Below, one piece after another: positions 1 to 64,000 of a DNA stretch of 64,000 nucleotides. How positions within the stretch are numbered: position 1 is the stretch's first letter; each line of letters opens with the position of its first letter. The stretch spans positions 23,973,276 through 24,037,275 of the forward strand of contig NW_027467782.1 of the NCBI RefSeq assembly GCF_004210375.1. The letters run 5' to 3'. Both the position numbers and the translations under genes were made by a program. Source of the DNA: Tachypleus tridentatus (Eukaryota; Arthropoda; Merostomata; Xiphosura; Limulidae). Under the pieces are notes generated by a model. That model worked only from the letters and a program-made list of their open reading frames with translations, searched no databases and was not told where the DNA came from.

Positions 1-479
1 ACCCATTACTGGAGTCCTGATTAGATGGATCAGTATATGGACGAACAAAGAGTGTAGTATTGATGGTAACATTTAAAGTAATTATATGTGGATATGTTTA
101 CCAATACTTATTCATACCACACTTCAACATCGACATTTCCTTTCATTAAAATTAAGAAAAACTGATTTCATGTTATCTCTAAAGTAATAATTCCTTGTAA
201 GTACTTTTAACATTATTGTAATAATCTATTTCATGCATTTATATTTCTGAGGAACCCACTTGAAGCTAATAAATTTTGCAGACATTCTACAATGGGTAAT
301 TTAAAACTTTTTATCACAGAACTCATATATAATTCGACGTTTTTAGGTTATAAAGCGATCAGGAAGGAAATTTGAGATACGGTGATATAGAGAAACCTCA
401 GTCAACAGCACGATACTCACCCAGTCAATAACCCCAAATGCAATAAACAAAATACTTAAATTCTTGTGAAAAATAAAGC

Positions 480-790
480 AAATACAATACTAATGTCATT
501 TATAAAATACTTTATGGCAACTTCCACGTATTTTACGTCAGAGAAACAAGCCCGAAACTCAAAACAACATTCATGTAACACAAAAAAATAGAATTTCACG
601 TTTTAAATTTAACACTGCAACTCAAATAAATATACTACAGGTAACATTTAAATTCCAAACAGAGAATCCAACATCATTAGACGATAAACCAAATAATTCC
701 TTGTAATACAAGAGCAAACACACATTAAACCAATATAAAGAAACACTTTTATATCTATATTAATACAATTTAATAAATCTTGTTCGATGT
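480..790 (+). mobile_element. Decayed Penelope-like element C-terminal fragment (left arm)
   Basis: Conceptual translation on the plus strand ends in a motif like NQYKETLLYLY. This matches NQYKGTPLYLY at the C terminus of the better-preserved Penelope-like copy at 56658-56840. Upstream there is a recognisable but degraded HVF...INI stretch equivalent to SHVFEH...NITI in that copy. The frame is broken by stops and the catalytic YIG part is absent. The mirror copy lies at 22420-22730. Confidence 0.55.
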
Positions 791-1111
791 ATTATAGTTT
801 GAAGATGATACTTTTAATTTTCAAGATTTTATAATTTACAAAATATTCTGAGAATACTAAGAGTAATGCAGATAGTATTAATAGGAAATTACACGAAGGT
901 TGTTAAAACTATAATATGAAAATAAGACAGTTCAATTTTCATTATAATTAAATGATATAAAAGATAACGTATCGTTTTATGAACGAAATCGATAAAACAC
1001 AATTTAATTAACGTAGATGGGAGTATTTTAAAATTCTATCTGGTGCAGTAACAACAGTTTGATCAACAGAGACAATTCTATAAAGAAATTATTTACTTTG
1101 TAGGTGAAAAA

Positions 1112-1390
1112 GGGCCCGGCATGGCCAAGCGCGTAAGGCGCGCGAATCGTAATCCGAGGGTCCGAGTTCGCGCCCGCGTCGCGCCAAACATGCTCACACT
1201 TTCAGCCTGGGGGTGTTATAATGTGACGGTCAATCCCACTTTTCGTTGGTAAAAGAGTAACCCAAGAGTTGGCGGTGGGTGGTGATGACTAGCTGCCTTC
1301 CCTCTAGTCTTACACTGCTAAATTACGGACGGCTAGCACAGATAGCCCTCGAGTAGCTTTGTGCGAAATTCAAAACAAACAAACAAATTG
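1112..1390 (+). mobile_element. SINE-1 copy (left arm)
   Basis: Near full-length tRNA-derived SINE. It has a tRNA-like head with box A (near TGGCCAAGCGCG) and box B (near GTTCGCGCCC), a conserved core with ATCCCACTTTTCGTTGGT, a body containing CTAGTCTTACACTGC, and a CAAACAAACAAA tail. The anticodon arm resembles a Thr-CGT tRNA. Its head differs by several bases and small indels from the mirror copy at 21811-22087. Confidence 0.9.
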
Positions 1391-1647
1391 AAGGTGAACA
1401 AACGAATAATATGAATTATTTGAATCAACCAACTGAAAACCATGATTAGAAAAGTCTTCAGATCATTGGTAAGTATCACTAATATATCAATTCATAGAGA
1501 AAACAAAATAAAATATACAAAACAAGAGCTGAGATGTTAGTTTTCAAAGACAAAATTCAGAATAATTGACAGTAGTTAGCTTTTACAGTGGAAAACAGTA
1601 GATCGGAGTTAGCTATGTTAGTACAAGCGCTGTATGTGACCGCAAAT

Positions 1648-1995
1648 AGAAAGTTAAGTTCTTGCTTTCTACTCTAAGTAAGCTATCAAATCTATTAAGC
1701 AAAGATTACCTCACACTTATAGTTTGTGGCCCCTACACATAGTTATCAGATTTTCATTTATTACACGTGGACTGACATTACTACAGCTACAATTAGAGGT
1801 ACCTTAAAATGTTTGAATAAATTGAAAAGAAATACACTTATTATAGCTGTAATAATATCAGTCCACGTGTAATACATGAAAATCTGACAACTATATGTAG
1901 GGACCACAAACTGTAAGTATGAGGTAATCTTCTTTCACTTTTGTCTAATATATTTGATAGCTTACTTGGAGTAGAAAGCAAGAACTTAACTTTCT
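1648..1995. mobile_element. Foldback MITE (left arm)
   Basis: About 350 bp with two roughly 150-bp inverted arms meeting near 1820-1840. Both arms contain AGTTCTTGCTTTCTAC, TTGTGG(C/T)CCCTACA and ACACGTGGACTGA in opposite orientation. No coding sequence. The arms differ by indels of 10-20 bp. Mirrored at 21209-21555. Confidence 0.75.
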
Positions 1996-2049
1996 AATTA
2001 ACTGTAGAGAATGAAAAGCTTTTCGAATGATCAAGCACACATAGTTTTC

Positions 2050-2155
2050 TTATAACAAAACCACATCGGGCTATTTACTGTGTCCACCGAGGGCAATCGA
2101 ACTCCTGATCTTAGCGTTGTAAATCCATAGACTTACCGCTGTCCCATCGGGAGAC
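2050..2155 (-). mobile_element. SINE-2 (second tRNA-derived family), left arm
   Basis: Reverse strand reads GATGGGACAGCGGTAAGTC, a box-B-like GAGTTCGATTGCCC, then a GTAAATAGCCCGATGTGG tail body. This family recurs at 10478, 12664, 30728, 48480 and 55116. No CAAA-tailed SINE-1 core is attached. Confidence 0.7.
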
Positions 2156-2580
2156 TATTTCATTAAAACAATAACTCCATGAACATAGTTATTTAATGTT
2201 AAGTGTTAACTGATTTTATCTGTTGTCAGTTCAAAACTGGTTGCTTATCAGTTCGATTATAAGACTATAATCGTAAAGTTTTTTAATTAATGATTAAATG
2301 GTACAATAGATTATATTACACGTTTTTTAAGCTGTGAGTTTTTGTTTCTATTTTTCTCTGTAAATATGCACTCTACTTAAACTAAAGACATACTTATACG
2401 ACTTGGATTTAAATTTATTCATAAAGAATGTGAAAAACAACGTATTTGCGAGTCATTTGAAAATACTGAACCACAAGAATAATAGAATCAATTTAAAAGA
2501 AAACACCAGTTTTAATAAATGAAGTTTTAATTAAAATTCCTTTTAACCAAAGATTTGTTATATTTTTTTAAATTACGATG
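2155..2580. other. No gene seen
   Basis: AT-rich sequence between a SINE-2 and a SINE-1 copy. Frames are short and broken. The mirror is 20632-21047. Confidence 0.6.
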
Positions 2581-2856
2581 GTTTGTTTGTTTTTGAATTA
2601 CGCTCAAAACTACACGAGGGCTATCTGCGCTAGCCGTCCCTAATTTAGCAGTGTAAGACTAGAGGGAAGGCAGCTAGTCATCACCACCCACCGCAAACTC
2701 TTGGGCTACTCTTTTACCAACGAAAAGTGGGATTGACCGTCACATTATAACACCCCCAGGCTGAAAGTGTGAGCATGTTTGGCGCGACGGAGATGCGAAC
2801 CCGCGACGCTGAAATTACGAGTCGCACGCCATAACACGCTTGGCCATGCCGGATCC
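2581..2856 (-). mobile_element. SINE-1 copy (left arm)
   Basis: Reverse-oriented SINE-1 with GTTTGTTTGTTT (the tail) at the low-coordinate end and the head ending near TTGGCCATGCCGG. The anticodon-arm region differs from the consensus (GCTGAAATTACGAG). Confidence 0.88.
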
Positions 2857-3327
2857 TGACAGCATCTGAATCAATATTTACATGTATTTATACTAAATTT
2901 ATACAAAAATATTTAGAAATACTTTTTCGAGATTTGCGACTGTAATATAAATCCCTTTCACGTATCAGCCCTCAAATATATTCTACCATCATGTTTTCGT
3001 TATACACGCTCCCAAGTCACAAGAGCAAAGTTTGAAGACAATAGGCCTTTTCCATTTACTTTAGGCATAAGCAATCAGAAAATAACATTTTTTGCCCAGG
3101 AACATGAAAAGGTAAAAAATTTTCTTACATAGTGTAATCTTACGTATACGCAGGCAATTAATTTTTTAAATCAATACACATGGTGTGTGAAATATCAAAC
3201 GAAAAGGTTATGGCTGAAAGAAATTTAAAAGCAAGATGGACGATATCAATTTAGATGCTATTTCTGTTAAATTAGTACAGTTTAATAAATGAAAATATGG
3301 TCTAAAAAAAAAACACCATGAATTTAC

Positions 3328-3616
3328 CTCTGACATCATGTTTGTAATCACCTTCACGATTTTTGCATGTGTAAATTCCCGCGTCTTCAAATTGGATGTG
3401 GGTTAGCACTAATTTGCCACCGTATTTTATTTGCGTTCTCTCACTATTAATAACTTTTTCTTTGAGATTTGAGTACCAAATAACTGGTTCTTCTCTCGCT
3501 TGGTTTGAACATATTAATGTAAGAGTAGAACCACGTTCAATTTCGTAGACGAATGTAAAACCTGAAACAAGCAGGAAACTAGCGAAAATATAAAATAATT
3601 GAGTGTAATTAGCCAT
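3328..3616 (-). CDS. First coding exon of an Ig-domain membrane protein (left-arm copy)
   Basis: Starts at the ATG on the minus strand (3616-3614) and ends at a GT donor (GTAAAT) after codon HDVR, phase 1. Residues 1-20 are a hydrophobic signal peptide (MANYTQLFYIFASFLLVSG). Then comes one Ig-like domain: a first Cys in LICSN, a Trp in VIWYSN and a DAGIYTC motif holding the second Cys. The frame is fully open here, unlike the mirror exon, which lost one A. Later exons would lie leftward, outside the window. The gene points outward from the palindrome centre. I do not recognise an orthologue. A secreted or receptor-type Ig protein is inferred from the right-hand continuation. Confidence 0.72.
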
Positions 3617-4218
3617 TGAAATCTCTCTGCACTGTACTCTTTGTAAGTCACTTTCTGTATTGTTTCTAAGTGAAATATCAGTGTTACTATGCGCATAATA
3701 GTATTCTTGTTTGAATGACGTCATGAACTGAAGTAACATTGTGAGGTAGAAAAACGTTTTACTAACAATAATGATTGCAAAGTTTATTGTTTTCTGTAGT
3801 GTGAAAGACGCTTGAACAGAGAAATTATATTCATGTTTATGTTATGCATAATTTAGATTTAATAAACAATAACAACACTTGCCTAAGAGTTCAACTTGAA
3901 ATTTAGGTAAAAGCAAATAAAATTTATACGAAATTTTTCTATGCAATTTCTTCTGACAATACAAATCTTAGTCGGCATTTATGATATAAACCATAATAAG
4001 ACTGCTAACAGATGCCTTATGATACATATAAATTATAATTGAGTAGTTATAAACCTACAAACATTGTAACAATATTTAAATTAAAAAAATCAGTTAAAGA
4101 ATATTCACATATATAACTTATGTGACAAATACTGCATTCCATGGTGTTAGATAGGGATTAATGACTACAATTAGCTGTATTAATATTTTGTTCTTCAAAA
4201 CTAATAAGATTTCAATAG

Positions 4219-4466
4219 TTTGTTTTTTGAATTTCGCACAAAGCTACTCGAAGGCTATTTGTGGTAGTCGTCCCTAATTTAGCAGTGTAAGACAAGATGG
4301 AAGGCAGCTGGTCATCACCTCCCACAGCCAACTCTTGGGCTACTCTTTTACCAACGAATAGTGGGATTGATCATCACATTTTAACGCCACCACGGCTGAA
4401 AGGCGAGCATGTTTGGTGCGACTGGGATTCCAACGCGCGACCCTCGGATTACGAGTCGAACGCCAG
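4219..4466 (-). mobile_element. SINE-1 copy, fused head-on to an inverted SINE tail (left arm)
   Basis: Minus-strand SINE-1 missing the last part of its tRNA head. At AACGCCAG it joins directly to a plus-strand SINE-1 3' end (4467-4515). The head uses GATTCCAACGCGCG instead of the common box B. Mirror at 18742-18986. Confidence 0.85.
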
Positions 4467-4515
4467 ATAGCCCTCGAGTAGCTTTGTGCGAAATTCCAAA
4501 ACCCAAACCAAACCA
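4467..4515 (+). mobile_element. SINE-1 3' end in inverted orientation (left arm)
   Basis: Reads ATAGCCCTCGAGTAGC, then GTGCGAAATTCC and a CCAAACC tail on the plus strand. It begins immediately where the minus-oriented SINE breaks off, giving a foldback SINE. Confidence 0.8.
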
Positions 4516-5069
4516 TGCTTCTAGATTTTAACTTGTTCATTTCTCAGTTAAACAACCAAAACTGAGAAGAATAGCATGCAAAACTAACGTATAACTCAAT
4601 TACAAGATAGTACATGAATGAAATCCTTTGTTAAATGTAATTTTTTGTTACTGTGACACTTCGGTTTTGGAAACGTAGACTTATATTTCTATAAATCTTC
4701 AATTTCATAAATATCTTGTTACGTATTTCTCTTCGTCTTTGAAGTGTGTTCTTGGATATTAAAGGAGGTCCACAGTGCAGCTTAACAGTATGGGGTTCAC
4801 TATAATGGGGCTTTATTTATATACGTATAAGTCTTTGGGCCCTTTTTATGGCTGACATTTTAATTAATATTTCTGAAAAGATGTCTACGAATTTGTGTCA
4901 TTCGCTTATTCTAGGTCTTTCTGCAAGCCTATACAATGCGCATGCACATTATATACTGCACAGTATAAATCTGAGCATCACTTGCTGTCAGCGGCAGTTC
5001 AGTTTTTCATGTTAAGAACGTGTGTACACTTTTTACAGAGATCCCTTTATTATGCGTGAGAAAAGAATG

Positions 5070-6120
5070 TGTGATGATACCGAGCCAAAGAAACCTAACT
5101 AGCACGAAACAAAGGAATAAATGAACCATCTGTAAGACTGTTCAATGAAAGAACCAGTAAAAACAGTATTGAATGGCTACCAACTGTTTTGCCTCGAAAA
5201 CAATCGTAAAGAAAAGGAGCTCTCTAATGGTGAATATGGAACGTCTGCTATCAATATGATTAGAAGATTGTAATCAGAAACGAATTCCTTTAAGTCAAAT
5301 GGAAATTCAAACGAAAGCTACGAGCCTTTTAAACGCCTTAAAAGAGAACGATGGAGAATGGGGAACTAATGAAATATTTTCGGCAAGCCGTGATTGGTTC
5401 TTTTGTTTTAAGCAAACACTGGTTTCCATAATGTTCGTATTGCAGGCGAAAGTTCAAGTGTAGACAAAGATGCTGCTGAAAAATTTCCAAATGAATTTAT
5501 AGAAATTATTAAAAAAGTTCGGTACAAAGATAACCAAATATGAAACGGGTTTATTTTGGGGAAAATATGCCTTCTATAACTTTCCTATCAGAAAATGAAA
5601 AAAACTTGGCCATGTTACAAGCGTTGAAAGATCGTTTAACACTTGTTAGGCGGAAATGGATCTGGCGATTTTAAATTAAAACCTGTGTGCTTGTGTATCG
5701 TGCGGAAATCCCCCCGAACACTAATCAGCTGTGCAAAGAAGACTCTCTCAGTTGTTTGGCGATGAAATAAAAAAAGCATGGGTCACAAAACCTTTGTTTG
5801 AAGACTGGTTAAAAAAGTTATTTTTGTCCTGCAGTTGAACATTACTGCACAAGAAAACAACTTGAACTTTAAAGCCATCCAACGGGACTTTGTGACTTTA
5901 ATGAAAATGTCAAAATTCATTTTCTTCCACCCAATACAACATCTCTACTGCAATTAATGAATTAAGGTGTCATTGCGACGTTTAAAGCTTATTATTTGAA
6001 GCGAACTTTTCTCAAGCAATAAAGGCTACAACTACAGAAGCTGCACTATCTTCGACTAAATTCTGGAAAGATTACATCATCAGAAGTGCTATCGAGAATA
6101 TCAACGAAGCGAGAGTAACA
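5070..6120 (+). pseudogene. Tigger/pogo-type transposase fossil (left arm)
   Basis: The translation, switching frame several times, follows a TIGD1-like DDE_1 transposase: an N-terminal part with PKKP...NEPSVRLFNERT, then YETGLFWGKMPS, KDRLTLV, GDFKLKPV, KKAWVTKPLFEDW, VKIHFLPPNTTSLLQ and FKAYYLKRTF, then FWKDYIIRSAIENI. Stops and single-base shifts break the frame repeatedly, and the Asp expected just before ETGLFW is not seen. It cannot encode an active enzyme. The 3' end abuts the hAT fossil, with a SINE near the junction. Mirror at 17090-18135. Confidence 0.82.
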
Positions 6121-6197
6121 TGAGATCAATATGGAAGCACGTTCTGCCTGATTGTACAAGCTTTAAAAATTTTCCACTGGCTGGTTGAGGCTGAAAA

Positions 6198-6475
6198 GGC
6201 CCGGCATGGCCTAGCGCGTTAAGGCGACGACTCGTAATCCGAGGATCGCGGGTTCGCGCCCGCGTCGCGCCAAATATGCTCGCCCCTCTCAGCCGTGGGG
6301 GGCGTTATAATGTGACGGTTAATCCCACTTTTCGTTGGTAAAAGAGTAGCCCAAGAGTTGGCGGTGGGTGGTGATGACTAGCTGCCTTCCCTCTAGTCTT
6401 ACACTGCTAAATTACGGACGGCTAGCACAGATAGCCCTCAAGTAGCTTTGTGCTACTCAAAACAAACAAAAAAAC
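6198..6475 (+). mobile_element. SINE-1 insertion at the Tigger/hAT junction (left arm)
   Basis: Full-length SINE-1 flanked by a perfect 12-bp target-site duplication, TGAGGCTGAAAA, at 6186-6197 and 6476-6487. The same insertion and duplication are present in the mirror arm, so it predates the arm duplication. Confidence 0.93.
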
Positions 6476-6487
6476 TGAGGCTGAAAA

Positions 6488-8050
6488 AAATGTATAGAAC
6501 AAATATATTGTAGAGAAAAGTTAATTGCCACTTGACAGCAGTAGAAAGAACTTCGGTCTACTAGATTTAATGAATGGGCTGTACAAGGCACATATATGGC
6601 AAACTTATTTTCTTCTAAAATCTTTTGCTGCATATCCTTATAACCCCCAGACATGTTAGCAGCATTGTCATAAGACTGACCCCTATATTTTGTAAAATTA
6701 AGTTTGCAAACTTCACGTAATTACTGCAATACCGGGTTTGCCATTTCATCAGTCATATGACTTTTTAGTTCCAGAAAGGTTAAAAGCATTCAATAGGCTG
6801 CCCATTTTTTTAAGTATCGAGTACAACTCTTAACTGATCTATATGTGATAGATCTGGCGTCGAGTCAACTGACAAGCTAAAATAACCAGAAGAAGTTACT
6901 TTATCAACAACGAATGTGTGGTCCTTCTGAACCATTGGTTCAATGTGTTCTTCACAGGCGGTTTTGGACAAGTATGAAGGATTTCCTTTTCCAGAATTTC
7001 CATATTTATAAATGTGTCCTGCTAAAATGGATCAAACTGACTTTTGAGCTCAAGTAGCTCTAAAAATTCCCATTCTGCAGTGAACCAAATTTTATCTGTT
7101 CAGTGAAAAGCCAGGCTACGTTCAGCTAACGTACAAATAACAACTATTGCGTGCTCCAAGACATGTTCCCAGTAATCGCACTCTTCTTTTAATTTGTTTT
7201 TCCAACTCTTGTTGCAAGCCTAAACCTTGTCTGTAAGTTAAGTATGTTAGCTAGAGTCTCGGTGAGTAGTGCTTCTTTCATGATGATCAATTACAATAGT
7301 ATTTCGCCAGTCACTGAAACCTTCTATTTCAACAAAACACGAGGAAAATTTAGGGACAAAGAGTCGATAGTAAATACAATAGCCACTCTCTCTTGTGTTA
7401 CTCACCATTGGTTTTACCCCAAAGAAAAGTTTTGCAAACAGTATTTCATTGGTTTGCTACTACTAAAAATCCAGCAAGATTTAACAAATGACCCATTGTG
7501 GTGTTAACAGTCAGTGGGTCCACAAGCAATCCAATAAGCCACATCAGCAGCAGAGAAATCGAGCCACAACCCTGGATCTTTTGCTTTAGTTTCTTCATCT
7601 TTGTAGACTGAAGCATTTTACCATAGTTCAGCAATTTTCATTTTCAGAAATTATTTCAACTTTAAACTGTCTTATAGAGCAACTTGCATCAACATTAACA
7701 CGAGAGATTTCTGGAGAATTTACAAGCATAGTAAGATCAGTTGTGAAAGCTGTTCCAGTTGAGCAAGCCTGTGACACCTCAACGTCACCATGATGTTCTG
7801 ATCTTCAAGTGGACAAAGTGGTACTTGTAGGTGTGAAGCTTGGTTCAAATTTAATCATGTCAGAGTCAGATACAGTACAAGTGACTTCTCATAGTTTTGA
7901 TGTGGAAGATCTTGTTGTGTAAGTTCAGTGAAAAATTAATCTGCTATCTAGTCTTGGCCACTAAATCCAAAGCCTTTTGTTGGTTCTCTTTTGCCAGTTT
8001 TTTCTTTTGTGCACCACTTAAATGAACATGTTTCATCTTGCAGTCTGAAA
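6488..8050 (-). pseudogene. hAT transposase fossil, ZMYM1/DUF4371 type (left arm)
   Basis: Minus-strand translation starts with MKHVHLSGAQKKKLAKE. It continues through frame breaks with a TTF-type region (DPGLWLDFSAADVAYW and SKPMKYCLQKTFLWGKTNGE-like blocks, then GFSDWRNT) and the DUF4371 part: YFSLSVDSTPDLSHIDQLRV, YRGQSYDNAANMSGGY and FAIYVPCTAHSLNLV. Many stops and small indels. These are the landmarks of ZMYM1-like and hAT transposases. A SINE-1 splits it near the C-terminal FFSAS motif. Mirror at 15178-16736. Confidence 0.85.
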
Positions 8051-8642
8051 AATACAGAAAAAAAACCACAAAATAATACGGATCATATATAATTATAATG
8101 ATAAGAAAAACACTGAAATTTATAAAGAAAAACATTCGTAAGACAGTCAAACATACTAAACTCTAGGTCAACATTTAGACAAAGACTGTCAGAAAGTTAT
8201 CCTAAGGTCCAGGTCCATCAGCACATAAACATGAATTCATAAATACATTTATTGACTTGCTGTATTATGATATGTTGAAAACCATTCATGACTGGCCTCA
8301 ATCTATTTTAGAAAAATTAATTTTCAGTCATTGCAAAAGTTTCATTTCGGTTGTTGTTATGGTAGCTAATTGCAAGAAGCAATGTCAAAGGCTAGAGTAC
8401 TTTAATCCTAATATCTGAAGAATGAGTTGTAACCTCATCTTTTCTTTTGAGCTCAGATTTGACCTGGGACTATTAGATGAGCCAACAAACCATGCATCAA
8501 CGAAATAGGCATATGTCTGAAACTTTACTTACATGCCTGGATGCGAAGGCAAATTCAAAACGACAGCCTTACACTGGGAATAGTCCACTTCATTATTCCA
8601 TGCTACAGTAGCGTTTCCAGTGTACTTACACTAAACTAGTTA

Positions 8643-8704
8643 CAGTATTTAGGCCTAACGTTATTGTCACTCAGTTCTCAGATAACATTAACGTTAGGCC
8701 TAAT
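8643..8704. repeat. Short perfect hairpin
   Basis: TTAGGCCTAACGTTA and its reverse complement TAACGTTAGGCCTAA flank about 30 bases, just upstream of the MITE at 8710. Mirrored near 14522-14580. Confidence 0.65.
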
Positions 8705-8709
8705 GCTGA

Positions 8710-8942
8710 TACAGGGTGGCCCGTAAGTTCCTACCCATCCATATGTTATTATGTTATATTCAATTACGCATGTATTATGTATTCGTTTCTTTTTTCAGAG
8801 AAATATGTCCGATGTAAGCCCATTTATACTTGAAAATGTCTCACAGAACATGGCGTCGCATAATATTATGCAGCGAGAATGAGGGACAGTACACAGATAC
8901 ATCAGATATATGGATGGGTAGAGACTTACGGGTCACCCTGTA
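8710..8942. mobile_element. Mariner-like MITE (left arm)
   Basis: 233 bp bounded by TA. The terminal inverted repeats begin TACAGGGTGGCCCGTAAG and run about 30 bp, ending CTTACGGGTCACCCTGTA. No transposase. The TACAGGGTG start is shared with the mariner-like element at 49475. Confidence 0.8.
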
Positions 8943-9181
8943 CATTGCAAATGAGGCCACTAACGTTAAGCCTAGTACTTAGTACTAACCTTGCTCACAT
9001 GAACTTGTTCAGTTTATGCACTATTTTCAATCCTAAATTGATTTTCTTGATTTTTCAGTTCTTTACATTACCTTCGTATGACCACGATGACACATTACTG
9101 TACTACTTAGTAGTAGTATGGTATAAACATAGCAATGTTAAGAACCTTGTTATCGAACAAGTCGAACGAAGTCTTACGTAA

Positions 9182-10477
9182 TTTAACCTAAAAGATCAAA
9201 TTATCGCCTTTAGACTGCTCCGATCTTTCAATTGTTTTCCCAGCTTTTCAGAAATGTAATACAACACATAGTGATCTGAATTTATAGTCACAAAATAGTT
9301 GAATTACACCTGAAAGTTTGTCTTCGTCGTATTTGTGTTTCTGTCTCGGATTGTTCGTTCGTCTCATAAAAAAATATCACCAGAAGGCACCCTTGTACTT
9401 ATCTCCTCAGTAAATCTCAGCTTCAGATTTGCTTATATTATTACATAATTACAAGGGTATACATACATGCCCAAATGCTCTTACAGGTTACATGTAATAT
9501 ATGAACGGTAGCATTGCTACAGTAGCATTCCTTTCTAAAATTTTTCTTGGTATGATAAATTACAAAACATGTACTCACAAACAAAGGTTTTTAACAGCAA
9601 GCTATTTGAAGCCAAAAAACTTCCGGCTCAGAAAACTTCAGTGAAAAACACACTTATAAAGCAATTCTAAGACAAATAAAACCAAAACAAACAAGACAAT
9701 ATAAGGCACGAAAACAAAACCGAAAAAAACATTAAACTAGCCACGTCTCTGAACACATCTGTTACCATTTCGTTTGACTTATATTTCTGTGGTATTATTC
9801 TCTTTTGTTTCTGTAGATGTGACTGAATAAAGCAGTAAAAGATAAAACAAAACAGTTCCACTGCCTATAATTTCTTATAAATAGCCACAGCAGAAGAAAT
9901 GATTGAGAAAATATTTCATCTGCAAAGTTAGATAGACATCATAACATGTGATCATCTTTTACCTGAAGTTTTATCAACATTTTGTACCGCTCTTTACAGT
10001 AATCTTTCGCAAATCAATTACTTCTTACTTCAGATACATAGTTTGGTAGATTCTCGAAACTTTAGTCACTAACCGAGCCAATGAAAACTTTTTTAACAAT
10101 GCAGAGTAAAATCAAGCACGGTAGATAAGAGCAATTACAAAAAAAAATCAACAAAAGTTGAGTGTGGTAGTGAAAGAGATAAGGGCATTATAACTAAGGG
10201 GAAATCTCTGTGGTTATCCCTTCCATTGTTGCCCTAATCATGTGCGTATTTTGCGTAATGGTTAATCCAGGGCTGCTTTAGTTGATTGTTAAGCCTTTAT
10301 AGCATGTGATTTTACGTATGAATGATGATAATACTAATCTTTAGAGGAAGTTAAACTTGCAAGTTTGTTGCAGGGATTCAGTTCATTTTTGCAGAGAATT
10401 TCCTTTATACTTTGTTTTAAACTTTTGATTTGAAGTTCTTCTGTGATATATTTGAATTTTTGGTCTGGTTGTTTTGT
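9182..10477. other. No gene seen (left arm)
   Basis: AT-rich arm sequence with only short chance frames, for example 64 codons at 9667-9861 with no recognisable domain. The mirror is 12772-14050. Confidence 0.55.
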
Positions 10478-10580
10478 ATTAAGGACAAAGCTACACAATG
10501 GGCTATGCTCTGCTCATCACGAAACCAAGTTTTTAGTGTTATAATTCCGCAGACATACCGCTGAGCCACTGGGGGGCTTT
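10478..10580 (-). mobile_element. SINE-2 (left arm)
   Basis: Reverse strand reads CAGTGGCTCAGCGGTATGTC, TAACACTAAAAACTTGG and TAGCCCATTGTGTAGC, a variant of the second tRNA-derived family. Confidence 0.75.
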
Positions 10581-10757
10581 TTGGTCTGGAAGTATACTTT
10601 TATTTTTAGGAAGGTTGGTGTCAATTTTTCAAATCTGCAAGTTTTGTAAACGTTAAATTTCGCATCATATTTTTTTGTAATTAAATAAATTTCTTATTTT
10701 CTATTTCGCCATAACAGAATCAGATTCTTTCGATAAAGCTTACGTTGGTTAGTGGTA

Positions 10758-11012
10758 TGGCCAAGCGCGTAAGGCGTGCGACTCGTAATTCGCGGGTTCG
10801 CGCCCGCGTCGCGCTAAACATGCTCGCCCTCCCAGCCGTGGGGGCGTATAATGTGACAGTCAATCCCACTTTTCGTTGGTAAAAGAGTAGCCCAAGAGTT
10901 GGCGGTGGGTGGTGATGACTAGCTGCCTTCCCTCTAGTCTTACACTGCTAAATTAGGGACGGCTAGCACAGATAGCCCTCGAATAGCTTTGTGCGAAATT
11001 CAAAAACAAAAA
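10758..11012 (+). mobile_element. SINE-1 at the inner end of the left arm
   Basis: Head at TGGCCAAGCGCG, tail CAAAAACAAAAAC. The 5' target-site repeat GGTTAGTGGTA is present at 10747-10757. The expected 3' repeat is absent and the sequence turns directly into unique spacer. The palindrome junction therefore lies in this SINE tail. Confidence 0.9.
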
Positions 11013-12209
11013 CAATAACTGAGGAGGAACCGATAAATAAACAGAAACCTCAGAGTCAGAGGATGTTAGTGTTGTGTTAGTTGATGAAGTAATAATAACA
11101 TGGGGCATCTCAGTTAAAAACACTAGAAGTGAAGATAAGGGCCCCAGTAACAAATAATATGTCAAATACTTTCCCAATGAAATGTGAGTAGAACCTTATA
11201 TCATGCAGATGCTCAAGTAGTTGCATACAAATCCAAGAATGATGTGAATGAAAGTGGGTAATATTGCCTCTAATAACATAACAAACACTGGATAATATGA
11301 TACTCTATTTATGAAGTTGTAATTACGTTAAGTAGATTTGTTTCTTTGTTTTGCATTTTGCTCAAAGCTATACGAAAACGATCTACGCTTGCTGTCCCTA
11401 ATTTAGCAGGGTAAGACAAGAGGAAAAGCAACTCCTGGGATACTCTTTCAAACGAATAGTGGGATTGACCATAATGACACCCTATGAATGAAAGAGTGAA
11501 CACGTTTAGTTTAACGTGGATTCGCACCCGTGACTGTCAGATTACGAGTCAGGTGCCTAACCACCTGACAATGCCGGGGCACGTAACGTGGGATAAGTTA
11601 TATATGTATATAATTACGTAAGATTATATGTTTATCAAATAAATTATACAATTTATTTTAAGAATAAATACTTAATGATTGTTTAGCTTTATTTGTAACA
11701 TGAGAGTCACAATAAATTAATTTAAAGTAAACATTATGACAAATTTAATTACGAAACTCGATGCAGAGATTATCGAGTGTCGCGTGAAATTTTTTTGATG
11801 TGTAGAATAGAAAACAGACGATTAGGTGTGACAAAGATAAATAGTTTGGTTTTCTGTTTCATGACGCAAAACAACTAGACTATCTGCGCTAAAGATAAAT
11901 AAATAGTTTTATTGGAATGGTCAAAGTAGAGAAACAGACAAAAATTAGCAGATGAGATGTTACGAAACGGAAATAGGCCAAAGAAAAGTAAAAAGGGAAG
12001 TTAATCGTCGTGGAAGGCCTTACGATTAATATAGGCCTAATAATTGATATATTATTGTGAGTATTGTGAAGGTAGCGAAAATAATTTATTTCATAAAAGA
12101 GAGTACTGGGTATATATTTATATCTAATCTTTTAAAATAAAAATTACAGCATAACTTCCGTTTGACGTATCTTAAAAAAACAAAACAAAGAAACAGCTAA
12201 GCCTAAAGT
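11013..12209. other. Unique spacer at the palindrome centre
   Basis: About 1.2 kb between the two arms that is not repeated in inverted form. It contains one old SINE-1 copy (11337-11580, minus) and AT-rich sequence without a convincing coding frame. The spacer is longer than expected for the symmetric hairpin made by an unsplit long read. Confidence 0.8.
11337..11580 (-). mobile_element. Old SINE-1 copy in the palindrome spacer
   Basis: Clearly diverged SINE-1: TCCCTAATTTAGCAGG, GATACTCTTTCAAACGAATAG, ACGAGTCAGGTGCC and a final CAATGCCGGGGC. It belongs to an older sub-type (GCGA-less head, AGGTGG-like box A region) and has no mirror partner. Confidence 0.85.
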
Positions 12210-12220
12210 TACCACTAACC

Positions 12221-12484
12221 TTGTTTGTTTGTTTGGAATTTCGCACAAAGCTACTCGAGGGCTATCTGTGCTAGCCGTCCCTAATTTAGCAGTGTAAGAC
12301 TAGAGGGAAGGCAGCTAGTCATCACCACCCACCGCCAACTCTTGGGCTACTCTTTTACCAACGAAAGTGGGATTGACTGTCACATTATACGCCCCACGGC
12401 TGGGAGGGCGAGCATGTTTAGCGCGACGCGGGCGCGAACCCGCGACCCTCGGATTACGAGTCGCACGCCTTACGCGCTTGGCCA
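12221..12484 (-). mobile_element. SINE-1 at the inner end of the right arm
   Basis: Mirror SINE, flanked by an intact 11-bp duplication TACCACTAACC at 12210-12220 and 12485-12495. This is the undisturbed version of the insertion seen at 10758-11012. Confidence 0.92.
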
Positions 12485-12663
12485 TACCACTAACCAACGT
12501 AAGCTTTATCGAAAGAATCTGATTCTGTTATGGCGAAATAGAAAATAAGAAATTTATTTAATTACAAAAAAATATGATGCGAAATTTAACGTTTACAAAA
12601 CTTGCAGATTTGAAAAATTGACACCAACCTTCCTAAAATAAAAGTATACTTCCAGACCAAAAG

Positions 12664-12772
12664 CCCCCAGTGGCTCAGCGGTATGTCTGCGGAATTATAA
12701 CACTAAAACTTGGTTTCGTGATGAGCAGAGCATAGCCCATTGTGTAGCTTTGTCCTTAATACAAAACAACCA
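12664..12772 (+). mobile_element. SINE-2 (right arm)
   Basis: Mirror of 10478-10580, forward orientation, beginning CCCCAGTGGCTCAGCGG. Confidence 0.75.
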
Positions 12773-14290
12773 GACCAAAAATTCAAATATATCACAGAAG
12801 AACTTCAAATCAAAAGTTTAAAACAAAGTATAAAGGAAATTCTCTGCAAAAATGAACTGAATCCCTGCAACAAACTTGCAAGTTTAACTTCCTCTAAAGA
12901 TTAGTATTATCATCATTCATACGTAAAATCACATGCTATAAAGGCTTAACAATCAACTAAAGCAGCCCTGGATTAACCATTACGCAAAATACGCACATGA
13001 TTAGGGCAACAATGGAAGGGATAACCACAGAGATTTCCCTAGTTATAATGCCCTTATCTCTTTCACTACCACACTCAACTTTTGTTGATTTTTTTTTTGT
13101 AATTGCTCTTATCTACCGTGCTTGATTTTACTCTGCATTGTTAAAAGTTTTCATTGGCTCGGTTAGTGACTAAAGTTTCGAGAATCTACCAAACTATGTA
13201 TCTGAAGTAAGAAGTAATTGATTTGCGAAAGATTACTGTAAAGAGCGGTACAAAATGTTGATAAAACTTCAGGTAAAAGATGATCACATGTTATGATGTC
13301 TATCTAACTTTGCAGATGAAATATTTTCTCAATCATTTCTTCTGCTGTGGCTATTTATAAGAAATTATAGGCAGTGGAACTGTTTTGTTTTATCTTTTAC
13401 TGCTTTATTCAGTCACATCTACAGAAACAAAAGAGAATAATACCACAGAAATATAAGTCAAACGAAATGGTAACAGATGTGTTCAGAGACGTGGCTAGTT
13501 TAATGTTTTTTTCGGTTTTGTTTTCGTGCCTTATATTGTCTTGTTTGTTTTGGTTTTATTTGCCTTAGAATTGCTTTATAAGTGTGTTTTCACTGAAGTT
13601 TTCTGAGCCGGAAGTTTTTGGCTTCAAATAGCTTGCTGTTAAAACCTTTGTTTGTGAGTACATGTTTTGTAATTTATCATACCAAGAAAAATTTTAGAAA
13701 GGAATGCTACTGTAGCAATGCTACCGTTCATATATTACATGTAACCTGTAAGAGCATTTGGGCATGTATGTATACCCTTGTAATTATGTAATAATATAAG
13801 CAAATCTGAAGCTGAGATTTACTGAGGAGATAAGTACAAGGGTGCCTTCTGGTGATATTTTTTTTATGAGACGAACGAACAATCCGAGACAGAAACACAA
13901 ATACGACGAAGACAAACTTTCAGGTGTAATTCAACTATTTTGTGACTATAAATTCAGATCACTATGTGTTGTATTACATTTCTGAAAAGCTGGGAAAACA
14001 ATTGAAAGATCGGAGCAGTCTAAAGGCGATAATTTGATCTTTTAGGTTAAATTACGTAAGACTTCGTTCGACTTGTTCGATAACAAGGTTCTTAACATTG
14101 CTATGTTTATACCATACTACTACTAAGTAGTACAGTAATGTGTCATCGTGGTCATACGAAGGTAATGTAAAGAACTGAAAAATCAAGAAAATCAATTTAG
14201 GATTGAAAATAGTGCATAAACTGAACAAGTTCATGTGAGCAAGGTTAGTACTAAGTACTAGGCTTAACGTTAGTGGCCTCATTTGCAATG

Positions 14291-14521
14291 TACAGGGTGA
14301 CCCGTAAGTCTCTACCCATCCATATATCTGATGTATCTGTGTACTGTCCCTCATTCTCGCTGCATAATATTATGCGACGCCATGTTCTGTGAGACATTTT
14401 CAAGTATAAATGGGCTTACATCGGACATATTTCTCTGAAAAAGAAACGAATACATAATACATGCGTAATTGAATATAACATAATAACATATGGATGGGTA
14501 GGAACTTACGGGCCACCTGTC
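14291..14521. mobile_element. Mariner-like MITE (right arm)
   Basis: Mirror of 8710-8942. One terminus is eroded (CCACCTGTCAGC where the left arm gives CCACCCTGTATCAGC). Confidence 0.78.
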
Positions 14522-15177
14522 AGCATTAGCCTAACGTTAATGTTATCTGAGAACTGAGTGACAATAACGTTAGGCCTAAATACTGTAACTAGTTTAGTGT
14601 AAGTACACTGGAAACGCTACTGTAGCATGGAATAATGAAGTGGACTATTCCCAGTGTAAGGCTGTCGTTTTGAATTTGCCTTCGCATCCAGGCATGTAAG
14701 TAAAGTTTCAGACATATGCCTATTTTGTTGATGCATGGTTTGTTGGCTCATCTAATAGTCCCAGGTCAAATCTGAGCTCAAAAGAAAAGATGAGGTTACA
14801 ACTCATTCTTCAGATATTAGGATTAAAGTACTCTAGCCTTTGACATTGCTTCTTGCAATCAGCTACCATAACAACAACCGAAATGAAACTTTTGCAATGA
14901 CTGAAAATTAATTTTTCTAAAATAGATTGAGGCCAGTCATGAATGGTTTTCAACATATCATAATACAGCAAGTCAATAAATGTATTTATGAATTCATGTT
15001 TATGTGCTGATGGACCTGGACCTTAGGATAACTTTCTGACAGTCTTTGTCTAAATGTTGACCTAGAGTTTAGTATGTTTGACTGTCTTACGAATGTTTTT
15101 CTTTATAAATTTCAGTGTTTTTCTTATCATTATAATTATATATGATCCGTATTATTTTGTGGTTTTTTTTTCTGTAT

Positions 15178-16736
15178 TTTTCAGACTGCAAGATGAAACA
15201 TGTTCATTTAAGTGGTGCACAAAAGAAAAAACTGGCAAAAGAGAACCAACAAAAGGCTTTGGATTTAGTGGCCAAGACTAGATAGCAGATTAATTTTTTC
15301 ACTGAACTTACACAACAAGATCTTCCACATCAAAACTATGAGAAGTCACTTGTACTGTATCTGACTCTGACATGATTAAATTTGAACCAAGCTTCACACC
15401 TACAAGTACCACTTTGTCCACTTGAAGATCAGAACATCATGGTGACGTTGAGGTGTCACAGGCTTGCTCAACTGGAACAGCTTTCACAACTGATCTTACT
15501 ATGCTTGTAAATTCTCCAGAAATCTCTCGTGTTAATGTTGATGCAAGTTGCTCTATAAGACAGTTTAAAGTTGAAATAATTTCTGAAAATGAAAATTGCT
15601 GAACTATGGTAAAATGCTTCAGTCTACAAAAGATGAAGAAACTAAAGCAAAAGATCCAGGGTTGTGGCTCGATTTCTCTGCTGCTGATGTGGCTTATTGA
15701 TTGCTTGTGGACCCACTGACTGTTAACACCACAATGGGTCATTTGTTAAATCTTGCTGGATTTTAGTAGTAGCAAACCAATGAAATACTGTTTGCAAAAA
15801 ACTTTTCTTTGGGGTAAAACCAATGGTGAGTAACACAAGAGAGAGTGGCTATTGTATTTACTATCGACTCTTTGTCCCTAAATTTTCCTCGTGTTTTGTT
15901 GAAATAGAAGGTTTCAGTGACTGGCGAAATACTATTGTAATTGATCATCATGAAAGAAGCACTACTCACCGAGACTCTAGCTAACATACTTAACTTACAG
16001 ACAAGGTTTAGGCTTGCAACAAGAGTTGGAAAACAAATTAAAAGAAGAGTGCGATTACTGGGAACATGTCTTGGAGCACGCAATAGTTGTTATTTGTACG
16101 TTAGCTGAACGTAGCCTGGCTTTTCACTGAACAGATAAAATTTGGTTCACTGCAGAATGGGAATTTTTAGAGCTACTTGAGCTCAAAAGTCAGTTTGATC
16201 CATTTTAGCAGGACACATTTATAAATATGGAAATTCTGGAAAAGGAAATCCTTCATACTTGTCCAAAACCGCCTGTGAAGAACACATTGAACCAATGGTT
16301 CAGAAGGACCACATTCGTTGTTGATAAAGTAACTTCTTCTGGTTATTTTAGCTTGTCAGTTGACTCGACGCCAGATCTATCACATATAGATCAGTTAAGA
16401 GTTGTACTCGATACTTAAAAATGGGCAGCCTATTGAATGCTTTTAACCTTTCTGGAACTAAAAGTCATATGACTGATGAAATGGCAAACCCGGTATTGCA
16501 GTAATTACGTGAAGTTTGCAAACTTAATTTTACAAAATATAGGGGTCAGTCTTATGACAATGCTGCTAACATGTCTGGGGGTTATAAGGATATGCAGCAA
16601 AAGATTTTAGAAGAAAATAAGTTTGCCATATATGTGCCTTGTACAGCCCATTCATTAAATCTAGTAGACCGAAGTTCTTTCTACTGCTGTCAAGTGGCAA
16701 TTAACTTTTCTCTACAATATATTTGTTCTATACATT
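15178..16736 (+). pseudogene. hAT transposase fossil, ZMYM1/DUF4371 type (right arm)
   Basis: Forward-strand mirror of 6488-8050 with the same motifs. Open pieces include 16227-16418 (LSVDSTPDLSHIDQLRVVL) and 16571-16736 (MSGGYKDMQQK to the AHSLNLV region). The frame resumes weakly after the SINE at about 17034. Broken in the same places as the left-arm copy. Confidence 0.85.
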
Positions 16737-16748
16737 TTTTCAGCCTCA

Positions 16749-17021
16749 GTTTTTTGTTTGTTTTGAGTAGCACAAAGCTACTTGAGGGCTATCTGTGCTA
16801 GCCGTCCGTAATTTAGCAGTGTAAGACTAGAGGGAAGGCAGCTAGTCATCACCACCCACCGCCAACTCTTGGGCTACTCTTTACCAACGAAAGTGGGATT
16901 AACCGTCACATTATAACGCCCCCACGGCTGAGAGGGCGAGCATATTTGGCGCGACGCGGGCGCGAACCCGCGATCCTCGGATTACGAGTCGTCGCCTTAA
17001 CGCGCTAGGCCATGCCGGGCC
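16749..17021 (-). mobile_element. SINE-1 insertion in the hAT fossil (right arm)
   Basis: Mirror of 6198-6475, with the duplication TTTTCAGCCTCA at 16737-16748 and 17022-17033. It interrupts the hAT frame between IHFFSAS and the following TSQWKIFKAC-like segment. Confidence 0.93.
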
Positions 17022-17089
17022 TTTTCAGCCTCAACCAGCCAGTGGAAAATTTTTAAAGCTTGTACAATCAGGCAGAACGTGCTTCCATA

Positions 17090-18135
17090 TTGATCTCATG
17101 TTACTCTCGCTTCGTTGATATTCTCGATAGCACTTCTGATGATGTAATCTTTCCAGAATTTAGTCGAAGATAGTGCAGCTTCTGTAGTTGTAGCCTTTAT
17201 TGCTTGAGAAAAGTTCGCTTCAAATAATAAGCTTTAAACGTCGCAATGACACCTTAATTCATTAATTGCAGTAGAGATGTTGTATTGGGTGGAAGAAAAT
17301 GAATTTTGACATTTTCATTAAAGTCACAAAGTCCCGTTGGATGGCTTTAAAGTTCAAGTTGTTTTCTTGTGCAGTAATGTTCAACTGCAGGACAAAATAA
17401 CTTTTTTAACCAGTCTTCAAACAAAGGTTTTGTGACCCATGCTTTTTTATTTCATCGCCAAACAACTGAGAGAGTCTTCTTTGCACAGCTGATTAGTGTT
17501 CGGGGATTTCCGCACGATACACAAGCACAGGTTTTAATTTAAAATCGCCAGATCCATTTCCGCCTAACAAGTGTTAAACGATCTTTCAACGCTTGTAACA
17601 TGGCCAAGTTTTTTCATTTTCTGATGGGAAAGTTATAGAAGGCATATTTTCCCCAAAATAAACCCGTTTCATATTTGGTTATCTTTGTACCGAACTTTTT
17701 AATAATTTCTATAAATTCATTTGGAAATTTTTCAGCAGCATCTTTGTCTACACTTGAACTTTCGCCTGCAATACGAACATTATGGAAACCAGTGTTTGCT
17801 TAAAACAAAAGAACCAATCACGGCTTGCCGAAAATATTTCATTAGTTCCCCATTCTCCATCGTTCTCTTTTAAGGCGTTTAAAAGGCTCGTAGCTTTCGT
17901 TTGAATTTCCATTTGACTTAAAGGAATTCGTTTCTGATTACAATCTTCTAATCATATTGATAGCAGACGTTCCATATTCACCATTAGAGAGCTCCTTTTC
18001 TTTACGATTGTTTTCGAGGCAAAACAGTTGGTAGCCATTCAATACTGTTTTTACTGGTTCTTTCATTGAACAGTCTTACAGATGGTTCATTTATTCCTTT
18101 GTTTCGTGCTAGTTAGGTTTCTTTGGCTCGGTATC
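17090..18135 (-). pseudogene. Tigger/pogo-type transposase fossil (right arm)
   Basis: Reverse-complement copy of 5070-6120 with the same disabling stops and frameshifts, so the damage predates or was homogenised after the arm duplication. A few single-base differences are visible, such as the C run in the AAATCCCC segment. Confidence 0.82.
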
Positions 18136-18694
18136 ATCACACATTCTTTTCTCACGCATAATAAAGGGATCTCTGTAAAAGTGTACACACGTTCTTAACA
18201 TGAAAAACTGAACTGCCGCTGACAGCAAGTGATGCTCAGATTTATACTGTGCAGTATATAATGTGCATGCGCATTGTATAGGCTTGCAGAAAGACCTAGA
18301 ATAAGCGAATGACACAAATTCGTAGACATCTTTTCAAAATATTAATTAAAATGTCAGCCATAAAGGGCCCAAAGACTTATACGTATATAAATAAAGCCCC
18401 ATTATAGTGAACCCCATACTGTTAAGCTGCACTGTGGACCTCCTTTAATATCCAAGAACACACTTCAAAGACGAAGAGAAATACGTAACAAGATATTTAT
18501 GAAATTGAAGATTTATAGAAATATAAGTCTACGTTTCCAAAACCGAAGTGTCACAGTAACAAAAATTACATTTAACAAAGGATTTCATTCATGTACTATC
18601 TTGTAATTGAGTTATACGTTAGTTTTGCATGCTATTCTTCTCAGTTTTTGGTTGTTTAACTGAGAAATGAACAAGTTAAAAATCTAGAAGCATG

Positions 18695-18986
18695 GTTTGG
18701 TTTGGGTTTTTGGAATTTCGCACAAAGCTACTCGAGGGCTATCTGGCGTTCGACTCGTAATCCGAGGGTCGCGCGTTGGAATCCCGGTCGCACCAAACAT
18801 GCTCGCCTTTCAGCCGTGGTGGCGTTAAAATGTGATGATCAATCCCACTATTCGTTGGTAAAAGAGTAGCCCAAGAGTTGGCTGTGGGAGGTGATGACCA
18901 GCTGCCTTCCATCTTGTCTTACACTGCTAAATTAGGGACGACTACCACAAATAGCCTTCGAGTAGCTTTGTGCGAAATTCAAAAAA
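18695..18986 (+). mobile_element. Foldback SINE-1 (right arm)
   Basis: Mirror of 4219-4515. A minus-strand SINE tail at 18695-18741 joins a plus-strand SINE-1 missing its 5' end (18742-18986). Confidence 0.85.
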
Positions 18987-19594
18987 ACAAACTATTGAAA
19001 TCTTATTAGTTTTGAAGAACAAAATATTAATACAGCTAATTGTAGTCATTAATCCCTATATAACACCATGGAATGCAGTATTTGTCACATAAGTTATATA
19101 TGTGAATATTCTTTAACTGATTTTTTTAATTTAAATATTGTTACAATGTTTGTAGGTTTATAACTACTCAATTATAATTTATATGTATCATAAGGCATCT
19201 GTTAGCAGTCTTATTATGGTTTATATCATAAATGCCGACTAAGATTTGTATTGTCAGAAGAAATTGCATAGAAAAATTTCGTATAAATTTTATTTGCTTT
19301 TACCTAAATTTCAAGTTGAACTCTTAGGCAAGTGTTGTTATTGTTTATTAAATCTAAATTATGCATAACATAAACATGAATATAATTTCTCTGTTCAAGC
19401 GTCTTTCACACTACAGAAAACAATAAACTTTGCAATCATTATTGTTAGTAAAACGTTTTTCTACCTCACAATGTTACTTCAGTTCATGACGTCATTCAAA
19501 CAAGAATACTATTATGCGCATAGTAACACTGATATTTCACTTAGAAACAATACAGAAAGTGACTTACAAAGAGTACAGTGCAGAGAGAAGTTCA

Positions 19595-19882
19595 ATGGCT
19601 AATTACACTCAATTATTTTATATTTTCGCTAGTTTCCTGCTTGTTTCAGGTTTTACATTCGTCTACGAAATTGAACGTGGTTCTACTCTTACATTAATAT
19701 GTTCAAACCAAGCGAGAGAAGAACCAGTTATTTGGTACTCAAATCTCAAAGAAAAGTTATTAATAGTGAGAGAACGCAAATAAAATACGGTGGCAAATTA
19801 GTGCTAACCCACATCCAATTTGAAGACGCGGGAATTTACACATGCAAAAATCGTGAAGGTGATTACAAACATGATGTCAGAG
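19595..19882 (+). CDS. Exon 1: signal peptide and Ig domain, frameshifted
   Basis: Same protein as the left-arm exon 3328-3616 up to WYSNLKEK. Then four A residues replace the five of the left arm and the frame closes at RERK. The second half of the domain (INSERTQIKYGGK to DAGIYTC) is intact in another frame from 19759 on. The GT donor at 19883 matches the left copy. Confidence 0.7.
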
Positions 19883-22800
19883 GTAAATTCATGGTGTTTT
19901 TTTTTTTAGACCATATTTTCATTTATTAAACTGTACTAATTTAACAGAAATAGCATCTAAATTGATATCGTCCATCTTGCTTTTAAATTTCTTTCAGCCA
20001 TAACCTTTTCGTTTGATATTTCACACACCATGTGTATTGATTTAAAAATTAATTGCCTGCGTATACGTAAGATTACACTATGTAAGAAAATTTTTTACCT
20101 TTTCATGTTCCTGGGCAAAAAATGTTATTTTCTGATTGCTTATGCCTAAAGTAAATGGAAAAGGCCTATTGTCTTCAAACTTTGCTCTTGTGACTTGGGA
20201 GCGTGTATAACGAAAACATGATGGTAGAATATATTTGAGGGCTGATACGTGAAAGGGATTTATATTACAGTCGCAAATCTCGAAAAAGTATTTCTAAATA
20301 TTTTTGTATAAATTTAGTATAAATACATGTAAATATTGATTCAGATGCTGTCAGGATCCGGCATGGCCAAGCGTGTTATGGCGTGCGACTCGTAATTTCA
20401 GCGTCGCGGGTTCGCATCTCCGTCGCGCCAAACATGCTCACACTTTCAGCCTGGGGGTGTTATAATGTGACGGTCAATCCCACTTTTCGTTGGTAAAAGA
20501 GTAGCCCAAGAGTTTGCGGTGGGTGGTGATGACTAGCTGCCTTCCCTCTAGTCTTACACTGCTAAATTAGGGACGGCTAGCGCAGATAGCCCTCGTGTAG
20601 TTTTGAGCGTAATTCAAAAACAAACAAACCATCGTAATTTAAAAAATATAACAAATCTTTGGTTAAAAGGAATTTTAATTAAAACTTCATTTATTAAAAC
20701 TGGTGTTTTCTTTTAAATTGATTCTATTATTCTTGTGGTTCAGTATTTTCAAATGACTCGCAAATACGTTGTTTTTTCACATTCTTTATGAATAAATTTA
20801 AATCCAAGTCGTATAAGTATGTCTTTAGTTTAAGTAGAGTGCATATTTACAGAGAAAATAGAAACAAAACTCACAGCTTAAAACGTGTAATATAATCTAT
20901 TGTACCATTTAATCATTAATTAAAAACTTTACGATTATAGTCTTATAATCGAACTGATAAGCAACCAGTTTTGAACTGACAACAGATAAAATCAGTTAAC
21001 ACTTAACATTAAATAACTATGTTCATGGAGTTATTGTTTTAATGAAATAGTCTCCCGATGGGACAGCGGTAAGTCTATGGATTTACAACGCTAAGATCAG
21101 GAGTTCGATTGCCCTCGGTGGACACAGTAAATAGCCCGATGTGGTTTTGTTATAAGAAAACTATGTGTGCTTGATCATTCGAAAAGCTTTTCATTCTCTA
21201 CAGTTAATTAGAAAGTTCTTGCTTTACTTCAAAGCTAAAGCTATCAAATATATTAGACAAAAGTGAAAGAAGATTACCTCATACTTACAGTTTGTGGTCC
21301 CTACATATAGTTGTCAGATTTTCATGTACACACGTGGACTGATATTATTACAGCTATAATAAGTGTATTTCTTTCAATTTATTCAAACATTTTAAGGTAC
21401 CTCTAATTGTAGCTGTAGTAATGTCAGTCCACGTAATAAATGAAAATCTGATAACTATGTGTAGGGGCCACAAACTATAAGTGTGAGGTAATCTTTTGCT
21501 TAATAGATTTGATAGTTTACTTAGAGTAGAAAGCAAGAACTTAACTTTCTATTTGCGGTCACATACAGCGCTTGTACTAACATAGCTAACTCCGATCTAC
21601 TGTTTTCCACTGTAAAAGCTAACTACTGTCAATTATTCTGAATTTTGTCTTTGAAAACTAACATCTCAGCTCTTGTTTTGTATATTTTATTTTGTTTTTC
21701 TCTATGAATTGATATATTAGTGATACTTACCAATGATCTGAAGACTTTTCTAATCATGGTTTTCAGTTGGTTGATTCAAATAATTCATATTATTCGTTTG
21801 TTCACCTTCAATTTGTTTGTTTGTTTTGAATTTCGCACAAAGCTACTCGAGGGCTATCTGTGCTAGCCGTCCGTAATTTAGCAGTGTAAGACTAGAGGGA
21901 AGGCAGCTAGTCATCACCACCCACCGCCAACTCTTGGGTTACTCTTTTACCAACGAAAAGTGGGATTGACCGTCACATTATAACACCCCCAGGCTGAAAG
22001 TGTGAGCATGTTTGGCGCGACGCGGGCGCGAACTCGGACCCTCGATTGACGATTAGCGCGCCTTACGCGCTTGGCCATGCCGGGCCCTTTTTCACCTACA
22101 AAGTAAATAATTTCTTTATAGAATTGTCTCTGTTGATCAAACTGTTGTTACTGCACCAGATAGGAATTTTAAAATACTCCCATCTACGTTAATTAAATTG
22201 TGTTTTTATCGATTTCGTTCATAAAACGATACGTTATCTTTTATATCATTTAATTATAATGAAAATTGAACTGTCTTATTTTCATATTATAGTTTTTAAC
22301 AACCTTCGTGTAATTTCCTATTAATACTATCTGCATTACTCTTAGTATTCTCAGAATATTTTGTAAATTATAAAATCTTGAAAATTAAAAGTATCATCTT
22401 CAAACTATAATACATCGAACAAGATTTATTAAATTGTATTAATATAGATATAAAAGTGTTTCTTTATATTGGTTTAATGTGTGTTTGCTCTTGTATTACA
22501 AGGAATTATTTGGTTTATCGTCTAATGATGTTGGATTCTCTGTTTGGAATTTAAATGTTACCTGTAGTATATTTATTTGAGTTGCAGTGTTAAATTTAAA
22601 AACGTGAAATTCTATTTTTTTTGTGTTACATGAATGTTGTTTTGAGTTTCGGGCTTGTTTCTCTGACGTAAAATACGTGGAAGTTGCCATAAAGTATTTT
22701 ATAAATGACATTAGTATTGTATTTGCTTTATTTTTCACAAGAATTTAAGTATTTTGTTTATTGTATTTGGGGTTATTGACTGGGTGGGTATCGTGTTGTT

Positions 22801-25800
22801 GACTGAGGTTTCTCTATATCACCGTTATCTCAAATCTCCTTCCTGTCGCTTTATAACCTAGAAACATCGAACTATATATGAATTCTGTAATAAAAAGTTT
22901 TAAATTACCCATTGTAGAACGTCTGCAAAATTTATTAGCTTCAAGTGGGTTCCTCAGAAATATAAATGCATGAAATAGATTATTACAATAATGTTAAAAG
23001 TACTTACAAGGAATTATTACTTTAGAGATAACATGAAATCAGTTTTTCTTAATTTTAATGAAAGGAAATGTCGATGTTGAAGTGTGGTATGAATAAGTAT
23101 TGGTAAACATATCCACATATAATTACTTTAAATGTTACCATCAATACTACACTCTTTGTTCGTCCATATACTGATCCATCTAATCAGGACTCCAGTAATG
23201 GGTGATATTGTCCAACCTCAAGGTGCAGATGTTGATATTGACAGCCATAATATACTCTTGGAAGATGTATCACATTCCATTAGTTGATGCTAAAGATGCC
23301 CTGAAAAGAGTTATTTCAGGGCAGTGATGAAGACGAATGCGTAATCTTATCGGTACTCCTGTAATAAACATACAGTATTAGTGAGAGGCTGTCACTGATG
23401 TTCATAGCAATAATACTTTATAGTTTATAGGGATTAGTAAGCCATATCAAAACAGTTTTGAATATGCAACCTGTCATATAATGTGACTCAATCTGATATA
23501 ACATTTCTTAAATGGTGTGATGTAACCGAAAATTGGTTGCTTTTGGGAAAGGTATGTAACAGACCTTTCCAATGTAAATTTTTATATGCCCATATCATGA
23601 AAATATATTCAAATGAGAATTTAAATTTTTCGAAACAAAGATATTTATTGTACGTAAGAGCATCGAAGAAATAATTTTGGTTTGCCAGAATAATTCGGAA
23701 ATAGACCTACAACAAGTCGTACGAACACAAATGTCAGAGATAAAAACCGCTGAAGTGTCCCAGGCGATGGTACGTAAAAAAATATCTCAGTCTTCTAACC
23801 GCTGAGTAATTAGATAGATATGCATGTTATTGTACACACAGACACACCAGTCACCTCACTGATGTAAGAATTATAGATTTCTATGTGATCAGAGACTAGA
23901 TGGATTATGGTAAACCTGTAGAGAGAAGTGATGAGGCTCCAAAGTTATTTTGATATAATGAACTCAACTTGTGAATGTTGAAGCAAAATCTTTGTACTCT
24001 AAAGATACAAATCATATCTACGAAGTTTTTTGAGAACGTATTTTGAATAAACAATACTATAAATTTACAGTGAAAGGTGTTAGATCGCTATATTATTTAT
24101 CTTGATAAATCCGCAAAAAATTAAGGATTTGGTTTTATATTAAATTTAAATGAAAAATTTTCTCAGGAATGCATTTCATCCAATTTCTGCATTATAAGGA
24201 TATTATTTGATATTTTGTTGTTTGCAAGACACAATCATACACTGATACATTTTACGAACGTAATATTCCCAAAATAACCTGTATTTTCATAACTGATATT
24301 AACATAAACAATAACAACAGTTCAACGTTTAACTGTGACAAATAAGAATTTTGCAAGGGAAACACCAACGGAAATCAAATGTACCTATAGAAAACATAAA
24401 AAAAAAAGATCGTGTGTAATTTCATAAACTTCCAAGTTTGTGTGATTAGTTTCATTAGTTAACTCCATTAGTAAGTACATAAAAGAAACAAAAGTCTACT
24501 GTTAAGAAACTGTTTTGACACGTTTTATTTTTCTCACGAAAAGTAACATTAATGTTGTTATTTTACAACATTATTTATTTTAATATTATTGTGAAAACCT
24601 TAAAATTCCAACGGTGACACAAAACGTGCTAATAAAAATATTAACTCTCTGTTGTTTCTCCAGTGTATGTTCCAGCCGAGAATCTCAACTGTACTCGTGG
24701 ATACCAAAGAGATGTTAACAGGTGTTGTAAGTATATATGATACTCAATTACTTTAAACTGTTCACATTAAACACAAATAGATGAAAGACTTTTAAAAATA
24801 TGGAATTTTAGTTCAACACATATGTTTTTTGATACTAAAGACGTTGTTAGAACAATAAAATTAACACTGGGTAAATAAATGTTTAGTTTTGTACTTTTAA
24901 CGCTTTTAGATCCATGTCCTCCTGGTCACTATGACAATGGATTCCAAACTCACTGCCTGCCGTGTCCAGGAGGGACTTACATGGCATCTTTTTGCTGCTG
25001 ACGCCTGTGTAGCTTGTCCTGATGACGAAATTACTGATGAAGAAGGAGCTGATAATAAAGATCTTTGTAGAAGTAATGGAACAAAAGGGTTTTAAAGTTT
25101 TCTTTTATTGTTTCCTTAACATTTTAAAAATGTTTATTTTTGTTCATGCAGATTGTTATAATACGATACTTCTTCATAACTTTCATGGTTTTTAATGCAT
25201 TAAAAAGATTTGGTTTTACTGAGAAATCCTACTACTCGTTTTTAAAGATGAGCTCAAACATTTACGACAAATAGCATTGAATAGCTGTCTTACCTCCAGT
25301 ATATCATTTCAAAATTATGAACGGCTAACGCTGAAAGTCCTCGTTCAGCTATCCGCGAAATTGAAAAACAAACAAATATAACGGTGTCTCAATATCACAT
25401 CTGTGTGCGTCACATTATTACTAAAAAGACGTAAAGATATTTAACTAAAACAGTGTATGTCCCAAATCTATGTTTAATATGTTTATTTTGTGTGCATAAT
25501 GTCGTTTTTGTAATAAAATACAGTAATTTGTCCAAATACAAAACAAATGTTTTAAAATACGATTATAACAACATTGGATTATCAAAACGTTAGCAGTGTC
25601 TCATGAGTACTCAATAAAACTATTAGAAAGAATTGTTACCAAGTAAACGAAAAACTTCATGAGCAGTGACGTACGACGTTCAGTGTTTGTAGTCAAAATG
25701 GTATCGTTATTTATCTGGGAAATTTAGAGTAAAGAGAAATTTGTAAAAATTACTGTTTTTAATAGTGTTGTAAAGACGCAGAAACTACCATTCAGTGGAT

Positions 25801-28634
25801 ACGATTCTATAGTAAAATATAATTATGCACCATAATAAGTGAAGCTGTTAATTATAAAACTTAACACAGTAAGTGAATACCCATTAAACAAACTGACTTT
25901 ATTAAGTAGTCAATGGAAAGACAGTTTGTTTAATTTGTGTTATACATCTTTACAGTTTTAATGAATCTAAATTGATTTAACTCACTGTGTTATACTGAGT
26001 TGTATAATATGTCAATTATCGTAAAGAAAATGTCTAGATTTTTCTTATATAGTCTGATCACGTGTGTTTGGAATGAAAAGCCAGTAGGTTTCTTGCTATG
26101 TTGTCTAACAATGTAAATATGTTGGAAAACCTAACTGATTTCCTGTTATATAACTATATAGTTGTTGTTATTATATAAATGTACTACTTGTCTACTAGTA
26201 AGGAGCTCAAATAATATAACAGGCGTCATTTTTCTTTGCTAATTATCTGTTTAACGTGTAAAGAAAAATGTATATTTACAGTTGGCAAATTGTAAAGGTT
26301 GTTATCAATGTTTAATATGAAAATATATTATAAGTGTAAGAAATTTCATATTTATTTAATTGAAATTTTAATATGTTAATGAAGATTATTGTTGAACTTA
26401 AAGAATTATACACATTACTATTGTTAACTTACATTTGAAGTTTTATTTTTCTGTTTTACGTGACCGGTGGAGTACGTAAACTGATTTTAAATACGACTCT
26501 CTGTCTTAAGATCGAATTGAAGTGGTTTCGAAGGCTACGCTTCACTTGACTTCAAAATCTACAGTTCCAAGATGTGCTTGGCGAACAGCACTCATTTTGA
26601 TGTGTCTTACTGCTTTGTGGTAAGTTACGACTGTAAGTTTTAACTGTGACGCATTATCCATAGCTTATTTAATTACAATATGTATTTTAATGGACTTGAA
26701 ACACGTGATTCTTATTTATTTATTTTCTGTAATGATCATGCAGCGTACTTTGTTTTTCTACACCTGGAAATATAAACCTCGGGAAGAACGGAATGTTTTG
26801 AAAAACCGTGTCGAACACAAACAGCTTGGTGATGAAAAGATAACCACTGATGAATTGGATATTTTGGAGGCTATGCCACTGATCCCTGAATGTGAGAAGA
26901 AGGTCTCTGAAAAGAATGTTAAGAAGACAAAAACTAATATACTAAGAAAGAAAAGAGTGACCAAACGAACAACCCTGGAGACGATATATGAAAACGACCT
27001 TGAAGAAAGGAATACTTTGGTTCGAAATTCAATTAAGTTCTTATTCATCTTACGTAATAATTAATATTTGATGCAAGTAAATTCACATTTTTACAGTTAA
27101 AAAAAAGATGCGTTCAGAGAATCTTTAATGTTCAGAGTCGTTTGAATGCGTGCAATTTTTTCTCCAAAATAGACTTATACATGTTCGATACCATTGAGGT
27201 CTAATAAGTCTATATGCTAGTTAAATTGATGAATCACCTCTTCTTCAATCTTAGTACATGTTGGAAGACAATTACCATCCATTAAACTGAACACAGAGCC
27301 AATCATAACAATATATGATTGTGTAAGAAGTTCGCATTACCTTTACTGATGTCCATAGCATTAATAACATATGGAAAACATAAAGATCAGAATGCCCTTT
27401 CGTAATTTTTTATTCACATACATACTACCATTACTGATAATAAAAGCGAATTATTTTGTACGTTAGTGGCACCATAATATATCATTTCCGCTCATATTGC
27501 TCACTTTATTTCGTTTTTTAACTGTATGTACAATGAAATGACGTCATGTTGGAGCTTTGAACATCTGATTCAGATATTATCAGGTTACACATAATCGGTA
27601 TATAACGGCAACCTGCTTTAAAGGTGGATTGGGACCTTCTTAGCCAAGTACCAGTGTATTTGTGCCATTTTGTTGCAAGTGGTTCTACTATATCTTGTCA
27701 ATGACGCTTTGAGACATTTTACAACAGTTTTTTTTCTTATTTTGACTGTCAGCCAACTTTCATTGGTCTGAAAGACATTTAGTGAAATATCCAGTTCTCT
27801 TCTTTGACCTTACTAAGTTTATTGATTGTTTTAAAATGCTATAAGGTGCGTGATTTATTCCAAAGCAAAAAAATAAGACAGTTTGAAAACAGTTTAAACT
27901 TTCTCTCTGTAACATAAGGTAAATAACCAGTCGTTTGAAGTTCAGATCACATAACTTTTCATGTTTAATTTATATAACAACAAATTGAGTAGAACACTTA
28001 ACATTTAATTATAAACGTACTTTCATCTTGTCTAGTTATATAACAATAAATTGAGTAGAACACTTGACATTTAATTATAAACTGCACTTTCATCTTGTCT
28101 AGTTATATAACAATAAATTGAGTAGAACACTTGACGTTTAATTATAACCGCACTTTCATTTTGTCTAGTTATATAACAATAAATTGAGTGGAACACTTGA
28201 CATTTAATTGTTACCGTACTTTCATCTTGTCTAGACAATAATATAAACAATCTAGTTATTTTGTGAATGTGTAAAATATAAAATGGAAAACAGTATTTAA
28301 GCTATTGTCTGCTGTATATCATTCTTTATTCACTGCGTGAAACAATGTTTGAAATAGTTTTTCTAGTTTCCAGAAAACATTTATGAGATAACTGAAACCA
28401 ATTTCATAATTTATAATTTTATAGAAACATTTATTTGGTTTTATGCATGTTATAGTAAAATTATTGCTCAAATTTTGAGTGTTGCACCACTAAACATAAC
28501 TATATTCTACATCTCTTCAGAGAGAAACACCAGCGTCAAAACAAGGAAAAGCTATTAAAGAATATATCCAGCGACCTCTGTTTCCTAGAAATGTGAACAA
28601 TTACGATGAACTTATTATCGTTAAAACCAAATAG
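19595..28634 (+). CDS. Ig plus cysteine-rich (GCC2/GCC3-type) single-pass membrane protein gene, right copy
   Basis: Proposed exons: 19595-19882 (signal peptide, Ig), 24664-24726, 24910-25072 (cysteine-rich module), 26565-26619 (membrane segment), 26744 to about 27050 (tail) and 28521-28634 (C terminus, stop TAG). Junction phases agree: phase 1 at the first three introns, giving HDVR-VYVPAENLNC, DVNRC-YPCPPGHY and LCR-IPRCAW. The cysteine spacing resembles the GCC2/GCC3 (ephrin-receptor-like) family, so a cell-surface receptor is inferred. Three single-base frame problems occur: an A-run loss near 19755, a T-run gain near 24990 and an off-frame join into 26744. They are either consensus errors or decay. 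The last tail-exon donor is uncertain. The first exon lies in the palindrome and the rest outside it. Confidence 0.6.
20353..20631 (+). mobile_element. SINE-1 copy (right arm)
   Basis: Mirror of 2581-2856, forward orientation, head at GGCATGGCCAAGCG and tail AAACAAACAAACC. Confidence 0.88.
21048..21175 (+). mobile_element. SINE-2, right arm
   Basis: Mirror of 2050-2155, in forward orientation, with box-A-like GACAGCGGTAAGTC and box-B-like AGTTCGATTGCC. Confidence 0.7.
21209..21555. mobile_element. Foldback MITE (right arm)
   Basis: Mirror of 1648-1995, making a palindrome nested inside the larger palindrome. The outer end near 21220-21245 carries extra differences from the left-arm copy. 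Confidence 0.75.
21811..22087 (-). mobile_element. SINE-1 copy (right arm)
   Basis: Mirror of the copy at 1112-1390. The anticodon-arm portion of the head differs from the left-arm copy, one of the more divergent spots between the arms. Confidence 0.9.
22420..22730 (-). mobile_element. Decayed Penelope-like element C-terminal fragment (right arm)
   Basis: Mirror of 480-790. The minus strand stays open for about 80 codons, with the relic HVF...QINI portion, and ends just before the NQYKETLLYLY-like block. It shares the arm's history and is not an independent insertion. Confidence 0.55.
24664..25072 (+). CDS. Exons 2 and 3: cysteine-rich GCC2/GCC3-like module
   Basis: Exon 2 (24664-24726) encodes VYVPAENLNCTRGYQRDVN then RC. 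Exon 3 (24910-25072) encodes YPCPPGHYDNGFQTHC, then LPCPGGTYMASF, and after a one-base shift in a T run AADACVACPDDEITDEEGA to DLCR. Both have canonical AG and GT borders and phase-1 ends, as expected for shuffled extracellular modules. The C-P-P-G-x-Y and C-x-x-C-P-G-G-x-Y pattern fits the GCC2/GCC3 family. Without removing one T the exon stops at a TGA near 24999. Confidence 0.68.
26565..27060 (+). CDS. Exons 4 and 5: membrane segment and basic cytoplasmic tail
   Basis: Exon 4 (26565-26619, AG/GT borders) gives PRCAWRTALILMCLTALW, the start of a membrane helix. From 26744, after an AG, another frame gives RTLFFYTWKYKPREERN and a long charged region rich in Lys, Glu and Thr (DELDILEAMPLIPECEKK, KKTKTNILRKKRVTKR). 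The direct join is off by one base. The tail is typical of a cytoplasmic segment with basic clusters, and I do not recognise a domain. The open frame ends at 27061-27063. Confidence 0.5.
27962..28240. repeat. Minisatellite, about 67-bp unit, 4 copies
   Basis: Repeats of AGTTATATAACAATAAATTG followed by AGTAGAACACTTGACATTTA and a CTTTCATCTTGTCT end. Copies differ by a few substitutions. It lies in the last intron of the Ig gene. Confidence 0.9.
28521..28634 (+). CDS. Probable C-terminal exon of the Ig gene
   Basis: Begins after a pyrimidine-rich AG acceptor (CATCTCTTCAG) and encodes RETPASKQGKAIKEYIQRPL, then FPRNVNNYDELIIVKTK and a TAG stop. It is a phase-0 start. The matching donor in exon 5 is not certain, so membership in this gene is inferred from position and the charged composition. 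Confidence 0.42.
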   Translation, partial: RETPASKQGKAIKEYIQRPLFPRNVNNYDELIIVKTK

Positions 28635-29925
28635 TAAACAAGAACGATCGAAAAAAAAGGTTGTTATTCCCCATTGAAAATTCTGACAGCCAAGATACGT
28701 TTATCATTGGAAAAGTTCGGAAACAAACCTGATTTTTCTCTCAAAACTGAGAAATAGAATTAATAAACGAATTTATAAAACAGCCATTGTTAATATGTTC
28801 ACTCTAGAGTTAAGAGAAATCAAGATGGATTTTACCTCCACACTATACAAGTGGTTAATGGGATTGATACTTATAAAATTGCACAAAATTTTTAAATTCA
28901 GTATCATTGATATTATTGGGTTATCAGAAACTTACATGGTAATTTAACTATTTACGTTTATGTTCAAGTAAATTAAATATAAACTCTAAAAACTTAGTCT
29001 TAACATTTTATCGGAACATTCATAACTATTATTGAAATTTAAGAGACTGTGGCTTTAGTTCAACAATTCACAAGCGTTTTTTTCATGTTTTTATTATTCC
29101 TTTTTGCAGCATTTACTTATTACAATATATAATGTTAAAACTTTGTTTATAATATTAAATCAAAAGTAACGAAATGTTTGTATATATATTTTCGCCCATT
29201 TAAATGTAACAGCTATTATACATTAAATGCTCATTTCGGTAATAATTGTGTGTTTGTTTATATTGTTTGTAATATAGCTCTAAGTAAATTTACTGTCATA
29301 ATATAGTCCAGCAATTCACAGTTGTTACACTGAGATTTACATGCAACATTTTTTTTTACTGAAATGTATGATCTACATGAACTTCTTCAATTTCTACGTT
29401 TAATGTGTTTGACATAGTTGATTACTTCGCTTAAGCCAGTTTATTGCATTGCCTTCAATTATTACACATTGATAATTTTCTTGTGCTTTATCTACATGTT
29501 GGATTACGTATTAATTATACAACATTTTCAGTAGAATTGTTGTGATATGCCTATGACATATTCTGTTCTTATCTTACAGTTTATATTTATCGTTTTCAAA
29601 TGGTACTCAGTGATTAACGTGTAACACTGTTAAGATATAATTTACATGCACCATTTTCGGTTATTAAAGTATTATTGACATGTGTCATCTTTCACAGAGT
29701 GACGTGTAGCTGTTAGAGGTTGCGTCACACTGATTGTTACAGTTTATGCCTGAAATCAATAAACTAAAAGTTGAAATACATTTTTACTTTGTGTCTCTCA
29801 AATGTGCTGGAACTCTAAATAAAGATAGCTTAACTGACTCGACCATAGTTAACTAGTTCACGTGTTTCACGTGCATGTATAGCGTGTCCTCTGCATAAGG
29901 AACAAGACTCTTTCCATCATCTGAT
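28635..29925. other. No gene seen
   Basis: AT-rich intergenic sequence. An AATAAA-type signal appears at 29758, about 1.1 kb downstream of the stop. No domain-bearing frame. Confidence 0.5.
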
Positions 29926-29929
29926 AATG

Positions 29930-30085
29930 AATGAATGAATGTCGTCGGTGTTTGGGTACATACCCTGGAGGGTCAGGTTCTCTAAGACTTCTTCCTCCAA
30001 CATCTGATAACATGGAGACATGTTTTGTTTTTTGAAAAGGACGCCAGTCTTCCATAGGAAGGTCGTGTAAGTTAATAATCAACTA
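29930..30085 (-). mobile_element. Probable retroelement fragment ending at the assembly gap
   Basis: The minus-strand frame carries GGRSLREPDPPGYVPKHRRH. A related reading, RSCAPDHPGYLKIKH, occurs next to LINE sequence at 31985-32040, so both look like the same repeat family. The direct repeat GAATGAATGAATG occurs at 29928-29941. The fragment lies about 45 bases from the N run. Identity of the family is not certain. Confidence 0.4.
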
Positions 30086-30129
30086 GAATTTTTCTTATCA
30101 TCAAATTCAATACACGTGCTCTGCCTGTA

Positions 30130-30629
30130 NNNNNNNNNNNNNNNNNNNNNNNNNNNNNNNNNNNNNNNNNNNNNNNNNNNNNNNNNNNNNNNNNNNNNNN
30201 NNNNNNNNNNNNNNNNNNNNNNNNNNNNNNNNNNNNNNNNNNNNNNNNNNNNNNNNNNNNNNNNNNNNNNNNNNNNNNNNNNNNNNNNNNNNNNNNNNNN
30301 NNNNNNNNNNNNNNNNNNNNNNNNNNNNNNNNNNNNNNNNNNNNNNNNNNNNNNNNNNNNNNNNNNNNNNNNNNNNNNNNNNNNNNNNNNNNNNNNNNNN
30401 NNNNNNNNNNNNNNNNNNNNNNNNNNNNNNNNNNNNNNNNNNNNNNNNNNNNNNNNNNNNNNNNNNNNNNNNNNNNNNNNNNNNNNNNNNNNNNNNNNNN
30501 NNNNNNNNNNNNNNNNNNNNNNNNNNNNNNNNNNNNNNNNNNNNNNNNNNNNNNNNNNNNNNNNNNNNNNNNNNNNNNNNNNNNNNNNNNNNNNNNNNNN
30601 NNNNNNNNNNNNNNNNNNNNNNNNNNNNN
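30130..30629. other. Assembly gap (500 N)
   Basis: Exactly 500 undetermined bases, the size of a conventional placeholder, so the true distance is unknown. Long open frames drawn across it are meaningless. Confidence 1.
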
Positions 30630-30727
30630 TGAACTCTCTTGGATACCGATTTTGCAATGTAAAACGGTGTTCTGTACATCGCTGGAGGCGGTTCGACGAG
30701 AGAAATAAAACACTTCTTTTAAATGCG

Positions 30728-30850
30728 CCTCCGGTTGGGTCAGCGGCATGACTGCAGACTTACAACGCTAAAACACGAGTTTCGATACCCGTGGTGGGCA
30801 GAGCACAGATTTCCTATTGTGTAGCTTTGTGCTTATTACAAAACAAAATC
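30728..30850 (+). mobile_element. SINE-2 copy
   Basis: Reads GGTTGGGTCAGCGGCATGAC, ACTTACAACGCTAAAACACG, box-B-like GTTTCGATACCCG and TAGCTTTGTGCTTATTAC, with an ACAAAACAAAATC tail. Confidence 0.8.
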
Positions 30851-31476
30851 TTTTTAAATGCGACTGATATTGAGGAGAAGTGGTAGATGCTCTTCGAGCG
30901 ATAAAAACCTTGAGTGTTCTAGAATATTGTCAAATTCAAGATTGTACCAAACTGTCTGTTCAAAAATAACTAAAGAACGCCTAATGTCCAGTATATGACA
31001 ATAGAATCTAAAGAAAATATACTATGCTGAAGCTTGGTGCTGATTTTTTGTGACACAAAAGCGCGATATGATGACGTTCAAAGGGTATCAAGGAGAAGAG
31101 CAACTCCTGGTGAACGGTGGGGCAGGTGAAAGCTGTCTCTCAAGTGGTTTGATGACTTTTTTTGTCACTGTTTTACACGTACTGGACGTGGAAAACATGA
31201 ATCCAGAACAAGTTGAATTTTTTCTACGTGGTATTCTTGAAATTATTACACTTCTTTCACGGACGTGATCCTCTCAATGTATGAAGAACTCTGGGTTTCA
31301 GGATATTTTTCAACATTCGTCAGCGATTAAAAAAATGTAGCGGTTTCCTCAGTGTTCTTCACTCGTGTGAATAAATCGAAATTATTCACTAAAATTATTT
31401 GAAATAAGAGTCGGATTTAAAAGTAATACAAAATCTTAACACTCCGTTATACAAAACATCAAACTGACATAATATC

Positions 31477-31695
31477 TCGCGCCCGAGTCGCGCCAAACAT
31501 GCTCGCTCTCCCAGCCGTGGGGGCGTTATAATTTATGGTCAATCCCACTTTTCGTTGGTGAAAAAGTAGCCCAAGAGTTGGCGGTGGGTGGTGATGACAA
31601 GTTGCCTTCCCTCTAGTCTTACACTGCTAAATTAGAGACGGCTAGCACAGATAGCCCTCGAGTAGCTTTGTGCGAAATTCCAAAAACAAACAAAC
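31477..31695 (+). mobile_element. SINE-1, 5'-truncated, with perfect target-site duplication
   Basis: Starts inside the tRNA head (TCGCGCCCGAGTCGCG) and runs through the core to a CAAACAAACAAAC tail. The 16-bp duplication AAACTGACATAATATC flanks it at 31461-31476 and 31696-31711. Confidence 0.95.
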
Positions 31696-31959
31696 AAACT
31701 GACATAATATCACGTTACGTTTCACCAAGTTAACTTATAAAGATGTTGTGACAATTTTACTCAGCATATCTGATAATAAGGAATTCTTTTAAAAAAACAA
31801 CCCTTATGTTGCACAAATTATTTGTAATTATGCCAAACAAAATCAAATTATATAGAGATTAATAATATTTCATAAATAGTGAGAAATAAGAAACAAGATA
31901 TTTATTAATAACAAAATATTTAATTTCTCATAGAACTTACTCGCTTGGCTTCTTCTTTG

Positions 31960-32765
31960 TGGGTATTTGGATATGTTTAATTTTTAAATACCCAGGATGG
32001 TCAGGTGCACAGGACCTCTTCCTCCATTCCTAGTTTTCATGTCGGCTACTTGTAGGAATTTGTTGTTGTTGTAGATTTTGGGCCAGAGTATTTCACAATA
32101 CTCCAACCTTTTTCAGGGCAATGTCCATGTCTTGTGTTGCCCTTTTTTTCATCCTTTATCCACTTTTTTTACTTCTATTCCATTTTTATTTATATTTCTA
32201 CTCGTTTTTTTCACACATATATATATATTTTCCCTTTTTTCATATATATTTAAAGGAAAAATTAAAATAATAAAGAAAAAGAAGAAAGGAAAGAAGAGAA
32301 AAAAATAATAAATAAAAAGCATAAAAAATAAAACTAGTTTTAAGCGTCTAGTGTATGGAAGCCAGCTTGATTTATATTTCTTAAATATATATTTATAGGA
32401 GAGAGGTACTTAGGACTATGTTCATCATGTACGTAGTATCTGTCGAGATCACACATTAAAACATTTTTATGCCAATTTTTATTAAAATAGCTTAGTGCAT
32501 GATGCAAGAGTCTTTCACATATTGGCTCAACGTTTGCATACTTGTGCATGGTACTTTATAGGCTGAACTTGAGATTGAATTTTGTATTTTTTGTACTTTC
32601 TGTAATTGTTTTTGTTATGATTATCCAGGCAGGAGATGTGTATTCTATTATAGGTCTAATGTATGTTTTGTAAATGTTTATTATATTATCAGGTAATGTA
32701 CCTTGATTTTTACCTGAAAGACTTTCATAATTTGCTCTTTTCCAGATTCTGATCAGGATATTGTT
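31960..32765 (-). pseudogene. 5'-truncated LINE: C-terminal end of reverse-transcriptase ORF plus 3' region
   Basis: Minus-strand translation of 32765-32340 gives NILIRIWKRANYESLSG, NIINIYKTYIRPIIEYTSPA, and after a frame break HKYANVEPICERLLHHALSY then FNKNWHKNVLMCDL. The YKTYIRPIIEYTSPAW and ANVEPICERL-type blocks are hallmarks of the region after the RT fingers and palm in Jockey/CR1-like non-LTR retrotransposons. The catalytic part is missing. The downstream 3' region is A/T-biased, with simple sequence at 32140-32310. It abuts a SINE-1 at 32780. Confidence 0.68.
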
Positions 32766-32779
32766 TGTGTGCTGTATCC

Positions 32780-32933
32780 ACCACCAACTCTTTGGCTACT
32801 CTTTTACCAACAAAAATTGGGATTGACCGTCATATTATAACACCCCCACGACTGATAGCGCGAGCATGTTTGGCGCGACCCTCGTATTACAAGTCAAACG
32901 CCTTAAGACGCTTGGCCATGCCGGGCCCTGTTG
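32780..32933 (-). mobile_element. SINE-1 fragment lacking its tail
   Basis: Core and head present (ACCAACTCTTTGGCTACTC to TTGGCCATGCCGGGCCC). The body and tail are missing where LINE sequence begins. Confidence 0.85.
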
Positions 32934-34110
32934 AAATTTCTTACATATTAAAATACTTAACCAGCGATAAACAGTTAAACAATATGTGGTTATGCATCCA
33001 TTCTTTGATTTGTTATATATAAAATAGAACATAATAATGTAAGCTCAGGTGACACATGGAACACTTGTAGCATATAAACACATGTATCAAGTAACGGTTG
33101 ATGGATATAACAATTTGAAGCTAGAACTACATTTATGTGGCAAACATACGTAGCAGGTGTCAACCATATAATGCATTAGTGATTTATGACAAACAAATGT
33201 AGTACATTACAAAATACGACAGCATCTGTTAACTAGTTAGTTGGTTATTGCCATGAGTAACAGATTACGCAAATGTAAAAGATTATAAAAAGATTATTAC
33301 TGATGTATGTAACAGGTATCGGAGAAAAGGAGCAGACAGCAACAAAGTAGCTGGTTGCCAGGATAGGCAGCATGCAAGAATAGCACTACTACGACGTGCA
33401 GAAAGCATGCAAGAGTCCCGAATAGTCTTTTACTGCGAAAAACATGCACGCGTGTCAACAATCATGTTGCCATGCGACACGTGGCTTGTGTCCTAACAGA
33501 TAATAAGGCGAAAGTGGAAATAGAATCTCTGACAATAATGACATATCAGAAGGTTGTATTTTGTTGAGAATGGTTAACACCACACATTTTGAGGTTAACT
33601 AAACAAGAAATTAACCACTAACTGCACGTCACATGATCATGCACATACGATTCTTAGATCAGAATTTTCCTTAGCTTCTGACACTGTTAACAGTATTGTT
33701 TCATAAGCCTCTGCCACTGCGCAGGTTTCGTTTGGTAAAACAATGAAGGTCAACACATTTAATAACAATTTCTCCCATTACTAGTTCCACAGATTTCATG
33801 TACTAACCTTATATATATCAAAGACAGGTCTAATTTATAATAACACTAAACTGTCAGTTACTTGTTAATCTTTTCTCATAGTGTTTCTCAAATTAATAAA
33901 CTCATTAACTCAGTAATTAAGTACAAACGTCACAGACTTATTAAATATTCAATTGTTGAAACAGTTAAAACGTGAAAACTCCCTCCAGACAAACAATAAC
34001 ACAAACGCGTAAATTAAAAAAAATATAGTCTACAAAAGTATTTTGAGCTCTGAAAATTTTCCCATTTTAAAAGAATATTTATGTCATTAAATGAAAATGA
34101 GAATATAAAA
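32934..34110. other. No gene seen
   Basis: Non-repetitive sequence of mixed composition. No domain-bearing frame. It is downstream (3') of the minus-strand SLC6 remnant. Confidence 0.5.
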
Positions 34111-34117
34111 TTTGTAC

Positions 34118-34435
34118 CTGGCTGTCAAATAACACACATCAACATATTATATGCTCACCCGGCTGTCAAATAACACACATCAACATACTATATGCTCACC
34201 TGGCTATCAAATAACACACATCAACGTATTATATGCTCACCTGGCTATCAAATAACACACGTCAACATATTATATGCTCACCTGGCTATCAATTAACACA
34301 CATCAACATATTATATGTTCACCTGGCTATCAATTAACACACATCAATATATTATATGCTCACCTGGCTATCAAATAACACACATCAACGTATTATATGC
34401 TCACCTGGCTATCAAATAACATACGTCAACATATT
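34118..34435. repeat. Minisatellite, 41-bp unit, about 8 copies
   Basis: Unit CTCACCTGGCTATCAAATAA followed by CACACATCAACATATTATATG. Copies are nearly identical. The array begins exactly where the SLC6 TM8-region exon stops being recognisable. Confidence 0.95.
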
Positions 34436-35449
34436 ATCTGAATTAACAGAATGAGGAAGAACACAATTGACCACAAAGGGGGAGGTGGCAACTGTAGAAC
34501 AACTTCTGGATAAACAAGGAAAGCAAACCCTGGACCTGAAGAAAATACACTATGTTAGATTATATTTGAACAAAACCGTGTTTGTACTCTGTAAAAAAAC
34601 ACAGCAGGTCACTGTCTGATAATACTTAATTTATATTAAGATGTTGATACACTGTAACTTACCAATAAACGTTTCATTTTAAATGTTTTAGAACCAAGAT
34701 TCAAGAAAATATTAATAAAGTTTGTTCTGAAATATTTTACGTTGATTTGGTACAGAAACAGAACTTTTACTGTTTATATAAACAACTGAAGCACAAGAAG
34801 ACTGAATTATCTCACCGGACTTCACAACGTCAGCAACTTCAGTCCCGTCGCCTTTCAAGTAGGTCATGTGACCGAGGACGGAAAATATCACAGTACCAGC
34901 AAATATGCTAGCAGCAGGGTTAACAATACATAGAATATTTCCGTCTCTAGAAATAAAGATGTAGAAACAATAATGAATGTGTTCAAAGTGTACAATAATA
35001 TCTATTGAAAGAATAACGAATACAGAGTACAGAGAATTATTATATTGAACATTTTTGTGCGAATCATTGTTAAATAATCAAATAAAAAAATAATTTTGTT
35101 TTTTTGTTACCGGAAGAAGTTGTGGCTAAACTTGTTGTAGCTTCCAAGAGTTACGACGGAACCGAAACCAATACCAAAGGTGAAAAACACTTGTGTTCCT
35201 GCTGTCACCCAGACCTAATAACATTAATATAATAAATTAATACTGATTTCACAGAGTTCACTTCTTTAAATTTAACACTAATTTAGTTTCGTTACGTTTT
35301 GATTAAAGAATTATTAACTAGTATTAAAGCTTGATAGCAAATAAACGAAAAAAAAGTCGCTTGACAGTTACTGATTAACAATGACACTGTTTTCACTAAA
35401 GACGTAAATTACAGTTACATTAGATGGGAAGTTTTATTTGTTGCCCAGC

Positions 35450-35535
35450 CTGGTTGTTAGTGTTTGTCTTCAGCGTCAGGGGTATTAAAATGTACGGTTA
35501 ATCCCATTGTTCGTTGGTAAAAGAATATGCCATTG
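35450..35535 (+). mobile_element. SINE-1 core fragment
   Basis: Short decayed core: GCGTCAGGGGTATTAAAATG, GGTTAATCCCATTGTTCG, TTGGTAAAAGAATA. The last motif recurs at 35708-35727. Confidence 0.6.
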
Positions 35536-35559
35536 GTTCTGTCCAACAACCTGTAACAT

Positions 35560-35710
35560 CTAACATTAATATTTACTGGTGTTTATATCGTATATGAATG
35601 TAATAATAATAACACTAGTATATTGATATAATAACAATAACATTTAAATCTGAATATAATGACAATAACATGTATATATGAATGTAATAACAATAACATT
35701 TATATATATT
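35560..35710. repeat. Degenerate AT-rich tandem repeat
   Basis: Several imprecise copies of GAATGTAATAACAATAACATTTATATAT-like sequence between two SINE core scraps, inside the SLC6 remnant. Confidence 0.6.
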
Positions 35711-36129
35711 CGTTGGTAAAAGAATATGTGATGGGCTCTGTACAACGACTACCTTCTGTCTTTTCAACAGATTAAAATCACTTACCTGATATATATAAAC
35801 AAAAGCAGTTGTTCACCTCACGTGGAGAAAGGTCAGGAAAAACTGAAGATATGAGAAAAGTATTCAGGATTGGCTTTGCTTAGAAACCTAATTATTGTGT
35901 TCAAAGTTATCAAAACATTGCTGTAGTATAGTGTAATGCATAGTTAGTAATTATGTAATAACCGGTTTTATCAAGTTGAAATGTTCATTATTATAGTATA
36001 CTGTGCTATTAAATCGAAATGTTGTGTATTTTGCTTCAGTACTGCACCCAAAGTAATAAAAGGCTTTTTTTTAAATAACAGAATCGAGGAGAAGTAGTAG
36101 TAGTATCATCTACTGACAATTCTCGACAC

Positions 36130-36345
36130 ATCATTCTTGTTCTAAAAGTGGGATCTGACTGTCACTCTTATAACACACACACGGTACAAAAGCGTATAAT
36201 GCGATTTATGATAACTTTGCGTGACTCAAAAGTCTCCGGTTTAACAGTTAGGCAAATTAACAACAAGGCCACTCTCGGCCATATGTAAAGTACTAAGGGC
36301 ACATTAACCACAAGGCCACTCTCGGCCACATGTAAAATACTATCA
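36130..36345 (-). mobile_element. Very old SINE-1 with a duplicated end
   Basis: AAAGTGGGATCTGACTGTCAC and the TTATAACACACACACGG core, then a head ending CAAGGCCACTCTCGGCCATA. The last 45 bases or so (ACAAGGCCACTCTCGGCC and flank) occur twice in tandem. Confidence 0.55.
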
Positions 36346-37175
36346 AATTAAATTGTTCTTAATTTAATTCAGTGTCCCCCAGTGTCTGTATGCTTATAAC
36401 AGTTAATCCTAAACAAATGAATAATTAAAACAGTTGACCAGAATCAGAGAAATACATTTAACATAATTACCGCACGATTCCCAAGGCAGTTGTGTCGTCA
36501 TTGAGAACCCGAAGTAGAATAAAGTCCAAGCTATTGTCACCACGTGGTGGATATTATAGAGACAAACGATGGTCATTGTAGCAGAGCCAATTCCTAGTGA
36601 AAGTATAGATTACATAATATAAGAACTGTTGACATATTTGAGACACAAGTATGAGTTATATATATCCGGAAAAGGTGAAAAATACTAAGGCACTAGAAGT
36701 AAACAACAATAGCTACCTTTACAGATAGAAATCAAATTCCAGAACCCGATACCACCAATGCTGAGGTACTAACCAATGGCCACTTCCAGGAAGAATAGAG
36801 GAGCAGCACACAAGACTAAACAGATGAGGTAGGGAAACAAAAATGCCCCTAAATAACAAACAACAACATATAATCTATCAGAACCATCGATTTAACATTT
36901 AGTAAGGTAAAGGTTTCATGTATATTATGTTGGATTAAACCACAAGACACATACCTCCACCATTTTCATAACACAAGTATGGAAATCGCCATACGTTGCC
37001 AAGACTGACAGCGTAGCTTATGCAGCTGAAAATAAAGCCCAGTTTTCCTACCCATTCCCCACGTTCTGGTTCGTTCTTTTTATCTGACTTTCTTACCGAC
37101 TGGTCATCAGTTGTTGTGATATTTTCACCCCTTTTCTACACTGACGATTTCTGATTTTTCATTTTTGGGAGCCAT

Positions 37176-38210
37176 TTCTTGAATAAAGTCACAAATTTTC
37201 TACATTTTAATAAAAATTGAAACTGTAAAAAAACAAGAGCATAATAATGTATTGTATTTACTAAAAAATATTACATGAAGATAAACGTAATTATTATAAG
37301 AAGTAATTAATTAATAGATTTTATTTGTATCACAGTTAGTACTTAAGAATGCTAACATAGTATTGGTGATATTAAATATGTATATATATATCATCAGAGA
37401 AATTACGTACAACTATACTGATGGAGGCATTACTTAATATCATATAGAGGTATCTATATTTTATCAGAACTATTACTTATGCAGAATTATATATTATTAT
37501 AAATATACGTAACTAATGCCAATAATAATGCAATAATTCACAGCCGTCGGCCAAGATACACCACTGATATACATTGTGTAATATTTATCAAAACATAAAA
37601 ATATCCAAAAAATCACGAAAAATGTGTGACGTAACTAAAACTAACATTTAACCTAATAGATAACACTAAATTAACACCCTTTGGTATTTACTACCCGACT
37701 CTGCACGGCAATTATAAGCGGTATACTTCCAAGATGTTTAACGTACGCTGATAGGTCGTACTGGCTTTGTCGCACCAATCAGTATTGACACAGTCACTGT
37801 GGTCAACCATAGCTGTATCTTATGTAAATGACATCTTCTGTCACTGCGTTTATAAAATTGCAGTAATTATATATTTGTAATTGATGAGATTCAAACACTT
37901 GTAAACTGAACACTATTTTTAATGATTCACTGAAGACTAGTTTATCTCTGGTAAATGCAATACTGCTGTATATACCTCTATATCACCAGATATAGAGAAG
38001 TCGGTTTTTTAAATTGATAATGATCAAATTTTTATTTCCTTTCATAGTGAGGTGTCGAAACAGAGGCATGGGTAGAAATAGGCACGTTCCCAGATTCTAT
38101 TTGACCGTGCCCCTAATTCCTAGTTGGCGTCTTGAAAAATAAAATTGAAAATCATGATCGACAAATTGAAACGTCAAAAATTTCTGAAGATACATATGGG
38201 TCCGTTCTAG
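37176..38210. other. Upstream of the minus-strand SLC6 copy; no gene seen
   Basis: AT-rich, with a less AT-rich stretch at 37680-37860 that includes CCAATCAGTATTGAC. This could be an old promoter region, but nothing in the sequence proves it. Confidence 0.35.
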
Positions 38211-38214
38211 AAAT

Positions 38215-38520
38215 CTTCTAGACACCTAGTGATACCTGTCCAGTCTATCCATTAGTTAGTCTGATTAGTTAATATAAATGTCACAACCTAATTCATTATT
38301 GAGTCTGATCAGTTAATATAATAGTCCCATCCTATCTATTAGGGTCTGATTGATCAATATAATGACACAAACCTATCCAATTGTGAGTCTGATCAGTTAA
38401 CATAATAGTCCTGATATATTACTGAGTAATTAGTTACCATAACAGTCCTGATGTATTGCTAAGTATTTCTAATCAGTTAACATAATAGTTCTGATCTATC
38501 CCTAAATCAGCGGGAGCTTC
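38215..38520. repeat. Degenerate minisatellite, about 60-bp unit
   Basis: About five copies related to GAGTCTGATCAGTTAATATA then ATAGTCC...CTATC, with many substitutions and small indels. Confidence 0.8.
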
Positions 38521-38827
38521 ACGCAATTGTACAGATTGCGTAATGTTGTCAAATATGCATATCATTTAGTAGTTGGCGCGACCTGTGATACTAATCTTAT
38601 TAGAATCGACGTGTTTTGTAACATCATGAAAATATGAAAGTTGTATGTTCATATTGTATGTTGCGTCAGTTAAATGGCGCAGATAACCTGGTTATTTTTA
38701 TGATGAAACAGAAGTCTTATAAATGTATGGAAAATAAACAAGTACTTCGTAGGAAAGACCAAAGGTGGTGAGGTAAGAAAGAAACCCGCGAAGTACAAAC
38801 TAACAATATCAAATCAGAGATCTAACT

Positions 38828-38990
38828 TAATGCCATCACGTTTCTTTCTGCCCTTCGGACAGATAGGCGGTGGAACACGCTACGACGAGTTCGACGGTAC
38901 TTGGGGTAGCCACGCGGAACTCTCCCGCATAAGCTCTCGCCTTTTACCGCACATAGAAAAGCCGTACTTTTGAGTAGTGATGGCATTAAA
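38828..38990 (-). pseudogene. GC-rich fragment, DUF4817-like helix-turn-helix remnant
   Basis: A 160-bp island far richer in GC than its surroundings. The minus strand reads MPSLLKSTAFLCAVKGES, then YPKYRRTRRSVFHRLSVRRA. The Y-P-x-x-R-R-x...V-F-x-R-L pattern resembles DUF4817, a domain common in arthropod transposable-element proteins. The upstream part fits better in another frame, so it looks broken. An 11-base inverted repeat (TAATGCCATCA / TGATGGCATTA) bounds the island. Confidence 0.38.
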
Positions 38991-38999
38991 TGAAAGTCA

Positions 39000-39172
39000 A
39001 TTAGTCATCACCACCCACAACCAACTCTTTTACCAACGAATAGTGGAATAAAACGTCACATTATAACGCCCCCATGTCTGAAAGGGCGAGTATGTTTGGT
39101 GTGAAGGGGATTTGAAACCGCTCCCCTCGAAATACGAGCCGAGTGTCTCCACCACCTGGCCATGCCGGGCCC
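39000..39172 (-). mobile_element. SINE-1 partial copy
   Basis: From TAGTCATCACCACCCAC to GGCCATGCCGGGCCC. The head reads GATTTGAAACCGCTCCCC. It is an older sub-type and the tail part is missing. Confidence 0.85.
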
Positions 39173-39179
39173 TATTAAA

Positions 39180-40200
39180 AAGTAGGAACACTTCTAAGAA
39201 TATTACAAACTGATACTGAAGTCACAGAACTCAGAATGAAGTACAGTAACAATTATATTTATTTAATAATCAATAACATTAACAATTTATTTGAACATAA
39301 ACGCATCATAAAGTTCCTTAGCGTACTATTATTTGTAAAAAAAATGAATTACATTGGTATTATAGCAATATTAGTTTGGGGATTTACTAAATACACCAAG
39401 GAGAATTCGAATCAATGAACACGAAAATGGTCAATGTAGTTACCAATGTCGTAAACAACGACCTTCATCCTTAGGGTGACGTGACAGACAGCTGAATGAT
39501 GTTGTGAACACGGGAAATTTGCATATTTGCCGGTAGATGGCAGCAGATAACCTTTGCTAATCTATAACCCATTGTTATTATTTTGCTGTTAATTCGGTTT
39601 AAAAGAAATGATAAATCTCTGCAATGATGTGTCATAACAACGTTGTTTTCATGCCCACAACTCGCAGTGTATGGGAATTAAAGTTTTAATACCCATACCA
39701 ACCGTACAAACATCCAACACTTTTACAGATTATTTTTTAAATGAAACTTAAGTGTTGTCAGGAGTTGATTGTGAAACAGTTATACTTCTTATCTCCAAAT
39801 AAAATATTAGTTACGTAGGTTGAGGTCCCATTTTAAAAAAAGTCAAACTAGGCTAGACTCATTTTCATACATCTGTGATAAGTTTTTTTTCTTAAATGAT
39901 ACTTTAGACAAAGATATATCAATACACACATCTCATTAAAAACATATATAAAGACAGAAAGGTTCCCCTCGATGGTTTTGAATTTCACCAAAAGAAAAAC
40001 AGTTTCATCATTAAAGTAGAACATTTATTCTTGTTGGTTCTGAAGTGGGAAACTTTCATCATTAGCAGTATTTCACTAAACCTTACAAAAACATCATGTA
40101 ATATTTTATAATGAGACAAGTTTCATTTTAATCTAGAAAAATTCGTCAAGTTGGGTGTTTCTTGTTTTGACAAACTGTAATGATAACTATATGTCAACTC
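39180..40200. other. No gene seen
   Basis: AT-rich, only short frames without domains. Confidence 0.5.
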
Positions 40201-40204
40201 TTTA

Positions 40205-40545
40205 ACATACGCGTAGATAGACAGACAGACAAATATCTAGATAGATAGACAAACAGACAGCTAGACAGACAATTAAACAGGCGGAATTACAGACAGGCGA
40301 TTAACTACACGGACATACAGATAGATAGACAAATAAAGAAACGGATGTAGAAACAAATAGACAATTAAACAGATTATGTACAGCTACACAATGAAACAGA
40401 GATGAGCAGATAGAAAATTAAACAGATGGATGTAGAAACAGACAATTAACTAGACAGATGTACTGATAGATAAACAATTAAACAGGCGAATGCATTGACA
40501 AATAGACAATTAAACAGACGGAGGTACAGACACTTAACAGAATAA
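40205..40545. repeat. Degenerate GACA/GATA simple repeat
   Basis: Interspersed AGACAGACAGACAA, TAGATAGATAGACAA and ACAATTAAACAG blocks, partly organised as a longer unit ending in ACAATTAAACAG(G/A)CGGA. Confidence 0.85.
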
Positions 40546-40984
40546 ATTTATTATAATCTTTGTTCACATAATTATAAAGTAATACACATATATATATTGT
40601 AAATTTTAGGTCAATTTAATTTTTTTTATTTATTTGTAACAGCTCGTTTATTCTAGAGTTGCACTTTATAAAAACAAATGGAAGATATAGAGAAACTTTA
40701 AATTATATAATACAACATGCATAGCTGTTGTATTCACTTCATATTTTGAAGTATTTTGTTTCGTTCATGAATATCGACATATTTTATAAAACACAAAAGG
40801 CACCTCTACGAGTTTCATTAGTACTTCTAAAATCATTACTGCAGCATTCTATATATAAGGAGACTTTGTCAATATCCCATATAAGCCCTGTACAAGTATC
40901 GTTACACGAGGTTAGGTCCCACTGGCGTTTTCTTAGGTCTCACTACTTCTTTCTTGTATAATTCTTATTAGGAACTAAACAAGT

Positions 40985-41165
40985 ACCTTTACACCTGTAC
41001 GAGTATCTTTACATCTGTTTAAATCAGTTGTACCTGTACAAGTATTTTTACGTCTGCTCAAGTCAGCTTTAGATCTGTTTATATCAAGTCATACCAAAAC
41101 AACCCCACTATAACACACAAAACAACCCCATTATAACACACAAAAGAATCCCATTATGATGCCCT
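40985..41165. repeat. Short degenerate tandem repeats
   Basis: Two small arrays: ACCTGTACAAGTAT-like units (40985-41060) and CCCCATTATAACACACAAAA-like units (41099-41160). Confidence 0.6.
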
Positions 41166-41214
41166 TTTGTGCTACCTCAGCAAGTATTTTTATTGGTTAA
41201 CAAAAGATACAGAT

Positions 41215-41430
41215 TGGGGTATTGGTCTGTACTAAGTGGCACCACTACGTATTGATTACTGTATATTGAGTGGCACCATTAGATATTAGGATGTGTTATC
41301 CTAAACTGAGTAGCACCACCACCAAGTATGAATTGCTCTATACTGAGTGGCACCATTAGGTATTAAGGAATACTGTCCTGTATTGAGTTACACCACTGGA
41401 TATCAGGGTGTTATTACCCTACAGAGAATA
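41215..41430. repeat. Degenerate minisatellite, roughly 50-60-bp unit
   Basis: Repeated TGTACTGAGTGGCACCA(C/T)TA-type cores spaced irregularly, four or five copies. Confidence 0.75.
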
Positions 41431-42065
41431 ACAGTACTAATCACTTGATTCAGAGGTCATTATGCTGTAGCAGCAATTTGTTGGGAAGACATTTTACTTC
41501 ATTTGTAAGTTCATCTTCTGTCAGACTGAACAGTTCCATTCCCCCCTCTTACCTGTGCGGCCAGAGCTTTCCTTCTTTACTTCATTGTTCTAGATACTGC
41601 TCTGTTCCACGCTGTCCAAACCTGTAAAAAAACGTTCCAGAAGCTCTTCTATACTGAACGGTCCGTTCTCGGTTCTCCTTCGTTTCACGTGGTTCCAGAT
41701 ACTTCTCTGTACCGGATAGTTCCAGATTCAAACGTTCAAAGAAACATTCTCAAAATTTCCATGAAAATGTTCATGCACAGTAATGCTAGCAGTGTTTAGG
41801 ACTTTAGATTTAAATGTGTTTTCCAACAGTTAGGTATAACCAACAGCATGGAAATAAAAATTGACTATTTTTGTCGTTAATTAATAACTTGTTTATTTCT
41901 CAATTCAGCCTCAAACGTGGCTGTTTCTTATTGAAAGTACACACAGTTTATTACCGAATTGACATACCAAGCCTAAACAAAACGTGTTACTTGTTTATAC
42001 GAAACTAATGACTATACGCTATAGACGTTTGTTCTAGGAGAGAGTCTCTGCCTTTTTTTTAGGTT

Positions 42066-42297
42066 ATCCCGGCATGGTCAGGTGATTACGACAATCAACT
42101 CGCAATCTGAGGGTCGTGGGTTAGAATCCCCTTCACATCAAACATGCTCATCCTTTCAGCTGTGGAGGTGGTACAATGTTACGTTCAATCCCGCCATTCG
42201 TTGATAAAAGAATAACCCAAGAAGTGGCGGTAGGCGGTGATGACTAGCTGCCTTCCATCTAGTAACTAAACTAATGCTATATTAGGGACGGCTAGTG
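42066..42297 (+). mobile_element. SINE-1, 3'-truncated older sub-type
   Basis: Head CCCGGCATGGTCAGGTGATT, box-B region GGTTAGAATCCCC, core ATCCCGCCATTCGTTG. It ends at GGACGGCTAGTG without the tail. Confidence 0.88.
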
Positions 42298-42299
42298 AA

Positions 42300-43700
42300 C
42301 TTTTCTTGGTATTTATAGTGTTGTTTATACTATTCTTAAGTAATAAAAATTATATTTATGACATCAAACTATTTTAAGTTATTTAATGTTATGTTTCATG
42401 TTTTATTATTAGTATTTGAACGTACTCTTGTCATTCATTTTGTTTCTGATCCTTTTTTGTCATGAAAACAGTCTGTCATGATAGCCTTATTGTGACCTCT
42501 CTTCTGAAGAGAAGGATTAGATGAGTCTGGGAGAGCTGGTTCGAAGATTATTTAACATTCTTCTTGTATTCTGCGTGTGATGTGAAACGGAGAGTTGATG
42601 AGGATCCTTTCAGCTTACGAAACTCCTGAACGTTATATAAATATCTCATTATTCATTATTTAAAAAGATTTTCACAGGAAGAGCTTTCTCCTCGTCTTGA
42701 ACAATCACCAGGACTTACTTAATTCTGAAATCTTTACATCGTAATGCGTTATTAAATCACCTCGCAAATTAAAGTCACCAACACGTGTCTTTTGACAACT
42801 TCCATGTAAAAGTCGAGTCTTGTCACAATATTAATAGTTCTTCTTGTTATTCTAATAGACTCAGATAATCATCGAGGCTTAAACTGATATTATCGAGGAA
42901 GAATATCAGTTCTAAAGAAAGAAATTACGTGTGACTTGAGGACCTAGTTAAAAACCATAAAACTCAAACCTACACTTCCCTGAATTTCTCCCAGACAGTT
43001 TTTCTCCTAGTATTGAGTTTTAAGAATCTCTTATTAGTATTACTGGTATACTATAATTTCCCTGTTATGTTTTCTTGTATTTGTTTGTTTTTCTTGACTG
43101 AAGCTTGAAAGTTAGGGACATTGAAATTTACTGAGTTACAACGTTAAATTCCGGGTTTAGTTCCCGCAGTAGAAAAAAATGTGCAGATAACTAATTCTGT
43201 AGTTTTGTGCTGTAAACAAACCAATATATATTTCCCCAACTGAATAGTAATAGTTTTACGGTCTTCAATCTCAAAATCCGCGGTTCGATTCATCGCTGTG
43301 GACAGAGAGAAGGTAACTCATTGAGTAAATTTATGCTAAAACAACAGCAGGAAATCCATCTCACAAGGATCTGAGTAAATAACCTAATTAATGCATCACA
43401 GTCATTTAAAAAAAAACTGATTAAAAATAATAACAATAATATATATATATATATAAAGTAACTACAGCCAAGTTAGAAACACTATCGTAATTATGCACAC
43501 ACAATTTAACGTTTGATCAAACCGCAGGTACTGCCACAGCCGTTCTAGATACTTAAAGTTACATTAATTACTCCAACGTCACGTACAGAAAAATAACAAT
43601 TTAATATCTGTTATAAATCAAAGAAATAACCATTCAAACAGAGGTGAAAATATTGTTTTTGTTCAGAAAACAAAACTTATAGTAGATAAAGGAAAGTATA
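42300..43700. other. No gene seen; two SINE-2 scraps
   Basis: Box-B-like TTCCGGGTTTAGTTCCCG at about 43151 and CCGCGGTTCGATTCATCG at about 43277 mark decayed SINE-2 fragments. An (AT)n microsatellite sits at 43435-43455. The rest is unremarkable. Confidence 0.45.
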
Positions 43701-43711
43701 CCATTGAATGT

Positions 43712-44590
43712 TCAGTGCCTTATAAAACGATTTTGGAGCCATACCACGTCGTTACAATCCATGTTGTCAGATCCATGACGACCGGGAATCTCGACAATAT
43801 TAAAAGTTATGTAATGTAGTTTCCATTGCGGAAGGCTCAGTCGTAATACTGTCGTGTCCAAACCACACTTATTCTCACTGAAAGGTTTACATATTCCATC
43901 TGGTTTACGAGGACAACGATTTTGCAACGCCAGTTTCGAGGAACAGAAATCAGTATGTGCAACTTGATCAGTATGTTTACACACGCAATAGAGCGATACC
44001 CGTTTCATTCTCAACTCGCTAGAAATATGAGATGGTTAATCGTTAAATATGACTGTAAGCCTTATATTGGTGAACGGTTGCCCAAATGGCCTAACTTCCA
44101 GATAAAGATATTTCTTTATAACATTTCTTGTAGTCGCCTGAGACACGTGGATGGCTTTTAGTACTAATTTTTTTGAATTTGTGAACACCCACCTCTTACA
44201 AAATGCTGCACTTTGCTCATTATGGTTGTAATACGACTTGTTACAGGTCTCTTTCTGGATGGTCCTGGGGTCCATTTTGATCAATATTCTTTTGTTATCC
44301 AATGTAATTAAGTACAAAGGATATCTCCGTCTTGGAAATTCTAAACCCACGAACTGAATACATCTTTACAGTCTAAATGTATGATATTTATGTCGGAAAA
44401 GCTATTACATACACCTTCCAAAAGCGGTCAGTTTTCTGCGATATTTCACTGCCTACGATACACTAAAATGTCAAAATGTAGTTCTGATACAATCCATTCC
44501 ACCACGACTTTGAATTGCCTGTGGTTGTCACGGATCTTGCTAATTTTCATATTCAAATTGTTTCAGCTTATAGCATTCAACCCTGTATAT
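43712..44590 (-). pseudogene. Unidentified secreted-type coding remnant
   Basis: Two long minus-strand open stretches (44350-44036 and 44014-43712, about 100 codons each) read continuously in style: CNKSYYNHNEQSAAFCKRWV, KLVLKAIHVSQATTRN, LYCVCKHTDQVAHTDFCSS and ENKCGLDTTVLRL. Cysteine spacing and hydrophobic alternation look like an extracellular protein, and the first part is faintly CUB-like. Sequence upstream to 44590 contains related-looking but stop-broken codons. I cannot name it. It may be a decayed host gene, or real exons with unseen splicing. Confidence 0.3.
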
Positions 44591-44599
44591 TGAGAAATA

Positions 44600-45580
44600 A
44601 TTTTATAAATATATATTTTCGTTATTATTATTGTTATTAAAATTTGTTTTATCTTCTACATCTTGTAAATAGGTTAAAATTAGTTGCAAAGTTTCAAAAA
44701 GATGGCAGCACATATCAATAAATAATACTTTTTGTTAACAGTTTTTCAAATTTCTTCGATAGAACTAAAATATATAAATTAAAAATTATTTTAACTTAAA
44801 TCTTACGAAGCTAAATTTAACAAAAGATTCTAAATCATTCATCTGATAAATCTATAAATTGTTCAAGTAAATGTTAGATATTTGAAATAATAATTATAGC
44901 TAAAATCAAGCTTCGTGTTGTAAAAAATTAAACTTTCAAATATATTGCCGTGATCCGACCAAAACAGATTACATGTAAAAAATAGCCAACAATAAGGGCC
45001 AGCAGTTTTGAAACATGTAAAACCGTGTACAATTCGTGGTTTTGTAAATATTTATTACACAAACAATGCCGCATTGTATAAAGATGTGTAAATATTGAAC
45101 GTTCAAATAGCTAACTTAAAAAACTGCCAAGTTTCCTAAGTGTGTCCTCTTCAACTTAACATTTTTAGCGTTTGTGAAAAATTATATATAAAACGAAAAC
45201 AACACAAAAACTACCTAGTTGGATATACTTCACTAATTACGTAAAAATCCCTTTATGTTATCAGTTGTTTTAATTATATTTGGGACGAATGACAAACAAA
45301 CCTCTTTCGTGGATATCCTTACGTTAATTATGTCTTGTAGTTTTGACACAATTATGAATCTTGCTTGATCAGAGTTTATTGGAAAGAATTTTACGAAGGT
45401 TGTATCCAAATATTTTCCTGTAATTACTAATAAAACATAAACTGAGAGAGAAGTAAACAAAAGTTTATAAAACTGTAGAAAAATACACATCCAAGATGTT
45501 CAGTCATGTACTCTACTCCTGCATGTATATATACACATATATATATATCCGATATGTTTAAAGTTATCTACTTTCTACTC
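44600..45580. other. No gene seen
   Basis: AT-rich, with a short (CATATAT)n run at 45523-45550 just before the SINE-1. Confidence 0.5.
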
Positions 45581-45584
45581 GTAA

Positions 45585-45865
45585 GGCCCGGCATAGCCAG
45601 GTAGTTAAGGCACTCGACTTGCAATCTGTGGGTGGGTCGTGGGCTCGAATCCCCGTCACATCAAATATGCTTGCCCCTTCAGCCGCGGGGGGCGTTATAA
45701 TGTGACGATCAATCCCACTATTCATTGGTAAAAGAGTGGCCCAAGAGTTGGCGGTAGGTGGTGATGACTAAACTCCCTTTCCTCTAGACTTACTTTGCTA
45801 AATTAGGGAAAGCTAGCGCAGGTGGCTTTCGCCTAGCTTTGGGCGAAATTTAAAACAAAAAAGTA
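45585..45865 (+). mobile_element. SINE-1, full-length older sub-type
   Basis: GGCCCGGCATAGCCAGGTAG, ACTTGCAATCTGTGGG, GGCTCGAATCCCCG, TCCCACTATTCATTGG and a TTTAAAACAAAAAAG tail. The AGGTAGTTAAGG box A distinguishes it from the GCGCG sub-type. A Tc1-like element starts 13 bases after it. Confidence 0.92.
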
Positions 45866-45877
45866 CCAGTATGTATA

Positions 45878-47302
45878 TACAGTCATGTGAAAAAGTTAGG
45901 ACACCCTATGAAAGCCTGTGTATTTTTGCAACATTTTTGAATATATAGATATTTAATCTCAATTTTAACAACACTAAGAAATTATAGGAATATAACTAAA
46001 TAATTAAAACTGAAGAAAAGACTTTTCAAGATCTTCTGTAAATGTAATTCTACAAAAATGCATATTCTAACTGAGAAAAAAAGTTAGGACACCCCTACAT
46101 TTATTCCCACTTAAAATGGCTCAACTCACATACACGTGTATCACACCAGGTGCACATGATTAGAAGATCGTTACTCATCATTTTGAATGAGGCTTGCCTC
46201 ATTTAGTTTGGTGTGCTCCTGACTCTTGAAGTGAGAGTGAGCACCTTGCTGAGAGCAAAAGAGCTGTCTGAGGCCATCGGAAAGAAAATTGTAGAAGCTT
46301 ATGAGTCTGGTAATGGATTTTAAAAAATCCCAACAGATTTTGAAATCAGCCATTCCACTCTCCGGAAAATAGTCAACAAGTGGAGGGCTTTTAAAACAAC
46401 TTCTAACATGCCCAGGTCTGGTCGTCCAAGCAAGTTCACCCCGATAGCAGACCGCAAAATGCTAAAAGAGGTCTCCAAACACCCTAACAAGTTATCACGG
46501 GCCCTACAGCAGGCTCTAGCTACTGTTGATGTGAAAGTGCATGCTTCTACAATCAGAAAGAGACTGCACAAGTTTAACTTGCATGGGAGGTGTGCAAGGA
46601 GGAAATCTTTGCTCTCTAAGAGAAACATCAAGGCCGGACTGAAGTTTGCTAGAGAGAATGTAGAAAAATTCCAGGACCTCTGGAATAATGTTCTTTGGAC
46701 AGATGAGTCCAAAATTGAATTATTTGGACACCAAAACAGAGGACATGTTTGGCGTAAACTAAATACAGCATTCCAGGAAAAGTACCTCATACCAACTGTG
46801 AAGCATGGAGGTGGAAGTATCATGGCTTGGGGCTGCTTTGCTGCAGCAGGACCTGGAAAGCTCACAATCATAGAATCCACCATGAATTCTACTGTGTATC
46901 AGAGGGTGCTTGAGGATCATGTGAGACCATCTGTACGAAAATTAAAGCTGAAGCGGAACTGGACCCTGCAACACGACAATGACCCAAAACATACCAGTAA
47001 GTCCACCAACGACTGGCTGAAAACTAAGAAATGGAGAGCCTTGGAATAGCCGAGTCAAACTCCAGATCTTAATCCCATTGAGATGCTGTGGGGTGACTTG
47101 AAACGGGCTGTACATGCAAGAAACCCCTCAAACATCTCACAGCTGACAGAATTCTGCATTGAGAAGTGAGGCAAACTTTCTTCAGACCAGTGTCAGAGAC
47201 TGGTAGATGGCTACAAGAAGCGTCTCACTGCAGTTATTTCAGCCAAAGGGGGTAACACTAGTTATTAGGGGGTAGGATGTTCTAACTTTTCACATGACTT
47301 TA
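45878..47302 (+). mobile_element. Tc1-like DNA transposon
   Basis: 1.43 kb with TA at both ends and terminal inverted repeats beginning CAGTCATGTGAAAAAGTTAG (mirror at 47281-47300, slightly eroded). A second copy of AAAGTTAGGACACCCC at 46079-46095 gives the IR/DR layout of some Tc1-like elements. It contains one decayed transposase. Confidence 0.93.
46245..47266 (+). pseudogene. Tc1-like transposase with nonsense codons
   Basis: Paired helix-turn-helix region (KELSEAIGKKIVEAYESG, DFEISHSTLRKIVNKW), then GRPSKF and a second HTH ending RKRLHKFNLHGR. The catalytic core has WTDESKIELFG (first Asp), HDNDPKHTSK (second Asp) and PDLNPIEMLWGDLK (Glu). In-frame stops: TAA after GNGF, TAG where Trp is expected before PSQTPDLNP, and TGA where Trp is expected in IEKWGKLS. 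The two Trp-to-stop changes are G-to-A transitions. The longest open piece is 46408-47049. Inactive as assembled. Confidence 0.9.
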
Positions 47303-47309
47303 CATATCC

Positions 47310-48475
47310 GAGATGCCCAAAATTATTTTACACTGTTAAAGGCTTCGTATAGCTTATTTCTTTAAATTGGATGATTTCTTTTCCAGTTCTTCCTCCAAGT
47401 TTTTACACATCTTATAGAAACCTTAACCTAATAGTTTCTTTTTAAAGAATAAAGCGGAAAATTTTGTTTACGAAATTTACATTTTTATTGTTTTCACTGT
47501 ATAATGAAACGCACTCCACTCTGTCTCCGTGATAAAACTGATGTTTCGCAGTCTATTTCAACAAACGATCAAGTTGTCAAGATTAACTTTATCAGAATCA
47601 AAAATCACGGCCATTTCTGTGGCGATCAACCAATCAGACTTTGTTTAAAATCGGATACCGCGGCCATATCTGTGAGGGTTAATCAATCACCCTTCCTCTA
47701 AAATTGGATATTTGTGAGGGTTAACTACTCAGTTTTCGTCTACTAATCATATATTGTGGCCATATTTTTGAGGTTTAACTTAATATTCATTACTCATAAC
47801 TACAATCATATTATACAATCAAAAGGCCAGTCCAATTTTTGCATCCTAACGAGGAAATCTAAGCTTACAGAGACTAGGACATGTTTTAATTTATTTCATT
47901 TCCTCACGTTACATCAACCATCAAAGAGATTACAATGTAAATAAATTATTACAAACTGTATCCAAGTATGAGTTTACATAAAAACAGTTTCTTGATTTTC
48001 GATAAACGTATGATTGAAAGTTTTTCAGAATTTTGGCTGTAAACTAATTTTATAAGATGTAAAAAAACTATTTGAAAGATATTTCAGTCTATTATTCTGC
48101 TAATGTTGACTTGTGTGTAACACTATATTTTATGTGGACTCCTCATGATTGCTTTATAATAATATTTACAGGAAAATTATTTACTAACAGGTCCCCCCTC
48201 AAGTGGTAATAGCTGTAAGGACAAATAAATCATGTTGACATGGTTGTCAAAATACATTCTTTATATTGATATATCATATATCTCAATATTTGTAACATTT
48301 GATCTAATTCTAAGCTTGATTACTAAACAATACAAATATATTTCACTAAATTATGCAGCGTTAAGTAAGTAGCGTTTTATTATTACCAGGGGCAAGAGAA
48401 TAAAAATTATAACGTGATGATACCAGGGTCTTACCTTGGAACCTTAAAACGTATTTTCGAGTGTATCTGCTCTTT
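47310..48475. other. No gene seen
   Basis: Contains short degenerate direct repeats (GGCCATATCTGTGAGGGTTAA-like at 47610-47780). No domain-bearing frame. Confidence 0.5.
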
Positions 48476-48479
48476 ATTT

Positions 48480-48600
48480 AACGCCCCCTAAGAGGCACGA
48501 TGGTAAGTCTGCGGGTTAATAATGTAAAAACCTAAGTTTCGATATCTGCGTTAGGCAAAGTAGAAATGACATATCATGTAGCTTTGTATTAGACTATAAA
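48480..48600 (+). mobile_element. Decayed SINE-2
   Basis: ACGCCCCCTAAGAGGCACGA, GTAAGTCTGCGGGTTAATAA, box-B-like GTTTCGATATCTGCG, then ATCATGTAGCTTTGTATTAG. Confidence 0.65.
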
Positions 48601-48604
48601 AATA

Positions 48605-49265
48605 TTTTAACTGTATGAGTAATATGTGAGTTCCTGAGTGAAGTCTACTGTATAAGTAATATGTGATTTACTGAGTGAAGTCTACTGTATGAGTAACATG
48701 TAAGTTGTTGAGTGAAGTCTACGGTATGAGTAATATGTGAGTTGTTGAGTGAAGTCTACTGTATGAGTAATATGTGATTTACTGAGTGAAGTCTACTGTA
48801 TGAGTAATATGTAATTTACTGAGTTGTTGAGTGAAGTCTACTGTATGAGTAATATGTGAGTTGTTGAGTGAAGTCTACTGTATGAGTAATATGTGAGTTG
48901 CTGAGTGAGATCTACTGTATGAGTAATATGTGAGTTACTGAGTGAAGTCTACTGTATGAGTAATTTTTGTGATTTACTGAGTGAAGTCTACTGTATGAGT
49001 AATATGTAATTTACTGAGTGAAGTCTACTGTATGAGTAATATGTGAGTTGTTGAGTGAAGTCTACTATATAAGTAATATGTGAGTTACTGAGTGAAGTCT
49101 ACTGTATGAGTATTTTTTGTGATTTACTGAGTGAAGCCTACTGCATGAGTAATATGTGAGTTGCTGAGTGAAGTCTACTGTGTAAGTAATATGTGAGTTA
49201 CTGAGTGAAGTCTACTGTATGAGTAATATGTGAGTCACTGAGTGAAGTCTACTGTATGAGTAATG
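48605..49265. repeat. Minisatellite, 37-bp unit, about 17 copies
   Basis: Unit TACTGTATGAGTAATATGTG followed by AGTTACTGAGTGAAGTC. Variants swap GTTACTG, GTTGTTG and ATTTACTG at the same place, and two copies carry ATTTTTTGTG. Largest array in the window. Confidence 0.97.
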
Positions 49266-49474
49266 GGTGAGCGAGTTGTTTCTATCAGTATATTTCGGAT
49301 AATTGTTTGGTTGATGTAATAATAATCTTTTGTAAAGTTCTGAGATTCAAAGTTGATTTATATTTTCAAACCTGTATTACAATCATATTTAAAGCAAGCT
49401 TGTTCTGTCTAAGGTTAGTATTCCAGCCCCCAGTATGGAAGAAAGGCACTAATTGACAGCATAAAAAAAAGAAC

Positions 49475-50825
49475 TACAGGGTGAGCCAAAAGTAGGTGGA
49501 CAGTAAAAAAACATTTATTTAGAGATCACGTATGCGTACAACTATATGTAATAAGACAATTATATTAATGAAAATAAAATGTTATTTATTAACGCAAATG
49601 CTCAAATTGTTTTCCTTCTTGATTTACACAGCTTTGAAGTCTACCTCTTACGCTTCGACAAACATTTTTGCACAAGTCACTCTGGGCATTAATTTCTTGA
49701 AATGCATCTCTTATGTAATTTTTTAAATCACCGACACTTCTTGGTTTTTGACTATAAACTTTTTCCTTGAGTACTCCCCAAAAGAAAAATCCATAGGGGT
49801 CAAGTCCGGTGAACGTGCCGGCCAATCGATTGGACCTCTTCGACCAATCCATTTCAATAGAAATGTTTCATCAAGATACTCACGAACTCCTTTGGAATAA
49901 TGTGGAGGGGCCCCATCTTGTTGAAAATAAAAGTCATGTAAATTAGGTTGTTGCTGTAACTGGGGAACAACTTGATTCCTTAGAATTTCGAAATACTTAT
50001 CTCCTGTAATTGTTCCGTCCAAAAAAAATGGTCCATAAACACCAGAACTTGAAATACCACCCCAAACATTGACACCAGGCTGATTTAGCTGTTGTTCTAA
50101 TGTTAAATGCATGTTCTCACTATACCAGTAAACACGATTATGTCTACTGACATGACCGGATAATTTAAAAGAAGCTTCATCACTCCACACAATGTTATCT
50201 AACATTCCTGGGTTTTCTTCAATTTGTTCAGCATAATTTCACTAAATTGCAGTCGCCTGTCTGGATCATCTCCAATAAGCCATGAATTAGTTGTGGTCGA
50301 TAGGGTTTCAACCCAATTTGCGTTATAATTCGCCTAATAGAGGTTTGTGGTATGTTCAATTCCATAGAAGCTCTTCTGGTGGATTTGTTTGGACTTTGAA
50401 CAAATGCATCGGCAACACGTTGCTTATTATTCTCTGTACAGACTGTTTTGGGTCGACCACTTTTAGCAGCATTAAGGATTGAGCCAGTGGCGTCGAATTT
50501 GTCACGGATACGGTAAATGGTTTGTCTTTTTGGAGCTGGAGTATCAAATGTTTCAACCCACTTTCTCCTTACGGTTTCAGTATTTTGAGATTTCCAATAC
50601 TCTTTTAACACCCATATTATTTTATCTGTATTTAAAGTATTTGACATTATGGGTTCTATTAACAATCTAAAAAAAAAAAAAAAAAAACAGATTAAATTAA
50701 AACAAATGTAATTATATAACACAAATAATATAGTTGCAACATAGTTATAATATACAATTGCATTAATATAACCGATACATAAACCTATTCCAAATGCTGT
50801 CCACCTACTTTTGGCTCACCCTGTA
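49475..50825 (-). mobile_element. Mariner-like transposon (DD41D spacing)
   Basis: 1.35 kb flanked by TA, with terminal inverted repeats TACAGGGTGAGCCAAAAGTA then GGTGGACAG, nearly perfect at both ends. A single transposase is encoded on the minus strand. A deleted derivative lies at 59605-59898. Confidence 0.93.
49589..50647 (-). pseudogene. Mariner-family transposase with two frameshifts
   Basis: Starts MSNTLNTDKIIWVLKEYW. The HTH region includes TIYRIRDKFDATGSI, GRPKTV and SIRRIITQIGLKPYRP. Core motifs are VWSDEASFKLSG, FYFQQDGAPPHYSKG and IDWPARSPDLTPMDF. The spacing between the second and third Asp is 41 residues, and the third catalytic residue is Asp, not Glu. Frameshifts near 50265 and 50215 split the HTH from the core, and another near 49775 splits the last part (FFFWGVLKEKVYSQ, ending FEHLR). 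Otherwise little decayed. Confidence 0.9.
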
Positions 50826-53140
50826 TATCAGTACGATGGGACACTTCTTATACACTATGTTTGATAGCGCAAATTATCTTTAGACTGACAAAATGTAAAG
50901 TAGCACTTCACGTATTAAATGTGTGTTATAGTGAACCTATAAATATTGGTCACAGACTCACAGGTTCGGTAGTGACGTAAATAAAATCGATAATAATTAC
51001 AATTCACTCATTTAATCTTATTCTCACGATAGCACTCGTTGTTCTTAAAATGCAATGATAAAAAAAAATAAAAGAATCCAGACTACTACTACATCTCCCA
51101 TTGACCTGATAATATGTTTGTTTGTAGTTAACCACAAAGTTACACAAAGAGCTCTGTCCACCACGAGCTTATAGCATTGGCTTGTTTTTGTTTGCATTTC
51201 TCTTTCACTCTACTTTCTTTCAATTTTCAAGAAATTCCCACAGTAAATACAAAACTATAGTTAGAAATAGTAACCTCAACGTCAATTAGTAGTTTACTTA
51301 CTGTGATAAAAATTTGTAAGGGTAAATATCGAGATTCAAAGGATGGAAAAGACTTTACAAATCATCAAACGAACTCTTAAGTTCATAAGTAAATGCATTT
51401 ATATTGTTTCTTGGCTTCCATTTCTTCAAAGTCCTTGAATAGTGGGCAGGAACCAGAGGATTGAAAGTCACCTAATGTAACTCCTCTTTTCTAGGGAAAG
51501 AATAAACATTGTCACTGTAATTATAAGCTCATTCATTAATCTTAACGTCAGTTGTGGGAAACGTTTTGGAAAGTCTGATGGGAAATGATTTACGAAGTGT
51601 AAAATGTTATTCGATAGTTAGTATTGTTCCACTTGGTAAAAATATTGCTTTACAAATCTTACGACACTCTTTGAAGAGGTTAATGCTTATGTGAAAGAGG
51701 AAACGGGTGTGGATTTGGTGAATTTAGATTTTAAGATATTTATAAAACCTTTAACATGGTACCACATGAAAGTCTTTCTTGTACAAATTATTTCTGTGTG
51801 TGTTGGAGGAAATATATTGTATCACTAGGTAGAAAACTGGTTAGATGGTAGAAAGCATAGGTGTAATAAATTAATTCAGTGAAACTGGGTTAATGTCACA
51901 AGCTCGGTGGTGGGTCTTTTTCTCTTTTGATTTACATCAATGGTGTAGCTACTAGATGACCCTGTTAAAAGGGCATTAATTATGACATTCTTTAAATTCT
52001 GACGACTACACACACATACAAATTAAATTAAAAAGTATCGCATTTGGATAACCTGTGTCTGTACCTATAATCATTTTTCAGCAATATTATCCATAGATAA
52101 TTTGAGTGAAATAAGATATATATTCCTTCTTTCTGTTGTACTAGTTATTTTAGATCGCGCAGTTAATGTGTTGAACTGCATATTGGTAGGTGCAAAGTTA
52201 CACTTATAACTCGACCAAACAATACGCTCCTTATTTTCAGTTGTGATAACGTTATAAAAGTACCAGTTTGTTAGATATATACCACTGTGTCGTTTTAAGT
52301 TTAATTTGAAAATGTTATTTAATTTACATTGTGTGAACGTTAAAGTAAACAATAGTTATGGCAAGTTTGATTAAGTAATGGTTTATTAGTCATTTGTCGT
52401 GTAGTTCGATTGTTGTGAACTGAGATCAGGTTACTCAACTATTCTGAATTCTTCTCATTAATGTAATCGATTATTGATGAACCATATATTATCTGGTTGA
52501 GTGTAAAAGGTTCTAGGCTACATTTGGCCTATTGATAAGTATGTGTACAAAATGTGATAAGAAGTTAGTAAAAAACAAAGATAGATATTGATGGTGAGTT
52601 CAGCCAGAAAGTGTGTATAGTGGTGACTTTTAAAATGTAATAACTGCAGGTTCTATTGTAATAACTACTATTTTAAAACAAATGGACCGTGCGTTGTATA
52701 TTTATTATTAAACATTTATGACCAACAAGTCACAGTCATCTGTCACAAAAACTCCTGCCCACATGTTTATCCGCATACACATCTCACTTGCTCTTAGGAG
52801 ACTCTAGTAGCTTTGGCGATCCTTGTTTTGTTGTTATTGCTAGAAAAAATGTGAGACCAAAACTATAACTTAACGTAGCAATTTTGTTTCAGTATACAGT
52901 CAAGTACTAATTCAGAGCGTCTTCTCACTCATTTTTCACACGCAATATTTACATGGAGTAGACTTTGACTTCATGGCTTTTAACATAAGGATAAAATACG
53001 TAATACATCAGAATTTATCTCACAGAAACAAATAAACTAACAAAGAAAAAGACTGGATGGTATAAAACACAGTTTCTAATTGTCTGTCAAGAAGTTTAGG
53101 TAATTTGGTAAAAACCACTGGAAAGTGTATCTCACCTAGT
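50826..53140. other. No gene seen; one SINE-2 scrap
   Basis: GTTACACAAAGAGCTCTGTC at about 51149 (51119-51185) is a reverse SINE-2 fragment. The remaining 2.2 kb is AT-rich with only short frames. Confidence 0.45.
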
Positions 53141-53144
53141 CACC

Positions 53145-53430
53145 AAGCGGGGTAATAGTCAAAGGAATATTTCACATATAAAACACAACAATACAGAACC
53201 TATTCAGTAGAGTCACCACGTGGGGTAATAGTCGAAGGAATATTTCGCATATAAACACAACAAAACAGAACCTATTCAGTAGAGTCACCACGTGGGGTAA
53301 TAGTCGAAGGAATATTTCGCATATAAACACAACAAAACAGAACCTATTCAGTAGAGTCACCACGTGGGGTAATAGTCGAAGGAATATTTCACATATAAAC
53401 ACAACAATACACAACCTATTCGGTAGTCAT
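53145..53430. repeat. Minisatellite, 72-bp unit, about 4 copies
   Basis: Unit AGAGTCACCACGTGGGGTAA then TAGTCGAAGGAATATTTCGC and ATATAAACACAACAAAACAG. Because 72 is a multiple of three, the minus strand stays open through the array as a 24-residue repeat (FICEIFLRLLPHVVTLLNRF), which I take as incidental. Confidence 0.93.
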
Positions 53431-54249
53431 GAGGAGGATAATAGTTAAAGCAGTATTACACATAAACAAACACGTACAATAAAAGAGGAAACACTGGTCA
53501 TTGAAGATAATCTTGTAGTTTAAGGATAAATCCCTCTTTAATCTCCTTTCTTCAACTCTCAGTACAGCTTTTCTTTTGATCGTAGTTATCAAACACTGTT
53601 CGTAGTCAAGTGTAGATTTCACAAAGTGAAACATGACGTCATAACTGAAACTTGTCCAAATTTGAAACGTTGTGATACAATTAGATGCAATTTCAAAGTA
53701 TATTTGTATGAACTATAATTATATTTATGACAATTATAATTGGTATTTATTAGGTTAGGTTAGATTCATTGTTGTTTAATTAGACAAACTTGGTATCAAT
53801 AAGCTTCATGAGGTCATGTTTAGTTTTGTTTCATTTCGTTCTGGCTTTGTAATTTGTTACTTGGTGTAAAAACGTCTGTTAAAAATTGTAAAAATAATAG
53901 GTTATCCTTTTCCTTCAGAAAAATATATTATTCTAGTGGCCTTGCCTTTTTTCCACAAATCTTTATTTCTGACTTCGTTATGGCAGCACTGATCCAAGGT
54001 CAGCATGTCATTGTATGATGATGAAACATAAGTGCTTGAACGAGTTTTCATTAAGAAGCTATTTTGTGTTTGTGAAAATACTTTTGTTTGAAGTGCAAAA
54101 GATATAAGATATAATTAATGATTAGTTGTCACCATTATAATGGATATGTGGCTCAATATCAGTAATAAATCTTATACTAGTAAAAATCTTTCTAGGTTTA
54201 GGCCTAATAATAATTCATCAGCGTTATAGTCGCGTGCAAGCATTTCAAT

Positions 54250-55525
54250 ACAGGATGATGCATGGGGTACTGAAACAAGAAAGAAATGAAAGTATGGTGA
54301 AAGTTTTGTTCAACATGGTTTCGCATGAACAGGTAATGAAGATGGACCTAATGGGTTGTGTGTTGAATATGGAACAGTATTCAGTAACAGTACTTTGCAT
54401 CCAACTAAGTTAAAACGGCATATAGAAACCAAACACTTCCAATTAAAAAAATGTGGCACACATAAAAAAGAAAAACGAAACGAATGCCAGAAGACTTGAA
54501 AGAGGTATTGGAGATGTCCTAAAAATAGTTAAGTTTATAAAATGAAGACCGCTCAATGTGAGGATTTTCAGTTTAGTCTTTAAGGATATGGGAAGTTTGT
54601 ATAAAAATTTGCTGTTTCATACTGAAGTCCGATGGTTTTGTCGGAGCAAAGTGCTTGCTCTGTTTTACGAATTGCGTGAGGAGATAGTTTTCTTTTTATC
54701 TGAATGCCATTTTGAACTTGCATACAAATTAAGAGACAAATGCTGGGTGCAGAAAGTGGCTTATCTTTAGGATGTATTTGCCTGTCTAAATGAAATGAAT
54801 GTTACAATGCATGGTACCAGGGTAACGTACTTCAAAGTTCAGAGTGAAATGAAAGTGCTTCAACGTAAGCTAAACTTTGGGGTAAATGTATACTTATGGA
54901 AGAACTTGATTACTTAAGGAAAATGAAATTTCCTTAAGTGAAGATACAAAAGTTTCAGTCTTGCAGCACGTATCTGATTTGTGTACAACTGTTGAGGAGT
55001 ACTTTCCCTCTAATTTAAAAAAAAAAAATATTGTGAATTCAAAATCCCTTTGTTGACTCTTCAAATACCAATGATTGTCCTTGAAAGAGAAAAACAGCTT
55101 TTAGAAATTTCAACTGCGTGTGTATGTTTTTTCTTATAGTAAAGCCATATCGGGCTATCTGCTGAGCCCACCGAGGGGAATCAAACCCCTGATTTTAGCG
55201 TTGTAAATTCATAGACTTACCGCTGTACTAGCGGAGGACGAAATTTCAACTCATTACACCCTAAACTCAAAATTTCAGCAGAAAGAAATTACACAATTTT
55301 GGATTCAAATGGCCATGGGAAGCATTGAAATAAGTAACAGAGCTTTGAAAATTTTAACGCATTTTTCAACAACATATCTTTGAGAGCAAACATTTTCACT
55401 GTATACAACTACAAATTTAGAAATAGGCTAAATACTGAAGATGATCTGCGCTTACACGTAACAGCCATAACTCTAAATATTGAACTACTTTGTGAACAAA
55501 ATCGAGCCAGTCAGACCACTAATAA
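54250..55525 (+). pseudogene. hAT transposase fossil of the ZBED/FAM200 type
   Basis: The translation switches frame but follows the family: a BED-type finger region (GPNGLCVEYGTVFSNSTLH, then PTKLKRHIETKHFQLKK), FKDMGSLYKNLLFHTEVRWF, VLALFYELREEIVFFLSE, KLRDKCWVQKVAYL, LNEMNVTMHGT, TLQIPMIVLEREKQLLEIST, and after a SINE the C-terminal dimerisation part (ITQFWIQMAMGSIEISNRAL, FSTTYLCEQTFSLYTTTNLE). Stops and indels throughout. Not related to the ZMYM1-like hAT in the palindrome beyond the superfamily. Confidence 0.85.
55116..55239 (-). mobile_element. SINE-2 inserted in the ZBED-type hAT
   Basis: Reverse strand reads ATCAGGGGTTTGATTCCCCT and GGGCTCAGCAGATAGCCCGA. Flanked by a 12-bp target-site duplication GAAATTTCAACT at 55104-55115 and 55240-55251. 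Confidence 0.92.
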
Positions 55526-55763
55526 ATAAATAAGTACACTGTACTTTTACTGATATAACATTTGCAAGCAAAAATTTTTGAACAATAAGTAGAAGTAAAA
55601 TATTTTCTTTAAATAGTGATATTTTAATAAATTTATATTCTAAAAGCTAGCGACCGATTGTTTCTATTTTTAGTGTATTTTTTTTATTAATGCTCCAAAA
55701 TGTTTTGTTTATTTTCTGATGTGAAACTCCGCAGGTCTGAACGTTTGGGAATTCCTTTCCTAA

Positions 55764-56044
55764 GGGGCCTGGCATTGCCTAGCGCGTTAAGGCGTGCGCT
55801 TCGTAATCTGAGAATCGCGGGTTCTTGCCCGAGTAGCGCCAAACATGCTCACCCTCCCAGCCGTGGGAGCGTTATAATGTGACGGTCAATCCCACTTTTC
55901 AGTAGTAAAAGAGTAGCCCAAGAGTTGGCGGTGGGTGGTGATGACTAGCTGCCTTCCCTCTAGTCTTACACTGCTAAATTAGGGACGGCTAGCACAGATA
56001 GCCCTCGAGTAGCTTTGTGCGAAATTCCAAAAAACAAACAAACA
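55764..56044 (+). mobile_element. SINE-1, full length
   Basis: GGGGCCTGGCATTGCCTAGC, box-B-like GGGTTCTTGCCCG, core ATCCCACTTTTCAGTAG, tail AAACAAACAAACA. TCCTAAG at both sides suggests the target-site duplication. Confidence 0.93.
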
Positions 56045-56190
56045 ATCCTATCCTAAGATATATATATATATATATAAAAGCTTCTGGTACAAGCAATAAC
56101 ATATACAGCATACAAAATTATTACGAAAGTTTTGTTTTTACATATATTTCTAAAAGTATAGTTTGATTTAGATGAAATTTATACATATTA

Positions 56191-56650
56191 ACGTGTGAAG
56201 GTGACTTTTTTATTTTCTTTGAATCTGGTTTCCATTTTTCTACTTGTTTCTCCAATATAGAAGTCGTGGCAGTTATCACATTGTATTTTATAAATAATGT
56301 TGGTGTGGTGTTTGTCAGTGTAGTTTTTACATAGTATAGACCTTAGTTTTGTGCCTGGTTTTTGAATAAATTTGGTATTAACTGGAATGTCATATTTTGT
56401 TACTAGTTTTTGCCAAATGTTGGTTATTTGTCTGCTGATGTCAGGAATATATGGAATGCAGCAGTATATGGTTTCGCGATTTTTTGATTCGTGAGATATA
56501 TTTACTTTTGTTGGTTGATTTTGCTTTCTGTCTAGGTGTGTGCGTATAATGTTTTCTACGGTTTGTGGAGGAAACTTATTGATGTTGATGAAGTATTGTT
56601 TTATTTTGTCTAATTTGTCGTTAATTTTATCTGGTGAGCATAGTTTTATG
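56191..56650 (-). pseudogene. Penelope-like element: inverted 5' segment (connector and YIG half of the endonuclease)
   Basis: Minus strand encodes IKLCSPDKINDKLDKIKQYF, CCIPYIPDISRQITNIWQKL, FIQKPGTKLRSILCKNYTD, then NIIYKIQCDNCHDFYIGETS and RKMETRFKE. The IYKIQC...FYIGETSR block is the GIY-YIG endonuclease N-terminal half that follows the RT in Penelope-like elements. At RFKE-x-KK the frame shifts by one base and homology stops at a 20-bp inverted repeat (56191-56210). The continuation of the same protein lies on the opposite strand from 56658. Confidence 0.85.
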
Positions 56651-56657
56651 GCGGCAT

Positions 56658-57075
56658 AAAAAGTCACCTTCACACGTTTTCGAACACTGCAAGTCAAATA
56701 AACACAACATAACCATAGAAAACACTCAAATACTAAATAAAGAAACAAACATAAACAAACGCAAAATTAAAGAAGCCTTACTTATACAACAATTTAAACC
56801 CAAAATAAACCAATATAAAGGAACGCCTTTATAACTATATTAATATAATAAAATAAATAAAATTATGCATTCAAACATCTAACACCGCCCTCTACATTCC
56901 GACACTCAGTGACACAACCCTTTCCAAACATGTGGTCAGCTTCCGGTCAGTTACCTCTTTCTTTGTGAACTTGACGATGACCGAAGGAGGTCGAAATGTT
57001 GTTCGCTCTTTTATGTAAAATATTTTCTCAACCCAAACGAGCCGTTTTTGCATCCATAAAGACCAAAAGGGTTGT
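56658..57075 (+). pseudogene. Penelope-like element: 3' segment (end of endonuclease and 3' region)
   Basis: Plus strand continues the protein: KKSPSHVFEHCKSNKHNITI, ENTQILNKETNINKRKIKEA, LLIQQFKPKINQYKG, ending just after TPL. The 3' region holds a compact hairpin (GACC to GGTC) followed by CGAAATGTTGTTCGC at 56977-57007, and a terminal CAACCCAAACGAGCCGTT block that recurs in the insertion at 61511. It begins with the second copy of the 20-bp inverted repeat (56658-56677). Confidence 0.85.
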
Positions 57076-57129
57076 GGTATAGACAAAAACATATGTATGC
57101 AGTCTTTTGTATAAACAATTATATATACA

Positions 57130-57290
57130 TATTATAACCATAAATGTTTAAGCCATAAACATATATAAATATGTATATACACACACACACATATAATAGT
57201 CTCTGGTATACAGAAGTTTATTCATATTACCCTCTGGTGGTATAGGGAAGAACACAGATACATATATATATATACTAGTCACTGATGAAT
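57130..57290. repeat. AT/AC microsatellites
   Basis: Runs of ACACACACACACATAT and ATATATATATATAC among AT-rich sequence. Confidence 0.8.
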
Positions 57291-57639
57291 GTATGTGTGT
57301 GTTTAACATTCATCCCCCAGCGTATGTTAACTGCAATTCGCCCGACAGTATACATGGTTTGTATCGAATACAACAGCCCTGAAACAGGACACACTTTTAA
57401 GTTCATATGAATTTTTCGTTTAATAAGTTAAATGGGTCAGTTATTACCTTCTACAAAGCATAATATTGAATTATCATCTAATGAAGTGATTACAGATTAA
57501 ATAACAAAAGATGAAAGAGGCACGTTATCTTGTATTGTCTTTTATACGATAAACAGTTTTCGTTCCTCAACAGCTAGTACTGAATTACAAAGAGTCATAC
57601 CCGAGTAATAACAAACGGTCATTTTAATTTAAGTAATCA

Positions 57640-57725
57640 CAAAGTCACCTCCTAAAATTAGTAATAACAAAGTCACCTTCCAATATTAGTAATAACAAAT
57701 TGTCGTGTCTTAATATAAGTAATAA
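57640..57725. repeat. Short tandem repeat, about 38-bp unit
   Basis: Three copies of ATTAGTAATAACAAAGTCAC plus CTTCCAAT-type ends. Confidence 0.7.
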
Positions 57726-58059
57726 CAAACTTGGAAGTTTATTTTTCTTGGAAGTTAAGGTTTGTGAAAAAGTGTATGTAGTGGTTATGTTGATTTAATC
57801 AAGCTACTGATAGAACGTGATCATTCTGTTTATGAAATATAGTTCTGCTTTTGTTTTGCTTTTTTATTTCTGTCACTGCGAGTGGTCGTCATTGAATCAT
57901 GCGATTGTGCTACTTCATATTACAGCTCACGTACTACCACGTGGTAACATGTACATCTTTCGCGCCTTCACTCACATCCTCAATGGTAATTTCCATGCTT
58001 ATCAGTAGCAACCAATGAGAAACTCGGTCGTTACTCCACTAGCGATCCCAGACAGCAAA

Positions 58060-58117
58060 ATGGGAACTATCGTTAAACACAAAGTAAATGAAAATCTTGA
58101 AGTTGAAGAACGTGCCG
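58060..58117 (+). CDS. Possible upstream first exon for the SLC6 gene
   Basis: ATG followed by GTIVKHKVNENLEVEERA and a GT donor (GTGAGA), phase 1. Splicing to the AG at 60718 would keep the SLC6 frame open ([12 protein letters not shown]). This rests only on phase and a reasonable donor, so it may be chance. The SLC6 protein has its own ATG at 60740. Confidence 0.2.
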
Positions 58118-58399
58118 GTGAGAAAGACTTACCAAGTTTATATGAGTAGACACTCTGAAGACACGTTTTGTTTTGCTCGTTGTAGACAACTTACATTTAA
58201 CAATTGACAAAATCGGAGAGACTTCACTCATTTCTGTGTACAGTTACTTTGTTTTACTAAATATAACTGTCTTTCAACATTCTATCACGTGCTTTATATT
58301 GATCGCTGGACATCAGTCGTTTCGCTCCTGTACAAGTCATAATAGTGAACTCGATTTTCAGCACTTTCACAAAATATTTGAGTTTATACTCAAAAGAAC

Positions 58400-58800
58400 T
58401 AAGAAGTGTTGATACCAGTTTGTTCCATTATTAATTGTATAAGAACTAAGAGTGTTGATACCAGTTTGTTTTATTATTAGCTGTATAAGAACTAAGAAGT
58501 GTTTACACCAGTTTGTTTCATTATTAGCTGTATAAGAACTGAGAAGTATTTATACAAGTTTGTTTCATTATTAGCTGTATAAGAACTAAGTGTTTATACC
58601 AGTTTTATTGTTCGCTGTATAAGAACAAAGAAGTGTTTATACCAGTTTTATTGTTCGCTGTATAAGAACAAAGAAGTGTTTATACCAGTTTGTTTCATTA
58701 TTAGCAGTAAAGAACTAAGTGTTTATACCAGTTTGTTTCAATGTTAGCAGTATGGAAACAAGAAGTGTTTATACCAGTTTATTTCATTGTTAGCAGTATC
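58400..58800. repeat. Minisatellite, 47-bp unit, about 8 copies
   Basis: Unit TGTTTATACCAGTTTGTTTC then ATTATTAGCTGTATAAGAAC and TAAGAAG. Several copies have internal deletions. It lies between the possible upstream exon and the first firm SLC6 exon. Confidence 0.93.
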
Positions 58801-58809
58801 ATCGACTTC

Positions 58810-59600
58810 GGAATTTAGTTATTTTTGAAGAGTAACATTAAACAGGTGAGTGACTTTAAGTATTTTGTTTTAACATGTTTTTATATTTTAAATCATAAGT
58901 AAACGATTCTCTCTTATCTAATTATTAAAACGTTGGTACTAAATAATTTAACTTTTTTTTTAAAAACAAGACGTTTAATAACCATTATTCCACCTTAGAA
59001 TATTTTAAGTGTCTTGAAATCGATAAATTAGAATATAACTGAAACATCCATGCACCATAGTTAATTTTAAAATGTTTCTTGATGTAATAATTTTTAAATA
59101 CTTAACCAGGGGGCTGCTTTTTTAAAAATAAAAACGCTTAAATAATATCTTCTCATCACAACACTATTTTGAATCTGAAATAAAAATAAAGTAAAAAATA
59201 GTAACTGTGATCTATTTCAATTCGTAAATTTTGTATCAGTTTTGATTTTTGGAAGTTTTGGAACGTTACTTTGTTACAGTTTAGAATGTACTTGTTTTTT
59301 TTGTTGTTGTTTTGTTGGAATTGTACGTTAGACCATATATCTAGAGTTTGTGTTATACCTGAGATGATATAGCTAGAGTTACATTGTGATTTTTTCCACA
59401 AGATATACCTTATTTTCAAATGCTTACTTTTTATTGATTTATATAAATGTTTCAGATCGCACTGGTATCTATAGCGTAGATTAATTAGATCCTGAACAAC
59501 TATTTAATAATTAGCACCCTTTGTGGTTGTTTATTTCACAGTGACCGAGTTTTGTTTTCCTATTCATTTATTTGCCTTATGAGCAAGGAATTGATATTAG
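58810..59600. other. No gene seen
   Basis: AT-rich; no domain-bearing frame. Confidence 0.5.
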
Positions 59601-59604
59601 TTGT

Positions 59605-59898
59605 TATATAATTACAATTTTATAATTACATTTGTTTTAATTTAATCTGTTTTCTTTTTTTTTAGATTGTTAATAGAACCCATAATGTCAAATACTTTAA
59701 ATACAGATAAAAGAATATGGGTGTTAAAAGAGTATTGGAAATCTCTTTTAGGAATGAAAACAATTTGAGCATTTGCGTTAATAAATAACATTTTATTTTC
59801 ATTAATATAATTGTCTTATTACATATAGTTGTACGTATACGTGATCTCTAAATAAATGTTTTTTTTACTGTCCACCTACTTTTGGCTCACCCTGTATT
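59605..59898 (+). mobile_element. Internally deleted copy of the mariner-like element
   Basis: Begins with the same pre-ATG leader (ACATTTGTTTTAATTTAATC), keeps the first about 20 codons (MSNTLNTDK, WVLKEYWKS), then jumps to the last about 140 bp of the element and ends in CCACCTACTTTTGGCTCACC plus CTGTA. The 5' terminal repeat is not seen. The source family is at 49475-50825. Confidence 0.9.
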
Positions 59899-60719
59899 AG
59901 GACTACTGTATTAACTAACTTAGGAAAAGAGTGGACGTTTGAAGCACGGGACATGAACTTCACACAGCAACCGAACAACAAACAACATAAAACACTTTTT
60001 TACTCCACTGTTCATGGTTTTTACTTACTGCTTGAGGCAGCAAGTCAACAACCAACCATTCAGTAGGAAGCGCCTCTAGCATAATTTTATTAAATCAAAG
60101 GGTGAACAAAATCAACCAATAAAGTGCAGAACGAAGAAAAATCCTAATTTCTAACCAATCCTGGCTTTAATAAATGTACATAAGAATAAGAACGACTCAG
60201 AAATGTTGGAATTATTTTGTTAAATATATTGTCAGTTTTAATATTATCTTTCTGAATTTCATTTCTAGGTTTTTATGCTTGAAAGTTTGTTTTAAAAAAT
60301 TAGAAAACTATATAAACAAAGAAGAAATTGTGGCAGTTTAAAATATAAAAATTTTAACAAACGAAACTTAAAAATGGATCTACTTGAATAAAACGTAAAT
60401 ATACATAAGTGACATCTCTTGGAACGTACAATTACATAATGTATTTGATTGTACTGAATTTATGTCTCCCTAGATGAATTATTGTGTATATGTGCACATG
60501 AAAATGGTTTTAAATGAAACAATTTAGGGTGTGGGTGCACATAGAAGTTGTGTCTAATGGAATAAATGAAACAGAACATTTAAACAAATTTATTTTACTG
60601 GTTTTCTGAGGTGTATTTATTTCTTCATCGCTTCAACTATACATGTATATAACTGTATGCTTTTTCAACTATATATATATATACATATATATCTTGACAA
60701 TGTATTTTGTTTTCTACAG
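59899..60719. other. Region upstream of the SLC6 coding exon; no gene seen
   Basis: AT-rich with an (AT)n run at 60670-60690, ending in a pyrimidine tract and AG at 60718-60719. That implies at least one non-coding or upstream exon further left. Confidence 0.45.
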
Positions 60720-63700
60720 CATTTGTTTGTGTTAAAGTTATGTCCTTGAATAAAGTATCTTCTGAAAATGAAACATCAGAAACCGTCAGTGTAGAAAATG
60801 GAGTGGAAATGATCACAATACCTGATGAAATGAACCAGTCGGTAGTGATCACAATACCTGATGAAATGATCCAGTCGGTAACAAGTCCAGATAAGGAGGA
60901 CGAACCAGAACGTTGGGAATGGGAAGGAAAACTGGACTTTGTTTTAAGTTCTATAAACTACGCTGTCGGTCTTGGAAACGTATGGCGATTTCCATACTTG
61001 TGTTATGAAAATGGTGGAGGTATGTGTCTTGTGGTTTAATTCAACATAATATACATGAAACCTTTACCTTACTAAATGTTAAATCGATGGTTCTAATGGA
61101 TTATATGTTGTTGTTTGTTATTTAGGGGCATTTTTGTTTCCCTACCTCATCTGTTTAGTCTTGTGTGCTGCTCCTCTATTCTTCCTGGAAGTGGCCATTG
61201 GTCAGTACCTCAGCGTTGGTGGTATCGGGATCTGGAATTTAGTTCCTATCTTTAAAGGTAGCTATTGTTGTTTACTTCTAGTGCCTTAGTATTTTTCACC
61301 TTTTCCGGATAAATATAACTCATACTTGTGTCTCAAATATGTCAACAGTTCTTACATTATGTAATCTACACTTTCACTAGGAATTGGCTCTGTTTCAATG
61401 GTCATCGTTTGTCTCTATAATATCTACTACGTGGTGATAATAGCTTGGACTTTATTCTACTTCGTGTTCTCAATGACGTCACCACTGCCTTGGGAATCGT
61501 GTGGTAATTGTTAGCGATGTCGAGAAACCCACCTGTTGAGAAATTTATATGCAAAAATGTTTTCTTAACCCAAACGAGCCGTGTGGTAATTGGTGGAACA
61601 CAAAATACTGTATGAAAGAGGGAACCAACATCACGAATCTCAATATTACAGCCACCGAAGCAAAATCACCTGTAACCGAATTCTGGGAGTAGGTTTAATT
61701 TTTTATTTTTTAGATGAATTTATTATTTTCGATCAATAGATATGAGTCGTATTTGGATCTAGTGTTCTCAAAATATTGTTTTCTATGTATATATACACAT
61801 ATATATATTACAAGGGAAGTACAATTAAATAACTATTTTCTATCAACATAATGTTATTATTTATTCATTTTCCACATTTGTACACTGGTTTTTAGTCCAC
61901 TTAACTGTTTACCAGTAATTTATATTTTCTACTTTAATTTATGAAAAATATATTGTCGATAGTCCAAGATGTTTAACTTGTCCAGCCACAATGAATTTTA
62001 AGATATACCACTATGTAAAATGATAATATAATTTATTTACTAACTTATAATATATGTGGTTTAAGTGTGTAGAACAAACAACTAATCCTTCACATTTAAG
62101 TTTCAATCTAGGAAGATCTCAGTGTAATAAAAATCTTCCCAATTCTATTGAAATAGATCCCATTAACAAACATTCATTTACTTATGTCAAAATAACTATC
62201 TTGGAAAATTATACAATGTAAATCTACTAATAAAAGAGGAAAATATTTTGAAGAAAAACTCCTTATTCTTATGAATTATACAATGATTTTCAAAACAAAA
62301 CTGCTGAATCTTTAAATAAAATTATTTGTATTAGAATTTCAATTGTAATAAATACTTGTAATAGTTAAAAAAAAAAAGTAAAGGTGGCTTCCAAGTAGCA
62401 TAACGGTTTGTCTGAAGACTTATAATGCAAGTAACAGATATCTCAATGTGTATCTTTGTGCTTAACAAAGACAAAGTTAAAGGTAAAAATATAAAAAATA
62501 TGATTACTTTTGATAATTTGTATGAGAATGTAAGATACTTCTTTTAATAAATATGTTAACAGCTAAAATTAATCATAATAGAAGTTTTTTTATATGAATG
62601 ATAGAAAATTTAAATATTTGTAAAATAATTGTTAAATTTTGAATTTAAACATATTTCTATTAAAAGTTTAATTTTAAATTTTGTTTAATATCATTTTTAA
62701 ATAAAAGAGTGGAGGTTGGAAATTTTAACTTTTAGAATTTTAGGATGCTTTTATTTCTACGATTTTATTTTTCTACGATTATTTTGCACGTGGAGGTTGT
62801 ATCTGAATATTAAGCATAACTGCCTTCTCACAATTGGCTGCAGCCCTATGAAAGGCAGTAGGAGTTGAGATATTACGTTTATAAGCACTCAAATTCTAAC
62901 CCTTAAATGATTTTACATACCTGCTGACTAGTCTGACATCAGTGTCTGGATTTTATCTGATAAAATAATGTAATGACCACTTACATTATTTGTTGTGATT
63001 CATGGTTGAGAAATAAGATTAATAATTCAAAATAACTGTTTAATTTTAATTCTGTTATAATGTTTGTTATATATATATTTTGTGGAAGTTGGTTAAAAAT
63101 ACAAGTACATCATTCAAAGTCATTATACATAAAAAGGTAATTGTTCCAGGGGAAGCACACTTCCTCCAGAGGTACACATGTTTTAATTAGGGAAGTTTAG
63201 AAATAGTGTTTCAAAATTATGTTGCATGTGAGTCACTATTCTCACAAACTACCATTGCCTTTGTTTCTCTTCCTTTTCACAATATGAGATTAGTGTGTAG
63301 AATTCTGTTCAAAACAGATGATGCTTACTGTAGCTACATCTAGGAATAGGCTTAACTAACAATGACTGTAATAATAATGGACACATCATGTGCCAGTTTA
63401 TAGTGCACCGTGTACCTTGTGAGAATTTTACTCAGTTAAACTTGTTATTGTTAATCTAGTAAGATAAATTTTAGGACATATATTTCTAGGTATAATTGGT
63501 TTTTAAATAACCTTCCTTGTTTCTATTATTGGCTTGAAAGGTACTTATAATACCATAGTAGACAGTTTTATCATTTAATACTCAAAAATTAAAAATTATG
63601 AAACCCTAACTGAAGTTGGTTAAATAGTACATTTCAATAAAACAGTATTTATTACTCTTTTGAAGTCGTCGAACATTACAGATTACTTCGGGATTACATG

Positions 63701-63798
63701 ACTTGGGAGGTGAGAACATGGAACTGAGTTTGTGTTTGTTACTTACCTGGTTTATGGTTTATTTCGTCATCTGGAAAGGTCTACTGAGAAGTGGCAAG
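60720..63798 (+). CDS. SLC6-family (GAT-like) Na+/Cl- neurotransmitter transporter, 5' half
   Basis: Exons: 60720-61019 (ATG at 60740; acidic N terminus with a duplicated ITIPDEM-x-QSV motif, then [22 protein letters not shown]1 with the ion-binding unwound region), 61126-61257 (TM2, [26 protein letters not shown]), 61381-61503 continuing at 61593-61688 (TM3 and the glycosylatable EL2 loop with TNITNLNIT) and 63666-63798 ([18 protein letters not shown]4, [16 protein letters not shown]). Introns are GT-AG and phases agree. The remaining TM5-TM12 exons lie beyond the window. An 82-bp insertion in the TM3/EL2 exon breaks the frame (stop TAG at 61511-61513), so the protein is truncated unless that is an error or is spliced out. 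GABA-type substrate is inferred from family resemblance only. Confidence 0.82.
61498..61592. mobile_element. Penelope-end insertion in an SLC6 exon
   Basis: Direct repeats CGTGTGGTAATTG at 61498-61510 and 61580-61592 enclose 69 bp that contain TTTTCTTAACCCAAACGAGC, nearly the same as the terminal block of the Penelope-like element at 57023-57044. Removing one repeat and the insert restores [15 protein letters not shown] across the joint. The direct repeats look like a target-site duplication. Confidence 0.72.
61689..63665. other. SLC6 intron with a SINE-2 relic
   Basis: Bounded by GTAGGT and an AG at 63664-63665. At 62385-62475 there is a decayed SINE-2 (GGTGGCTTCCAAGTAGCATA, ATGTGTATCTTTGTGCTTAA). 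The rest is AT-rich with no other features. Confidence 0.6.
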
Positions 63799-63837
63799 GT
63801 AAGATTTAAACTAAAATAAAACTTGGAAAGAAAGGAA

Positions 63838-64000
63838 AGATTGCATAAAACAGTGTTACAGTAACCATAAGGAAACATCACCTAATGACATAAAACACCA
63901 TTATAGTAATTACAAGAACAGATCACATAGTAACAAAAAACATTACAGTAATCACAAGGAAAGATCATCTAATGACATAAAACACCATTACAGTAATCAT
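63838..64000. repeat. Minisatellite running off the window, about 45-bp unit
   Basis: Three to four copies of CATAAAACACCATTACAGTA then ATCACAAGGAAAGATCATCT, just inside the next SLC6 intron. Continues past the right edge. Confidence 0.85.

Follow-up and report, generated by a model that had tools for sequence, protein, structure and literature searches.

The first 23 kb of the analysed window, a 64,000-nucleotide stretch of the Tachypleus tridentatus genome (C19:23973276–24037275), contain a large palindrome that, judged from its sequence and that of its relatives, is most likely genuine, young and private to this copy of a dispersed repeat unit. It is probably an 11.1-kb inverted duplication inside a SINE of one repeat-unit copy, formed by break-induced replication between inverted SINEs and end joining, and the mechanism would be of a known kind. 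In long-read assemblies, it is often disputed whether a large palindrome is genuine or an artefact. In this genome, sister copies without the rearrangement permit a base-by-base reading, and the donor, the direction, the homology used, the end joint and a possible mutation cluster can all be read.

The window was aligned with itself by BLAST. Positions 1–11010 matched the reverse complement of 12228–23203 with 98.9% identity over 11,043 columns (23 mismatches and 100 gap letters). Chance origin of the match is excluded by its length. The first-pass annotation had described a palindrome of at least 23 kb with 11-kb arms and a 1.2-kb spacer, and the alignment confirmed it. In the numbering used here, window base p is C19:23973275+p, and a base 0 exists. 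When 20 kb of sequence to the left was included, the inverted match spanned about −81 to 23285; it stopped about 80 bases beyond the window start, so the window edge had clipped only about 80 bases of the palindrome. At the exact outer edge, base −77 lies opposite 23281, and the full size is about 23.4 kb. The arms (−77..10,982 and 12,228..23,281) enclose a non-palindromic spacer of about 1.2 kb. Insertions shared by the arms, also noted in the first pass, include several copies of one SINE family. The features of the palindrome are as follows.

1..10982 within the window, starting at C19:23973198 (77 bases outside), minus strand: left arm, putative inverted copy derived from the right arm (BLAST, sister copies)
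10754..11016, plus strand: hybrid SINE at the inner junction, with SINE-A as its 5' part and SINE-B as its 3' part and tail
10905..10982, plus strand: 78-base tract identical in SINE-A and SINE-B, holding the switch
11017..12209, no strand: non-palindromic spacer, which belongs to the dispersed repeat unit (BLAST, genome comparison)
11338–11469: old SINE fragment inside the spacer
12210..12220, no strand: SINE-A target-site duplication, spacer side
12221..12484, minus strand: SINE-A, absent from 8 of the 9 sister copies fetched
12485..23281, plus strand: right arm, presumed original; a sister copy is collinear with it as far as its outer end

The genome (2.17 Gb, 205 contigs) was searched for related sequence; C19 is a scaffold of 69.8 Mb, or 3.2% of the genome. 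At least 70 matches to the spacer were found genome-wide. With the best 40 of 4924 candidates scored and the full-length tally made by eye, at least 31 were nearly full length (the window's own included), at least 16 of them on C19. The repeat unit spans about 28 kb or more, as seen in the C19:23.77 Mb copy, which aligns with the window frame from −9517 to 29700 and has no left arm. In 8 of the 9 fetched sister copies, the left flank (Z) was directly joined to an intact SINE-B, the spacer and the right arm, and no left arm was present. Alignment with these copies shows the ancestral order of flank Z, SINE-B (+), the 1.2-kb spacer and the right arm. It also shows that this copy and its nearest sister have gained SINE-A (−) where the spacer meets the right arm. 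In the window, the same comparison shows SINE-B interrupted near its 3' end by an inverted right-arm copy, which begins at 23281 and ends in SINE-A passing into SINE-B. The first-pass annotation had left three options open, namely a real structure, a haplotype joined in inverted orientation and a chimeric contig; the genome comparison favours the first, in the form of an inverted duplication within a SINE. A palindromic mobile element was also considered and was ruled out, since the sister copies fetched contained no palindrome.

Mammalian sex-chromosome palindromes are reported with long arms more than 99% alike (PMC8981503), and the arms here are likewise long and highly similar. An old palindrome of the same style, with gene conversion between its arms maintaining their similarity, would agree with this high identity, with 11 variants common to both arms, and with the richness of C19 in copies and in inverted sister pairs, of which there are at least two more. 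It is nevertheless very improbable. SINE-A was found in one of the nine fetched sisters, yet is already in both arms; the nearest copy, with about 99% identity, lacks the palindrome; recency alone suffices, and the sex-chromosome analogy is not needed. Unlike the sex-chromosome palindromes, the one in the window looks recent and private to this copy.

The descent of the arms was investigated with a five-way alignment of 9.2 kb. Both arms shared 11 substitutions relative to three sister copies, a further 8 united the arms with the C19:37.58 Mb copy, and 2 fitted no such tree. In this alignment the two arms are, by their shared substitutions, sisters. Private substitutions numbered 10 in the right arm, 5 in the left arm, 0 in the C19:37.58 Mb copy, 1 in the C19:23.77 Mb copy and 66 in the C19:41.5 Mb copy. 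A clock does not explain zero private changes in the nearest sister (C19:37.58 Mb) against 11 on the shared branch of the arms, which counts against the duplication reading. The 11 shared variants are also what two haplotypes of one locus would have, and they favour an assembly error. In that case, an inverted join through the SINEs would have brought in the second haplotype of the right arm or a near-identical copy. Such an error is unlikely.

At the inner junction, the sites that separate SINE-A from SINE-B (the reference for SINE-B being the C19:37.58 Mb copy) followed SINE-A up to 10904, with five scored as neither. All separating sites from 10983 on followed SINE-B, which places the switch inside the 78-base identical tract. 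A SINE at this junction is what an inverted assembly join would use. At the outer junction, SINE-B is broken off after −78 and adjoins the base opposite 23281; 1 base is shared. Among the best 40 of 3595 candidates for a query across this junction, the window alone crossed it, and the 39 others stopped at query positions 223–225. At least 18 bases of SINE-B occur at both junctions; a switch at the far end of the identical tract would raise this to 96. An assembler needs an overlap, and there is none at the outer junction, where Z nevertheless picks up exactly within the interrupted SINE-B; this counts against an assembly join.

A nearly blunt outer junction could also come from a single read, if a fold-back, a ligation-chimera read or a missed hairpin adapter had been carried into the contig. 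Fold-backs are reported in about 0.55–0.6% of nanopore genomic reads, with one example having about 2 kb between its segments (PMC12870357), and palindromes in 0.5% of unamplified PacBio reads, partly as false positives (PMC6218980). Such artefacts are frequent enough to deserve attention. This origin has very little probability. A random fold-back gives no reason for a switch inside inverted SINEs and a return to the same SINE, and two independent accidents would be required. The first of these reports also describes virtually no fold-backs in PacBio HiFi data (PMC12870357), and the reads of this assembly may not be HiFi. A missed adapter leaves no 1.2-kb spacer, and a missed-adapter hairpin was ruled out by the single-copy spacer with a target-site duplication at the right junction. 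The first pass had rightly argued that an asymmetric spacer speaks against a simple hairpin read; the argument is strengthened by the 11-base duplication at the right junction and the hybrid SINE at the left. A fold-back at a contig end was ruled out as well, because the window is interior to the 69.8-Mb scaffold and its left side continues into Z; the contig, however, is short.

SINE-A is flanked on both sides by the 11-base duplication, whose spacer-side copy is at the right junction only. An equally long match was reached in 0.25% of 2000 random stretches. The left junction had a 7-base match only, which 12% of random stretches reached. Four other SINEs, three of them in both arms, were scored by the same measure; one had a 12-base match, and three had shorter matches compatible with chance. 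A literature search with a 14-mer of the SINE on both strands found no mention of it, Rfam at gathering thresholds gave 0 hits, and a tRNA scan gave 0 genes. At 4219–4502 and 18700–18992, a SINE adjoins an inverted piece of a SINE 3' end and forms a miniature inverted structure.

The palindrome lies in a 48.3-kb contig bounded by gaps of 500 N each, at −18636..−18137 and at the following position.

30130..30629, no strand: 500-N scaffold gap

A contig of 48.3 kb between two gaps counts against the duplication reading and favours an assembly error. Presumably these are gaps of the kind that Hi-C scaffolding may insert. The exact length of 500 N also recurred in gaps in fetched piece L009 (1364–1863), in L011 (C19:37.58 Mb; 3806–4305) and in the centre piece of an inverted pair at C19:4.78/4.83 Mb (3727–4226). 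Among the sister-copy pieces L001–L029, only L009 and L011 had such a gap, and of two pair midpoints only that at 4.78/4.83 Mb. The two pairs are further inverted sister pairs of the repeat unit. The pair at C19:18.51/18.59 Mb was 99.5% alike and 93–96% alike to the other copies compared; its midpoint (C19:18.55 Mb) had no inverted self-match longer than 200 bases within 10 kb. The pair at C19:4.78/4.83 Mb was 99.3% alike and likewise 93–96% to the other copies compared. At its centre, a tandem array was mirrored across the 500-N gap with about 0.6% divergence. This pair could be a haplotig placed inverted, and a suspicious inverted pair across a gap elsewhere is a further point for an assembly error. 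The assembly may thus hold inverted haplotig joins in this repeat family; the palindrome itself has no central gap.

Scattered differences between the arms, as the first-pass annotation had stated, were present and were mostly indels. In a second scoring that counted events, the arms differed by 24 substitutions and 76 indels, with 10 of the 24 in one cluster. One-base events made up 61 of the 76 indels, and 48 of the 76 lay within homopolymers of at least 5 bases, which make up 3.9% of arm bases. The opposite balance (297 substitutions vs. 31 gap openings) was found when 12 further repeat pairs from the window were examined; each of these is more diverged (76–94% alike), and several are overlapping parts of one tandem array. 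Indel-heavy differences in homopolymers mean that the true divergence of the arms is small and that most differences look like residual long-read errors. An assembly error is favoured by this richness in indels and disfavoured by the small number of substitutions.

The direction of the indels was patchy along the arms (permutation p 0.0016 and 0.0012; 23 runs, the longest of 20), a pattern that uneven polishing would produce. Judged against the C19:37.58 Mb copy along the whole arm, 43 indels were right-deviant, 22 left-deviant and 4 unclear; by the same standard, 17 substitutions were left-deviant and 15 right-deviant. Long-read-type indels are thus commoner in the supposed original (right) arm, whose Ig exon is the broken one, and this counts against the duplication reading. 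Polishing there was poor, and this too speaks against a real structure. Homopolymer counts in arms and flanks were tried as a test for artefact; they differed little and were uninformative on real versus false.

The cluster of substitutions in the left arm is as follows.

284..440, no strand: cluster found in the left arm alone, with 1 deletion and 12 substitutions, each of them a transition

These changes were absent from 8 other copies and from the right arm, which is gapped at 1 of the 12 sites. All four kinds of transition occurred within 160 bases, with 0 transversions. Two of the substitutions are adjacent and can be read as a swap, and the pairwise arm alignment counts 10 rather than 12. 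The cluster is located about 360–520 bases from the outer junction. A haplotype join alone does not account for 12 transitions in 160 bases. The cluster could stem from an unsampled copy by conversion, or from mis-polishing.

In the simplest account of the favoured inverted duplication, a DNA break or fork collapse would have occurred within SINE-B. The spacer-side end would have paired with SINE-A, which lies inverted 1.2 kb away, and synthesis primed there would have run outward over 11 kb of the right arm. End joining with 1 base of microhomology would then have linked the new strand to the Z side of that break, and error-prone synthesis near this last junction may have produced the 12 clustered transitions. 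The direction in which synthesis ran is inferred; fork switching the opposite way would leave the same sequence.

A two-junction replicative model has already been published for DUP-TRP/INV-DUP rearrangements, in which the second junction had 1–4 bases of microhomology in 14 of 16 cases and extra point mutation was reported at that junction (PMC4352052). Three likenesses to the published class (PMC4352052) were found: one junction in inverted repeats (here the hybrid SINE-A/SINE-B with the switch at 10905–10982); short microhomology at the second (here 1 base at −78/−77); and normal sequence resuming after the inverted copy (here Z in SINE-B). The 12 transitions private to the copied arm may correspond to the point mutations near the second junction, or may come from an unsampled donor copy or from polishing. 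In contrast to that class, the second junction here returns to the departure point and only one 11-kb segment is duplicated; the repeats are 270-base SINEs instead of large low-copy repeats, and the sequence is a reference genome rather than that of a patient. The palindrome contains a single duplicated segment, with at least 18 bases of SINE-B repeated, and not an inverted triplication between two duplicated segments. It is therefore classed with DUP-TRP/INV-DUP by mechanism and not by structure.

Human inverted duplications with a disomic spacer and a hybrid Alu or L1 at the fold-back junction are also among the closest systems. Homologous LINE or SINE repeats were reported at 3 of 21 sequenced fold-back junctions, with single-copy spacers (PMC3907307). 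A terminal inverted duplication with deletion does not describe the palindrome, as flank Z is present; runs of at least 3 units of TTAGG, TTAGGG or TTGGG were absent from the window. In yeast, inverted Alus 1.5 kb apart, or 86–94% alike, yield inverted dimers by single-stranded fold-back, which also occurs at spacings above 1.5 kb (PMC10164571). Unlike the present case, that system involves a telomere-uncapping mutant, dicentric chromosomes and gross rearrangement (PMC10164571).

The gene content of the palindrome and its right side was investigated. Four features were found.

3305..3616, minus strand: signal-like stretch and Ig exon in the left arm, with an open frame (above the cut-off of Pfam Ig_3, E 1.4e-8)
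19595..19905, plus strand: Ig exon in the right arm, its frame broken in two by indels that are probably sequence errors
24910..25092, plus strand: cysteine-rich piece, perhaps an exon of the same Ig gene, outside the palindrome (Ephrin_rec_like 18 bits, below the cut-off of 23.1)
26624..27064, plus strand: open frame with a hydrophobic start, perhaps the membrane and cytoplasmic exon of the Ig gene, outside the palindrome (hydrophobicity only)

These four are likely exons of a multi-copy receptor-like gene, the membrane and cytoplasmic part being a guess. The reading frame of the cysteine-rich piece differs from that of the C19:37.58 Mb copy, and the open frame at 26624–27064 had no Pfam hit. 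Since further probable exons lie beyond the palindrome, the left arm would hold a second copy of no more than the gene's 5' part. The left Ig exon was matched in 5 of the 9 fetched sisters, with protein identities of 100% in two, then 99%, 97% and 86%. Genome-wide, at least 150 matches were scored of 408 candidates, some of these rows being pieces of one exon; by hand count, 54 of the 150 rows were on C19 and 114 had no stop. Tentatively, and with more doubt than confidence, C19 may expand this Ig-receptor family by repeated SINE-primed inverted duplications, with error-prone synthesis seeding variation in the copied arm. If so, the palindrome would be a fresh case in which donor, hybrid junction, end joint and mutation cluster are all readable. 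The palindrome offers a testable germline case of SINE-primed inverted duplication in an invertebrate, and in a large Ig-type receptor family this could matter for gene turnover.

Some arm pieces were taken as putative hAT-like remnants. Of 10 pieces scanned with Pfam, 8 came from the arms, a piece of the right-arm Ig exon among them, and none of these 8 reached its cut-off. The piece at 56188–56766 (−), presumably a Penelope-type GIY-YIG piece by its look, had no Pfam hit. Transposase remnants with Pfam transposase and DDE_3 matches were found at 46324–47049 (+) and 49723–50815 (−); they are presumably Tc1-like and mariner-like. Elsewhere in the window, 36465–37120 (−) and 60698–61509 (+) form an inverted pair, 93% alike over about 645 bases, with an SLC6 transporter N-terminal exon. 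The pair suggests head-to-head SLC6 paralogues. A further SLC6-like piece at 34712–35077 (−) scored 26.7 bits, just below the cut-off of 27.
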